Source of the DNA: Bursaphelenchus xylophilus
Lineage: Eukaryota > Nematoda > Chromadorea > Rhabditida > Aphelenchoididae
DNA: 64,000 nucleotides
Assembly (NCBI GenBank): GCA_904066235.2
Contig: CAJFCV020000001.1
Coordinates: forward strand, 5,518,001 to 5,582,000
Direction: 5' to 3'
Each line of letters begins with the position of its first letter. The stretch's first letter is position 1. The notes beneath the pieces are model-generated. The model ran no database searches, had not been told where the DNA came from, and saw only the letters and a program-made list of their open reading frames with translations. Shown in pieces: positions 1 through 64,000 of this stretch. Made by a program: the position numbers and the translations under genes.

Positions 1-3000
1 AGTATGATGAAAAAGAAATCGTCCAGAAAGATGGTAAGATAGACGAAAGCTCATCTGCAGGTGATAATTTAGGGAAAAATACATTTGGTGACAAGAAATA
101 TTTTTGTTGGGGACCACTAAAACCGCCAATTATTTCCCACGAATTTGCATAGAATCAAAGGACAAAGTCTTCGTCAGATCAAATCATTCCCCTATTCTCA
201 GAAGTCGGTCTCTCGCTCCTTAGCGTGCGGTTGTATTTTCATGTATTTCTCGTCTGGCCCAATAAACATATTCTCTAATTCTGTCTACTTTCGTTATAGG
301 TGAGACTGAATCATCACTTCGTAAGCAGAACGGCGAAATGAAAGTTGAAATGAAACACGTCGTTGCCGAGGAAAAGACGTCTAGTAAAAATGATAAAAGT
401 GAGGTTGTAACTCCCGATGAGAATGGTTATGGTCCTAAAATAAATGGAAAGAGATTTGATGTTGCTTATAAGACGCGACTGAAGAAGGACATTACGGAAC
501 GAGAGATTGTTGCCTTAGAATTGGAAAAGGCTCCAAGGTGGATTTTACTGGTACTGGAAGATACTTCAGTCCCGCTCAGCAAAGACCGTTTGTTCTCTGC
601 GTTCACGGTAAGAATGCGACAATCTGGTAAATTGATGATTTTAGTTCAACTTTGGAAATGTAAGGGAAGCCAGCACTTTTGTAATACCACTCCTCCGACA
701 TCTGAAGTCACCCAAAAACATTGCGATATCATTGAATCCGGCCTGGTACTTTAGAATGCCGAATAAGACGGGGAAATCGATTGATATGCCGCTAGAGATG
801 ATGTCACTTTTGGAATTGGACATCATGGCGGGAAGGCCTTCCTTCTGTAATATACAGGGTGGTCCAGCTAAGTTCGCGGATGTAAAATGCTTATAACTTT
901 TTATAGGATTGTTCAATTTTTATGAGCAATAGCTCATTTTATTCCTTAGTAGTTGCCATTTTGTTTAAAAAAGACCATTAAAAACGAGCAATCCTACGTC
1001 GAGTTATGACCCTTCAAAGTCAAACATGCTTTTTCACGTAAATTTTTAAAAAAATTTAATTTTCAAAAATTTTTGAATTGCGGTGTCACCGCTCGCTGTT
1101 ACCGGGAAATGATGGTGAACAGAGCGATCCGAGCTATGCAAAATTGGCCCAATTTTGCCAGTCTTTGGTATTCTTCCATAATTTGGCGCCTCATTTGTTC
1201 ATCCTGGCGAACTCATTCCACCTCTTCTTCGATTACGCGCTTCAATTCCACGTCTTTGGGCGCCAATCCCTGATGAAAATCCGCTGTTTTAAGAACCCCC
1301 AAATGGAGAAATCTAGCGAAGTTAGATCAGGTGAACGTGGGGACCCAGCAATAGGAGCTGGTTGCCGCGCAGATCCCCGGCCCATCCAACGACCTGGAAA
1401 AACCTGGTCAAGGAGTTGACGGACCGCTATAGCAAAATGAGGTGGCGCGCCGTCTTGTTGAAAAACAAGACTGGCAAAATTGGCTGGTATCGCTCTGTTC
1501 ACCATCATTTCCCGGTACCAGCGAGCGGTGACACCGCAATTCAAAAATTTTTGAAAATAAAATTTTTTTTAAAATTTACGTGAAAAAGCATGTTTGACTT
1601 TGAAGGGTCATAACTCGACGTAGGATTGATCATTTTTAATGATCTTTTTTTTAAACAAAATGGCAACTACTAAGGAATAAAATGAGCTATTGCTCATAAA
1701 AATTGAACAATCCTATAAAAAGTTATAAGCATTTTACATCCGCGAACTTAGCTGGACCACCCTGTATATTTCATTGGATTTCCCACACAGCCGTCTGATG
1801 AAATGTTTAACGGACGATTGAAGAAGATCAATGATTTTATGGCTTCAAAATTTGGAGATCATTTCATAGACCCATGCAGATTTATGCCGCCAGGTCTGCC
1901 TAAAATCGATCTTACACGGCCAAATGACAATAAGCCAAAGTTATTGGACGATGAATTGAATTGTTTCTTATTGAAGGAAGCCATGAATTGGTTGATTAAC
2001 AATTCCAAGGATGATGTCGTTGTGAGGGAAGACAGTTCCGAAGATGAAGTTGATGATTTTGTCGCATCTGCGAGCAAAGAGATCAATGAGGGAGCTAAAA
2101 TACCTGACGAGAAGGCAGAGGAGATGGAAGAGCAAGTTGAAGTGGATGAAGCCAAAACGGCACTTGAGATTGGTTTGGAAAGAAAGGACAAAGATGATGG
2201 GATTGCTCATACAATCAATTTGAAGGACACGGATCATGTGGAAAAACTGGTTACAGTGGAAGAAAAAGAGTCAAAGAAGATTACTGCCTCTGCGACAGTT
2301 AACGTAGAAAGGAAGAACCAAGAAAGTGAGGGCGACAGAATTTCTGCAACCACCGAATCCAAGAAGATCCCAGAAGCCGGAGAAACATTGAACACGGAAG
2401 AGAGGGCATTGAGAAATATGTTATCGAAGACTCTTGTCAACGATTTGAAGTCAGAGATATTTTTGGAGCCCTCAGGAGACATGGGAAGAATCGGGTTGGA
2501 AGCTGTCTTTCTTCGCAACACTCTCGAGATGAAATGCGCGTTATGTCCAGAGCATATGCTTGCACAACAATTTAATTTGATGAAAAAAGTTTATCTTGGG
2601 CATCAGGTGGCAGCTTACATCTTTGGTCGCGTTAATGGATTCTTCAAGAAGAAAAGAAATTTCACAACTGATCCGATTGGACTTGGAGAAAAGATTAAGG
2701 CCGCTATATGCAGAATGATGACAGATTACACCCTACTTGAACTTGGCGAGTTACTGAGGCCAGCTGTGATTGCAACCTTAAAAGCTGATGAATTCGCACC
2801 TCTGAAGAGCGATGAGTATGTAATCTTGATGACTAATGGAAGCCTAGACCCATTGGCACATGGTGCGATCGTTCTTGGCCTTTTCTCGGCCCTCTTCCCT
2901 GATCCGGACGCTCCCGGAAGAAATATGGAGGAATTTTTCTTCCTTCTCGAACGATTGAAGAACAAGTTTGAGCATATCCACTTGATCGGTCGAGACGTCT

Positions 3001-4763
3001 TCAGAGCATCTCAGCCCTCTTCTGTCCCTGAAGTTGTCAATGAAACAGAAGCCAAACAATTGAAACAACGCATCGAAAGTGAAGCAAAAATCGTGCCGGA
3101 TGCAGTAATTGGCGTCAGGCTGAAAGGAAAGTTGAAACTGGCTGAACACGGCACATTGCAAGCAACATTGAACGTCTTTGGTCGGTACGAACCTTTCTTC
3201 AAACAGGACATACGGAAGTTCGATGATCAGCTGGTCGGTATGATGGTAAAGGCAATTGCGATGAAGATGTGTAAATGTTTTGGTCCAAGAGCCATTGGAA
3301 ATGTATTCAGACAGGAGATGGATCGTTTATTGACCATGGAAAAGTTCAAACCATCTACTCGAGAATTGACGACAGTCTTGGATAGAGAAGATCTGGATCT
3401 TGGTGTTTATGCACTCGTAGTTTGGGAAAAATTATTCATCGAAGACGAAGGTGTTCAAAAGGATATCCAGCTCAAAATGGATAAATCAACTGTGGCGCAG
3501 ACAGAACCCAAAACGAAAAAGATGGAAGGTCAGCCGGTAAAAACGACCGAGAAAATCGATCGACCGACCACATCCAAGGAGACAAGAGGGGAGTCAGGGT
3601 ACTGTAAATTGATGAGAGAAGTCCGATCAACAGTCGTGAGGCTCTCTCCAGCCGAAAGAAAAGACAAATCGACAGCGTTCATGTTCCAGATGATTGCCCG
3701 AAAAGTTGGATTTGCCGAGAATTACAAGAAAACGATTGCAGACACGTCCAACGAGAAGGACAAAGATTTCAGAAGGGTAAAAGATGCGATTCGTCGCTTG
3801 TTCGTCATCATCAGCAATAGTATTGCATCTCGCTTGTCATCGGCACCCGATCACGAGATTCCGGACTGTCTCCAAGTTGTCCTAAGTTATTGTGTGAATC
3901 AACTGCAAGCTGAGTTGACGGGACAGGATTTCAGAGAAGCTATTATCAAGTGTCAACCGACTGTAATCACAGACACCATTGTGAATGACTTATTGAAGAT
4001 GAACGACAACTTTTTGGGAGGATTTTTCTTCGAACTTGTCAGCCGAATTTTGATGCCTGATCAGGGTGATCCAAATCAAAAGAAAGTACCTCTAAAGGGA
4101 CCCCAAACTGTTTTCGAGGAGGTGATGCAAGTTTGTGGAGACATGGAGACCACTAATCTGATCGTCAAGAGAATTCAGGACTTTAAATTTACTACAGACC
4201 TCAGATCAAGCGTCCTTAGACAGCTCAGCCTGATGGATAATATAACATTGGCCAGGAAATTTAAAGCCCAATTCCAAAGGAAGGACACCATTTTCACAGA
4301 CACTGATTACGATCTCCTCTATAGGATTATCCGACGGTTTCATCCATTTTTACGGGATAAAACGAAAGCGTTCAAAGAGGAATTCAAACTGGGATATGTT
4401 CTCAAAGAAATTATCCCAGGCATTCTGTGCCACCCTGGGGTTGTCTTCGAAATATTTGCAGATGAACATGATAACCTCCAATTTGAACACTCGACCGTCG
4501 TTTTGAATAGGACCGTCGGTTTAGTTGGTCGGGAAGGCATGGTCTCATATTGGAATATCTTCCTCTGCGCTTTGGTTGATGACGATGTCGAAAAACAATG
4601 TATAAAACCTGAGAAACCTACCTCTTCTGTACGTGCGAGTAATGTAAGTCGAGATGTCAAGGTAGTCTTATATTACACGTTTTTAAGAGCTCATCCAGCC
4701 CTCCACAGCCCTTCCTCCAAGGCGCTAAGATATCGGATAAAGCCAAAACGGACTGCAACTTGA
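1..4763 (+). pseudogene. multi-repeat family protein, copy A, interrupted by a transposon
   Basis: Partial at the left edge. Exons read 1-33, 300-607, 645-854 and 1765-4643 or 4763; the introns have GTAAG donors and TAG acceptors and keep phase. The N-terminal part parallels copy B: an FNFG motif opens the third exon in both, and IGFPTQPSDE here matches LGFPVDPKDN there. The long last exon encodes an acidic Lys/Glu-rich linker, then helical repeats marked by YEPFF, LG..FR and LG motifs. Copy B carries two introns in this part that copy A lacks. A fold-back element at 855-1764 enters between codons of the third exon and brings in-frame stops; the flanking halves remain in frame across its TA duplication. 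A perfect GTAAGT donor at 4644 suggests the gene may once have continued, but I see no next exon. The function of the family is unknown. The gene is probably inactive unless the element is spliced out. Confidence 0.75.
855..1764. mobile_element. mariner-like fold-back element in the coding exon of copy A
   Basis: Long inverted repeats beginning CAGGGTGGTCCAGC are flanked by TA on both sides (853-854, 1765-1766), the Tc1/mariner signature. The arms carry mirrored transposase fragments. On the minus strand around 1242-1544 the motif QQDGAPPHF and the later PRSPDLTSLDFSIWG are typical of the C-terminal catalytic part of mariner-type transposases. No complete transposase remains, so the copy is non-autonomous. 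Confidence 0.88.
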
Positions 4764-4849
4764 TGTAGAGCTTTTGTGAATTATGAATCACTTTACGAAT
4801 ACTGGTAACTCGTATGTTATTCTTTTTGAGTTGAAATATTAATAATATA

Positions 4850-5752
4850 CAGGGTCTTTCAAGAAATGTGAAGGAAAGTAGGAGGCTATAACTTTCGGCG
4901 GAGGCGGCGCAGAGAGTTCGTTTTTGGAATATGTATTTTATAGCAACATTATTTTTTGCCTACGAAATAACAAGATTTTTAAGTGCAAACTGAGGTCGCT
5001 ACAACCTTTTAAAAAAGGGCTCTTTTACCCCGAAAACCAGGGTTTTTCGGTTGAAAATGATCGAGAAATTTCAGAGTTTTTCGGTCGAAAATCACCGAGA
5101 AATGTCGGGTTTTTTGGGGGGTTTCGATAGAGCTGACGTTGAAAACAGGGAAGGAAATTGCCAACACGTTGAAAATTAAGCAAATATTCGGCTACTCTTC
5201 ATTCTGACACTTTGGCTAGCCAACCAGTTTTCTCTAGCAGTTAAAAGTTTGGTTGTCATTCCTGCCCTTTGACGCCCATTACACCCCTTTGACTAGGTTT
5301 TTTAAGACTTCACAGACATTCTGGTGCCTTGTCTAGCCGATTCCAGGTCCCCAAATCCCCAAATGAAACACTGAAAATAAACTCGAAATCTGCCCCAAGT
5401 TGAGGCTAGCCGAATATTTGCTTACTTTTCAACGTGTTGGCAAGTTCCTTCCCTGTTTTCAACGTCAGCTCTATCGAAATCCCCCAAAAAACCCGACATT
5501 TCTCGGTGATTTTGGACCGAAAAACTCTGAAATTTCTCGATCATTTTCAACCGAAAAACCCTGGTTTTCGGGGTAGAGATGCCTTTACTTCAGAAGGTCG
5601 TAGCGACCTCAGTTTACACTCAAAAAGCTTGTTATTTCGTAGGCAAAAAATAATGTCACTGAAAAATACATATTCCAAAAACGAACTCTCTGCGCCGCCT
5701 CCGCCGAAAGTTATAGCCTCCTACTTTCCTTCACATTTCTTGAAAGACCCTG
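4850..5752. mobile_element. mariner-like palindromic element
   Basis: Inverted repeats begin CAGGGTCTTTCAAGAAATG and are flanked by TA (4848-4849, 5753-5754). The arms extend several hundred bases inward and match almost throughout, including a GGCGGAGGCGGCGC block at both ends. No transposase is recognisable. It lies about 90 bp past the last stop of copy A. Confidence 0.85.
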
Positions 5753-5754
5753 TA

Positions 5755-6794
5755 AGAGTGAAGACAGAAGATTTCGGAGGAAAATTTTGAAAATTTTTCG
5801 AATTCACTTTTTTTTGAAAAAGAGAGTAAAAATCGAGAAATTTTATGGGTCGGCGAGTAGGAATCGAAATAGCTTTCAAAATTTCCATTTTTGGAGTGAA
5901 TTCCGAGTTTACTTTTTTTCGCCTTTTTTGGAGTAAACTCAGAATTTACTCGCCGAAGGTGCCGGCGAGTAAATCCAGAGTTTACTCCCGGGGAACAGTT
6001 GACCCCTGGGCGCAAAAAATTTTTTTATCTGCGTTAGTAATTCGCGCCAAACTTTCGAAAAATTTTGCCGAATCCTGACTGGGAGGCTCCAGTCAGGATT
6101 CGCGGGGTTCCTGACCCTTCGTACAGTCAAAACTTCCTGACTGTGGTCCATTCAGGAATCCCGCGATTCTTGACTGGGTGAGGGGTCAATAACTGTTGAC
6201 TAGGACGAAGAAATAGGGAGAAAAAACGAAGAGAACGAGAGAAACGCGCGCTATTTCGTGCTTTCTCTGCCTCTCAGCGCCCTCTTTCCGTTTCGCGCTC
6301 TCTCTCTTTTTCGAAAGAAAGAGCGAGAGAGCGCAAAAAAGGAGAGAGAGAGCGAAAGAGCGGGAAACGAGGAGAGGGCGCAGAGAGGCAGAGAGAGCAC
6401 GAAATAGCGCGCGTTTCTCTCGCTCTCTTCGTTTTTTCTCCCCGTTTCTTCGTCTCAGGTGACTGGGATGTCGATTTGGAGGCCGCCCAGTCAAAAACAT
6501 TCCTGACTGCAGGAATCGCGGGATTCCTGACTGGGAGGCTCCCAGTCAGGATTCGGCATTGGAAGCGAGCAAAATCCAGATTTACTCGCCGCCATTCGAT
6601 TTCTCGGCCCCGGCGAGTAAACTCCCAGTTTACTCCCGAAAATCAAAATTTTTTTCAAATTTTGGAGTAAACTTCGTGTTTACTTTTTTTTTGGCATTTT
6701 TGGGAGTAAAAAAAATTTTTACTCCAAAATCGAAAAAAAAAGTGAATTCGAAAAATTTTCAAAATTTTCCTCCGAAATCTTCTGTCTTCACTCT
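5755..6794. mobile_element. palindromic element abutting its neighbour
   Basis: Inverted repeats start AGAGTGAAGACAGAAGATTT and are flanked by TA (5753-5754, 6795-6796). The left TA is also the right TA of the previous element. Sub-terminal repeats contain several GAGTAAAC / GTTTACTC motifs. The centre (about 6210-6450) is a long purine/pyrimidine-rich hairpin around TTTTTCGAAAGAAAG. No coding capacity was recognised. Confidence 0.8.
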
Positions 6795-6796
6795 TA

Positions 6797-9700
6797 TACC
6801 AGAAATTAGGGGGTCCCTTCGGGCCCCCCAATTTCTGGACTTCTACTTGTACTTTTAACTGATGATTTTGATTTTTTTAAAGTTTACCAAATGCTCGGGG
6901 GCCTGCGGCCCCCTCGCATGTGGAAAACTTCCAAAAATTTCCAGAAATTAGGAGGTCCCTTCGGGCCCCCCAATTTCTGGAACTTTTACTTGAACTTTTT
7001 ACTCTTGCTTTTGAACTTTCTCTAAACCTTTTGATTTTTTTGAAAGTGTTCCAAAGGCTCGGGGCCTGCGGCCCCTCGCATGCGGTGCCATGTCTCATAC
7101 TGAATGCTGTGAAGACTTTACTGGAAGGCTCGGGGGCCTGCGGCCCCCTCGCATGCGGAAAAGTTTCCAAGCTCCTAACTTCGTGTCAAATCCTATCCCA
7201 AATCCATCACTTTCCCCAAAAAACAAAATTCCAAAAATTCCTATCACAGTACTTTCCTATACAAAAGTACCACACTGTGCACCACTCAATTGCACTCGAA
7301 ACAGACCGCACCCCGCACTTGCATTTTACCCTTCGGGCCCCCTTTTTCTGGAAATTTTACTTGATCTTTTAACTCTTGTTTTTTATTTTGTTTTGTAATT
7401 TTACAAAAGGCTCGGGGCCTGCGGCCCCTCGCATGCGGTGCCATGTCTCATATTGAATACTAAAAAAGAAATGAAAGAAGATTACCTATTACCTCAAAGG
7501 CTCGGGGGTCTGCGGCCCCCTCGCATGCGAAAAAGTTCCTAAAATTCCTGTTTTCATCAAAGCCCTAACCTAAAACCCCTCACTACCCCTAAAAAACAAA
7601 TTTCCCACAATTTCTATCACAGCACCACGTACTCAACCCAAACTATGCAAAGGTACCACACTTTGCATCACTCACCTGCACTCGTACCCGACCGCACCCC
7701 GCAATCACACTTTTCTGACTGACTGCCAAACCGAGCAAAAATTTTGAAAATGATTTTTGAATTTTTCAAAAATTCCCATTTTCCCACGAAATCGACCGCG
7801 ATTTTTCGACCAATCAGCGCACGAATAGATTGGCTTCATTCCGACCGGACAGACAGACAATGAGTCCATTCTTTTACTTTAAAGAAAGGGGACCAGAAAT
7901 TAGGGGGTCCCTTCGGGCCCCCCAATTTCTGGTACTTTTACTTGTACTTTTAACTGTTGATTTTGATTTTTTAAAGTTTACAAAAGGCTCGGGGGCCTGC
8001 GGCCCCCTCGCATGTGGAAAACTTTCTAAAATTTAAATTTTATTTGAATTTTTACAACAGGCTCGGGGCCTACGGCCCCTCGCATGCGGTGCCATGTCTC
8101 ATACTGAATAATAAAAAATAAATGAAAGAAGATTACCTATTATCTGAAAGGCTCGGGGGCCTGCGGCCCCCTCGCATGCGGAAAAGTTTCCAAACTCCTA
8201 ACTTCGAAAAATCTTATCCCACTCCCCCAAATCCTATCCCACTTTCCCCAAAAAACAAAATTCCTAAAATTCCTATCACAGTACCATGTACTCAACCCAA
8301 AATATGCAAAAATTAAACCACTCACTTGCACTCCAAACCCGACCGCATTCCGCACTCACATTTTTGCGACTGACTGCTCCTCAAACCAAAACTTTCTCTC
8401 ACTAAAATTTCAGTTTTCATCAAAACCCTAACCCAAATTCATCACTTTCCCTAAAAATCAAAATTCCAAAAAATCCTATCGCAGTACCACTTACCCAATC
8501 CAAAATATGCAAAGTTCCCCAACTCTGCACCACTCACTTGCACCCGAAACCCGACCGCACTCCGGATTCACATTTCTGCGACTGACTGCTCCGCAAACCA
8601 AAACTTTGAAAATGATTTTGAATTATTTCCAATTTCCCACGACCGAGACCGATTTTTTGCTTCGAATTTTTCAAAATGAGAATTGTTTGGCTTCACGGAC
8701 AAAAAAACAGACAGAATAATTCTTTTGCTTTAATAATTCGTAACCAGAAATTAGGGGGTCCCTTCGGGCCCCCCAATTTCTGGAACTTTTACTTATTCTT
8801 TTACTCTTGCTTTTGAATTTTCTCTAAGCCTTATGATCCTTTTTGAATTTTTTCAAAAGGCTCGGGGCCTGCGGCCCCTCGCATCCGATGCCATGCTTAG
8901 TTCTAGTACTCATGCTCACAATGAATCCATAAAGTTTTATCTATTATAAAAGGCTCGGGAGCCTGCGGCCCCCTCGCATATGAAAAAGTTCCTAAAATTC
9001 CTAACTTTTCATCAATGCCCGTAACTCAGATTCATCACTTTCCCTAAAAAACAAAATTCCTAAAATTCCTATCACAGTACCACTTACCCAATCCAAAATA
9101 TGCAAAGTTCCCCAACTCTGCACCACTCACTTGCACTCCAAACCCGATCGCACCCCGCACGTGCATTTTACTGACTGACTGCTTCGCAAATCAAAAGTTT
9201 GAAAATGATTTTGAATTTTTGAAAAAATTCCCACGATCGAGACCGATTTTTTGCCTCGAATTTTTGAAAATGAGAATTGTTTGGCTTCACGGACAAAAAA
9301 ACAGACAGAATAATTCTTTTGCTTTCATAAAGGGGACCAGAATGTCGGGGGTCCCTGCGGGACCCCTCCATTCTGGCAGATTCAGCCAACCTTTATTCAG
9401 ATTTTTTTTGAAAATTTTAGATGCAATTTGAGGGTCGGGCGCCTTCGGCACCCTCCCATGAGTACAAACTGTCGCTGATTTTACACTAAGACGCTCGGGG
9501 GCCCTACGGACCCCCTCGCTTATGGTTTGCTTCCAGTTCGCACAATCAGAGACAGAATTCGCAGAGATTACAAAAAAATGCACACTGCACATACAGAGAA
9601 TTGCAATTTGAGGGTCGGGCGCCTTCGGCACCCTCCCATGAGTAGAAACTGTCACTGATTTTACCTTAAGACACTCGGGGGCCCTACGGACCCCTCGCTT

Positions 9701-12573
9701 ATGGTTCACCTCCAGTTCGAACAGTCAGAGACAAAAATTGCAAAAAAAGTGCGTATTGCACATGCAGAGAAAGGAACTGAGCCGTACACCACACTCACTT
9801 TCTCACAGACCGATTTTTGATTCCGAAATTTAGCGTGTGCCATTCTCCAGTTCGCACAATCAGAGACAGAATTCCCAGAGATAACAAAAAATCGCACACT
9901 GCACATGCAGAGAATTTCAATTTGAGGAAAAACTGTCGTTGGTCTTACCTTGTGATGCTCGGGGACCCCGCGGGCCACCTCGTTTCTCGTTTGCCTTCAC
10001 TTCGCACTATCAGAGCCAGATTTTGAAAAAATTTGCGCATTGCACATGCAGAGAAAAGAGCCGACCGCACACCACACTCATTTTCTCACAGACTGATTTT
10101 TGATTCCGAAATTGAGAAATGAGTTTGAATTTTCCCACGAATTTTCGAAATTGACCGATTTTTTGCTTCGAATTTTTCAAAATGATAATAGATTGGCTTC
10201 ATTTTGAGCGGACAGACAGACAGATAATGTGACATTCCCTTCGGGCCCCCCTATTTCTGGAACTTTTACTTGTTCTTTTACTCTTGCTTTTGAATTTTCT
10301 CAAAAGCTTTTGATTTTTTTGAGATTTTACAAAAGGCTCGGGGCCTGCGGCCCCTCGCACGCGGTGCTATGCCTCATTCAGGTACCGAAGCTCACGATGA
10401 ATGCTACAGTTTCAATTGAAAGGCTCGGGGGCCTGCGGCCCCCTCGCATGTGAAAAAGATCCTAAAATTTTTGAAATTTTGATCAAAACCCTAATCCAAA
10501 TTCATCACTTTCCCCTAAAAAAACAAAATTCCAAAAAATCCTATCGCAGTACCACTTACCCAATCCAAAATATGCAAACTACCCCAGTCTGCAACCCTCA
10601 CCTGCACTCGAACCCAACCGCATTCCGCACTCGCATTTTTGAGACTGACTGCTTCAATTGAAAGGCTCGGGGGCCTGCGGCCCCCTCGCATGCGGAAACA
10701 TTTCCTAAAATTCCCAATTTTTCATGAAAACCCTAACCCAAATTCATCACTTTCTCCGAAAAACAAAATTCTAAAAATTTTTATCACAGTACCACGTACT
10801 CAACCAAAAATATATAAAGGCACCCAACTCTGCACCACTCACCTGCACTCGTACCCGACCGCACTCTGCATTCACATTTTTGCGACTGACTGCTCCGCAC
10901 ACCAAAACTTTGAAAATGATTTTCAAAAATTCCCATTTTCCCACAATCGAGACCGATTTTTTGCCTCGAATTTTTCAAAATGAGAATTGTTTGGCTTCGG
11001 AATGACAGACAGAAAAACGTTCTTTTGCATTAATAAAGGGGACCAGAAATTAGGGGGTCCCTTCGGGCCCCCCTAATTTCTGGTACTTTTGCTTGTTCTT
11101 TTACTCTTGCTTTTTAAAATTTTTAAAAAGCTAAAAGCAAAACTTTTGATTTTTTTTTTGAGATTTTACAAAAGGCTCGGGGCCTGCGGCCCCTCGCATG
11201 CAGTATCATGCTTAATTGTCTCAAGCTCTAAACTTATACCTAAAAGGCTCGGGGGCCTGCGGCCCCCTCGCATATGAAAAAGTTCCTAAAATTCTCAACT
11301 TCCCATCAAAACCCTAACCCAAATTCATCACTTTCCCCAAAAACCAAAATTCCTAAAATTTGTATCACAGAACCTTATACCAAGCCCAAAATATGCAAAG
11401 TTCCCCAACTCTGCACCACTAACCTGCACTCGTACCCGACCGCACCCCGCACTCACATTTTTGCGACTGACTGCTCCCTCGCATGCGAAAACCTTTCTAA
11501 AATTTCCGAGTTTTCATCAAAACCCTAACCCAAATTCATCACTTTCCTTAAAAACCAAAATTCCTAAAATTACTATCACAGTACCACGTACTCAACCAAA
11601 AATATATAAAGGCACCCAACTCTGCACCACTCATCTGCACTCGTGCCCGACCGCACCCCGCACTCACATTTTTGCGACTGACTGCTCCGCAAACCAAAAC
11701 TTTGAAAATGACTTTGAATTTTTTCAAAAATTCCCACGACCGAGACCGATTTTTTGCCTCGAATTTTTCAAAATGAGAATAGATTGGCTTCGGAATGACA
11801 GACAGACAGAAAAAGATTCATTCTTTTACATTAATAAAGGGGACCAGAAATTAGGGGGTCCCTTCGGGACCCCCTATTTCTGGTACTTTTGCTTGTTCTT
11901 TTACTCTTGCTTTTTGAATTTTATCAAAAGCTTTTGATTTTTTTGAAATTTTTCGAAAGGCTCGGGGCCTGCGGCCCCTCGCACACGGTGCCACGTCTCA
12001 TATTGAATGCTGTGAAGACTGACTGGAAGGCTCGGGGGCCTGCGGCCCCCTCGCATGCGGAAAAGTTTCCAAACTCCTAACTTCGTGTCAAATCCTATCC
12101 TAAATCCATCACTTTCCCCTAAAAACAAAGTTCCTATCACAGTACCACGTACTCAACCCAAAATATGCAATAATACCCCACTCTGCACCACTTACTTGCA
12201 CTCCAAACCCGACCACATTCCGCACTCACATTTTTGCGACTGACGGCTCCTCAAACCAAAACTTTCTCTCACTAAAATTCCCGAGTTTTCATCAAAACCC
12301 TAACCCAAATCCTTCACTTTCCCTAAAAAACAAAATTCCAAAAAAATCCTATCGCAGTACCACTTACCCAATCCAAAATATGCAAAAGTTCCCCAACTCT
12401 GCACCACTCACTTGCACTCCAAACCCGACCGCACCGCGCACTCACATTTTTGCGACTGACTGCTCCGCAACCCAAAACTTTGAAAATGATTTTCAAAAAT
12501 TCCCATTTTCCCACAATCGAGACCGATTTTTTGCCTCGAATTTTTCAAAATGAGAATTGTTTGGCTTCGGAAT

Positions 12574-12611
<38 letters not shown>

Positions 12612-12640
12612 AAAAGATTCATTCTTTTGCATTCAGAAAG
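6797..12640. repeat. tandem array of GC-rich hairpin repeats
   Basis: About seven or eight degenerate units recur with irregular spacing of roughly 0.5-1 kb. A unit has, in order: a hairpin running from CCAGAAATTAGGGGG to CCCCCAATTTCTGG around CCCTTCGGG; a TC-rich spacer; a hairpin in CTCGGGGCCTGCGGCCCC; a longer version with five G/C; a C-rich block with ATCACTTTCCCC and GACTGACTGC; an AT-rich tail; and GACAGACAGA. Starts of the first hairpin are near 6799, 6940, 7890, 8742, 9337, 11043 and 11846. Open reading frames inside are short and repeat-derived. The array starts directly after a TA target site and stops abruptly before 12,645. Confidence 0.85.
12575..12611 (+). repeat. tetranucleotide microsatellite
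   Basis: About nine perfect tandem copies of ACAG. This is an expansion of the two- or three-copy GACAGACAGA motif present at the same position in the other array units. Confidence 0.95.
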
Positions 12641-12644
12641 GGGA

Positions 12645-12800
12645 TTATGTTGTTGGTTTTACACGAAATAAACTCATGACAAGCTTTAGCAAATCTGAGT
12701 CTGTCATTGCTAAGTGACGACTCTCTGAAAATGTGTGCAGGGCTTGGTTGAAGTCAGGATCAGCTAACTCCTTGAAAAATTCCTCTACGTCTTCTTCGAT
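12645..12800 (-). pseudogene. possible coding exon fragment, minus strand
   Basis: A 51-codon open stretch read on the minus strand ends in TAA at 12645-12647. Its composition is protein-like, with EEFFKELADPDF and LLKLVMSLFR, and suggests amphipathic helices. An in-frame stop lies just upstream of it, so it can only be part of a spliced gene or a remnant. No family was recognised. Confidence 0.35.
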
Positions 12801-13035
12801 TACTTATCGACCGAGCGCAGAGATCAATATAATTTGCGACGAAATGACACCATCGATTTAAAAAAATATTTATTTTGAAAATTTTATAAAATTTCTGGGA
12901 AAAATTATTGGATGGCCAGCCACTGCGATCTTTATAAGATAAAATCTAGTCGTCTTTTTATCGTCCCGAATTTTCCTTCATGTTATCTTATGGTTGACGA
13001 TTTTTAATCGAATTATTGTTCTAGGCGAAACCCTC

Positions 13036-15084
13036 ATGTCAGAATATCGACTAAAAACAATATTTAAAGCAAAATTAGAAGCAACTGGCGACCAAAGGCT
13101 TTTAGAATATCAAGATCACTTAGAGTCGTTGTTGACCCAGGTCTTATCTGAATTTCAACTTAATGCCGGACTTCGCCAAGAGCTAAATGAACTGGTGTTT
13201 GAAGAACGTATGTCCTTTTTGTTTATATCTATTTATTGTTTAGGTATTTCTGCTGCTCGAAGTTTTTTTGCTCAAACAGTGGCTTCGAGCGATGTTATTC
13301 CCAGGATTCAAACAGATCGACAGATGATAGAAGAGGTTGGACATCATGGAGAGGTTAACGTAACTCAGTTTGATGATCCTCCTCCGTCCACATCAATTCC
13401 GGTTGATCCTAGTGCATCTTCTTCATCAGATAATTGCGAAGAGCCCATTCAAAAAGACGACTTTTCTTTGGCCATTCAAAGTGTGAAGTATGGAATCAGT
13501 TTTAAGAAGTATTTGGGGACCAAAGAGCTTCCTAAATCTTCTAATTTCTGGAATGAATTGGAAGAAGGACCCGAGTGGATACTAATTACTTTTGGAGAAC
13601 TGGCGGTTCCGATCTCTCAGAATGGCAAATTTAATGTTTACTCAGTAAGTTTTGCTGCCTAAAATAATTTTATTATCTGAGGTTTGACTAACTCTTTGAA
13701 TTTTAGTTTAATTTTGGCAGTATCTCTCAAAGTGTTGGTTATTTGAGCACAATGCTAAAGAATGTTCGGAAGGTAAAGGACGTCGTGCTTTATCCAAGCG
13801 CTGAGTGGTTTTTCCAATGGGATTCCTCCAATCGATCCATGGGCTCGCTGGAAGAAGGGGTTATCTCTCTGATTTCCTTGTGCAATATCCTTGACAATTC
13901 TCCTTTTCGAACTCTTCATTGGCTTGGGTTTCCAGTCGATCCTAAGGATAATCACTTTAAAGGCCGGTTGGGGATCTGGAATCGGGTGATGGCAACCGTC
14001 TTCAAGGAGCATGGGAAGTTCGTCGACCTGCACATGTTTTGCCCTTTTGATCTGGAACAAATTGAGAGGCCAGATGAGGAGAAAGCGAGCTTATTGGACG
14101 ATGAAACCAACGCTTTCTTGCTAATGGAGGCCATGAATTATTTGATGGATTCGGAATGCACCAATATTATTGGATTTACAAGTAGTGAGGACGAGGTCGA
14201 TGTCGAAGAGAAGAAAATGTGTGTGTATAACAGATTTTATAACCCATCTTAATGTGTTTTGTGAAGTGAAGGTTTAACCGTGAAGATAAAATATTTATCT
14301 CTTTGATTACAGTGATCGGAGCTCGGAGAAGCAAGTACACGAATCATTGAAGTCACCAAAACAATCCGACACTTTCCCGGGCAAGGTCCTCACGATCAGT
14401 AGAACGGAAGATGAGCATTCTTTGAGCCAATACGAAGATGCCTTAAGCGACATTGCGGCTTTGGATATGAACAGTCCTAATGGAGAAGGTCAAATCCAGG
14501 AAGAAACAGTCGATCTGGATGAAACCCTGGTCCATCCAGAAGAAGACGTCTCAACAGAACACACAGTAATGCTGAAGACCAAGGTTGCGATGGAAGAAAG
14601 TTGTCATATTGTAATGACTGATTCGATTCCAAAGGAAAATGCGGAAGCAATTGCACTCTTACCCGAAGAACCGTTGTACGCACATCTCGAGTTATGTCTC
14701 TCAGCCGATGAACAAGCTCTTGCAAGAATGTTTAAACGAAGGATTAGGTTTGACGTGCAGAGAATGGATGTGAACATCATCTCCAAGCCCTACTACAATG
14801 TCGTCAGGAAATATGAACCATTCTTCGAGGATCCACAGGTCTTTCTCGGCGATGATCGGTTGTTTGGACGGGCTTTGAAAGCATTTATCAAAACGTTGAT
14901 TACCAAGGTCCGACTTGAAGATCTGGGGAATATGTTCAAGGAGGATTTGAAGAAGATTGAATTCTTGGCCTTCAGATGTCAAGAATTGCTTAACCAACCT
15001 AATAAAGTTGTCGGAAAGTATTGTCTGGGCAATTTGAAGGACATTTTTTGCCGAGAAGTTGGGGCAGAAGAGGCCGTCAATACG
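13036..15084 (+). CDS. multi-repeat family protein, copy B, 5' exons
   Basis: Exons: 13036-13207, 13244-13644, 13707-14218 and 14313-15084. Introns are 36, 62 and 94 nt and all phases agree. The start MSEYRLKTIF lies 11 nt after a TTCTAG acceptor, as expected for a trans-spliced or 5'-UTR-spliced nematode message. The N-terminal region is helical. A Ser/Pro/Thr-rich linker and a domain shared with copy A (KYGISFKKYLG, FNFG) follow. An acidic stretch (SSEDEVDVEE) precedes the first helical repeat, which carries KYEPFF, LGNMFKEDL and VGKYCLG. The last exon ends in phase 0 and fits the exon at 20845. Joining these exons to 20845-24159 gives about 1,723 residues. The 36-nt intron is also open, so it may be retained. 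I do not recognise the family. Confidence 0.7.
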
Positions 15085-15112
15085 GTAAGAGTGGTTTTAT
15101 GAAATGTTTTAT
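13347..15112. repeat. 1,766-bp direct repeat, left copy
   Basis: It matches 18460-20225 at a constant offset of 5,113 bp. The predicted proteins on both strands in the two copies are identical, and so are the intron sequences compared. It contains three exons of copy B, the first one partial. The two copies exactly bracket the retroelement at 15113-18459. Confidence 0.95.
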
Positions 15113-15230
15113 TCAAATAAATTTTAAACTAAACAATAATATACAAAATATTACCTAAAACAACGTAATACTAAAATCAATTGATATTTTAATGTGTAAT
15201 TCTCTATCATTTCTAAATGTAGCTACAAGT

Positions 15231-15340
15231 TACTGCTATGAAGTTGAAACTTATAATAAAACAGGCAGTTTCGTCCCCTTCTCGACGTACTGACTGTTTA
15301 TAAGCTATAAAGATAAGCTAAAGGTGCGGGGACTCGTCAG
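15231..15340 (-). ncRNA. hammerhead-ribozyme-like core in the retroelement tail
   Basis: Read on the minus strand: CTGACGA (15340-15334), then GTCCCC (15333-15328) pairing perfectly with GGGGAC (15278-15273), then GAAAC (15272-15268). This is the invariant hammerhead arrangement around helix II. ACTGC (15269-15265) can pair with GCAGT ending at 15232, which would make helix III and place a GTA cleavage triplet ending at 15231. Helix I does not form convincingly between the adjacent flanks, so the ribozyme may be decayed or need a neighbouring copy. Penelope-like elements are known to carry hammerhead motifs, which supports the call. Confidence 0.55.
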
Positions 15341-16091
15341 CGACGAACACCCTTAGCCACTTTACATTACTTCTCTACAAGTTTCTACTTCTCCTAAACA
15401 TAGAAACAAAAATAAAAACTTCAACACTTACATTCATGTTTCCATTTGATTGTTTTCAGAATTGATGGTACTTCTGTGTCCTTCGTACTGCTCTTTTGTC
15501 CGGTCTTTATTCTGCAGAGTCCTGCGATGATATCGGTGTCTGGTTCTTCCTGTGTCTAGCTTGGTCAAATGTATATTCATGATGTTGCTTGATCATTTGA
15601 AACTTGTTGGATCTTTTGTGTCCTTCTAATCAGCAGAGGTCTTCCGTGTAGTATTTGGATGTCTTGGTCCTCATTATCCAGCGGTTGTTGGTTACTCGAT
15701 CCTTCGTTCTTCTCACCCAAACTATAAATTCAAGAGCTATTATTTTATCACACATAATATACACGGTTTTCGAGATTTCACGCTCCAAAAATAAAATTCA
15801 AAGATCTCAAATACCCAATCAATCTTTCACATAGTCCTCTACATCTCGCCCGCTAATTTGTTTACTACATGAAAAATAGAGAAATTTTTTATCGAGAAAT
15901 TTTTGATCGAGTCAAGTCTTTCCCAGTCCAATTTGGTCAAGTGTTTCTCTCTGCAGAAACACCGTAATAAATAGGCAGAAAATAACAGCATCAATGCAGA
16001 AATAGTCAAAATGGACAGAAATAAAACAGGATTGTTATAAATTGCATAAAAATGTAGACAGATAAATCTTTATGCCTAAAGTTCTGAATAC

Positions 16092-18416
16092 TTATCTACT
16101 GTTGTGAACATAGAGCATTTTCATTACTTCATCGGCTATACTTTTATAGACATCTCCCTGTATCTTCGCCACTGCCTGTCCGATGTCGTGCTTGTTGTAC
16201 CCGTTACTTATGCAGTTGTGCAGTAGCATTCTGTAGTTATTTTTGAGCGTTTCATAACTGCTATTGGTCTTGTTGAACCGTTTAATCTCGTTGATAATGG
16301 TGTTTGTCATAACTCTTTTGCTGATACACGAGTCGGCATGTATTCCTTTAATCACTTTAAAATTGTAACCCCTTGTCTTATCATATGTCTCCATGTTAAG
16401 TTTACCTCTTTCTATACTTAAAGAGAGATCAAGATATTCGGTCTTGCTTCCCTGACTGGTTTTTTCCAGGGTAAGTGATTCATGATAAATCTGGCTGATT
16501 CTAGCCTCAAATTCTTTGTCGTTTAATACCAGTATATCGTCAATATATCTACATACGACTGTGTCTTTTCCCATGAGATTTTGGTTCTTCTTCATATATT
16601 TATATTCCATGTTTATTAATGTAAGATCTGCAATTAGCGGGCTGGTGATTCCTCCCATTGGTACTCCTGTTATCTGCTTATATATATTTTCACCCACCGC
16701 TACGTAATTGTTATAAATTAGAGTTTTAACGATGTTAATAAGTTCAACACGGCTCATGGTTCTCATGCCGTCCGCAGGTCGAGTTGAGGCGTATTTGTTG
16801 TTATAGTATACGTACAGTCTATGTTTAAAGGTAATGTTGATTACATCATTAATACATTCCTCTATTATTTTTAATGGCAGATTAGTGTACAAACTACTGA
16901 AATCTCCCGAATATATGTATTTAATGTTATCTATAGTTCTGACTTTGTCAATGACCTCTTCAGTTGATTTAACGGTCCAATACCAATTATATCCTGTTCT
17001 TTCTTTAATCTTGTTACAGTGGAAGTATAACTGATCCTTGACCCATTTGAGCATAATGAGACCTATTTCTTGTATTCTGGTGTTATACACCTGTACTGCC
17101 GCTGTTATGAATCTGAATTTAATTGGGTTCTTGTGTAATTTTGGTATGCCATAAAAGTGAGGTAATTTTAAGTTTAGTTTCTCCTTGGCGCTTGTCTTAT
17201 GATATTTGGCCAACTCATTAAGTCCCTCTGCAATTATAGATGCTTTACTTAGTCCTGTGATCTCATAGGTTTTGTTTGAGTTTGTGGTTTGCCTTAGTTC
17301 ATTTCTTATTGTTTCTATATAATGTTGTTTACATATTACTACAAAGTTATTACTTGCTTTATCGACGTATGTAATAACCCATTTATTTTGCTCCGTTAAG
17401 ATCTGTTGACGTATTTCCTCTGTGTTCTTCTGGTATCTAACCTTGGTTGTACCCAAGTCTTTTATAACCAATTTTCCTATTAAGGTTTCTAATTCCTTTA
17501 CTTCCTGCTCTGTGTATACATTACCGTGTTTATTACCTATGCGTATGAGTGAATTCGTTACATCTGTAGCTATATTACTAATGCTATATTCTTCATTCAG
17601 TCTGAGTTTTGTGCCTTTTTGCATGAGACCTCGTAGTTTTTGATTACTAATAATGTCTAAGTCACCTGTTATCACATGGCCATGATTTTCGTCTACGTAT
17701 TTGCGGTGTCTTTCTTCTTTACATAGGCATTTGTAGGTCTTGTGAATGTTTCTGATAGTAGCTTTATGGTTGAAGAGTTCCATTCCAATGGTTTTGTTGT
17801 AGGTATAGCTTTGTATTATCTTGTACTTTGAATAGTCAACTTTTATTATCCGTTTAACGTTTCTGTTGTTTATAATACGCGGGAAGTTGATTTGACCGAC
17901 TATTGTATTCTTAAAAGGAATAACGGCGTATTGTTTAACTTTGTCAGACCTTAGCTTTTTTTGTCTAGGTTTGTTTCTCAACATCTTAACACATTCCCAT
18001 ATGTCAAGTATTCTGGGGTCAGTTACAGCGTTACTAACTCTCTTATTAACTTCTACAAACTCTGCGGCCTTTATATTTTTAAGAGCTATATTAAACGGTG
18101 TCACTGCGTCTTGTATCATTTTTATGTTACATATGTCCCTGTACAGTCTATTTATATGCCCTGTGTTGTGCTGACTCCTTTGATGGTTCCTAAGTCTCGT
18201 CCTCCTTTTAAGTGTCTTAACCTTATAATCGAAAAATTCTGTGTTACTCTTAATTTGATTCATATTCCATTCATGATTATATCCATTATTTAACAACCAA
18301 TCATTAAGGCCCCACGGTTTAAATGTTCTCAACTGCTTAATCCAAAAGTCTTCGACTATTTCTCTTTCTTTTTCGTCGATATCTTTATCCAGTACGTGTA
18401 ATACTTTGAATTTCAT
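16092..18416 (-). CDS. reverse transcriptase of a Penelope-like element
   Basis: 774 residues. Reverse-transcriptase landmarks in order: FYGIPKLHKNP (about residue 420), GDFSSLYTNLPL (about 503), TGVPMGGITSPL (about 583) and RYIDDILVLND with the catalytic DD (about 622), then EYLDLSLSIE. The short FYGIPKLHK and D.SSLYTN..L motifs are characteristic of Penelope-like enzymes. No GIY-YIG endonuclease follows the RT. Instead residues 24-40 (FWIKQLRTFKPWGLN) resemble the tail of a GIY-YIG domain, and a CLC plus GHVITGDL linker near 220-250 follows. That is the permuted order described for the Naiad clade. The frame is uninterrupted, so the insertion may be young, but the missing N terminus makes it unlikely to be autonomous. 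Confidence 0.85.
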   Translation of the reverse strand: MKFKVLHVLDKDIDEKEREIVEDFWIKQLRTFKPWGLNDWLLNNGYNHEWNMNQIKSNTEFFDYKVKTLKRRTRLRNHQRSQHNTGHINRLYRDICNIKMIQDAVTPFNIALKNIKAAEFVEVNKRVSNAVTDPRILDIWECVKMLRNKPRQKKLRSDKVKQYAVIPFKNTIVGQINFPRIINNRNVKRIIKVDYSKYKIIQSYTYNKTIGMELFNHKATIRNIHKTYKCLCKEERHRKYVDENHGHVITGDLDIISNQKLRGLMQKGTKLRLNEEYSISNIATDVTNSLIRIGNKHGNVYTEQEVKELETLIGKLVIKDLGTTKVRYQKNTEEIRQQILTEQNKWVITYVDKASNNFVVICKQHYIETIRNELRQTTNSNKTYEITGLSKASIIAEGLNELAKYHKTSAKEKLNLKLPHFYGIPKLHKNPIKFRFITAAVQVYNTRIQEIGLIMLKWVKDQLYFHCNKIKERTGYNWYWTVKSTEEVIDKVRTIDNIKYIYSGDFSSLYTNLPLKIIEECINDVINITFKHRLYVYYNNKYASTRPADGMRTMSRVELINIVKTLIYNNYVAVGENIYKQITGVPMGGITSPLIADLTLINMEYKYMKKNQNLMGKDTVVCRYIDDILVLNDKEFEARISQIYHESLTLEKTSQGSKTEYLDLSLSIERGKLNMETYDKTRGYNFKVIKGIHADSCISKRVMTNTIINEIKRFNKTNSSYETLKNNYRMLLHNCISNGYNKHDIGQAVAKIQGDVYKSIADEVMKMLYVHNSR

Positions 18417-18459
18417 ATCCTTTGTCGAGTGGTCTAACTTATTGAAGTGATTAACTAAC

Positions 18460-20225
18460 TGGAGAGGTTAACGTAACTCAGTTTGATGATCCTCCTCCGT
18501 CCACATCAATTCCGGTTGATCCTAGTGCATCTTCTTCATCAGATAATTGCGAAGAGCCCATTCAAAAAGACGACTTTTCTTTGGCCATTCAAAGTGTGAA
18601 GTATGGAATCAGTTTTAAGAAGTATTTGGGGACCAAAGAGCTTCCTAAATCTTCTAATTTCTGGAATGAATTGGAAGAAGGACCCGAGTGGATACTAATT
18701 ACTTTTGGAGAACTGGCGGTTCCGATCTCTCAGAATGGCAAATTTAATGTTTACTCAGTAAGTTTTGCTGCCTAAAATAATTTTATTATCTGAGGTTTGA
18801 CTAACTCTTTGAATTTTAGTTTAATTTTGGCAGTATCTCTCAAAGTGTTGGTTATTTGAGCACAATGCTAAAGAATGTTCGGAAGGTAAAGGACGTCGTG
18901 CTTTATCCAAGCGCTGAGTGGTTTTTCCAATGGGATTCCTCCAATCGATCCATGGGCTCGCTGGAAGAAGGGGTTATCTCTCTGATTTCCTTGTGCAATA
19001 TCCTTGACAATTCTCCTTTTCGAACTCTTCATTGGCTTGGGTTTCCAGTCGATCCTAAGGATAATCACTTTAAAGGCCGGTTGGGGATCTGGAATCGGGT
19101 GATGGCAACCGTCTTCAAGGAGCATGGGAAGTTCGTCGACCTGCACATGTTTTGCCCTTTTGATCTGGAACAAATTGAGAGGCCAGATGAGGAGAAAGCG
19201 AGCTTATTGGACGATGAAACCAACGCTTTCTTGCTAATGGAGGCCATGAATTATTTGATGGATTCGGAATGCACCAATATTATTGGATTTACAAGTAGTG
19301 AGGACGAGGTCGATGTCGAAGAGAAGAAAATGTGTGTGTATAACAGATTTTATAACCCATCTTAATGTGTTTTGTGAAGTGAAGGTTTAACCGTGAAGAT
19401 AAAATATTTATCTCTTTGATTACAGTGATCGGAGCTCGGAGAAGCAAGTACACGAATCATTGAAGTCACCAAAACAATCCGACACTTTCCCGGGCAAGGT
19501 CCTCACGATCAGTAGAACGGAAGATGAGCATTCTTTGAGCCAATACGAAGATGCCTTAAGCGACATTGCGGCTTTGGATATGAACAGTCCTAATGGAGAA
19601 GGTCAAATCCAGGAAGAAACAGTCGATCTGGATGAAACCCTGGTCCATCCAGAAGAAGACGTCTCAACAGAACACACAGTAATGCTGAAGACCAAGGTTG
19701 CGATGGAAGAAAGTTGTCATATTGTAATGACTGATTCGATTCCAAAGGAAAATGCGGAAGCAATTGCACTCTTACCCGAAGAACCGTTGTACGCACATCT
19801 CGAGTTATGTCTCTCAGCCGATGAACAAGCTCTTGCAAGAATGTTTAAACGAAGGATTAGGTTTGACGTGCAGAGAATGGATGTGAACATCATCTCCAAG
19901 CCCTACTACAATGTCGTCAGGAAATATGAACCATTCTTCGAGGATCCACAGGTCTTTCTCGGCGATGATCGGTTGTTTGGACGGGCTTTGAAAGCATTTA
20001 TCAAAACGTTGATTACCAAGGTCCGACTTGAAGATCTGGGGAATATGTTCAAGGAGGATTTGAAGAAGATTGAATTCTTGGCCTTCAGATGTCAAGAATT
20101 GCTTAACCAACCTAATAAAGTTGTCGGAAAGTATTGTCTGGGCAATTTGAAGGACATTTTTTGCCGAGAAGTTGGGGCAGAAGAGGCCGTCAATACGGTA
20201 AGAGTGGTTTTATGAAATGTTTTAT
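18460..20225. repeat. 1,766-bp direct repeat, right copy, with duplicated exons of copy B
   Basis: This is the duplicate of 13347-15112. It carries the exon remnants 18460-18757 (5' part missing), 18820-19331 and 19426-20197. The last donor is followed by the intron leading to the exon at 20845. The duplicated exon pair is 1,284 nt long and begins and ends in phase 0, so splicing both copies into one message would keep the frame. Confidence 0.93.
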
Positions 20226-20260
20226 GTCATGAATAATGGATGATAATGTGAATTTTTTAA

Positions 20261-20830
20261 CAAGGAAAGTACTTCTATGGGGTGTGGAATTACCGGTCGA
20301 GATATATATCAAAAAATTCGCAAAAATTTTCTGATTCAGAATATATAAAAATTAGCTGCCTAATTTTGGTCTATCAGCGAGTTTTTTCAATAAATGTTTT
20401 TCTCGAGGAAACAAATCTGCGGCAACAAAAGCGCGCTCGGTCTCTTCCTTCGGAAGAGAGCGGTGTGGCCGAGTGGTTAGAGCGCTAGATTGGGAATCCG
20501 AGGGGAACGGGTTCGATTCCTTTTGCCACACTAGAACCCATTTTTTACATTGGAACTACTTTTAAGGTGTAGTTGTAATCCAATTTGATATTTTAAGGCT
20601 TGTCAAGGCCTCAGAATTTAGTTTAGCACAAAACAAAATTTTTTATTGGTAAAAACACGGTCAAAAAGACACTTGCATGGTGTCGCGAGAAAACTTCTGA
20701 GGACAAAAACATGTCATTAGACCAAAATTAGGCAGCTAATTTATATATATTCTGAATCAGAAAATTTTTGCGAATTTTTTGATATATATCCCGACCGGTA
20801 ATTCCACACCCCATAGAAGTACTTTCCTTG
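20261..20830. mobile_element. tRNA-like-carrying inverted-repeat element (E1)
   Basis: The 570-bp palindrome has ends CAAGGAAAGTACTTCTATGG and their exact complement, flanked by TAA (20258-20260, 20831-20833). Arms of about 100 bp or more match closely. The centre carries a hairpin and a tRNA-like sequence. The element lies in the intron between 20197 and 20845. The matching intron of copy C (28807-28881) lacks it, which gives an empty-site comparison. Confidence 0.88.
20442..20532 (+). other. tRNA-like sequence with 5' hairpin, in E1
   Basis: A 17-nt hairpin, CTCTTCCTTCGGAAGAG (20442-20458), is followed by an A-box (TGGCCGAGTGG), a candidate loop TTGGGAA, and a B-box (GGTTCGATTCC). GTGTGGC and GCCACAC pair at the ends, but the T stem is poor, so this is tRNA-derived rather than a confident functional tRNA. 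The Pol III promoter boxes are intact. Confidence 0.6.
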
Positions 20831-20844
20831 TAAAATCATTTTAG

Positions 20845-23800
20845 GACTACATGAAAAAAGCCGGGAAGAGCGAGGTAAATGTTAAGCCAAGACCCGCTGA
20901 TCCACTGCCAGTTTTTGAAAACAATTTTGTGGGAGGTGTCTTGAAGAAGGTGGTGGAAGAAGGGGGCATCGACAGTGTGATTGGCAATATTAGAACCGGT
21001 CTAATGCTCGTCGGCGATCAGGATCTGGGCATTCTCTTCACTGAAAACTTCATCAAGCCCACTTCTTGTGTTGGATGTAATATTACACCGTTAATTACGA
21101 CGACAGCCTTATCTCGTATATTCATGAGAGTCTCTCCCTACTTTAAGAACGAGGAATTGGTCGCCGTCGATAAATTCTGTTGTATGGGATTCGAAGTGAA
21201 CTCAGCATTGGCCAAAATGATCAAAGTGTTCAACCCAGAGATGATGGGAAAGATGTACCGACAAGAATTGGATGGTATCAACCCCAAGGGAAAGGAGATC
21301 AAAGGCCTATTGCAACATGATGATAATACGGTTGGAATGACGGCGTATCTACTCATTCAACAGACGTTATTTGATGACAAGAACAATAATTCCAAAAAGA
21401 AGACTTTGAAGAATGCGAAGAGAGTACCTTGCGAGCATAAAGGAGAATTGGATCCAGAAGCCACCAAGAGTTTCCCTCTTAATCAGAAGTTTGTGAATCT
21501 GGTCAGGACCCAGATGGAAGCTTCCAATGCTCCAGAAGTCGTCAATTTGACAAAGGAATTAATCCAGAAAGTAAAGGATAATGTCTTGGGAAGAAGATTC
21601 AGGACAAAGATAGTACAAGCACTTGGTCATAAAGGCGTGGAGGCTGGGATCTACGGAATAGTGGCCTCTCTGGAACGAGGGATTCAACAGGAAGCATTTT
21701 GGGCCAGTCAAGATTGTTGTATTGGGAAGAAGATCAGAGATACGATCACATTGCTGTTAAATTATCCTCTAGTGGAGCAAGGAGATGCCTTTAGAAGAGA
21801 ACTTTTGCTCACTCGGCTTTATTTCGAAGAAAAGTTTCCCAATTTCGATCGACTTTTGGAAGAAGATCGCGAATTACTGGCTGCCATTATGAGTTGCGTA
21901 GTAAAGAAGCTGTTATGTGATGGGAACGACTCTTCAGATGGAATCAACTGCCTCCATCCTCATCCTGAATACATCGTGGACCCAGAACTTTTTGATAAAG
22001 TTCTCCAGACGATCAAGCAATGCGGTGATTACTCTAAATTGCTGCATAATCCTCTGAAGACAAGCAAACACATTAGGAAAATGATTGCCGAGCATAATGA
22101 TTTTATGGAAAGAGGGCTAAAGTGCCAGATGGATAATGTCGGGAAGACATTCAACGAGTTCTGGGAGGCGTTGATCAGAGGAAACTTCGAAAAAATGGTC
22201 ACCAATTTCAATCGAAATATCGTCCGATCTCCAACAGACGATTCTACTACAAGTCTACTGAGAAAAGCGGCTTATTTATTGGTGAAAGAGACTGAAGTTG
22301 GAGGATTCCAAAATTGGGACGAGCTTTTTTCAATTACTCAGCGATTCGACGCGTTATCTGTGACCGTTCCCATCGCAAAGATCTTATTAATCGACATTGA
22401 GACCCTTGGAACTATGTACAGGAAATGCCTGAGGGGATTGAACGTCAAAAATGAAGAGATCTGCGCCGTTTTGAAGTCACCGGATCATATTCTGGGCCGG
22501 TTTGCCGTTGTTACAATGTACTATCTACTGTTCCCAGAAGAAGCCAATAAGAGTAAAGCCGTGTTACCGAAGGTATCTGGAAAGATGCAACCATTGTCAT
22601 TGGACAGAGAGTTCTACAATGAGGTCGAGAAGATGGTAGAGCAACAGCCAGAGCAGTACAAGGAATCTCTCCGGAAGAAGATGGAGTTGATCACGGATGA
22701 GACTCTTGGAAGGAGATTCAGAACTCATATTGCGGAGCTCGCAGCAGTAAAGAACAAGGCGGAGTATGTTATAATGAAATCGCTGGTGCTATTGGATCCC
22801 TTCTTCAAATCTCCAGAGGTTTGTTCCAAAAGAAGTCCATGTTGTTTTGGAAGAGCTCTCAGATCAATTTTGAAGATCGTATTGTCCTTAACATTCCTTG
22901 ATGTTATGCTAAGTCTACGAAGAAATGGCGATCTCCACACATGTATATTTTCAACAGCGTCCCGTAGACATCTGAAAGGAGGCGACGATTCTTTGGAATT
23001 CAGTGGAATGGCCACCTTGTACATGCTGGATAAGATGCTCTTCAAATCGCCCATTCCAACCGACGGATCCACTTGTAGACATGAGATTGCTCCAGACGAA
23101 GAAAACGACATCTTCAAACAGGCTTTGATCACGATCGGGAAGGAAGAGAAATTAACTACCGTTCTCCATAATCCAAAGGAAAGCCAAAAACGACTGAAAG
23201 ATATCATCAAAAGTGAAGTGGAAGAACGTTGGGGACCTGTTGATCTCAATTTGGATGAGGTTGAGATCAGATTCAGTGAGTTGGTGTTCAAATTGAGTAA
23301 GAGCGGGTTCCCCTTGGTAGCCACTTACTTCAAGCTTTCCCTCCTTAACATCGATGAATCTGTCAAATCAACCACCACCATATTGAAGAAAGCGATAGTT
23401 GATGTATTCTTTGAATCTGAAGACATGGACTTCCACATACCTTACACGAGAGAGGAATGTGCTGGGTTTGACGCGCACTTTTTTGGATATACTGTGGGAG
23501 ATTCAATCTTCAAGATGATCCTCATGGAATGCGATGATGTCGGAGAATCATTCAGAAGATCGCTAAAGAAATTCGTTGGGAATGACCCGAGAATCGAGAG
23601 TCTACTCAAGAAATGTGATGATTATCTGGGGATCTTCTTCTTCGTCCTCATCGACATCCTTTTACTCTGTGATGTAGACGGGTCTGGGGAAGACGATTCG
23701 TTGATCCACAAGATATTGTCCCCCGAGGAATTGGCCTTCGGAAGTTTTGAGGAACTCGAAAGGAAAGTGGCCGCCTCTCCTCCAAGACTAATCGCTTCAT

Positions 23801-24159
23801 CGATGAGAAAAGTCTTGGCTTTCAACCAGAAAGATCAATCGTTGATGGCCGAGAACTTTAAGGACATTATTTTTGGAACCATGAGACTGTTAACACCTCA
23901 ATTGGAGGGTCTATCCGATGATGAGATCGCTCAGATCAAGGACAAAAAGCTGGCACAATATCTGAAGGATTTCATCAAAAAAGCTCTTTCTATGGACACA
24001 AATGTGGGAAGCGTGGTTAAATCAGCTACTTCCGCCATCAGAAATCTTCACCCAACCCTCAGACTTCAGATCCCGGCCCATAATGCTTACTGGACCACCG
24101 TTATTTTCCTATCCATCAAGAAACTGATCTCCGATCGGGATGTTGTAGACACTTTGTAA
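20845..24159 (+). CDS. multi-repeat family protein, copy B, large 3' exon
   Basis: One 1,104-codon exon starts DYMKKAGKSE after a TTTTAG acceptor, in phase 0 with 15084 and 20197. About six helical repeat units can be seen at residues 90-175, 272-358, 497-565, 648-735, 858-942 and 1010-1100. Each is built around a YF/FF..P start, often CC.G, then (V/L/M)G..(F/Y)R..L, LL...D..LG, and a hydrophobic stretch ending LLF or similar. CEHKG and LGRRFRT recur in linkers. No signal peptide, membrane segment or known catalytic motif is evident. A solenoid-like scaffold is possible but is inference. The stop is followed at once by a GTAAGT donor, suggesting a 3'-UTR intron. Copies C and D are close relatives. 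Confidence 0.85.
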   Translation, partial: DYMKKAGKSEVNVKPRPADPLPVFENNFVGGVLKKVVEEGGIDSVIGNIRTGLMLVGDQDLGILFTENFIKPTSCVGCNITPLITTTALSRIFMRVSPYFKNEELVAVDKFCCMGFEVNSALAKMIKVFNPEMMGKMYRQELDGINPKGKEIKGLLQHDDNTVGMTAYLLIQQTLFDDKNNNSKKKTLKNAKRVPCEHKGELDPEATKSFPLNQKFVNLVRTQMEASNAPEVVNLTKELIQKVKDNVLGRRFRTKIVQALGHKGVEAGIYGIVASLERGIQQEAFWASQDCCIGKKIRDTITLLLNYPLVEQGDAFRRELLLTRLYFEEKFPNFDRLLEEDRELLAAIMSCVVKKLLCDGNDSSDGINCLHPHPEYIVDPELFDKVLQTIKQCGDYSKLLHNPLKTSKHIRKMIAEHNDFMERGLKCQMDNVGKTFNEFWEALIRGNFEKMVTNFNRNIVRSPTDDSTTSLLRKAAYLLVKETEVGGFQNWDELFSITQRFDALSVTVPIAKILLIDIETLGTMYRKCLRGLNVKNEEICAVLKSPDHILGRFAVVTMYYLLFPEEANKSKAVLPKVSGKMQPLSLDREFYNEVEKMVEQQPEQYKESLRKKMELITDETLGRRFRTHIAELAAVKNKAEYVIMKSLVLLDPFFKSPEVCSKRSPCCFGRALRSILKIVLSLTFLDVMLSLRRNGDLHTCIFSTASRRHLKGGDDSLEFSGMATLYMLDKMLFKSPIPTDGSTCRHEIAPDEENDIFKQALITIGKEEKLTTVLHNPKESQKRLKDIIKSEVEERWGPVDLNLDEVEIRFSELVFKLSKSGFPLVATYFKLSLLNIDESVKSTTTILKKAIVDVFFESEDMDFHIPYTREECAGFDAHFFGYTVGDSIFKMILMECDDVGESFRRSLKKFVGNDPRIESLLKKCDDYLGIFFFVLIDILLLCDVDGSGEDDSLIHKILSPEELAFGSFEELERKVAASPPRLIASSMRKVLAFNQKDQSLMAENFKDIIFGTMRLLTPQLEGLSDDEIAQIKDKKLAQYLKDFIKKALSMDTNVGSVVKSATSAIRNLHPTLRLQIPAHNAYWTTVIFLSIKKLISDRDVVDTL

Positions 24160-24470
24160 ATGTAAGTATTTATCTTAGGAAAACGGTATTGTATTATATT
24201 ATACAGATTTTCATAACGAGAATTCTTTCAGAAACCACAAGAATCAACAACTACGGGAACTTTCATTCTTTATTTATGCTGATCGGGTACTAGCTTTAAC
24301 GGCATAATAATTGTTAAATTCTACCTCAAAGGTTTTGATCTAATAAACTTACTGTGCTGTAATGAGGGAAGAGTACTTAAGGTGAAAATGGTGCAGCTTT
24401 TGCAACTGTAATTTTACCGAAACGACAAATTCGCCACTTAAAAAGCTACAAACAGAAAACTTCCCTTGTA
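24160..24470 (+). other. 3' UTR region of copy B
   Basis: A donor at 24162 and an acceptor ending at 24231 (TTCTTTCAG) flank a probable 3'-UTR intron. The sequence is repeated after the truncated copy at 39378-39516. Nothing coding is seen. Confidence 0.5.
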
Positions 24471-24675
24471 CTAGTCGCGACATAAAGTCCGTAGAATTTT
24501 TCGCGGCCCCCAAATTCCGTCGCGCTCCGAAATGTTGATTTGTCGCTGCGAAAAACGGGAATCGCGCGCGACAATAAGGCAAAATCAACAAAATTGCACA
24601 GTGCAAAATGTGTTTTCGGGTGAATGCACAGTGGGGAGTCGCAGAAAATTTATACGGACTTTATGTCGCGACTAG
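24471..24675. mobile_element. small inverted-repeat element (MITE)
   Basis: Ends CTAGTCGCGACATAAAGTCC and their complement enclose 205 bp, flanked by TA (24469-24470, 24676-24677). The TA duplication fits a Tc1/mariner-type MITE. There is no coding capacity. Confidence 0.8.
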
Positions 24676-24679
24676 TAGA

Positions 24680-25360
24680 ATCATGAGTGAAGCCAGAAAC
24701 TTGGGCCTTTACCTTGACTCCGAACTAACTTTTTTAAACCACCATGCAAAAACTAGTAGAAACTGCTCCAAAACCCTCTATGCGATCCGAAGAGCACGGG
24801 AACACCTTTCAGTAAAACACTGTACCTTTTTGGTCGAAAGTCTGCCTTTCTCTGTCGCCTCCTCCTTTTTTGTCAACTTTTAACTTTGGACTAAATTTGC
24901 AGGGTTCGGATGGATTCTTGCGGAGAGGTTTAGAAGTCCCGAGCCATATATCCCGCATCCGCACTTTCCTGCCACTAACTATGGTATCCGAAAACGTGCA
25001 CCAAGAACATTACTCAAAAATCATGAGATTGTCACTCATAGTTATTTATTCCGAAAAGAAACATGCTGATGTATCTCATCTCGCAGTAAAACATCAATGG
25101 GGGTTACTCCCTGAGCTCGCCACCACAGAGTTTGCTCAACTTATAAACAAAGTCAGAAATCAACGAACAAGTGAGTACCTAAATGGTCAACTTGTATTAA
25201 AACAAGACCACTATCGCTAGAGGCGACAGAGGTTTGAAACACCTTTCTGTAAAACCGATATAGGACAAAAAACATTTAAATTTCGTGCCAGTACTGTGTC
25301 TAACCAATCCTGACCGATTCACCACCGAACCGGACGGTCATGGCGCGCAGGGAATTTGTC
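24680..25360 (+). mobile_element. fragment of a non-LTR retrotransposon (LINE) 3' end
   Basis: Protein fragments in shifted frames match the C-terminal part of LINE reverse transcriptases: NLGLYLDSELTF, then KTLYAIRRAREHLS, later HLAVKHQWGLLPEL, and finally a KTFKFRASTV.N tail. The reading frame is broken near 24880 and the 5' part is absent. It is a dead, 5'-truncated copy of Jockey/CR1-like type; the clade is uncertain. Confidence 0.65.
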
Positions 25361-25761
25361 TAGCTAGCGCAATAAAGTTAAAAGTTGCGAAATTCTACCA
25401 ATAAATCAGACAATTCATTGACATTCCGCTCTCGCAATTAATTTTTGGCCTGCGTAAAATCTTGACCAAAATCTTGGTTGCCAACGTTGTCGACGGATTT
25501 CGGCGATTCCCGCATGTGATCCGTTTCTTGTCTTGTGTTACATCACCGCTTATATAATTTTACGTTTTGTTTCTATTGTCTAAGTTTAGGAAAGCATTCT
25601 TGATAGGCTAAAAGCGATTCTTCTTCTTCTGAAGAATTGCTCGTACGCTGGTCGACATTTTACTTTGCATCTGCATTTCGGCTCTTTCTGTTTTTTTTTT
25701 TGTTGTTTTACCTACTATAATATAATTTTCAGCATTCAGCACTTTTCACCAAATTTGAAGG

Positions 25762-27276
25762 ATGTTGACCGTCAAGAAGATGGATCAACTCTTCAGCAAC
25801 GAGCTCAAGCTGTACGACAACCTTAAAGTGAGTGTTTAAACTTTTTGTTTTTTAGCTAGAGCTTGTCAATTTTAAATGTTATCCATGATGTTTCAGGAGA
25901 GACATGTCGCTTCTTTTGAGAAGTTGAAGGCAAATGGATTCCCCGTCATGATGGTACACAACTCTGGTCCCGAACAGGCTCAGATTGATAGTAAATTGGC
26001 AGACAAATTAATCGCCGACGACGTCCACAAGCTCCGTTGTTGCCGATGTGATGCTATTTTTGATGTGGATGAGTATGATCAGTCTGCAACAGAATACCGG
26101 TGCCGATATCATCCTGGGAAACGAGTTACAGGTAAGGAATTTCGTTTGGCTAGTATTTGAAGTGGGAATGTAGAATTGGGCGAAAGTAGGCTTCAATTTA
26201 GAGCATAATTTATAAGACATGCGGGACTCACACCAATTTGTTTTCTGAAGTCAAATTGAAATCTTTTCAAAATCTAAACATAAGATTTTTAAAATTTTGG
26301 CGGGTTACGAAAGCTCATGCTTCAAAGTATAAAGTGTCCCCAAAGATTATAAGGATCCAACGCAAAAAACGTAGGTTTTACGAAAAACCGAGTTTCACAC
26401 TTTTTTCCCATTTTTTATGTGTATACAAAGTAGCGTGCGACTTCCTTTGAGTATCCGAAACATGATGTTAACGAAGGAGTGATTATTGTTTTACCCTTTG
26501 CAGGTGAATTGGAAGGCGGTGCTGCTGGGGAAAAGTGGAGATGTTGTGGTGGTCCCCGAGATTCTGATGGATGCACCACAAGTTTTTATCATGCCTATCT
26601 GCAAACCCGAAGAAGAGAATTGCTGAATTTTATCAGGACACCGAAGGAAGACTCCGAATACGATCCCCGCTCCAGAAAGGTGTACATTCTGGAGGCGGCA
26701 TTTGTCTACACTACCGGTGGCCCCGAGATTGCAAGGCTGTTGGCTGTGTCATGGGACGGACAGCCGGTCCTGGACTTGCTTGTGGACGCCAATCGCGAAT
26801 ACGATATATTTGATTACGATTCTTTTAACAGTGGAATAACCTACGAAGATGTTAAGGATATAAAGGTGGACATGTATACGGTGAGCAGAAATGATTTGTA
26901 TGATGTTCTAGTAGATTGATTGCAGACTGTTCTTAGGTAATACTTTCTTTGTTTGTTTCAGGCAAGAGACGTCTTATTTAAACTGATCAACCACAAAACA
27001 ATCCTGGTCGGTCATTGCTTGGACATGATCATGCGGGCCATGAAGATGGTCCACCTGAACATTGTGGATACCAGTCTGATCTATCGCTCCACCAAATTAA
27101 ATTGCAAATATTCTCTCCGATCCAGCACCGCCCATCATTTGAACTTCGCCATTCATGAGAAAGGCTACGATCTGGACGAGAATTGCCAAGCCATTCTTCA
27201 ACTCCTCTGCCTGCGAGTCAAGGAAGAATTCAGACGCCGCCATGACAACACTTTCAGGTTCATCATCCGCAAGTAA
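25762..27276 (+). CDS. REXO1-type RNA exonuclease homologue, predicted catalytically dead
   Basis: Exons 25762-25827, 25897-26131, 26504-26880 and 26962-27276 keep phase and give 330 residues. The zinc-binding region of REXO1/REX1 proteins is present (LRCCRCDAIF, CRYHPG, WRCCGG..DSDGC). The DEDDh exonuclease fold follows: YILEAAFVYTTGG, DYDSFNSGITYEDV, TILVGHCLDMIM, VDTSLIYRST. From memory of the family, the usual LDCEM is LEAAF here, GHSLESDL is GHCLDMIM, and the SSED of motif III becomes LDEN with the general-base His also absent. All metal-binding positions therefore look lost, while the fold motifs are kept. A TTTTCAG acceptor lies 29 nt before the start. A deleted duplicate is at 40955. 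Confidence 0.85.
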
Positions 27277-27454
27277 ACTTGTCCTCGGAAATTTGGTTGC
27301 TTTAATAAATAAATTTTTGTTTTTATCAACAGGTTTAACAGAAGAGAAAGGAATCCCTTATTATTGGGTGCTTATACCTATTTGCGTCAGATCGTTGTAA
27401 CCTTTTGCCCGATCGGGCTTCCGGAAACTGAAAAACAGCGGCAAAAGGCCGCGC

Positions 27455-27760
27455 ACGTCAAGAAAAAATAAAACAAAAGCGCTCAAGCAATGAAAAATTC
27501 TTGGCATTCTTTTTGATTACACATGGAAGATGGGGTAGAATGAGTTTATTGCATACCTAAATTTGAAGCTGGACTCGAAAAAATCAAATGAGCCAGTTTC
27601 GAGATAGGAAATCTCTTCATTTTACGCAATATTTCGCCTTTCGTCTGACCTCGTCCGAAAAACCGTCATTGAAACGGATTTTTTGGACACTTTCATATGC
27701 GGAGACTGAATGCCAACTTTCGTGTTGAAACATAACCCTTTGAGCGCAAAATCTTGACGT
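27455..27760. mobile_element. small inverted-repeat insertion
   Basis: It is present here but absent from the duplicated segment near 41410. Ends ACGTCAAGA / TCTTGACGT are flanked by the 7-bp direct repeat GCCGCGC (27448-27454, 27761-27767). The superfamily is uncertain. Confidence 0.7.
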
Positions 27761-27874
27761 GCCGCGCTTTTTTGGGTTTCTTTGTCTGATTCTTTTGTTA
27801 TTTCTTTCGGTATCAGGAGGACATCTTCTTTGCCCAGATGGTCTTCCCTGGAAAGATTTGATCGCGTGTTTTCG

Positions 27875-28509
27875 AAGGGAGACTGAATATGAACTGGGGT
27901 GCTGACTGAATATGAGACCGAATATGAACTGACTGAATATGAAAACCGGCCGGTTTTCATATTCCGGGTTTCTGTTACTGTTACTACCTAGGTTACGATT
28001 AAGGAGTCTGTTTGAAATTTTTTCGACTTATAACACCTTTAGACGTTAATGGTGTTGTTTTGGTGCCTAGTACTGCTTAAAAAAAACATTTTTAGCACTT
28101 GGTGCAAAATAATACTACCTGGTACTATTTAGTACGGGGAGAAAATTTGGCCGGTAATGGTGTTGGTTTGGTGCTTAGTACAGCCCAAAAACACATTTTT
28201 AACACTTGGTACTATATAGTCCTTGAAATAGACCAAACTTGCCAAATTTCATATTCAGTCAGCACCACAGGTCATATTCAGTCAGTTCATATTCGGTCAG
28301 TTTATATTCAGTCGTTTTCATCTTCAGTCAGTTCATATCAGTCTGTCGGGAAAATAACGGCGGATTATCGCAGCAAAATGTCTCGCCTCGCCGCTATCGC
28401 GCACCAAATCCCCAGCCGCGGCTTTCAGTCGCTGAGCGATGATGGGCGATTCCAAGGCGCGACGATCCGCCGTTATTTTCCCGACAGACTGATATTCAGT
28501 CAGGCACCC
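27875..28509. mobile_element. inverted-repeat element with GACTGAATATGA motifs, containing a nested palindrome
   Basis: The empty site is seen in the duplicated segment near 41519. It is flanked by about 10-bp repeats, CGTGTTTTCG (27865-27874) and CGTGTTTTTCG (28510-28520), which would fit a Mutator-like insertion. The ends hold many copies of GACTGAATATGA in both orientations. A separate perfect-ended palindrome lies inside at 28336-28494 (TATCAGTCTGTCGGG at each end) and looks like a second insertion. Confidence 0.65.
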
Positions 28510-28704
28510 CGTGTTTTTCGGGGATCACTCGAATAATTTTTGTGATTTTTCTTTCAGAATCAAGCCCATTAAAGTAATTCAAAGAGCCTCTGCGATTGCA
28601 AAATTTTCGATAACTCTTGTGTAAGTATACCTTTTTTGCTTCAGCTTTTGGTTTTATTTCATGAAAAGTAATATTTTATTTTATCCATGACATTCCAGGG
28701 CAAA

Positions 28705-31700
28705 ATGAAGAAAGTTGCGCAGAAAATGGCCACTCTTGATCTGAAAACAAAAGAAAGCAGCACATTTTTTGCCGAGAAAGTTGGGGAAGAAGAGGCCGTC
28801 AATACGGTAAGAGTGGTTTTATGAAATTTTTTATACCATGAGTAATGGTTGATCTGTGAATTTTTATTCTTATCATTTTAGGACTACATGAAAAAAGCCG
28901 GGAAGAGCGAGGTAAATGTTAAGCCAAGACCCGCTGATCCACTGCCAGTTTTTGAAAACAATTTTGTGGGAGGTGTCTTGAAGAAGGTGGCGGAAGAAGG
29001 GGGCATCGACAATGTGATTGGCAATATTAGAACCGGTCTAATGCTCGTCGGCGATCAGGATCTGGGCATTCTCTTCACTGAAAACTTCATCAAGCCCACT
29101 TCTTGTGTTGGATGTAATATTACACCGTTAATTACGACGACAGCCTTATATCGTATATTCATGAGAGTCTCTCCCTACTTTAAGAACGAGGAATTGGTCG
29201 CCGTCGATAAATTCTGTTGTATGGGATTCGAAGTGAACTCAGCATTGGCCAAGATGATCAAAGTGTTCAACCCAGAGATGATGGGAAAGATGTACCGACA
29301 AGAATTGGATGGTATCAACCCCAAGGGAAAGGAGATCAGAGGCCTATTGCAACATGATGATAATACGGTTGGAATGACGGCGTATCTACTCATTCAACAG
29401 ACGTTATTTGATGACAAGAATAATAATTCCAAAAAGAAGACTTTGAAGAATGCAAAGAGAGTGCCTTGCGAGCATAAAGGAGAATTGGATCCAGAAGCCA
29501 CCAAGAGTTTCCCTCTTAATCAGAAGTTTGTGAATCTGGTCAGGACCCAGATGGAGGCTTCCAATGCTCCAGAAGTCGTCAATTTGACAAAGAAATCAAT
29601 CCAGAAAGTAAAGGATAATGTCTTGGGAAGAAGATTCAGGACAAAGATAGTACAAGCACTTGGTCATAAAGGCGTGGAGGCTGGGATCTACGGAATAGTG
29701 GCCTCTCTGGAACGAGGGATTCAACAGGAAACATTTTGGGCCAGTCAAGATTGTTGTATTGGGAAGAAGCTCGGAGATACGATCACATTGTTGTTAAATT
29801 ATCCACTAGTGCAACAAGGAGATGCCTTTAGAAGAGAACTTTTGCTCACTCGGCTTTATTTCGAAGAAAAGTTTCCCAATTTCGATCGACTTTTGGAAGA
29901 AGATCGCGAATTACTGGCTGCCGTTATGAGTTGCGTAGTAAAGAAGCTGTTATGTGATGGGAACGACTCTTCAGATGGAATCAACTGCCTCCATCCTCAT
30001 CCTGAATACATCGTGGACCCAGAACTTTTTGATAAAGTTCTCCAGACGATCAAGCAATGCGGTGGTTCCTCTAAATTGCTACATAATCCTCTGAAGACAA
30101 GCAAAAACATTAGGAAAATGATTGCCGAGCATAATGATGTTATGGAAAGAGGGCTAAAGTGCCAGATGGATAATGTCGGGAAGACATTCAACGAGTTTTG
30201 GGAGGCGTTGATCAGAGGAAACTTCGAAAAAATGGTCACCAATTTCAATCGAAATATCGTCCGATCTCCAACAGACGATTCTACTACAAGTCTTCTGAGA
30301 AAAGCGGCTTATTTATTGGTGAAAGAGACTGAAGTTGGAGGATTCCAAAATTGGGACGAGCTTTTTTCAATTACTCAGCGATTCGACGCGTTATCTGTGA
30401 CCGTTCCCATCGCAAAGATCTTATTAATCGACATTGAGACCCTTGGAACTATGTACAGGAAATGCCTGAGGGGATTGAACGTCAAAAATGAAGAGATCTG
30501 CGGCGTTTTGAAAACACCGGATCATATTCTGGGCCGGTTTGCCGTTGTTGTAATGTACTATCTACTGTTCCCGGAAGAAGCCAATAAGAGCAAAGCCGTG
30601 TTACCGGAGGTATCTGGAAAGATACAACCATTGTCATTGGACAGAGAGTTCTATAATGAGGTCGAGAAGATGGTAGAGCAACAGCCAGAGCAGTACAAGG
30701 AATCCCTCCGGAAGAAGATGGAGTTGATCACGGATGAGACTCTTGGAAGGAGATTCAGAACGCATATTGCGGAGCTAGCAGCAAAGAACATGGCGGAGAA
30801 TGTTATAATGAAATCGCTGGTGCTATTGGATCCCTTCTTCAAATTGCCAGAGGCTTATTCCAAAAGAGGTCCATGTTGTTTTGGAAGAGCTCTCAGATCA
30901 ATTTTGAAGATCATGTTGTCTTTAAGATTCCGTGATGTTATGCTAAGTCTAAATAGAAATTACGATCTCCCCGGATGTATATGTTCAACAGTGCCTCATC
31001 GACATATGGAAGGAGCCGTCGACCATTATTCGGATTTCAGTGGAATGGCCACCGTGTACATGCTGGATAAGATGCTCTTCAAATCGCCCATTCCAACCGA
31101 CGGATCCACTGGTAGACATGAGATTGCTCCAGACGAAGAAAACGACATCTTCAAACAGGCTTTGATCACGATCGGGAAGGAAGAGAAATTAACTACCGTT
31201 CTCCATAATCCAAAGGAAAGCCAAAAACGACTGAAAGATATCATCAAAAGTGAAGTGGAAGAACGTTGGGGACCTGTTGATCTCAATTTGGATGAGGTTG
31301 AGATCAGATTCAGTGAGTTGGTGTTCAAATTGAGTAAGAGCGAGTTCCGCGCGTTAGCCACTTACTTCAAGGTTTCCCTGCTTAACGTCAATGAATGTGT
31401 CAAATCAACCACCACCATATTGAAGAAAGCGATGTTGGATGTATTCTTTGAGTCTGAAGACATGGACTTCCACATACCTTACACGAGAGAGGAATGTGCT
31501 GGGTTTGACGCGCACTTTTTTGGATATACTGTGGGAGATTCAATCTTCAAGATGATTCTCATGGAATGCGATGATGTCGGAGAATCATTCAGAAGATCAC
31601 TAAAGAAATTCGTTGGAAATGACCCGAGAATCGAGAGTCTACTCAAGAAATGTGGTGATTATCTGGGGATCTTCTTCTTCGTCCTCATCGACATGCTTAT

Positions 31701-32193
31701 ACTCTGTGATTTAGACGGCTCTGGGGAAGACGACTCGTTGATCAAGAAGATATTGTACCCCAAGGTCCCCGGAACTTTTGAGGAACTCGAAAGGAAAGCG
31801 GTCGCCTCTCCTCCAAGACTAATCGCTTCATCGATGAGAAAAGTCTTGGCTTTCAACCAGAAAGATCAATCGTTGGTAGCCGAGAACTTTAAGGACATTA
31901 TTTTTGGAACCATGAGACTGTTAACACCTGAATTGGAGGGTCTATCCGATGATGAGATCGCTCAGATCAAGGACAAAAAGCTGGCACGATATCTGAAGGA
32001 TTTCATCCAAACAATTCATTCTATGCACACAAATGGAACGGGAAGCGTGGTTAAATTAGCTATTTCTACCATCAGAAATCTTCACTTAACCCTCAGACTT
32101 CAGATCCCGGCCCTTAATGCCTACTGGACCACCGTTCTTTTCCTATCCATCAAGACACTGATCTTCGATCGGGATGTTGTAGACACTTTGTAG
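28705..32193 (+). CDS. multi-repeat family protein, copy C
   Basis: Exons 28705-28806 and 28882-32193 give 1,137 residues. The large exon is nearly identical to copy B's through most of its length, with clustered differences near residues 640-720 and at the C terminus. The same six-repeat layout is kept. The short first exon is a hybrid: its start (MKKVAQKMATLDLK) matches copy D, while its end (AEKVGEEEAVNT) matches the end of copy B's exon at 15084. One extra base keeps the joined frame open. A sequence like copy D's upstream exon lies at about 28556, but it contains a stop, which supports the start at 28705. Function unknown. Confidence 0.82.
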
Positions 32194-32302
32194 ATGTAAG
32201 TATTTACTTATCGGAGTTGGACGAGTGGGGGAGAAGACGATTGGGGGAACCAAAAAGTATTATTTTTGTTCGATGCAAATGTCGAAATTGGGATAATCGA
32301 GG

Positions 32303-33332
32303 GTATACCTGCCCCTGACGGTTTTTTGGCCAATCTGGCTCGGATTTTGAATTAACCTGCCTCGATTTCATTCCATCGTGTACCCTATGGTGTTAGGAAG
32401 TGTATTACATTCATTTCAATTGTACCTTGCCCACGTAGTGCTTTTGCGAGCCGTCTATGACCTTGTACATGAGGTTAATCTTAATTTCAAAAAATTTCTT
32501 GACTAGGCTGCTTTCTTGGCTGAAAAACTACATTGCATGTTACAATTATGCACATATACCTCACTATAAGAAAATAAAACAGCTTACTCAAAGCTTTCAA
32601 GTATTTTCTCGTCATATCATCTACAACAAGCAGCTACCGTAACACTTTAGGCTCTAAAATACCAAGACGAATAGACGCGAATCATAAAATTTGATACGAA
32701 AATTCAGACTCAGCACGTCGAAGAACATATCTCTTTAATTCGCCGCCCTTGCAGAACAGGCCCCAGCCCTGTAGAGTTCAAAAACTTCCGAAAAACATGC
32801 AAAAATACACTAGGTTTTGCAAATGCATTTTTGAACCGAGTGTCTGCAACAGATATGACACTTCTGAAACTAGTGGAGTATAAATATAGGTTTACGGATA
32901 TGCTGAGTTTGATTTTCCGGGCAAAATTTTGCAATCGATACTAATTTTTTGGGTTTCTAGAGCCTGTGAAGGTTACTGTAGAAAGTATACGGTAATCCAT
33001 CTGTTACGTAGATGGCTGTACATGACATTGTATTGATTTGTTTTACGTATTACCTTCGATAAGAGTTATTTATAAATAACTCTTATCGAAGGTAAATTTA
33101 GGTCGTTTTTTTTAGCGAAACAAAGACATTCATGTAGGATTTTTCTGAAATTACGATTAACCTCATGTACAAGGTCAGAGATGGCTCGCAAAAGTACTAC
33201 GTGAGTAAAGTGCAATTGAAATGAATGTAATACACTTCCAAATACCACAGGGTACACGATGGAATGAAATCGAGACAGGTTAATTCAAAATCCGAGCCAG
33301 ATTGGCCAAAAAACCGTCAGGGGTAGGTATAC
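32303..33332. mobile_element. large palindromic element after copy C
   Basis: Arms of about 200 bp or more begin GTATACCTGCCCCTGACGG and end with the complement. They include the motif around TGTATTACATTCATTTCAATTG in both orientations. The middle is AT-rich without coding signal. No clear target duplication was seen. The end motif GGGGTAGGTATAC recurs in direct orientation at about 33470. Confidence 0.65.
33050..33095. repeat. 46-bp perfect palindrome without spacer
   Basis: The half-site TTACCTTCGATAAG is followed by AGTTATTTA and then its exact complement, ending at GGTAA. It is off-centre within the larger palindrome, so it is not simply that element's midpoint. Confidence 0.9.
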
Positions 33333-33787
33333 TTTTGAAACGGCCAAAAATATTAAAAAAGTTGCCAAATAGTCCATGCGGTAGTAGGTTTTTGGACATG
33401 CTCTTTCGAATGGCATTAGCAGTTTTTTGATATCTCTTACCAATCCTTAGATACTGAAATTTTCCATGGGGTAGGTATACTTTCGTAACGGATTGTATTA
33501 AGTATTAGAGGAAAAGTTAACATGATTTTCGAAATCAGCACCCTCGAAACCCCCTAAATCGAGTATTTTTTTAAAATTCAAAAATTACTACTTTACTAAC
33601 GAGGGAATGGTCTGAACTTCCCCCAGCGTTTGGGAAAATGACTAGTACAGGTGGATAGAGCAAGTCAACTTTGGTAAAAAGAGACATTTTCCAGCTGCGG
33701 AATAAGCCCGGCCGACGAGAAAAATCGACCGAAAGTTCCACAAAAATTTCCTCTTTCTCTTCCCTCGGAAAAGAAGAGCGGTGTCCA

Positions 33788-33862
33788 GTGGTTCGGTTAG
33801 CCGAGTGGATAGAGCATCCGCTCGATATTCTTTTGGGGGTGGGTTCGATTCCGGGGTCTCGC
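33788..33862 (+). other. tRNA-like sequence, left arm
   Basis: A-box TAGCCGAGTGG and B-box GGTTCGATTCC are separated by a long middle region with a G-rich stretch, which suggests a class II (long variable arm) tRNA ancestor. Stems are weak. A hairpin-like CTCTTCCCTCGGAAAAGAAG lies upstream, as in E1. Confidence 0.5.
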
Positions 33863-34123
33863 AAAGGGCCGTGATAAGGCTTTGATGATGAGCAAGACCA
33901 ATCCCTAACAAACCAAAAAAAAATTTTTTTGCCTTTTTCAAAGTCAAGTCTATCACCAAACGAGTATAACTTCGATGGTTCATCGCTTTGAATGTTCGGA
34001 AGCACCCAAAAAATTCATTTGTTGACGATTATTTTTTGGTATAAAACGTATAAAAATGGCAAAATATTTTTTTTGGTTGTTAGAGCTTGATCTTGCTCAT
34101 CAAAAGCCTTATCACGGCCCTTT

Positions 34124-34198
34124 GCGAGACCCCGGAATCGAACCCACCCCCAAAAGAATATCGAGCGGATGCTCTATCCACTCGGCTAACCGAACCAC
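34124..34198 (-). other. tRNA-like sequence, right arm
   Basis: An inverted, practically identical copy of the tRNA-like sequence at 33788-33862. It has the same A-box and B-box, read on the minus strand. Confidence 0.5.
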
Positions 34199-34386
34199 TG
34201 GACACCGCTCTTCTTTTCCGAGGGAAGAGAAAGAGGAAATTTTTGTGGAACTTTCGGTCGATTTTTCTCGTCGGCCGGGCTTATTCCGCAGCTGGAAAAT
34301 GTCTCTTTTTACCAAAGTTGACTTGCTCTATCCACCTATACTAGTCATTTTCCCAAACGCTGGGGGAAGTTCAGACCATTCCCTCG

Positions 34387-35770
34387 CACAGCATTCCGAA
34401 CTTTTTCCGCCGCCGATCGGTGTCCAAAAAAATGAAAAATTAAAAAGTGCACATTACATTTTCATGTGTGTAAGGGTAGCCAGAAGAGATACCGGCAAAA
34501 ACAAAAACTCTATGTAGAGTAATCAATTTCCTTTCAGAGTATGTAAGTTTTGCCTTCAGGTTGTCCGCTACCTTTGAGAAAATCGTCACTAAAAAAATGG
34601 AAATTTCGATTTTGAATGCCAAAAAAATGTGCTTTCTTGGGGCCACCAAAAAAGATGTTGGAGTCTATCGTAAAGAGAATTTCAAGGGCTACAACATATT
34701 AAAGTTTCAAGATTTTTGTGGGGGTTTAAGCCAAGTTAGAGTGAAAAAACCCCTGATTTTGCACTTTTTCTCGATTTGTTTGCACTTTTAGTGCAAAAAT
34801 AAAAAACCATCCGTGGGCGATGGAATCTGTGTGTCATGTCGGATATTCATGCCAAATTTGAAGCTTCGCCGACGCTCCGGAGTCGCTGAATATCCGTTTA
34901 AATACGAAACCTTAGAGTACTATTTCTATTGTTTGAAGTCGCTTTATATGCTCCAAGATACGTTTTGATCAAAAGTATATTGGCTATATACAGTGTATAA
35001 CAACATCTTATCATTTACTCACGATATATTTTTTTCATTTCGAAAATTGAATTTGGCAGATAATCCTTCACAGAGCCAACTTTTCGTTGCAACAACCAAT
35101 TAAATTAACCGCCAAGCTGAGTTAGACTTTTGCAATTAAGTCGTTATGCAGTTGTTATACACTGTATACAGGCAATATATTTTTGATCAAAAGGGATCTT
35201 GGAGCACATAAAGCGATTTCAAACGACAGAAATAGTACTCTAAGGTTTCGTATTTAAACGGATATTCAGCGACTCCGGAGCGTCGGCGAAGCTTCAAATT
35301 TGGCATGAATATCCGACATGACACACAGATTCCATCGCCCACGGATGGTTTTTTATTTTTGCCCTAAAAGTGCAAACAAATCGAGAAAAAGTGCAAAATC
35401 AGGGGTTTTTTCACTCTAACTTGGCTTAAACCCCCACAAAAATCTTGAAACTTTAATATGTTGTAGCCCTTGAAATTCTCTTTACGATAGACTCCAACAT
35501 CTTTTTTGGTGGCCCCAAGAAAGTACATTTTTTTGGCATTCAAAATCGAAATTTCCATTTTTTTAGTGACGATTTTCTCAAAGGTAGCGGACAACCTGAA
35601 GGCAAAACTTACATACTCTGAAAGGAAATTGATTACTCTACATAAAGAGTTTTTGTTTTTGCCGGTATCTCTTCTGGCTACCCTTACACACATGAAAATG
35701 TAATGTGCACTTTTTAATTTTTCATTTTTTTGGACACCGATCGGCGGCGGAAAAAGTTCGGAATGCTGTG
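34387..35770. mobile_element. 1.38-kb near-perfect palindromic element
   Basis: Ends CACAGCATTCCGAACTTTTT and their complement are flanked by the 5-bp repeat CCTCG (34382-34386, 35771-35775). The two arms match over almost the entire element, including the reading-frame shadows on both sides, with only a short unlike centre near 34990-35170. No protein-coding capacity was recognised. Confidence 0.78.
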
Positions 35771-36130
35771 CCTCGTAAGGAAAACCTAAGAAAATACCTA
35801 ACAAGGAAAAAAAAGAGTTGTAAGGAAAAAAGTAACAATCAAAAAAATGAATGTCATTTTCGAAATCAGTAAATTATCCTATTGGTTGATGAATAATTAT
35901 CCGGCGGTTTTATTGGCGCGTTTTTTGTTAGTTAAAATTCGCGTTTTGTTAATTTTTTCCATAAAAATAGTCTTCTCTGTTTAGTTAATAAAATGCGTGT
36001 CGAAAACCATACTCGTATTCGCCATATTATGCTCTACCATTTCGAGAAAGGTTGGAAGTCAGCACTGTCATTTCGCGATCTCAACCAACTTTTCGGCGAA
36101 GGAACAAAAAAATCGCCACTGTAAGAACTA

Positions 36131-36368
36131 CACTGCTGGACAAAATGATATGACCACCGCAATTTTGCGCTGGCGATTTGTCCATGGTAAATGAATTGCT
36201 TTAATATTTGGTGAAAGTGAGCATGGAGCAATTGAAATCCTTTGATACTTTTTGGGTACATGTTACATTGCTCCATACTCACTTTCACCAAATATTAAAG
36301 CAATTCATTTACCATGGACAAATTGCCAGCGCAAAATTGCGGTGGTCATATCATTTTGTCCAGCAGTG
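36131..36368. mobile_element. Tc1-like MITE
   Basis: Ends CACTGCTGGACAAAATGATA and their complement are flanked by TA (36129-36130, 36369-36370). The end sequence resembles the Tc1 terminal repeat, which begins CAGTGCTGGCCAAAA. 238 bp, mostly palindromic, non-coding. Confidence 0.88.
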
Positions 36369-36709
36369 TATGTGGAATAACGAATTTTAACTAACTAGGG
36401 AAGTGTACAAACGAACCCTCGCCAAATGGCAAGTGTTATACACCATTGGAAAGCCCTTGAAAAATGGTGCAAGACACCATTTTCATTTTTTGCAGAATGC
36501 CTCACTAGGGAAGTGTACAAACGAACCCTCACCAAATGGCAAGTGATATACACCATTTGAAAGCCCTTGAAAAATGGTGCAAGATACCATTTTCATTTTT
36601 TGCAGAATGCCTTTCCGCGACGACACACTGTAAATTATATTATTGTTAGGTCATTTCGCAACAAAAATCTTTCTTTCTCTTGAGCGGATAAAAATCATCG
36701 GAGAGGGTT

Positions 36710-36781
36710 GCTTCAATAGTGCAGTGGTTAATGAGCAGGCTGATAAGCCAAACCAAGCTAGGTTCGATTCCCAGCTTGGGC
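36710..36781 (+). other. tRNA-like sequence, outer element
   Basis: A-box TAGTGCAGTGG, B-box GGTTCGATTCC, and a four-of-five-pair T stem (CTAGG / CCCAG). The acceptor stem is imperfect and the anticodon arm does not close in a standard way. 72 nt, without a long variable arm, so it has a different ancestor from the other tRNA-like cassettes here. Confidence 0.5.
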
Positions 36782-37010
36782 AAAAACGTTTTGCGTTTTT
36801 ACAGTTAGGAAAATATTTGACAAGGGAAGTCGTTCAGATCGCAAATGAACTATGACATGAGACCTGTGTGGTTTTATAGTCACATACTCTACTATATCGA
36901 ATATAAAGGCATTTTTGCGTCTGGGCCCCCGCGGCCGAGAAAATCGACTATAAAGTTTCGCAAGAAGAGAGCGCCGAAAAAGTCCTCTCTCCGAAAGCAA
37001 ACCCAAACAG

Positions 37011-37095
37011 CTGCCCAGTTGGCCGAGTGGAAAGAGCGCTCGTCTAACGAATCTTCTTTTGGGTCGGGGGGCTGGGTTCGATTCCTTTCACCTGC
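37011..37095 (+). other. tRNA-like sequence, left arm of inner element
   Basis: A-box TTGGCCGAGTGG and B-box GGTTCGATTCC flank a long G-rich middle (GGGTCGGGGGGC). This is compatible with a class II tRNA ancestor. Anticodon and acceptor stems are weak. Confidence 0.5.
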
Positions 37096-37354
37096 AATGT
37101 AAAGGGTAAGACTACTGTGTACACTACAGTATGCGTAAAAAAAATTTTTTTTGTGTTTTTCCAATTTTATGTAGATTTGTGCCTTTTCTTGAGACAAAAA
37201 CAAACAAATTTAGTCGACTTTTCTCCAGACTGTTAAAAATGGCATGACTTGGAATGGTAATCGGAGAGCTTCCTGCGGCTACGCCGCAAGGCTATCGGAA
37301 AGTTGTCGAAAGGAAGTAAAGTGATTTTTTATCACTCTTTGATTTTGTTTGGAC

Positions 37355-37909
37355 ATGGGATTGGCGCCTAAAAATGTTGTGGCTCTCCTCTTGGCCGAGT
37401 TCGGAACCGGGAACTCCGAAGACGCGACTTACGAGGAGACTCGGATGGCAACCCGACTGAAGATTCTGCTGTCTCAAGCGGCGGAAGACGCGAATAATGA
37501 GGTTCAAACGGACGATGAGATTATGGACAACAATAGCAGTGGGGACGAGAATGACGATGACAGCGACTTCGAATTGGACGTTGAAGGCCATCAAGAACGT
37601 GATGAAAGAGGAACTGGAGAGATATGGATGGGACGAAAATTCGTGTCGCTAGATCAAATACGAGCAGTCAAACGATATTGGCTATTGTCGAATCGATCGG
37701 TTGGCGCTGTCAGGAAACGGTGCAGGTTCATTCGAAGCGACTACTACTGGAGAAAGATGACGGACCTGTGGAAGAAAGGTAAGGCTACAGTTTGTTGATG
37801 ATTTTTTTGTAGATGAAGTTGTCGCAGATCGGCGTGTTCGCATAAAGAAGCTGGCTTCTGATCTTTTTGAGCGGGCGAAGGAGAGATTGTCGACTGGGAC
37901 TTCCGATCC
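37355..37909 (+). CDS. protein fragment encoded in the centre of the inner element
   Basis: Start at 37355. Exon 37355-37778, a 34-nt intron with GTAAG donor and TTGTAG acceptor, then an open frame from 37813 that runs on into the right arm. The product has a hydrophobic N-terminal helix, a strongly acidic middle (SSGDENDDDSDFELD), and a basic segment (RAVKRYWLLSNRSV, KRCRFIRSDYYWRK) that could be a DNA-binding helix bundle. I do not recognise the family. It is either an element-encoded protein or a captured host fragment. Confidence 0.5.
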
Positions 37910-38075
37910 GATTACCATTCCAAGTCATGCCATTTTTAACAGTCTGGAGAAAAGTCGACTAAATTTGTTTGTTTTTGTCTCAAGAAAAGGCACAAATCTA
38001 CATAAAATTGGAAAAACACAAAAAAAATTTTTTTACGCATACTGTAGTGTACACAGTAGTCTTACCCTTTACATT

Positions 38076-38160
38076 GCAGGTGAAAGGAATCGAACCCAGC
38101 CCCCCGACCCAAAAGAAGATTCGTTAGACGAGCGCTCTTTCCACTCGGCCAACTGGGCAG
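38076..38160 (-). other. tRNA-like sequence, right arm of inner element
   Basis: Mirror copy of the sequence at 37011-37095, with the same A-box and B-box read on the minus strand. Confidence 0.5.
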
Positions 38161-39377
38161 CTGTTTGGGTTTGCTTTCGGAGAGAGGACTTTTTCGGCGC
38201 TCTCTTCTTGCGAAACTTTATAGTCGATTTTCTCGGCCGCGGGGGCCCAGACGCAAAAATGCCTTTATATTTGATATAGTAGAGTATGTGACTATAAAAC
38301 CACACAGGTCTCATGTCATAGTTCATTTGCGATCTGAACGACTTCCCTTGTGAGTTAAACTTTTACAAACGCTTTAATTTTTCTAGAAAACGGTAGATTA
38401 CGGTTATAATCATCAAACTTACATGTTTTTCAAGATTAAAAAAAGTGAAAAGTGTTTTTTCACGTTATGGGTATCTAAAACCAGTAAATATCATATGTAA
38501 AATGGTTTTACTGGCAAGCGCCAAACTTCATAATAATTCTTAGGCCAACCTAGTAGCAATACGTATCATTTAACGTTTTGAAATAAGATTTATTTTGCCC
38601 TACAGCAGATATTGTAACTACTTAAGGGACAAATCAGCCGTTTATAATTTTTTGCCCTAGGGCATTCTGCAAAAAGTGAAAATGGTACCTTTCACCATTT
38701 TTCAAGGGCTTTCCAATGGTGTATAACACTTGCCATTTGGTGAGGGTTCGTTTGTACACTTCCCTAGTCAGGGCAAAAAATTATAAACGGTTGATTTGTG
38801 CTTTAAGTAGTTACAATATCTGCTGTGGGGCATAATAAATGTTATTTCAAAACGCTAAATAGTACGGAATGCTACTGGGTTGGCCTAAGGATCATTATGA
38901 AGTTTAGCGCTTGCCAGTAAGACCATTTTACATATGGTATTTACTGGTTTTAAATGCCTATAATGTGAAAAAACACTTTTCACTTTTTTTAATCTTGTAA
39001 AACATGTAAGTTCGATGGTTTTAACCGTAACCGACCGTCTTCCAGTAAAATTAAAGCGTTTGTAAAAGTTTAACGCAAATATTTTCCTAACTGTAAGAAC
39101 GCAAAAATGATTTTGTCAAGCTGAGAACCGAACCTGCGGCGATTTTTTCCTGCTCAAGAGAAACAAAGATTTTTGTTGCAAATGGCCTAAAAATAATATA
39201 ATTTACAGTATGTCGTCGCGGAAAGTCATTCTGCAAAAGATGAAAATGGTGTCTTCTACCATTTTTCAAGGGCTCTTCAATGACGTATGTCACTTAGCAT
39301 TTGGTGAGGGTCCGTATGTACACTTCCCTAGTAACAAAAAACGCCCCAATAAAACCGCCGGATAATTATGCATTTAG

Positions 39378-39516
39378 ATCAGCTACTTCCGCCATCAGAA
39401 ATCTTCACCCAACCCTCAGACATCAGATCTCGGCCCATAATGCCTACTGGACCACCGTTATTTTCCTATCCATCAAGAAACTGATCTTCGATCGGGATGT
39501 TGTAGACACTTTGTAA
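39378..39516 (+). pseudogene. 3'-end fragment of a family gene (B/C type)
   Basis: It encodes only the last ~45 residues of the copy B/C protein (SATSAIRNLHPTLR, LIFDRDVVDTL) with its stop and the following GTAAGT. It begins directly after the outer transposon end. It marks the left limit of the duplicated segment that continues through 41,700. Confidence 0.85.
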
Positions 39517-40059
39517 ATGTAAGTATTTACTTATCGTAGGAAATGGTATTTTATTATAAAGATTTTCATAATTCTTTCAGAAACCACAAGAATCACCAAC
39601 TACGGGAACTTTCATTTTTTATTTATGCTAATCGGGTACTAGCTTTAATGGCATAATAATTGTTAAATTCTACCTCAAAGGTTTTGATCTAATAAACTTA
39701 CTGTGCTGTAATGAGAGAAGAGTACTTAAGGTGAAAATGGTGCAACGTTTGCATCTGTAATTTTACCGAAACGTCAAAGAGAAAAATCTCGCCAAGAGAT
39801 TAGAATTTTTCGCCCAAGGTTCAGAGAGCAGAGGAATTCTGAAGGTGATGTAATTGTATTGGGCAATGAACTCCACCGCGGTGCACCGTGCTAAATTCAG
39901 GGGTTCTTTTGCGAAGCATTACGTAGTAGCCATCGGGCGATCTAAATAGAAACGGATAAACTTTCGGCTAGTCTCCCCAACTATACTACTGTATAGCCAA
40001 CTGAGTTTTTCCCATTTCGCGTATAGCAAGGAATTCAATGTCTTGCAACATGTCTTGAT

Positions 40060-40563
40060 CAGGGGTGGCCACCGGCCCGGCGAAGCCCGGCCCGATCGGG
40101 CCTAAACGGGCCGGGCCTGGCAAATTTTGAAACGGGCCGGGCCGGGCCTGCTTTTTACCGGGCCGGGCCGCGGGCCTGAGCCATTTTCAGGCCCGGCCCG
40201 GTTTTGTCGAAATGCCAAGCGTTTGGCATTCAATGTTTTCGCGCCGGAAAAATTTTTGGATAGGTTTGTATTTTTAGTATATCAAGTTCTACAATAGTTT
40301 ATTACTTTATAGTACTTTTTTGCATATATGTTATAATATAAGGTCCAAATTAGAACATATAATAGATATAGGATAGTTCTTAGCAGATTTTAGCACACTA
40401 CAGAGGCGGTAAGATCAAAGGAAATTTTCCAGCTCGCGCCCTAACCGGGCTTTTACAGGGCCGGGCCGGGCCTGCAAAATTTTGAACCGGGCCGGGCCGG
40501 GCCTGGGATTTTGCCGGGCCCCGGGCCTGAAATTTGGAAAAAGAGGCCCGTTTGCCACCCCTG
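40060..40563. mobile_element. hAT-type MITE
   Basis: Ends CAGGGGTGGCC and GCCACCCCTG are flanked by a perfect 8-bp duplication GTCTTGAT (40052-40059, 40564-40571), the hAT signature. The sub-terminal regions are packed with GGGCCGGGCC repeats in both orientations. 504 bp, no transposase. Confidence 0.92.
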
Positions 40564-40954
40564 GTCTTGATTTAATAGCGAAATTCTACCAATAAATCAG
40601 ACAATTCATTGACATTCCGCTTTCGCAATTAATTTTTGGCCTGCGTAAAATCTTGACCTAAATCTTGGTTGCCAACGTTGTCGACGGATTTCGGCGATTC
40701 CCGCATGTGATCCGTTTCTTGTCTTGTGTTACATCTCCGCTTATATAATTTTACGTTTTTGTTTCCATTGTCTAAGTTTAGGAATGCATTCTTGATAAGC
40801 TAAAAGCGATTCTTCTTTTTCTGAAGAATTGCTCGTAGTACACTTGTCGACATTTTACTTTGCATCTGCATTTCGGCTCTTTCTGTTTTTTTTTGTTGTT
40901 TTACCTACTATAATATAATTTTCAGCATTCAGCTCTTTTCACCAAATTTGAAGG

Positions 40955-41236
40955 ATGTTGACCGTCAAGAAGATGGTTCAACTCTTCAGCAGCGAGCTCA
41001 AGCTGTACGACAACCTCAAAGTGAGTGTTTAAACTTAGCTTTTGTTTTTTAGCTAGAACTTGTCAATTTTAATTGTTATCCATGATGTTTCAGGAGAGAC
41101 ATGTCGCTTCTTTCATGAGAAAGGCTACGATCTGGACGAGAATTGCCAAGCCATTCTTCAACTCCTCTGCCTGCGAGTCAAGGAAGAATTCAGACGCCGC
41201 CATGACAACACTTTCAGGTTCATCATCCGCAAGTAA
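40955..41236 (+). pseudogene. internally deleted copy of the REXO1-like gene
   Basis: It has the same first exon (MLTVKKMVQLFS) and donor as 25762. The second exon then jumps after HVASF to sequence matching the last exon from about 27152. About 1.2 kb is missing, including the zinc region and most of the nuclease fold, and the frame is shifted after the junction. The upstream region and the sequence after the stop also match the intact locus. Confidence 0.9.
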
Positions 41237-41704
41237 ACTTGTCCTCGGAAATTTGGTTGCTTTATTAAATAAATTTTTGTTTTATCAACAGGTTTAACAG
41301 AAGAGAAAGGAATCCCTTATTATTGGGTCCTTATACCTATTTGTGTCGGATTGTTGTAACCTTTTGCCCGATCGGGCTTCCGGAAACTGCAAAACAGCGG
41401 CAAAAAGCCGCGCTTTCTTTGGCTTTCTTTGTCTGATTTTTTTGTTATTTCTTTCGGTATCAGGGGGACATCTTCTTTGCTCAGATGGTCTTCCCTTGAA
41501 AGATTTGATCGCGTGTTTTCAGGGATTACTCGAATAATTTTTGTGCTTTTACTTTCAGGATCAAGCTCATAAAGGTCCTAAGAGCCTCTGCGGTTGCAAA
41601 ATTTTCGATAACTCTTATGTAAGTTTACCTTTTTTGCTTCGGCTTTTTGTTTCATTTCATGAAAAGTAATATTTTATTTTTTATCCATGACATTTCAGGG
41701 CAAA

Positions 41705-44700
41705 ATGAAGAAAGTTTCGCAGAAAATGGCCACTCTTGATATGAAAACAAAAGAAAATACAAGACCGGAGGAAAAGCGAGCAAATGGAAGCCTTCAAAAG
41801 ACCGAACAATCGGGTGCGATGGATGCAATCATGGAGAAGATCCGGAAAGGACTGGCGACCGCCAATGATCAGGATCTGGGCATTCTTTTCAACGAGACCT
41901 TTGCCAACACCGCGTCCTCCCTCGAACGGCACAATTCCTTGGCGTTGCAGATGAGAGCGTTGCATCAAGTCTTCATGAAAATGTCGAATTATTTCAAGGA
42001 CGCAGATTTGGTCTCAAAAGATAAATTTTGCTGCGTGGGATTCGAACTGAACTCTGTGCTGACGAAGATGTGCAAGGATATGGATTCTGAAGCCATGGGA
42101 AAGATGTTCAGAATAGAATTGACTGGGATGAAGGGCAAGGGAAAAGAAATCAAGAATCTGCTGCAACTTGAAGACAATTCTCTTGGGAAAGCTGCAACCT
42201 CACTGATTCAGAAGACGTTTTTTGATGGAAATTGTAATAAGAAGAAGAAAAGGAAGAGGATACCCTGTGAACATAAGGGACAGACATGCCAAAAGCTGGC
42301 ATTTCAAGTGGATGAACAGTTTATCGGTGATGTAAAACGTGAACTCAAGCTGGTCAACGAGCAGAAAATTGTCGATTTGACAAAGAAGGAGATTCAGAAG
42401 ATCAAAGACGACGTTCTGGGTAGAAGATGCAGATCAGATATACTCCCAGTGACCGCTCAAAATGGAATCGAATCAATTCTATGGGCATTAATCTCATTAT
42501 TGGATCGGAGATTGAAGAGAGAAGGTCTGAGTGATTGTTGTATGGGGATGATGGTTAAAAAATCAGTCAATTTGATGCTGAATTATTCGATTTACGAACA
42601 AGGAGAGGTCTTCAGAAGAGAGTTTCATCTTATCAATAAGGAAAACCTGGCCAAAGAAGATCCCCAATTCCTCTCTGCCCTTGTTTGCAGTGCCATGAAG
42701 AAGATAATTTGCGATGGAAAAGGCTCTTCAGAGGGAAGTAACTGCACTCATCCGGATCCTCCGCATATTGTAGACCCCAATCTCTTCGAAAATGCTTGCA
42801 GAACCGACAAGGAAGCTGACGAATACACCGAATTGCTCCATAACCCATTGAAACCAGACAAAATCATCAAGAAGATGGTCGTTGAGTATGATCCGAGCAT
42901 TAGAAGTGTGTTGAAATCGAATTGGGAGAAGGTCGGAAAGACGTTTAACGAATTTTGGGATGCCATTTTCCGAAGACCGTTTGAAGATTTGGTCAGGAAT
43001 TTTACTCTGAACATTGTACGATCTCCCACTAAAGATTCCACTACCAGTCAATTCAGAAGAGCGACATTTCAGCTGTTCAAAGAAGCGGATATCCAGGGAT
43101 TTGAGGACTGGAATGAACTTTACAGCCTCACTCAGCGGTACGACGAGGATCGCAATACTTTAATCTTGCCGTTGTGCCAGTTACTGGTCTATGATCTCGA
43201 TCAGCTTGGAACTATCTACCGAAAATGCCTGAGGGGGCTTGAAGTGAGGGATGATGACATCAATTACACTCTCAAACAAGCCGACACTTACCTTGGAAGG
43301 TTTTCCATTCTTGTAGTTTTCAATTTACTGTTCCCAGAAGATCCGAAAAAGCAGAAGATTGAAGCTCCCTTGGTGTTCGACAACAAGATACGACCGATGC
43401 GCTTGAATAAGGCGTTTTATGATGGGGCAGATAAAAAGCTGAAGACCCGGGAGAAATTCAGAGAGGAGCTGAAGAGGAAGGTGATGAAGATCAAGGACGA
43501 GACATTAGGAAGACGATGGAAATCACGTGTCTTGGACTTTGCGGAGAAGGGACACAGAATTGAAGAGGCGATCTTGGCCATGATGAATTTATTCAGTCCC
43601 TTCTTCCTGCATCCTGAGGATTATTCTCCCAGCAAATCCTGTTGTTTTGGACGTGAAATCAAACAAATAATGATGACGATACTCCCTCTTCCCTTTGACG
43701 AAGTTCTACTGACTCAGCAAAGAAATGGCGATATCCTCAACATACTTTACTTGACAGTTCCTTCCAGTCTGGTTATTGATGGAAAACCAGGAATTGCGAT
43801 CTTTGGAGTCATTATATTGTATTTATTGGAGAACATTCTATTCCAAGAGCCATTCCCGGACGATGAGATTATGTGCAGACATGAAAGGGAGCCGTTTGAA
43901 ACTGAAGATATCCTCAAAACGGCCATGGGGAAGATCGACAAAGAGAAAAACCCCATGGATGTACTCAATGTCCCCGTCAAAGATCCGAAGATGGCCAAGA
44001 AATGGATGGAAGAGTTTATTTTCGGAAGGTCCGGGACGTTTATTGATATGGATGACTTTGAACTCGAATTCAATCAGTTGGTATTCAAATTACATACCCC
44101 AGACTTTGCAGTCATCTCACTGGGGTTCAAGTTGCATTTGATTACGATGCCAGATTCCAAGATTCCATCTACAAATATGTTAAAGAAGGCCGTTCGTGAT
44201 ATCATTTACTCTGATGAATTTTCTTTCCCCATCCCCCAAAAGGAGTGTCTACTCTTTGATAAAGAAAGGCTTGGCCGAACGCTGGGTCATCTCATTTACC
44301 AGATGATGTTTGAAGGTCATAGACGAATGGGAGAATTTATGAGAGAATCGCTGGCGAGATGTGATGATTCCAGAATCAAGAACCTTCTGAAGAAACCGGA
44401 CAGTTATCTCGGGATATTATTCTTTGTCCTGCTTGACATGTTTTTACTGACCGGACAAAACGGATCTGGAGAAGATGGCTCTCTCTATCATGACATCATG
44501 TTCCCGAATATGGATCGAAGCATTGATCATAATCAGCTCCGAGTGAATGCAGCCACGATGTCTCCACGACACATCGCCTCTTGCATGAGAAAGATGTTCT
44601 CCTTGAATCGACAAAATCATTCTTTGGTGGCCGAGAATATCAGGGATATTATGTATCAGACATTCAGATATGTATTGCCGGAGCTGCAGAAGTACTCGGA

Positions 44701-44941
44701 ATCGGATCTGATCCACTTGGAGGACAAACAATTGGCCAAGATCCTCCAAAATTTTATCGACAAAGGTGTAGCCATGGGAGAGGATCTGGGAATTGTGGTC
44801 AGATCGATTTTGAAGAGTTCAGTTGATGTTCATCACGTGTTCAGTAACTCGATTCCATCGGTGGACACCTACTGGTCATCCTTCGTTTTTGTTGTTATCA
44901 AGAGACTCATTTTTGACAGGGATATCATGGTTAATCTATAA
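41705..44941 (+). CDS. multi-repeat family protein, copy D
   Basis: Start ATG at 41705, 1,078 residues in one exon after a TTTCAG acceptor at 41698. It is colinear with copies B and C but clearly diverged (shared CEHKG, NEFWDAIFRR, CLRGLEV, KSCCFG, DRDI). The six repeat units are retained. A candidate upstream exon at 41559-41618 (TTTCAG acceptor, GTAAG donor) is exactly in frame and would add 20 residues including KGPKSLCGCK, but it may instead be 5' UTR, since the same exon near copy C has a stop. The basic run KKKKRKR at about residue 180 could be a nuclear targeting signal. A GTAAG-less 3' end follows the stop. Function unknown. Confidence 0.85.
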   Translation: MKKVSQKMATLDMKTKENTRPEEKRANGSLQKTEQSGAMDAIMEKIRKGLATANDQDLGILFNETFANTASSLERHNSLALQMRALHQVFMKMSNYFKDADLVSKDKFCCVGFELNSVLTKMCKDMDSEAMGKMFRIELTGMKGKGKEIKNLLQLEDNSLGKAATSLIQKTFFDGNCNKKKKRKRIPCEHKGQTCQKLAFQVDEQFIGDVKRELKLVNEQKIVDLTKKEIQKIKDDVLGRRCRSDILPVTAQNGIESILWALISLLDRRLKREGLSDCCMGMMVKKSVNLMLNYSIYEQGEVFRREFHLINKENLAKEDPQFLSALVCSAMKKIICDGKGSSEGSNCTHPDPPHIVDPNLFENACRTDKEADEYTELLHNPLKPDKIIKKMVVEYDPSIRSVLKSNWEKVGKTFNEFWDAIFRRPFEDLVRNFTLNIVRSPTKDSTTSQFRRATFQLFKEADIQGFEDWNELYSLTQRYDEDRNTLILPLCQLLVYDLDQLGTIYRKCLRGLEVRDDDINYTLKQADTYLGRFSILVVFNLLFPEDPKKQKIEAPLVFDNKIRPMRLNKAFYDGADKKLKTREKFREELKRKVMKIKDETLGRRWKSRVLDFAEKGHRIEEAILAMMNLFSPFFLHPEDYSPSKSCCFGREIKQIMMTILPLPFDEVLLTQQRNGDILNILYLTVPSSLVIDGKPGIAIFGVIILYLLENILFQEPFPDDEIMCRHEREPFETEDILKTAMGKIDKEKNPMDVLNVPVKDPKMAKKWMEEFIFGRSGTFIDMDDFELEFNQLVFKLHTPDFAVISLGFKLHLITMPDSKIPSTNMLKKAVRDIIYSDEFSFPIPQKECLLFDKERLGRTLGHLIYQMMFEGHRRMGEFMRESLARCDDSRIKNLLKKPDSYLGILFFVLLDMFLLTGQNGSGEDGSLYHDIMFPNMDRSIDHNQLRVNAATMSPRHIASCMRKMFSLNRQNHSLVAENIRDIMYQTFRYVLPELQKYSESDLIHLEDKQLAKILQNFIDKGVAMGEDLGIVVRSILKSSVDVHHVFSNSIPSVDTYWSSFVFVVIKRLIFDRDIMVNL

Positions 44942-45415
44942 GGTCAGTTATCCAAAGTAATACAAGATAATTCTTTCTTTTTATGCGTTTGCTTAATAAT
45001 TTTGCCCATTTCAGAAGCCCGACGTAAGAACTTGCTCCCCAGTGCCATTGCCAAGCAATAATCCGGTGAATTTAGTTTTATTATTTTGAACTACCTTACA
45101 TTCCCTTAATTGTTGTTGATTTTACTGTTACTTCTCTTTTCTCTTACTCCAGCTTAATAAATTTAACTGGGCAGAAATGACATCACTTTGGGTAAAAGCG
45201 ATTTGCATTCGATGGGTTTACTTTTATTATTCTAGTTGAAACAGTTTTTATAACAAGCATGTTATGGATAATATAACACAAGATAACCAATAAATTATTT
45301 TGGGAAAGACGGCGTGGGGCCGCGAAGAAGAGAGTCGGTTTGTTCGGGATTCGGAGAGTGTAATATAAATTAGTTTATATACAGAAATGGGTGAGGATAT
45401 CAGAGATCTTCGGGT

Positions 45416-48116
45416 TTAGATGGGCACTTTCATGCAGCCAATCTTTTTCCGGGCGATCTTCAGATGGTACAGTCGGGCTTCCAACTCCGTACAGAAGGAT
45501 ACGTGTTTGTCGTGTTCTTCGAACTAAATTTGAATAGATTAGTTAGGAATTTGGATATTATTTATAACAGATCACCTTTTTGTTTATGTAAGGCAACTTA
45601 CATTGTACATTTTGATACATAAACTCGCATATTCTCGGAGGTGAGGTACCGCGAAGCATATGGGAAGGCTCTCTGTCACTGAAATTGGCATTTAGTATAT
45701 TGTAGTAGACATTAAAACTAAACTTTTATGTACGTTTTCGAACTTTTTTTTTATTGTGAGCAAGATTGGGAGGATGATGCCATTCCAAAGAACATTTTTT
45801 TTCGTTCTTTCAGTTGTGGATGGAATGTTGTTTGTTACAATTTGACTGTCCCTCTATCGAAAACATTCGATCCCACACAGGTCAAACTGTCGCTGGTTAC
45901 GCAATAAAATTTGGGTAGTAATAAACAGGATTAAAGTCTCTTCAACGTATTCGAATTATTGGGCGAGCGGAGTTGTTTTGACCTTCCTTGTTTTCGTTTC
46001 CTGGTATGAGTAACCTGGTATAATATAATCACTCGGCTTTCGTCATTTTGGTCTACTGTAAACTACAATTACTCTTTTGATTGGCGCTGTCTTTCGATCA
46101 CCCTAACTTTGCTCTTTCCGCTACTCGGTAGTTGTTTTCCCCTTACTCTACTGTATAAGGGAAAGTGTAAACACTGCGTTTCTTTCTTCATTTATTTATA
46201 AACCCCTGAAGGGGTTTTATTCAGCGACGCCGAAATAATCTAATCACGTGGGAATTTAGGTCAGGCGATTGGAATTAAAACTTGGTCTTCGCAAACGAAA
46301 ACAAGTCTAATATAATGTCTAAAAAATGAGGAGGAAGTGCCCTGATCTGACTCATAATTCGGCCTTGTCCTTTCTCTGCAAACAAGGTCGTAAATCTGTT
46401 ATTTCGACAGCATTCGGTACCAGTCTACCGTAATCCTGACGCAGGTGGTCGGAGAAATATTTTTGGTTAGTTTTTTTGGAATTCCCATTAGAAAATGGGG
46501 ATTTTTTGAAAGTCGGGGTCAAGTACAAAGTTCAGAGATCAGGCTGATCACTTTTCACCCAGACCAATCTCTCTTTGATTGCCTTAATTTATCCAATTAT
46601 CCCACGAAATCTTTAATCTCATACATAATATATATATATATGTATGTGTAATGTGGCATGTGTAATTTGGTTGTTTACCTCCTACACTTAATGTCTAATT
46701 CGGGGCAACCACGTAAATTTTTGTTTTTCCGTCGGAATTACGGGAATTTCAACGAAATGTTTCCACCTGGATGAGAGTATTTTTTTTTACTGTAAAGTGG
46801 CCGGATGGGTACTGTAGGCACTGTGCAGCGATAAACAAAGGAATTGCGACGCCTACGAGAGACACGAAATGTCCATTGACATTCGGGCCACTGCTTAAGG
46901 GCATGGGAAGGCGCGATATTTCCTCCAATTTCCGCTAATTGTAAAGTTTTGAAGGCTTTGCATTTTCGTTACAAAAATCGCAACAAATCCCTTGAACTCG
47001 ACTCAATGACCCAGTTTTGTTTGTTGACCAACAAAAAGGACAAATTTTGTAAACGACGTCATCCTCCCGCGTAAACTGTTCGGAGATCATGTTTGTTTTG
47101 CTCTAGAACACAGCCCAGATCACTCACCCGAGATCTCCTTGTTGTAGTAGACCCGGCCGTCCACACTCATCGACACTCGAACCCCCAGATCTTGAGGAAT
47201 GTAGGTCATGTTGAGGCAAACGTCATCGTCCAGATGGATCTTTCGGACCGTCAAATGACGACAACACCCACAATCTTTCCCCTCACAATGGCATCCTTCT
47301 TCGAGCAGTTTTTTCTGTTGTTTCTGGTCTGTGATCTCCCAGGGATTGTGGTTCTCGACTTCTATTCGGTCTTCGGAATCTGAAAAATTGGATTGGCTTT
47401 AGTTTTTTTCGGAGTTCGAAGTCGAGAAAAAGTCATTTTTCGAACTGTTTTAATGCGGGGTCTTGCTTCTTTCCAAAAAAAATAAATAAGAAGGGCTTTC
47501 TCAAAGATTATGCCTGTTAGACAGTCTTGATCTCTCTTGGATTGCCTCTAATCAAAATTATACTCAAAAATTGCTCTAAACTTACGGAATGAAACCTCTG
47601 ATCTCTTGTAGATGACCAATGTAACTTTGGCTGTCTCTGTTGTGAACTCCATCCTAGATTTGCGCCCTTTCGAGATCACATCGCTGACATCAGCGACTAT
47701 GTATTCTAAAAATATTTTTTACACTCTTGACCCTCATGTATTCCATATAAATCTTTTTTTCTCCTTACTTTGCATGTCCTCAGGCACATCCAAAAGTGAT
47801 AATCCTAGATAAATTCTGTCGCTTTCGAGGACATCCGGCGATAGTCGTATGACCGTATTGTCTTGGAAGATGCGATCGTTTATCCTCATCATTGAACCCT
47901 CTTGTAACATTACACTCTGAAACATGAGGTTCAGATGTTGTTCTAGTACGACTGCTGCGTAGAGAGCATCTTTCAAGGGTTCAGTATTCTTACCTGTAGA
48001 TCAAAATGGTTCTGTGATAATAGAACTGACATGGCGTAACTGATATTGCATTGCCTGGGGCCACAAAAGTCATCGGTTGGCTCTACTCGGAGATAAACGT
48101 CCAGGAAGGGAGACGC
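45416..48116 (-). CDS. DUF4773-domain protein (secreted, cysteine-rich)
   Basis: Minus-strand exons 48116-47994, 47916-47769, 47705-47586, 47379-47128, 45678-45602 and 45523-45416 keep phase and end in TAA. They encode 275 residues plus missing upstream sequence. Residues from the fourth exon on show the DUF4773 pattern: CHCEGKDCGCC, DVCLNMTYI, LPICFAVPHLREYASLC, HVSFCTEL and a final GCMKVPI. The preceding part (SPFLDVYLRVEPTDDFC) is a beta-rich region of unknown type. The N terminus and any signal peptide lie in exons further upstream, possibly including 50052-50279. DUF4773 proteins are mostly secreted invertebrate proteins without known function. The largest intron is about 1.45 kb. Confidence 0.8.
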
Positions 48117-50051
48117 CTGAAACAATTTAAGAATTAGAATATATTTAAGATTTTGAGGATTGGTCACAAAAGATTTGTAGTTTCTTCAAAGAATGACATC
48201 ACAATGGTATTATCCGAACGTCCCGAGAGTAATGTTTGGTTGGGGTTTCTTCTTTATAGCGTTAGAATCGTAGTAGCAAATGGTCAGTTGTACTCGTGCA
48301 GCTAATCCCCTTAATCTGCGGTCTATAATCCCATAGTACACTAGACCTGAATGTTACACTAGAAATGTCTGCAGCCTGCTATTTCTGCGTTCACAGTCTT
48401 TTTGGATAGTAAATGGCATAGAGGTAAAGATTAAGCCTTTCTAAGTTGGTATAACCTATTTTCGAGGCCTTGAATAATATTTACAAATTTGGAAATTACT
48501 GTATTCTAAGTTTACGTGTAGATTGATAGCTTTTTATTGTTTACAACCGCCTTTTTCTTGTGTGTACGGCTTTTACTCCGCTTTAAAGCTTGTTACATTT
48601 CCTGATTTATGGCTCAATTAATTGTAGACAAGCCCTAAGGGCTTGGAGATGGATGATGACCGGAAAGGTTGCTTTGCAACTCCCCTAGAATAACATCAAA
48701 ACAAATTTTGAGATCAATTCTCTCCGAATATTTCCGGTTTAAAGAAATTGAATTGGTTCCAAAAGATATTTGCAAAAATAAAAGATGGGAAGGAATGAAA
48801 AAAGGCGTTAATGGACTGGATCATGTGGGATTTGAGAAGATCCGGGGATAAATTTAGATAAGAGCAAGGGCAGAGATCAAAAGTATGAGCGCCTGGTGTA
48901 AAAAAGTAGCGTGATTTTAGTGTAATTTATAAAAATTTGGAGCTGAGACTACCTATAGTAATACAATTTGAAAACTAATCGATTTATTTTTTTTATCAAA
49001 GATTTTTGTAATTTTCTGCCTCACCACGAATCCCTGAGAAGTTTGGACAAGCCTACGAGGTTCTGCTCACATTTCCGAATCTTACTTTTACTAAAATCAC
49101 AAGATATTAACTTGAGATTTAAATTGTACCCTTAAATATGGGTAAAAAAATTGTAGTCAAATGATGTTAAAGTTACAACTAGATCAACAGTGTGAGTTGC
49201 ACTGTTAGTTACCGCCTACATTTGGAAACCCATCAAGAGCACTTGAATTTATATTGTACCGGGCTCTCTTGACATTAGCTTAAGTATATTTGAATTCGAG
49301 TCCATCTTATGAGCGAAAAGGAAACCTATATTATGACCTTAGGTTAGAATGATCTCAAGTTAGCAAATTATACTCTCGGAGATAGTCAACTGCCGACCTT
49401 AAAGTATGATTATTACAACCCTTTGTAGAGAAAACGAAAAGTGTCGAGATCGGCGCGCTTGATCAAACATTCGTCGTGCGATGTTTGGTAATCGAATAAT
49501 CAAGGTTCAAAACAACGTTTCGAATCAAATTCCCGATCATTTTACGAAAAGACGACCTTATTTTCCAACGTCATTCAATTCAGTTCACCTAGTGTAATAT
49601 TGGAAAGTGAAAGTGGCAACTTCCAGGAGTTGGTCGGTTAAATTGGGAGTGCTTTGTTCACGACCTGTGTCTTTATGCTGTTTCGAGAGTGGGGACTCAA
49701 AAAATTAAAATTTTATAAACCAAATTAGAATATGCAAATACTATAGAGTAACAAATTAAATTAGACTATAAATCAGTAATATTAAAGCAGTAATATACTG
49801 CAGTAATTTGGTTTAGGACAGAGTCTACTCTCAGTTTTGCTCTTACTACACATGGATAAAAGATTTAGATATCCCTCGGGCTTACGTCGATCCCTACACT
49901 TTTCGAGTCATTCTAATGTCAAATACAATAGGTTAGTAACAATTGTTTCTCTAGTTTGCTAACTTTTTGCAACAAATTAATTCCAAATAAATTGGAACTA
50001 CAAATTAGTAAACAAAAGCAAAAACGATGGTTGTAAAAAAACAAAACTCAC
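48117..50051. other. probable intron / non-coding region
   Basis: No convincing exon was found, although phase requires at least one more exon if 50052-50279 belongs to the DUF4773 gene. No repeats were noticed. Confidence 0.4.
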
Positions 50052-50279
50052 ATGAATCTGCGTAATCTGCATAAACAATAGCCAGAGGAGCGTCTCCCGA
50101 AGTGGCGACATCTTCTCCTTCAGCTGGGATCACCAAAAAAATCCTGGATTGGTGACTCGTTTGCACGCGATTACTTTTTATAATCAGTGTAAGAACTTGG
50201 GCGGGGCTTGGTTTTATTATTTTGTTTTCGAAACAACCGGAAGACGGGCGAATATCGATGGAGTTGGCCAAGTTTGGGG
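50052..50279 (-). CDS. likely internal coding exon, perhaps of the DUF4773 gene
   Basis: It is bounded on the minus strand by an ATTTTCAG acceptor and a GTGAGT donor. It starts in phase 2 and ends in phase 1. It encodes 75 residues (NLANSIDIRPSSGC, RIFLVIPAEGEDV, PLAIVYADYAD). A direct join to 48116 breaks frame, so an exon is missing between them or the genes are separate. Confidence 0.5.
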
Positions 50280-52860
50280 CTGAAAATCATATCGTTGGTA
50301 TAAAATGTTGGGCGAACAGAAAGGGGATCGATCTTTAAGGGCGTATTTTAGGTTTATAAATAAGGTGAAAAATAAAGAAAAGATAAAAATTTACAAAAAA
50401 TAGAGAACTTTAGCAAAATGAGCAAATTTTGATCGAAATGCCAGGGGAAATACGTATTAAATATTTAGCAAATACGCCGAAGAAACGGATCTTTCCGGGT
50501 GTAAAATACGATCTCATATCTTGGGACTTCATAATGTCCCTTGAAAGTCGTTTAAAAGCTAACTTTACTATCTTTTTTCCGTAGGCTTATATTATTTTAG
50601 CCTAAGATTAACCAATAAATTTAAATATTTGGCCTAAGTACTTCCAAAAGTCAATTCTACTCCAAGTTGTTGTAAATAAACAGTAGTAAAATTACAGAAG
50701 CGTTTATAATGGCAGGATTACAATTGTCAATTTTTAAGCAGTAATTGTTAAAGAATGACCCCGCCTTGCAGTTTGTAATCTTGGCCACAAACTTGATGAC
50801 ATTTTAGGACAGAATGGTAATTCCGAATGTTAAGGACCCGAGAACTTTAAGAAAATACGTGCTACCGTGTCCTTCAAGTAGCACTGTTAAAGTTGCAATT
50901 TGTAGAAAAAAATTGGGAAAATTAATCCGGACTTGGAATGTTATGATTGAAATACGATAATTGGCGGACTTTACTGCGTATTTAAATGGTAATCCTAATT
51001 GAAATTGCATTGTTTTAAAATCCGGGAGTAAAACAAATTTCAAGATAAAAGGTACTGTAAAAACAAAGGAAACTTTTACAAATCTTGGAACCCAATTGGA
51101 ATAAGAGAATTACAACCTCTTATGCAATAGTTTCGAATACATTTTTGCTACAAAGAAACATAAACAAGAAGTTAATTAGTAGTCGAATTTAATTGTACAA
51201 TCCTCCCCAACAGTTACAATAAAAAGGCCCTTAAATAGTAGCAACTTTGAGTCTTTACAACGACCCCACTTTCTACACCCACCAAAATATTATTCAAATC
51301 TTTTTTCAAATATTTCAAACCCCACAAAAGTGGGCGGAGCCAACGCAAAGCTGCAAAAAAGGGAGGGTTAAATATAAAATATAAAAACATAGTACTCTGC
51401 AGGGAGTGATTGGATTAGGAGCCAGTGGATTAAATAGTATAGTAAACCGAAAATAAATTGGCTTAATTAATTACACGTAATCTATCTCCGGCAATTAACC
51501 GGGAAGTGATAGTGTAATGAACAAGGTGGTTAAAGAGTAAAACAGAAGTCAGTAGAGAGAAAGCAGGACCATTTTTTATCAAAAAGCGCAAAGGTTAAGA
51601 GTTCGGATTCCATGGATAATAAAATATGATAAAAAAATTACAAAACTCATTCTGAATTTGTGGTTATAACTTGGAATGGGACTCTGACAGTAGTTATTAT
51701 CTTCAGAGGCTCGAAATGCGGTTTGATCCCTAAGATGTTTGGACCGCGATTTGAAAAAGATCAATAAGTTTTGTTGATGAGAGACTATGGAAAACGAGGA
51801 GGGTCGTTAAAGAAAAATGGGGTGTGGCCAGATATTTCTGGATCTAGCGCCGAAAGATTTGCTTCGTTATACAAGTTTGTGCTTCTCCTCGTAAGCAGAC
51901 TGTAAATTTTTTACATTGAAATTCCCAAAATATTAGGTTTTGGAAATCATTGGCCTAAAAACTGTAGTAGTCGCTGGATTATGCTAGTAAAAATCTCACT
52001 CATGTCTTAGAAACCGCTGATTTAGATCTTTGCCAAGTTGAATAAAGATTTTATAATTTTGATTCGGGTATTTCCTTATTCCCGTCTTTAAACCGTCAAA
52101 AAATAATCTTCATTGAAATTAAACACTTAATTCTCCACGAAATACATCTTCCAAAAAAAGGGCTACAAATCACCTATTTTCCTACGTGTACATTAACCTA
52201 TGACGTAATCATGAAAGGTGCTTGCGTGTCCTTTGGCCAGATTCCCATTTCTGGGGCCAAGTCCAACCTCCAAAATGTTACAATTTAATCCGAAAACAAA
52301 GTGCCGATGACGACAAAATTGTAATCTACCCATTTGAAAGCACAGTAAATTACTTGTCGAAATATAATTGTAGCGCAAATATTTACATATAAAATGACAT
52401 GTGTTTTGGATTACATTTACATCACCAAATATAATTTTCACATTTTTTTGGAATCTAAGCTGTAATTAGACAAGGAAAGGGTTAGGAAAAGTTACTGTTT
52501 AATGTTTTGAATTTATTTTTAATCTGAAAAAATTAAATTCCCCACATTTTAAAGACATTCCCAACCAGATTAGAGAGCTATTTGTTGCGTCAAGCTGATC
52601 ATATTATCCATGGCCTTTAAATGGGATTACAATTTCGAGGAAATGACGATGAGAGGGGACGCAATGAGATCAGGCGTTGCAAAAAGAATGACGATTATTA
52701 CAACTTTGAAAACTTGGAAGGCTTATAGGGGAGAAAGGAATTAAAATACGGTGGAAAAAGGTTGATGACGAGAAATCTTAAATTTATTTGGTCCTCTTAT
52801 TAGTTACGTCATAGTGAGCAATTACAATTTTTTAAAAACATTTTATATTTTACTTTTTGA
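50280..52860. other. AT-rich non-coding region
   Basis: I see no splice-bounded coding exons, RNA genes or long inverted repeats here. It is probably intergenic or upstream intron. Confidence 0.5.
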
Positions 52861-53451
52861 CAAGGAAAGTACTTTTATGGGGGCTCCTACTTTTTGACGG
52901 GACATATCTCAAAAAATCAGAAAAAATGCGCTGATCAAGGATATATAAATCTTAGCTGCCCATTTTAGGTTTTTAAGGGTGAAAATGCCCAAAAACTGGT
53001 TTAATTTCCCTACAAAAGGCAGACATTCGAAACGATAAAAAGAGCACTCGATCTCTTCCTTCGGAAGAGAGCGGTGTGGCCGAGTGGTTAGTGCCGTAGT
53101 CTGGGAATCAAGAGGGGGGACGCCGCACAGGTTCGATTTCCCTTTTGGGCTGAATCAACTTTTTTGAAGTTGAAGGTCGGAAAAATAAATTTTTGGGCCA
53201 AGACTGTCTTATTACGTCTTAGAAACTCAATAAACACCATTTTAAGCCAAAATAAAAATTGTAAACCTTTGAAAAAATTAAGCGGAAAGGGGTTCATATA
53301 GGACTTTAAGTCAACTTCCGACTGAGTTTTCACCCCTAAAAACCTAAAATGGGCAGCTAAGATCTATATATTCTTGATCAGCACATTTTTTCTGATTTTT
53401 TGAGATATGTCCCGTCAAAAAGTAGGAGCCCCCATAAAAGTACCTTCCTTG
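52861..53451. mobile_element. tRNA-like-carrying inverted-repeat element (E2)
   Basis: 591 bp; ends CAAGGAAAGTACTTTTATGG and a near-exact complement, flanked by TGA (52858-52860, 53452-53454). The first 16 bases equal those of E1 at 20261. The centre has the same hairpin plus tRNA-like arrangement in the same orientation. Confidence 0.87.
53053..53150 (+). other. tRNA-like sequence with 5' hairpin, in E2
   Basis: Hairpin CTCTTCCTTCGGAAGAG (53053-53069) is identical to that in E1. It is followed by A-box TGGCCGAGTGG, a candidate loop CTGGGAA, a G-rich variable region and B-box GGTTCGATTTC. The ends do not pair well, so it is tRNA-derived, probably not a translating tRNA. Confidence 0.55.
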
Positions 53452-55564
53452 TGAAATTTTGTCCACACTTTTATTCGCTTATTTTTTTGATGGAACAAAA
53501 TTAACATAAGACTAAACAGTTATCACTTTTTACAGAATGACATCCCCGTCATTCACAACAACACAATGAAATTGCCAAAAATATTACGACTTGATTTGAG
53601 CTAATAATTTTTGCGGAACGGCGACCCCTGAGGAGATTCCCAAAGGACATTTTCAAACGACAGGCACCTCTTCTCTCATCCAAAAATATCATTTTGTTAC
53701 AGTATCAGCAAAATGAAACACGTGGAATAAATTTGTAAATATTTCGGAAAATAAAAAGAAATAATACGTGATGCAACAGAATGACGATCGAAATGAGTCA
53801 AGGAATCCGAGGAATTCGGGCTGAATTTCATTTTAAAACATTCAGAAAATTTTGAAAATAAAAAAAAAATTTTTTGAATAAAAAATATTCGAAAAAACGA
53901 AAATAGTTTTTATCCCAAAAATTAGACAGTTTTATTACCGGAAATGCGTAAAAATTGAATCTGATTTGGAGTGGAGGATCATGTGTCATACAGGGAAGTG
54001 TTTACGAATCATCTTGGAAAGTGTTCTAGACACCAAAATACAAGGAATCAGAGGGTGAAAGGGGGTGGGAAACACGAAACACCACACACGAAAACCTCGT
54101 TGGACTGTTTATAGGTCAAAATTGAAATTTCTAAAAGACATTTGGAATTTTTGGATTGCGTTATGCAGAAATAACCGGAAATTTCGGGAAATTAAGCAAT
54201 CTGGTTAAAAAAATTTTTTTGATTGCTTGGACTAAATTAAAACTTTAGTATTTCCAAACATTAATTACTGGCAGCAAAACGACCCACTTTCGTCCCCAAA
54301 AAAGGTCATAAAACACCTTTTCCCTCATAAAATTCTTTTGTTTTGACGTCACTAGTCGTAATCACTAACGATAATATCTTGAAAGAAGGCTTCTATTTCC
54401 AAGTTGCAATTCTGACAAGCCCCTGGGTGCAACCCCTTAGGCTATCTTTTTGAAAATTGCCCTTTTAAAATCCTTATCATAGACTACCCTTAAAGACAAA
54501 GCAAGAGCGCAAAAAAACACTCGGAATGGACACGGTGGAAGGCAACAAATGCAGCAAACTGATCGCTCTGACCTCCAGACATCACTCTCTGAGCAATTCT
54601 TTACTCGGTTCTCACTTTTTATGAATAGTTTTTGGCAAAACACCATTTCCCGCGCTTTTTGCAAAAAATGACCTTAAAAGTAACACTTGAATGAGTGAGT
54701 GCTTCAGATCTGCCGATAACACAATTCGCGTAAATAACAGCTACTAGGAACCATTTGATCAAAGGATTCTGCAAAACTTTGCACACGAAATTTGGAGGCG
54801 TCATGATCAACATAAAAGGTGTTCAAAGATGCTTGAATTTTGCGAGATGTGATGCAAAATGAGGAGATCGAGATTTTTTATTATTTTTGTAAAAATAAAA
54901 AAATTATTAAATAATACTTCTTAGCGTGCTATTGCATTCTTCAAGCTCTATATACGTCAGATTCTTCGCCTTTCTGTAAATTATCCCCATTTTTCCGCCA
55001 CTAAACTACAGTAATCCGACTAAAAAGACCGGCGGGGCGTATTTTTACGACAAAACAATTTGATTAAAATTGCGGCTGACCTTAGCGATGCGATGTTTAT
55101 GAATTCCTGTCTGAGATTCTGAATCCCCGCTGCGAATTTATGATCTCTAATGCTTATCATGAGCTGAATTATAATGTTATCCATTCGGAGAGGAAAGAGA
55201 TGATTAAAAATCGAATAAAATGTTAGAATAAAATCCATGACCGAGAATATTATTCAGCAAAGAGCAGGAAATGTTGAAACATAGACAAAACAGGCGAAAT
55301 TAAATATGTCATGACTCAGATTTTTTTGAATTTTTTTTTGTAAAATGCTGAATGTAGACTTTGGCTGATGTGGAAACACATTTTGATCTTTACTCGATCT
55401 TAATGTCCACATTACGCAACCTTTTCTCGACCCTTATCGCCATAAATTATATCATAGTAAGTCCCTTTGATCTCATTTTTAAAGATCGGCCTTGCTGATG
55501 CTAATCTTCATCTCGAGACGTTCATTATGCCTGATCAACTCATTCCATCGCTTGTTTATCGATC
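53452..55564. other. AT-rich non-coding region
   Basis: No supported gene was found. It probably contains the upstream region of the gene starting at 55565. Confidence 0.5.
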
Positions 55565-56450
55565 ATGTTGCGTTTCCTCCTTCTTTTTTCCCTTTTTCAT
55601 CCAATTTTTTCCTTTGAAAGTAGTGGCCATGAACCGGAAAAATCGACCAGTAATGCCTATTCCTTGTCATTCCAAGAAGATGCGGAGCCTGTGGAATATG
55701 TAAGAGGGCCTTTGAAGTGTAATACGTACCTTTAGACCAAACTTTGCAACCAACTTTATTACAAAATCTGCAATCAAAGGATCGGGAAAGAGGATCAGAA
55801 GTGCCGAGACGACTGCAAAGTGCATTTAAGTGGAATTGTAAAGGAAGAAAAGGCAATGCAATGCTTTGCTCCGATGGAGGAACTGAAGAAATGGGACAAA
55901 TGTTTGGAGGACGGAGCTGATCTGTGGGTTTTTATATTATACTTGAGGTCTATGAAAATATATTATTTCTGAAAATCTGGTGCCGGAAATCAGCTAAAAT
56001 TGATGAAAAAGGGATGGAAAACCCTCTAGTACCATTATTCATTTATTCATTTCCAGATTTGACTCCAGCAGCACCAGAATCCCCCAAAATGAAGTGAATC
56101 GCTTCAATTACTCCCTCGAAGACGATTACTCCAGATTCAGAAGCCAGAACGGCGCTGTGATCGTCAAAAAGGCTCGCAAATCGTTCGTTGCGTTCCGCAA
56201 ATTCCAACACTGTTATATTCATTGCATGAAGAGGTACGAACAGATGTGTCATGGCCTCTTCAATTGCGCCATCTCCTACCCAGAGTCCGAGGACATGATT
56301 ACGATTATGAAGGAGTGCCAAGGATTGGGAAAAATGGTTCTGGACAACACGAAAGACACTTGCAAGTGTCTGAGTGAAGGCCACGACGTCACAAAGTTGC
56401 TGGGGCAATGCTCTTTGATGGGAAGTCGAGTCTTCATGAGAAGGATCTAA
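55565..56450 (+). CDS. secreted cysteine-rich protein, DUF19-like
   Basis: Exons 55565-55699, 55736-55923 and 56057-56450 keep phase and give 238 residues. A strong signal peptide (MLRFLLLFSLFHPIFS) is followed by a polar stretch. A helical Cys-rich region then carries spaced cysteines: KLCNQLYYKIC, KCRDDCKVH, AMQCFAP, WDKCLED, then QHCYIHCMKR, MCHGLFNC, KECQGL, DTCKCL and GQCSLMG. The pattern resembles nematode DUF19 / T20D4.11-like secreted proteins, but that is a resemblance only. The first intron is just 36 nt (GTAAGA to CTTTAG). AATAAA at 56511 fits as polyadenylation signal. Confidence 0.78.
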
Positions 56451-56510
56451 GATAATATAAAGAAGCCGTCAATTTTGCTTCGTACTGACCTCATACTATT
56501 TTTCTGTTCG

Positions 56511-56516
56511 AATAAA
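56511..56516 (+). promoter_or_regulatory. polyadenylation signal AATAAA
   Basis: It lies 61 nt after the stop of the cysteine-rich secreted protein gene. Confidence 0.65.
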
Positions 56517-56845
56517 GTCTCATTTCATTCTCAAAAAGTCCCAAAGTATGTTTTAAACTTTTAAATCTTCAGCTTTTCTCCAAAGTGGCAATATCTTGGC
56601 ATTCCGTAGCAGCTCATTTCTGTTGACGAAATCGAGTTTTTCGAAGTTTTTTCGAAGAAATATTTTCTTCCGGTAACGTCACGGGCAGGTTGATGTAATT
56701 TTCGGTCTATTTTTATTAATTTTATGGTCAGCGAAAGGTTAGAGGTTAATTTATCCTTCGAAAATTGCAAAAGCTTTTGCAAAATGCTGTTTCATTGGAT
56801 CTTTTCCAAAGGGAAAATGGGAGAAGAAAGAGGGTTATGGATGGA

Positions 56846-56917
56846 TCCCATGTGGTCTAGTGGTTAGGATTCGTGGCTTTCACCCACGCGGCCCGGGTTC
56901 GATTCCCGGCATGGGAA
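56846..56917 (+). tRNA. tRNA-Glu (anticodon TTC)
   Basis: Canonical 72-nt cloverleaf. Acceptor TCCCATG pairs with CATGGGA, and the A-box is TGGTCTAGTGG. The anticodon arm CGTGG-CTTTCAC-CCACG has anticodon TTC, and the T arm CCGGG-TTCGATT-CCCGG is perfect. There is no intron. It is clearly different in quality from the tRNA-like sequences in the transposons. Confidence 0.97.
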
Positions 56918-58156
56918 GGAGACTTTTTGGATGGTTTAATGGATGAGTTTAGAAGTTTCCCATCATTAGGAGAGGTTTTTATTTTCTCAACTTATAATCC
57001 GGGATATTTTTTTGGCATTCATGATTGAAGCTTACAAGAGACATTTGTGGAAATCTATTTTTCTTTATGTTGAGTGTGACTAATCAGGCTGACTTGTCGA
57101 TTAATACCTTGTCGTATGACTTTCATAATCTATTATCGGATTACTCATTTCTTGAGTGCCCAAGTACCCAAATGTAATATCTCCTCGCCAAATCCTCACG
57201 TGGCTAGCACAAGAGTCTCGTTCCGAATGTCTGTCGGTCCCCTCTTCCCACTGTCATAACACCCGATCCGTCCAGATCGATTAGAGATGTCACCCATTGG
57301 AGGGCCATCTTCTCCTTGCCGGCCTGTTTTTTTAACCTCTCTGAGTCATTTGAGAGCCATCTTCAGGCCGCTTCCTCATTTCTCGCGCCTGTTCGAAGAC
57401 GAAGGTTCAGGAATTAGGTATTAAAGGCCACTTAAATTCATATAACGAACTGACTCATCGGGAAGTTCGCAAAATGGACTCGAAATAATTGAGTCATTTT
57501 GTGTTCTGCCGCCAACTTATGACCTCGCCGCCGTCGGGTTATTTAAACCCAAGTCGCACTCCTGTTTTTTGCAATGTTTACAAAACGTTTTCACGCCCCA
57601 GGTCGTTCTTTTCTCTCTTTCCCAACTTTGGATCCAAGTATAATATAAAATGTGGAAAAATTCATGTAGAATCAGAGATGGCCCTGATTCAGAATAATCT
57701 TCGGTTCATCGTGAGTCAAGTGACAATTCTGATGGTTCTGTGGATGAATAATCGGAGGCGTGCGATCAATTTTGCATTTTTGCTGTGATATATAAACGAT
57801 TTTGAATGTTATGATACTATTATCGGCCTGTAAATTGGCCTATGATCCATAATTTTTCTCTCCGCGTCCCTAGAAACGAAAGGAAGATCAGTTTTGCGGT
57901 ATTTTTATATTACACTTGGTACCTAAACTCTGTTGTAGTGGTGTTTAAAAAAGAGGTTACTTTACAAAATCCATTTTTCGCTCCTCCGTAATCAGTCATT
58001 TCGGATAAAACTTTTGACGAATTAGTTTAAAGCTGTGTCAATTTCCCCATTTCCCCAATTTCCGCTGATTCGAGCTGAAATAACCGTGTTTTTGGATTAA
58101 TATTCACAGCTTCCGAATATATAATCTGTTTGCTTTTGTTCAGAGTCACATTAGCA
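56918..58156. other. non-coding region upstream of the LEA-like gene
   Basis: No exon was supported. Short open frames lack splice context and protein-like composition. Confidence 0.5.
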
Positions 58157-59952
58157 ATGAAGTTTATGATCGTTCTACTGTGCCTGCTGATCGGAGCTCA
58201 AGGTGAGAAACGTTTTATATTATCCATGACAAAAGGTGGAGTTTTATAAACATTTTAGTGTATTTGATGGGAAATTGATGCTCAGATTAATGTAGAAGTC
58301 TAATATGGTCGATTTTTAGCCGAATTGCACATCAGAGCCCGTCGCGATTGGTTTAGTGACATTAAAAACAGTGTTGCCGATGCCGGGAAAACGGTCTTCA
58401 ATGGGGCCAAGGACGTCATCGAGAACCCAGGAGAGCATCTAGGTAGGCAGAGTGAAGTCTGGCCGTGAAGTGTTACACCATTCTGATAACAATTCTGGCA
58501 CTTTAACAATTTTAGAAAAAGCCGGAACAGCAATCAAAGAAGGTGCTGAGAAGGTCGGAGAAGTGGCTGCAGGTGCTGGGGAGACCGTTTATAATGGAGC
58601 CAAGGATGTCGTCGAGCATCCACAGGAAAATCTCGGTAAATGAAGTGGATTTGCGAAGGTTTGGGGCCATTTTTTATATTACACTAGGATTTTTGGAGGA
58701 AAGATTGCACGAAGTTATGGATTTTGATGTGTATCACTATAATTCCATTATCTACTATGAGAAAACAGTTCTACATGTGTTTTTACCCACAATTCCGCCT
58801 TCAATTTTTTCTGATCACACCTAAATTAACATCGTTTTAGAAAAAGCCGGCGCCGCCATCAAAGAAGGAGCCTCGGATGTGGCTACAGGGATCAAGAACA
58901 CTGCTGAGAAGGGATACGAAAGCGGGAAAGCGTTTATCAACAATGAGGGTGAGAATCTTTCTGTTCATTCTGATGCCTCGGGCATCAGATATGTCATGTT
59001 TAATGTCCTCATGATGATGGTTATGGGGTACATCATCTTATAGCTTCATGATTCATTGAGTCTTCAATGATTAGATTGTTATAATTTTTTTCATAACGCT
59101 AAATTTTTGGTCTAAAACAATGACGTCACTTTTTTATTTTAAAAGATTTGCATATTCAAATTACATCTCACGAGATTGCTCATAGTATCCCATCGAAATA
59201 TATGTCATAACCCAGCCCTGTATCAAATTGCTAACAGATATCCTCACATTTTTGTATTACTTTACGTGTCCATTGTCAAATTGTCCGTCCATTTGTTAAA
59301 AATTTAGACTAAAAAACGAATAAATGTGAAAGCCGACGTCCTCTTACTATGCTTTACGTGTTTAGAGAACCAAGAGAAACTGTCCCAGGCCTTGGATGAC
59401 ACCTCAAATTTCTTCAAGGGGCTTTGGACTCAGATCAGTAAGTGGAATTTGGTTTAGATCGCTTTTTTGTTGCTTTAAGATCAATTTTAGTTAGCTTTAT
59501 GACTGTTCAGAGTATTTTCAAAGGTCTAAGGCGTGATTATATTAATTTCTATGCTTTTTTTGAGATTTTAAACTCAAATTTTTATTTTTCCGCCAAACTT
59601 TACTCTTTTAATCCGGAAAAGGAAGATTTGATCATTGAGTTTGGTTATTAATGGCGTGGAAAGCCTTCAGATATATTTTGGTCCTTGTTGGGACATGTTT
59701 AAGTTTTGCTATATCATCTATGAGTATTTTCTCATTTTTCGTAGGAAAAAGGTTGCACCTTTAGGTTTAGCAATAGCTTACAATAGACTTCTTGCTTTGC
59801 TATACCTGTGTTTGCTTTTAGAATCCTCGGTTTCCGAAGCCTTATCCGGCCCCGGCGACCGCAAACTCGGGGCGACCCATGAAGGTACGGTCTACGAAAT
59901 CCACTCCTAAGCCGCTTTCTTTCGTTTAGAAGTCAGCATTTTCACCCTCTGA
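58157..59952 (+). CDS. secreted amphipathic-repeat (LEA-like) protein
   Basis: Seven exons, 58157-58202, 58320-58442, 58516-58635, 58841-58948, 59366-59437, 59822-59884 and 59930-59952, all joined in phase 1, give 184 residues. Signal peptide MKFMIVLLCLLIGAQA. Three successive exons each encode one related amphipathic segment: AGKTVFNGAKDVIENPGEHL, AGETVYNGAKDVVEHPQENL and EKAGAAIKEGASDVATGIKN. Ala/Lys/Glu/Gly-rich 11-residue periodicity is like LEA group 3 proteins of stress-tolerant nematodes, or like small lipid-binding helical proteins. One repeat per exon with uniform phase suggests growth by exon duplication. AATAAA is at 60219. Confidence 0.82.
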
Positions 59953-60218
59953 ACTCCTACTACTTTAAAATGTACAAAACTTTTATTTTCCTGGCTTTAA
60001 TTGTAAGTTTTGGGCATTGGGATTACTAATATTTGATGGGCAAATTGTCGTTTTTTTACCTGGGAGTCTAACGTTGATCGAAATTACTCTTCATCTATTT
60101 ACCGTGTCATATTTTTTCAGGTTCCCATTAATTCCCGACTCAACCAAAGTACAATGATCCGCCATTATTCACATTGCCATAACGATTACTATTTATACTT
60201 GTTACTCAGTAACTATTG

Positions 60219-60224
60219 AATAAA
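60219..60224 (+). promoter_or_regulatory. polyadenylation signal AATAAA
   Basis: It lies about 270 nt after the stop of the LEA-like gene. It is the best candidate for the end of that transcript. Confidence 0.5.
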
Positions 60225-60537
60225 AATTTTATGGTATAACCCGGGTTGTGTTTCAGACAGTTTGCGTTCATTTTAAAATATTTTTGGATGTCCTAGCTTA
60301 ATTAATTTTCAAATTTTTTGTTTCCCGCCATTTTTTGGCATTTCGTTGCAAGGCTTGAAATCGCTCGAAAAGTATGCAAATTTGTATAATGGTTAGAGAG
60401 ACATGTGATCTTAGTCCTAGACGCCAAAATTGTATTATCCATGAGATCAGATAATATTTTTTTCCATGAAAATCGCTAAGAATAGCTGTTCAAACAATGT
60501 TTACAATAACAAAGTTGCATAACCGACCTATCAGACT

Positions 60538-60744
60538 TCAAACCGTGGTATAAAAACAAAACTGTACATAACAAACGTCATCCGAAAATCCCGCGATTTC
60601 ATTGTTCAATTGGAACGGCATCCAGCTGAGATCCGGACGTTCCACGAATCTCCCGTTTGTGTTTTCACTTTCATCGCTGCGAACACTTACAAGCAAATTT
60701 CCGCTTTTGTGAGTCACGTTGAACACGTAATAATAATATTTTCC
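60538..60744 (-). CDS. likely terminal exon of a minus-strand gene
   Basis: After a CTGACAG acceptor the frame encodes 68 residues to a TGA: GKYYYYVFNVTHKSGNLLVS, then RFVERPDLSWMPFQL and CYVQFCFYTTV. The alternating hydrophobic pattern suggests a beta-sandwich C terminus. Upstream exons were not located, and no family was recognised. Confidence 0.5.
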   Translation of the reverse strand, partial: GKYYYYVFNVTHKSGNLLVSVRSDESENTNGRFVERPDLSWMPFQLNNEIAGFSDDVCYVQFCFYTTV

Positions 60745-63700
60745 CTGTCAGAACTAATTGCGTTTGAAATTATTGGTATTACTGGGAGTTAATTAGAAGT
60801 TAGAAGGGTATAGACGCCGAGTTGCAGTTGTTGCTTGGTCATCTTTGTTGAGAAAATCGGTCTAGGGACAGATCTGATATTGTACATGGTTGATCAAGTA
60901 TAATATAATATGTCTGAGATAATGTAGCTGACATCCTCTCGTTGTTGTTACCTCAAATATATCATCCCGAGACCACTTGTCATGAATTACGGAGCCTTTC
61001 TTCCTCTCCCGACTACATCTTTGTTATCTTTTCGCCTGATTTTTCCATCGATCATCCGAAAACATTACTCTTGACGTTTAATCGCGAGCGTGACTGCACT
61101 TATTATGTTCTTACTGACATAGAATCGACCGCCTTATCACTTTCGGTCTCGGTTTCAGTGTGAGCGAGTCGAGGGATTCATCGACGAACAGAATGTTTTT
61201 TTTTCCAAACTTGAGCTTGTTTTTTCTCCAATTTGAGAGCTGATTTTATTTTTCGTAGGTTCTGCACCTTTCCAACAGTGCAGTTGCACTTTAAAATAAT
61301 TTAATTTTAGAGTAAATCTGACCCTTTCCCTGCCCTTGAACCCGCTCCATTCTCTTTGCTGATCTACTCCCGAAAGATTCCGCATTTTTTGCGAGTAATC
61401 AAAAGTGCCAGAAGCGACTTTTGTCGCGGCGTTTCACAGTCCAGTGCACTCAAACCGGTCTCCCCTTTCTTGACGTCCTTTTCCATGTTTTTGGCGGCTT
61501 TCTTTCGTCGTTTTTATCGATTTGTTCGAGCTAATTTTTGGAGGGATCGGCTCCCCGCTTGCTGCACTTTTGGAACTAATTTTTTCAGTATACTATCCAC
61601 GTTTACGGCGTGGAAAGAAGAAGGGGGAAAGGAGAAGATGGAAGGGTTTGGGATACGGAAAAGATTACTTTTCTTTTTGCGGCTTACCTTGAAGTGGAAT
61701 ATAATTTGGATGTTATCCTGGACTAGATTAGACTGGAATGGGTTCAGAATTGGTCTGGAGCCAGGGTGGAGGTCAGTTTGAGCTCCAGCGGGAGGGTTAT
61801 GTCAAGAGGAGACCTAGAAACTTTTTGAATAAATGTTTTCTACCAAGTCTTGGCATTCCGTGGCAAGGCGAATTTTGTCCATTTCTTCCTCTTTTGGTTG
61901 ATTCAAGCAAATTTATTGAATTTCACAGGCATCACTTTAATTATCCACAATAATTTTAGCAATTTTTAAATCATGGTTTTGAGTAATTTAGCTTTCAAAT
62001 TCTTCCAAACCCCACACCTCCACCACCCCCACTTGATGTCTACCCCAACTTCCCCTCCCAAACCCCCACAAAATTCAGTTTTTCGATCGAGAAATCGCTG
62101 TCGTTGACCTCTAAAGTTGTCGCTCTTTGTTTTTTCAGGGAAGCCAATTCTTTAATTGTTTTTTTAACGCTCTGAGTTAACGGCTGGGTTCGACGGGTAC
62201 CTCCGTCTAGTTCTGCGAATGTTTGGCTAGCCAATGGGTGTTTTTATTGTGCTTTTAATCGGTTCCTGGTAAAAATTTTGTTGTAAAATGTTTGATGAGG
62301 GGGTAGAAAAGCCATTCTTAGGAATTTTAACCTCTAAATAGTGTTGAAATAACACTCTTGAATTTATTTTTACCTTATATTTTCTTTTACCGCATTTTTT
62401 GCCGGATTTTTTTTGTCATCTTTTTTGAATTTTCAACCAGTTTCGCTACTTTTTCCTATTTTTTGCTCAAAATTTATTGTCTATTACTAATATCAGTCCA
62501 AATTACGCCTTGTCTGATCATAACCCGGCTTTCTTCACTTTTATTTCCCTGTTTACACAACTTTCCAAGCCCTTATTACACCATTTCCCCCTGAATTCCG
62601 TCGTTTTTACCGGTTTTTATCGGTTTGTAAACTCTCTGATTTGAGGTTTTAAAATGCAAAAAATGTCGGTTTCGCAAATTGGGGTCATATTACGTAAGCG
62701 ATGACCTTGCCCTTCATATATAATTCGGGAGAAACTCCACCGAGAATACAACAAAGTAGTAGTCGAAAGATTGTAATGGAAGTGGTCGTAAGGGGATTAC
62801 AACCACTTCCAAGCGGGGGAGTTTCATGGAAATGAACCTTCCAGGAACTTGATTGTAATCCATAAAAAGCTGGCTACATAACTGTTTCCTTGGGAGTAGA
62901 AGTAATCGAAAAAAGTGCGGCAATTTTGTAGCCCAATTGAATGGCTGTAACTTTTTTATTTTTGTCCCAAATCTTAAGATTTGTTTTTTCCTGGATCCTC
63001 AAAATCTGCATTTTTGTTTGATACCAAATACGAGACATTGGTCTGAAGGGCTTTGGCCCTGTATATTTCAGTTTTTTGTAGTCAAAATTATGTGGATTTT
63101 CAAAATTTGTATACCCATGCCCTCCGGTGCACTTCTTGGGAGTGGAATGTGCTCTACCTTTTCTTGATTGCATTCCATCCCAAAATTTCAAGACTGAAAA
63201 AAACTCTGCGTTTGCCATATCTGTCGTTTTAAAACGCTTTCAGTTCAATTTGGGTTCAGAACAGAATATGGTAATCAAAACATTTTTTTTGGCCAAAAAT
63301 ATTGTTATTTCAGAGACGAAAAAAACACCAAAAGTTTCGAGAAATTAAAAAATAAATTTTTATTCCTTTCCGGTTTTCTTTGCAAACTTTAGGCCGCAAT
63401 CTATGCTAGGAGCATGACCCAGACGTCTTCTAAAAAATTTTGAGTTCAGTTTTTACAATTTTTTTGAAAATAAAATCCATTAACCAATTAGTCTTTGGAA
63501 TTCTGAATTGTGATTCCCCAAAAGACCTTACATTTGACTGGAATTCATTGGACTCTCTTCATTTTGTTTAAAACTTTTGCGTTTCTCCGTTGCGAACGCT
63601 TTAAACTTGATTCATAACTCCTTTCCGCTCTCTTAAGCGGTAGTTTATAATAATCGAATTAATTCCATTGTTTCCGATCGAGAGTTTACAATGCGCGCAT

Positions 63701-64000
63701 GGAATTAGTAGTAACAGGGCTTGACTCTTTGCTCGCAACTTATACTGGTTATAATGCATTCTTGTCTGAAGTTATCTGCTCTACAAGTTTCAAGAAATTT
63801 TGAAAAAAGTTTTTGCGAATATCTTTGTGCGCTTTGCTGATATGCAAGATGTTTAAATTGGTTTTAAAATTCGAAGTCGTGCGTTCTTAGGTTATGCAAA
63901 CGAAGATTTTCTCGCCTTGGCGGAGAGACCATTTTCGGCGGACACATTTGACGTTTTTTTTTTTGAAAATTCCACCTGGATACAAAGCCCCCTCTTTCAG
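60745..64000. other. non-coding or unresolved region
   Basis: I see no gene I can support. A small inverted repeat (GGAAGTGGT ... ACCACTTCC, about 62779-62810) is present. Upstream exons of the gene ending at 60538 may lie here. Confidence 0.4.

Follow-up and report, generated by a model that had tools for sequence, protein, structure and literature searches.

Transposons of the Tc4/Tc5 type in the nematode Bursaphelenchus xylophilus carry, in every Tc5-type family that we found, a tRNA-derived cassette that lies about 190–280 bp from the element end and points inward. The A and B boxes of this cassette have been conserved while the tRNA fold has been lost. From the sequence, we give somewhat better than even chances to the view that the cassette is a maintained, TFIIIC-binding module of the mobile unit, which resembles a Pol III type 2 promoter and serves as an insulator or chromatin opener; both the binding and the function are what we infer from the boxes. 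Among the titles and abstracts listed, with subscription papers outside that set, none describes a DNA transposon whose terminal repeats hold Pol III type 2 promoter boxes at a constant position. The window is a stretch of 64,000 nucleotides, and the coordinates given here are positions within it.

The window elements and their partners elsewhere in the genome, transposase-bearing copies and MITEs alike, are Tc4/Tc5-type DNA transposons (TcMar group), a placement based on the TNA target duplication, the fold-back arms and the partner transposases (Transp_Tc5_C, HTH_Tnp_Tc5, DDE_1). One transposase-bearing partner is L048, whose outer 114 bp are ~96% identical to those of the F2a element in the window. 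In Pfam, Transp_Tc5_C (PF04236, cut-off 27.4) scored 57.8 bits (1.4e-15) in L048 and 49.2 bits (6.8e-13) in another partner, L31. HTH_Tnp_Tc5 (PF03221, cut-off 22.2) was above its cut-off in L048 (23.7) and below it in L31 (18.6), and DDE_1 (PF03184, cut-off 22) was above its cut-off in L31 (26.2) and below it in L048 (17.5), so that these two domains characterize the group, each passing in one of the two partners, rather than each copy. The TNA duplication, counted over genome copies, flanks 25 of 27 F1 copies, and it is also found at the five window elements and at L048 and L31; a pyrimidine precedes TNA in 26/27 F1 copies and a purine follows it in 27/27. Arms within one element are 90–100% alike, and the terminal repeats fold back and start with C(A/T)AGGGAA or a near variant, in agreement with the published Tc4/Tc5 ends. 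C. elegans Tc5 ends are of the CAAGGGAAG type. Harbinger elements likewise make a 3-bp TNA duplication, hence the likeness to PIF/Harbinger seen earlier; that class is ruled out, since L048 and L31 carry Tc5 domains and not a Harbinger transposase. Like the present elements, tRNA-derived SINEs are short repeats whose A and B boxes come from a tRNA; however, such SINEs are retroposons with neither terminal inverted repeats nor a fixed 3-bp duplication, whereas the elements here have inverted repeats as well as TNA duplications, and their partners bear a DNA transposase, which rules out a SINE. A search of a plasmid collection gave no match.

All five elements recognized in the sequence-only reading were recovered with their ends and TNA duplications (TAA at 20261, 33600 and 36395; TGA at 36821 and 52861). 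F1 (20261..20830, forward strand) is a 570-bp MITE with arms of ~130 bp within a host-gene intron, and the paralogous intron at 28759–29067 is without it. On the forward strand, its cassette has an A box, TGGCCGAGTGG, at 20466..20476 (205 bp from the end) and a B box, GGTTCGATTCC, at 20510..20520 (249 bp from the end). The F2a MITE (52861..53451, forward), with arms of ~130 bp, has its A box at 53077..53087 and its B box at 53130..53140, both forward. In both MITEs the right arm is without a cassette, and since these one-sided elements have nevertheless spread, two cassettes are not needed for movement. The stretch 33600–35775, earlier taken as one element, holds a true fold-back element, F3 (33600..34386, forward; 787 bp, 284-bp arms 100% complementary, TAA duplication), and its remainder is an unrelated palindromic element (34387..35770) with ends CACAGCATTCCG, inserted in the F3 tip. 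The CCTCG of the latter is repeated at 35771–35775, and this nested insertion displaced the second TAA of F3 to 35776–35778. F3 carries an A box (33798..33808) and a B box (33842..33852) on the forward strand of its left arm, mirrored, and hence also inward, in the fully complementary right arm (A box 34178..34188, B box 34134..34144, reverse strand).

The stretch 36395–39331 proved to be a triple nest. An outer F11 element (36395..39331, ends CTAGGGAAG, TAA) contains an inner F11 element (36505..38767, TCA), which in turn contains F4 (36821..38350, forward, TGA), a fold-back element with long arms. In the left arm of the inner F11 the A box is TAGTGCAGTGG (36717..36727) and the B box is GGTTCGATTCC (36761..36771), both forward. 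F4 has boxes in its left arm (A 37020..37030, B 37075..37085, forward) and in its right arm (A 38141..38151, B 38086..38096, reverse). The boxes had been described as intact throughout, which is correct for F1, F2a, the left arm of the inner F11 and both arms of F3 and F4, but the mirrored copy at 39124..39134 (reverse), in the right-hand portion of the outer F11, retains a B-like box, GGTTCGGTTCT, alone, with no A box seen adjoining. The statement that no transposase is present must also be withdrawn: within F4, a remnant at 37355..37786 (forward) is similar to the N-terminal portion of Tc5-type transposases encoded elsewhere in the genome, its residues 4–77 and 92–144 matching other Tc5-type copies at 31–40% identity. 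Pfam found no family in the remnant itself.

In each of 14 TIR types, the terminus is followed at 191–216 bp by a tRNA-type A box that faces inward and at 239–269 bp by a B box (239 bp in F8); the gap between the boxes is 32–34 nt in nine types and 42–53 nt in five, a tRNA-like spacing. Genome-wide, an end with an inward B box at the cassette distance was matched 546 times, compared to 6 matches in the outward control and 6 and 5 in two backward controls. An A box (at least 10/11) followed by GGTTCG, correctly placed and ordered, occurs in all 14 arm types, whereas 3 out of 7000 dinucleotide-shuffled versions of these arms had it. In this count five types (F4b, F5b, F7, F8 and F9) are not independent, having been picked through the B-box pattern, and GGTTCG served to position the B box in every one of the 14. 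None of the 14 arm types has this combination outward or elsewhere in the arm. The distance specificity of the cassette rests on the outward genome control together with the arm shuffle test, and since the families share ancestry, counts over types are not independent of one another. A genome search by the Tc5 C-terminal domain alone gave 14 loci, 11 over the cut-off and one just below it; each of these 12, from four families, has one or both arms with an inward-facing A box and B box, and the remaining two loci (E 3.4 and 7.0) showed no such element. Nor, in the copies examined, is the cassette absent from most members or are the ends those of unrelated families: the A box is present in 26 of 27 F1 copies and the B box in 27 of 27, and exact GGTTCGA stands at the expected place in 52 of 67 L31-type ends (absent in 15). 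These counts bear out the proposal that the tRNA-like cassette belongs to the mobile unit, with one design common to its copies.

B-box bases that had no part in the selection are near consensus (A after GGTTCG in 13/14 types, the closing CC in 12/14 and 13/14), and A-box variation over the 14 types falls chiefly at positions 2, 4, 5 and 6; in 20 host tRNA genes, too, positions 2, 5 and 6 are variable. The 14-type comparison points to slower change in the boxes than in their neighbours. Among F1 copies the A box shows no variation (pi 0.000 in 26 copies, versus 0.103 between the boxes), but diversity in the F1 B box is nearly that of the bases between the boxes (pi 0.097 versus 0.103, mostly from two sites). 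In two pairs of sister types, the outer 114–128 bp are 95–97% identical and then switch abruptly to different inner arms, which show little likeness outside the boxes; both boxes are present at the same place on either side of the exchange. Sister types have thus had their inner arm replaced and have retained the boxes.

The cassettes had been read as tRNA-like genes, perhaps as a vehicle that spreads tRNA genes; the boxes are kept, but we find no support for such a vehicle. Neither ARAGORN nor Rfam at its gathering score called a window cassette a tRNA, and no tRNA model accepted a cassette in five loci (Rfam) or in 50 loci (ARAGORN, bacterial settings). Rfam in permissive mode found a tRNA only in the F1 cassette at 20261, below threshold (20.2 bits, cut-off 29, E 8.2). 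Between the boxes, a run of at least four Ts (T4–T5) occurs in 9 of 14 types, compared to 1.1 expected from shuffles; of 20 host tRNA genes, one has it. With a run of this kind in most types, and with no cassette accepted by a tRNA model, we conclude that these are not tRNA genes. The Nev-tRNAs, class II nematode tRNAs (PMC4300185), were rejected as a counterpart because the cassettes are without the perfect cloverleaf described in that paper; a term search of its text showed that neither transposons nor Bursaphelenchus are mentioned. Targeting of insertions to Pol III sites, of which nesting in the window gives no more than a hint, was also rejected: in 76,350 flank bases from 30 F1 loci, only two copies (L024 and L027) lie near another Tc5-type end, and ARAGORN (bacterial settings) found no tRNA genes in those loci.

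If binding of host TFIIIC is the reason why the boxes have been kept, then TFIIIC, alone or together with TFIIIB and Pol III, would most likely sit on the transposon arms and keep them clear of nucleosomes and heterochromatin. As a barrier or roadblock it might shelter the transposase gene, and it might limit the read-through transcription that would turn a fold-back element into dsRNA. The T4–T5 runs between the boxes are more in keeping with TFIIIC occupancy, or with a short Pol III transcript at the most, than with a tRNA. We think it rather unlikely that the cassette is instead an active Pol III gene, giving a short inward RNA (~60–150 nt) per arm that the element uses, or that the boxes promote the transposase transcript. 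Such a gene would account for the intact A and B boxes with tRNA-like spacing and for the inward direction of the cassettes, which in elements with a transposase gene face that gene. A T4 or longer run lies 3′ of the B box in 13/14 arms, within the stretch read, and in F2b a T run follows the cassette immediately, but the arms are AT-rich and such downstream runs therefore weigh little. The Pol III promoter of the sequence-only reading is supported as promoter boxes and no further, given that a terminator-like T run separates the boxes in nine types; F1, F2a, F2b, F10 and F11, with no T4 between the boxes, could be open to Pol III transcription.

Two other explanations leave function at TFIIIC aside. 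An ancestral Tc5 could have caught a tRNA gene, with boxes surviving only through shared descent and gene conversion between arms. The position and orientation common to all types would fit one such capture, and the likeness of the two arms of one element would fit conversion; however, the L048 and L31 transposases are down to 31–34% identity in aligned parts and yet have similarly placed boxes (A box 201 and 198 bp, B box 245 and 254 bp from the end, respectively). Moreover, outer arms of different types have a median identity of 0.51 versus 0.48 when shuffled, with 16 of 91 pairs still standing out, while the boxes are near consensus and are present on both sides of exchanged inner arms. We therefore hold passive inheritance to be improbable. 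Still less credible, and in our view very improbable, is that the boxes belong to the transposase recognition site and have no tie to TFIIIC. The nearly fixed distance from the end would suit a recognition site, but the inter-box gap varies from 32 to 53 nt, A-box variation largely follows the tRNA promoter consensus, and F1 and F2a MITEs spread with a right arm that has no cassette.

A maintained TFIIIC-binding module would have a parallel in C. elegans, where 504 sites are bound by TFIIIC without Pol III (box A in 90%, box B in 87%) and 214 of these overlap CeRep3, a tRNA-pseudogene-like repeat, according to the consulted sections of PMC6950938. Both CeRep3 and the present elements are repeats with tRNA-like A and B boxes, CeRep3 being TFIIIC-bound without Pol III; CeRep3 is labelled as putative tRNA pseudogenes, with no tie to Tc5 ends stated in those sections. 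C. elegans Tc4/Tc5 elements (TcMar group, DDD transposases) resemble ours in the TNA duplication within a CTNAG-like target, the fold-back arms and the Tc5 transposase domains, the target and fold-back being given for Tc4 in the consulted part of PMC11071193. Unlike ours, they have no tRNA-like cassette described in their arms in the portions of the literature searched. A wider proposition, possible but doubtful, is that Tc5-type transposons carry and seed the extra-TFIIIC sites of nematodes: each family would have to keep a TFIIIC-binding module, would swap it as a cassette and would scatter portable insulators, and CeRep3 would be the same thing. Should TFIIIC indeed bind the boxes, a host boundary factor has been co-opted by a cut-and-paste transposon, and the origin of many nematode TFIIIC-only sites would be explained and made testable. 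Such repeats are at risk of being misfiled as SINEs or tRNA pseudogenes. SINE/tRNA-Deu-I has been reported in B. xylophilus and as absent from the other nematodes compared (in the consulted part of PMC11118728), and it is our guess that this label covers the present elements.

The five inverted-repeat elements proposed in the sequence-only reading were borne out by direct reading and by repeat searches, and all five carry C(A/T/G)AGG(G/A)AA termini next to a repeated TNA. One boundary had to be moved: the element claimed at 33600–35775 begins as proposed, but its true end is at 34386, and a different palindrome follows (34387–35770). The 36395–39331 element contains a like element (36505–38767, TSD TCA), which in turn contains the one at 36821–38350. 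For 20261–20830, a paralogous gene has the element-free counterpart in its intron (28759–29067; joined flanks 94.5% identical); for the 36821 element, that counterpart lies on the opposite arm of the element that hosts it (88.6% identity). The open frame at 37355–37786 gave one protein match among 5.8 billion sequences, from B. xylophilus (99% identity over 98%).

The neighborhood holds further repeats. The 34387–35770 palindrome, 1384 bp long, has CACAGCATTCCG at its ends and CCTCG repeated, and is not of the Tc5 kind; it is inserted within the final bases of the 33600 element. A short near-perfect palindrome at 36129–36370 (104-bp arms, 98% complementary, ends resembling CACTGCTGGACAAAATGATATGACC) is perhaps a Tc1/mariner-type MITE, and its match to miRNA-precursor family RF03713 is sub-threshold (36.7 bits, cut-off 100). 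The same gene segment occurs at 13707–15102 and 18820–20215 with identical translations, and between the copies lies a reverse transcriptase frame (RVT_1, 791 codons, 16092–18467, minus strand).

The statement that no transposase is present did not survive a search of the genome (78.25 Mb, 8 contigs). Searching with DDE_1 turned up a single locus; 36 matches were obtained with the 36821 frame and 14 with the Tc5 C-terminal domain, 11 of these 14 over the cut-off. One partner element, L31 (L047 joined to L031), spans 2642 bp with TSD TTA and ~350-bp arms that are 98% identical, and encodes a Tc5-type transposase in two open pieces with one stop between them. A second, L048 (2246 bp, TSD TTA), has an open frame of 449 codons stop to stop and lacks a stretch present in the related copy L049. 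Given the internal stop and the missing stretch, we claim activity for neither. The outer 114 bp of L048 are ~96% identical to 52861–53451, which points to L048 or a relative as the likely transposase source of this MITE. Among the Tc5 elements seen, L048 has the longest open transposase frame; it sits on a 15-kb contig (C7) that starts (1–96) with TTAGGC-type repeats, which we take to be telomere-like.

Across 14 TIR types (11 families including sub-types), the A box starts 191–216 bp and the B box 239–269 bp from the terminus, and the cassette formed by the two boxes points inward in 14/14. The gap between boxes is 32–34 nt in nine types and 42–53 nt in five, compared with 32–35 nt in 20 host tRNA genes. 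Long-armed elements carry the cassette on both arms wherever both were seen intact; F1 (20261–20830) and F2a (52861–53451) carry it on one. Types F1, F2a, F3 (33600–34386), F4 (36821–38350) and F11 (36395–39331 with 36505–38767) come from the window elements, and F2b, F5, F6 and F10 were reached through transposase similarity; F4b, F5b, F7, F8 and F9 were picked by their B-box pattern and thus lend no independent support. Among 7000 trials with shuffled arms, 3 reproduced the box configuration; none of the 14 real arms had it outward or elsewhere in the arm. The cleanest test of box presence is the Tc5 C-terminal domain search: at 12/12 Tc5 loci, from four families, at least one arm has both boxes, six of these loci (L031, L038–L041, L048) overlapping ones fetched earlier. 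At L054 and L061 one element end lay beyond the stretch examined.

Genome-wide, ACAAGGRAA followed 230–260 bases on by an inward GGTTCGA matched 546 times, a count in which a single end may match twice. With GGTTCGA outward there were six matches, four of them starting like known Tc5-type ends, and backward-read control patterns gave six and five. By eye, at least about ten TIR types are represented among the inward matches listed, all on contig C1. Ends of the L31 type number 67 in the genome, and 52 have an exact GGTTCGA at the right place.

Across the 14 types the boxes appear better kept than their surroundings. Because GGTTCG was the motif by which the B box was located, finding it in 14/14 types is by construction; the base that follows is A in 13/14, and the closing CC is found in 12/14 and 13/14. 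When the A box was placed by best fit to T-R-G-Y-N-N-A-R-T-K-G, the full fit was obtained in 13/14 types, and the flanking 20 columns on each side reached 10/14 at most. Outer arms (10–130) compared pairwise had a median identity of 0.51 versus 0.48 when shuffled (z >3 in 16/91 pairs). The proposal that the cassettes are tRNA genes was not upheld by Rfam, which does not accept them as tRNA. A-box position 4 is C or T in cassettes and C in 20/20 host genes. Nine of the 14 types have at least four consecutive T residues between the boxes, versus 1.1 expected, and six of them read TCTTTTG there; in host tRNAs such a run occurs in 1/20, boxes counted in.

A 140-bp F1 arm query returned 1198 first-look candidates, of which 40 were scored, each at least 98% identical. 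Thirty loci were taken and 27 had both ends. The TNA copies are identical in 25/27, with all four TNA forms represented; a pyrimidine precedes TNA in 26/27 and a purine follows in 27/27, close to the CTNAG target described for Tc4 (PMC11071193). The A box (at most one mismatch) is present in 26/27 and the B box (at most two) in 27/27. Under the stricter rule of exact GGTTCG, in a tally that did not include L017, the pair is missing in 5/27 (L005, L007, L011, L020, L026). Of the three loci outside the 27, L006 carries the complete box pair and L016 an A box together with a B box that has over two mismatches; in L001 a GC-rich repeat cuts the copy ahead of the cassette. By segment, F1 diversity amounts to 0.000 (A box), 0.103 (between boxes), 0.097 (B box) and 0.013 (outer arm); the B-box value argues against simple purifying selection in F1. 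Two main F1 haplotypes differ at element positions 226, 228, 233, 244 and 259 (0-based), so that the differences concentrate in the cassette, with near uniformity in the outer arms. Selection, conversion or hypermutation may each be the cause.

Sister types switch sequence at the inner arm: over 128 bp L31 is ~95% identical to L072, and beyond that the two show little likeness outside the boxes; 52861 and L048 switch in the same way after ~114 bp. The reverse pattern occurs between 20261 and 52861: they have an identical 40-bp run including the A box in common, and their outer arms are visibly different. Recombination between co-resident families would preserve box position. tRNA genes may also have been captured more than once; the donor question was addressed by comparing the boxes. 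Several families have a second recurring block ~105–140 bp in from the terminus, by eye about GGCCGAGAAAATCGACnnnAAAGTTT, which lies near the point of the switch.

In tRNA genes, TFIIIC binds at the A and B boxes. The cassette may give rise to a Pol III transcript, above all in the five types that have no T run inside it. As a function, a TFIIIC barrier on the arms would be the most economical, and we favor it because the box pair is kept and the tRNA is not, and because of what is reported for C. elegans: 504 of 1029 TFIIIC sites, about half, are without Pol III, and these have box A in 90% and box B in 87%, cluster near H3K9me3-marked regions and in 214/504 cases overlap CeRep3 (PMC6950938). 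Among the titles and abstracts covered by the literature searches, we found no description of tRNA boxes in Tc5-type arms. SINE/tRNA-Deu-I is reported in B. xylophilus and as absent from the other nematodes compared there (PMC11118728), and we suspect that some of the cassette-bearing repeats may be what was given this label.
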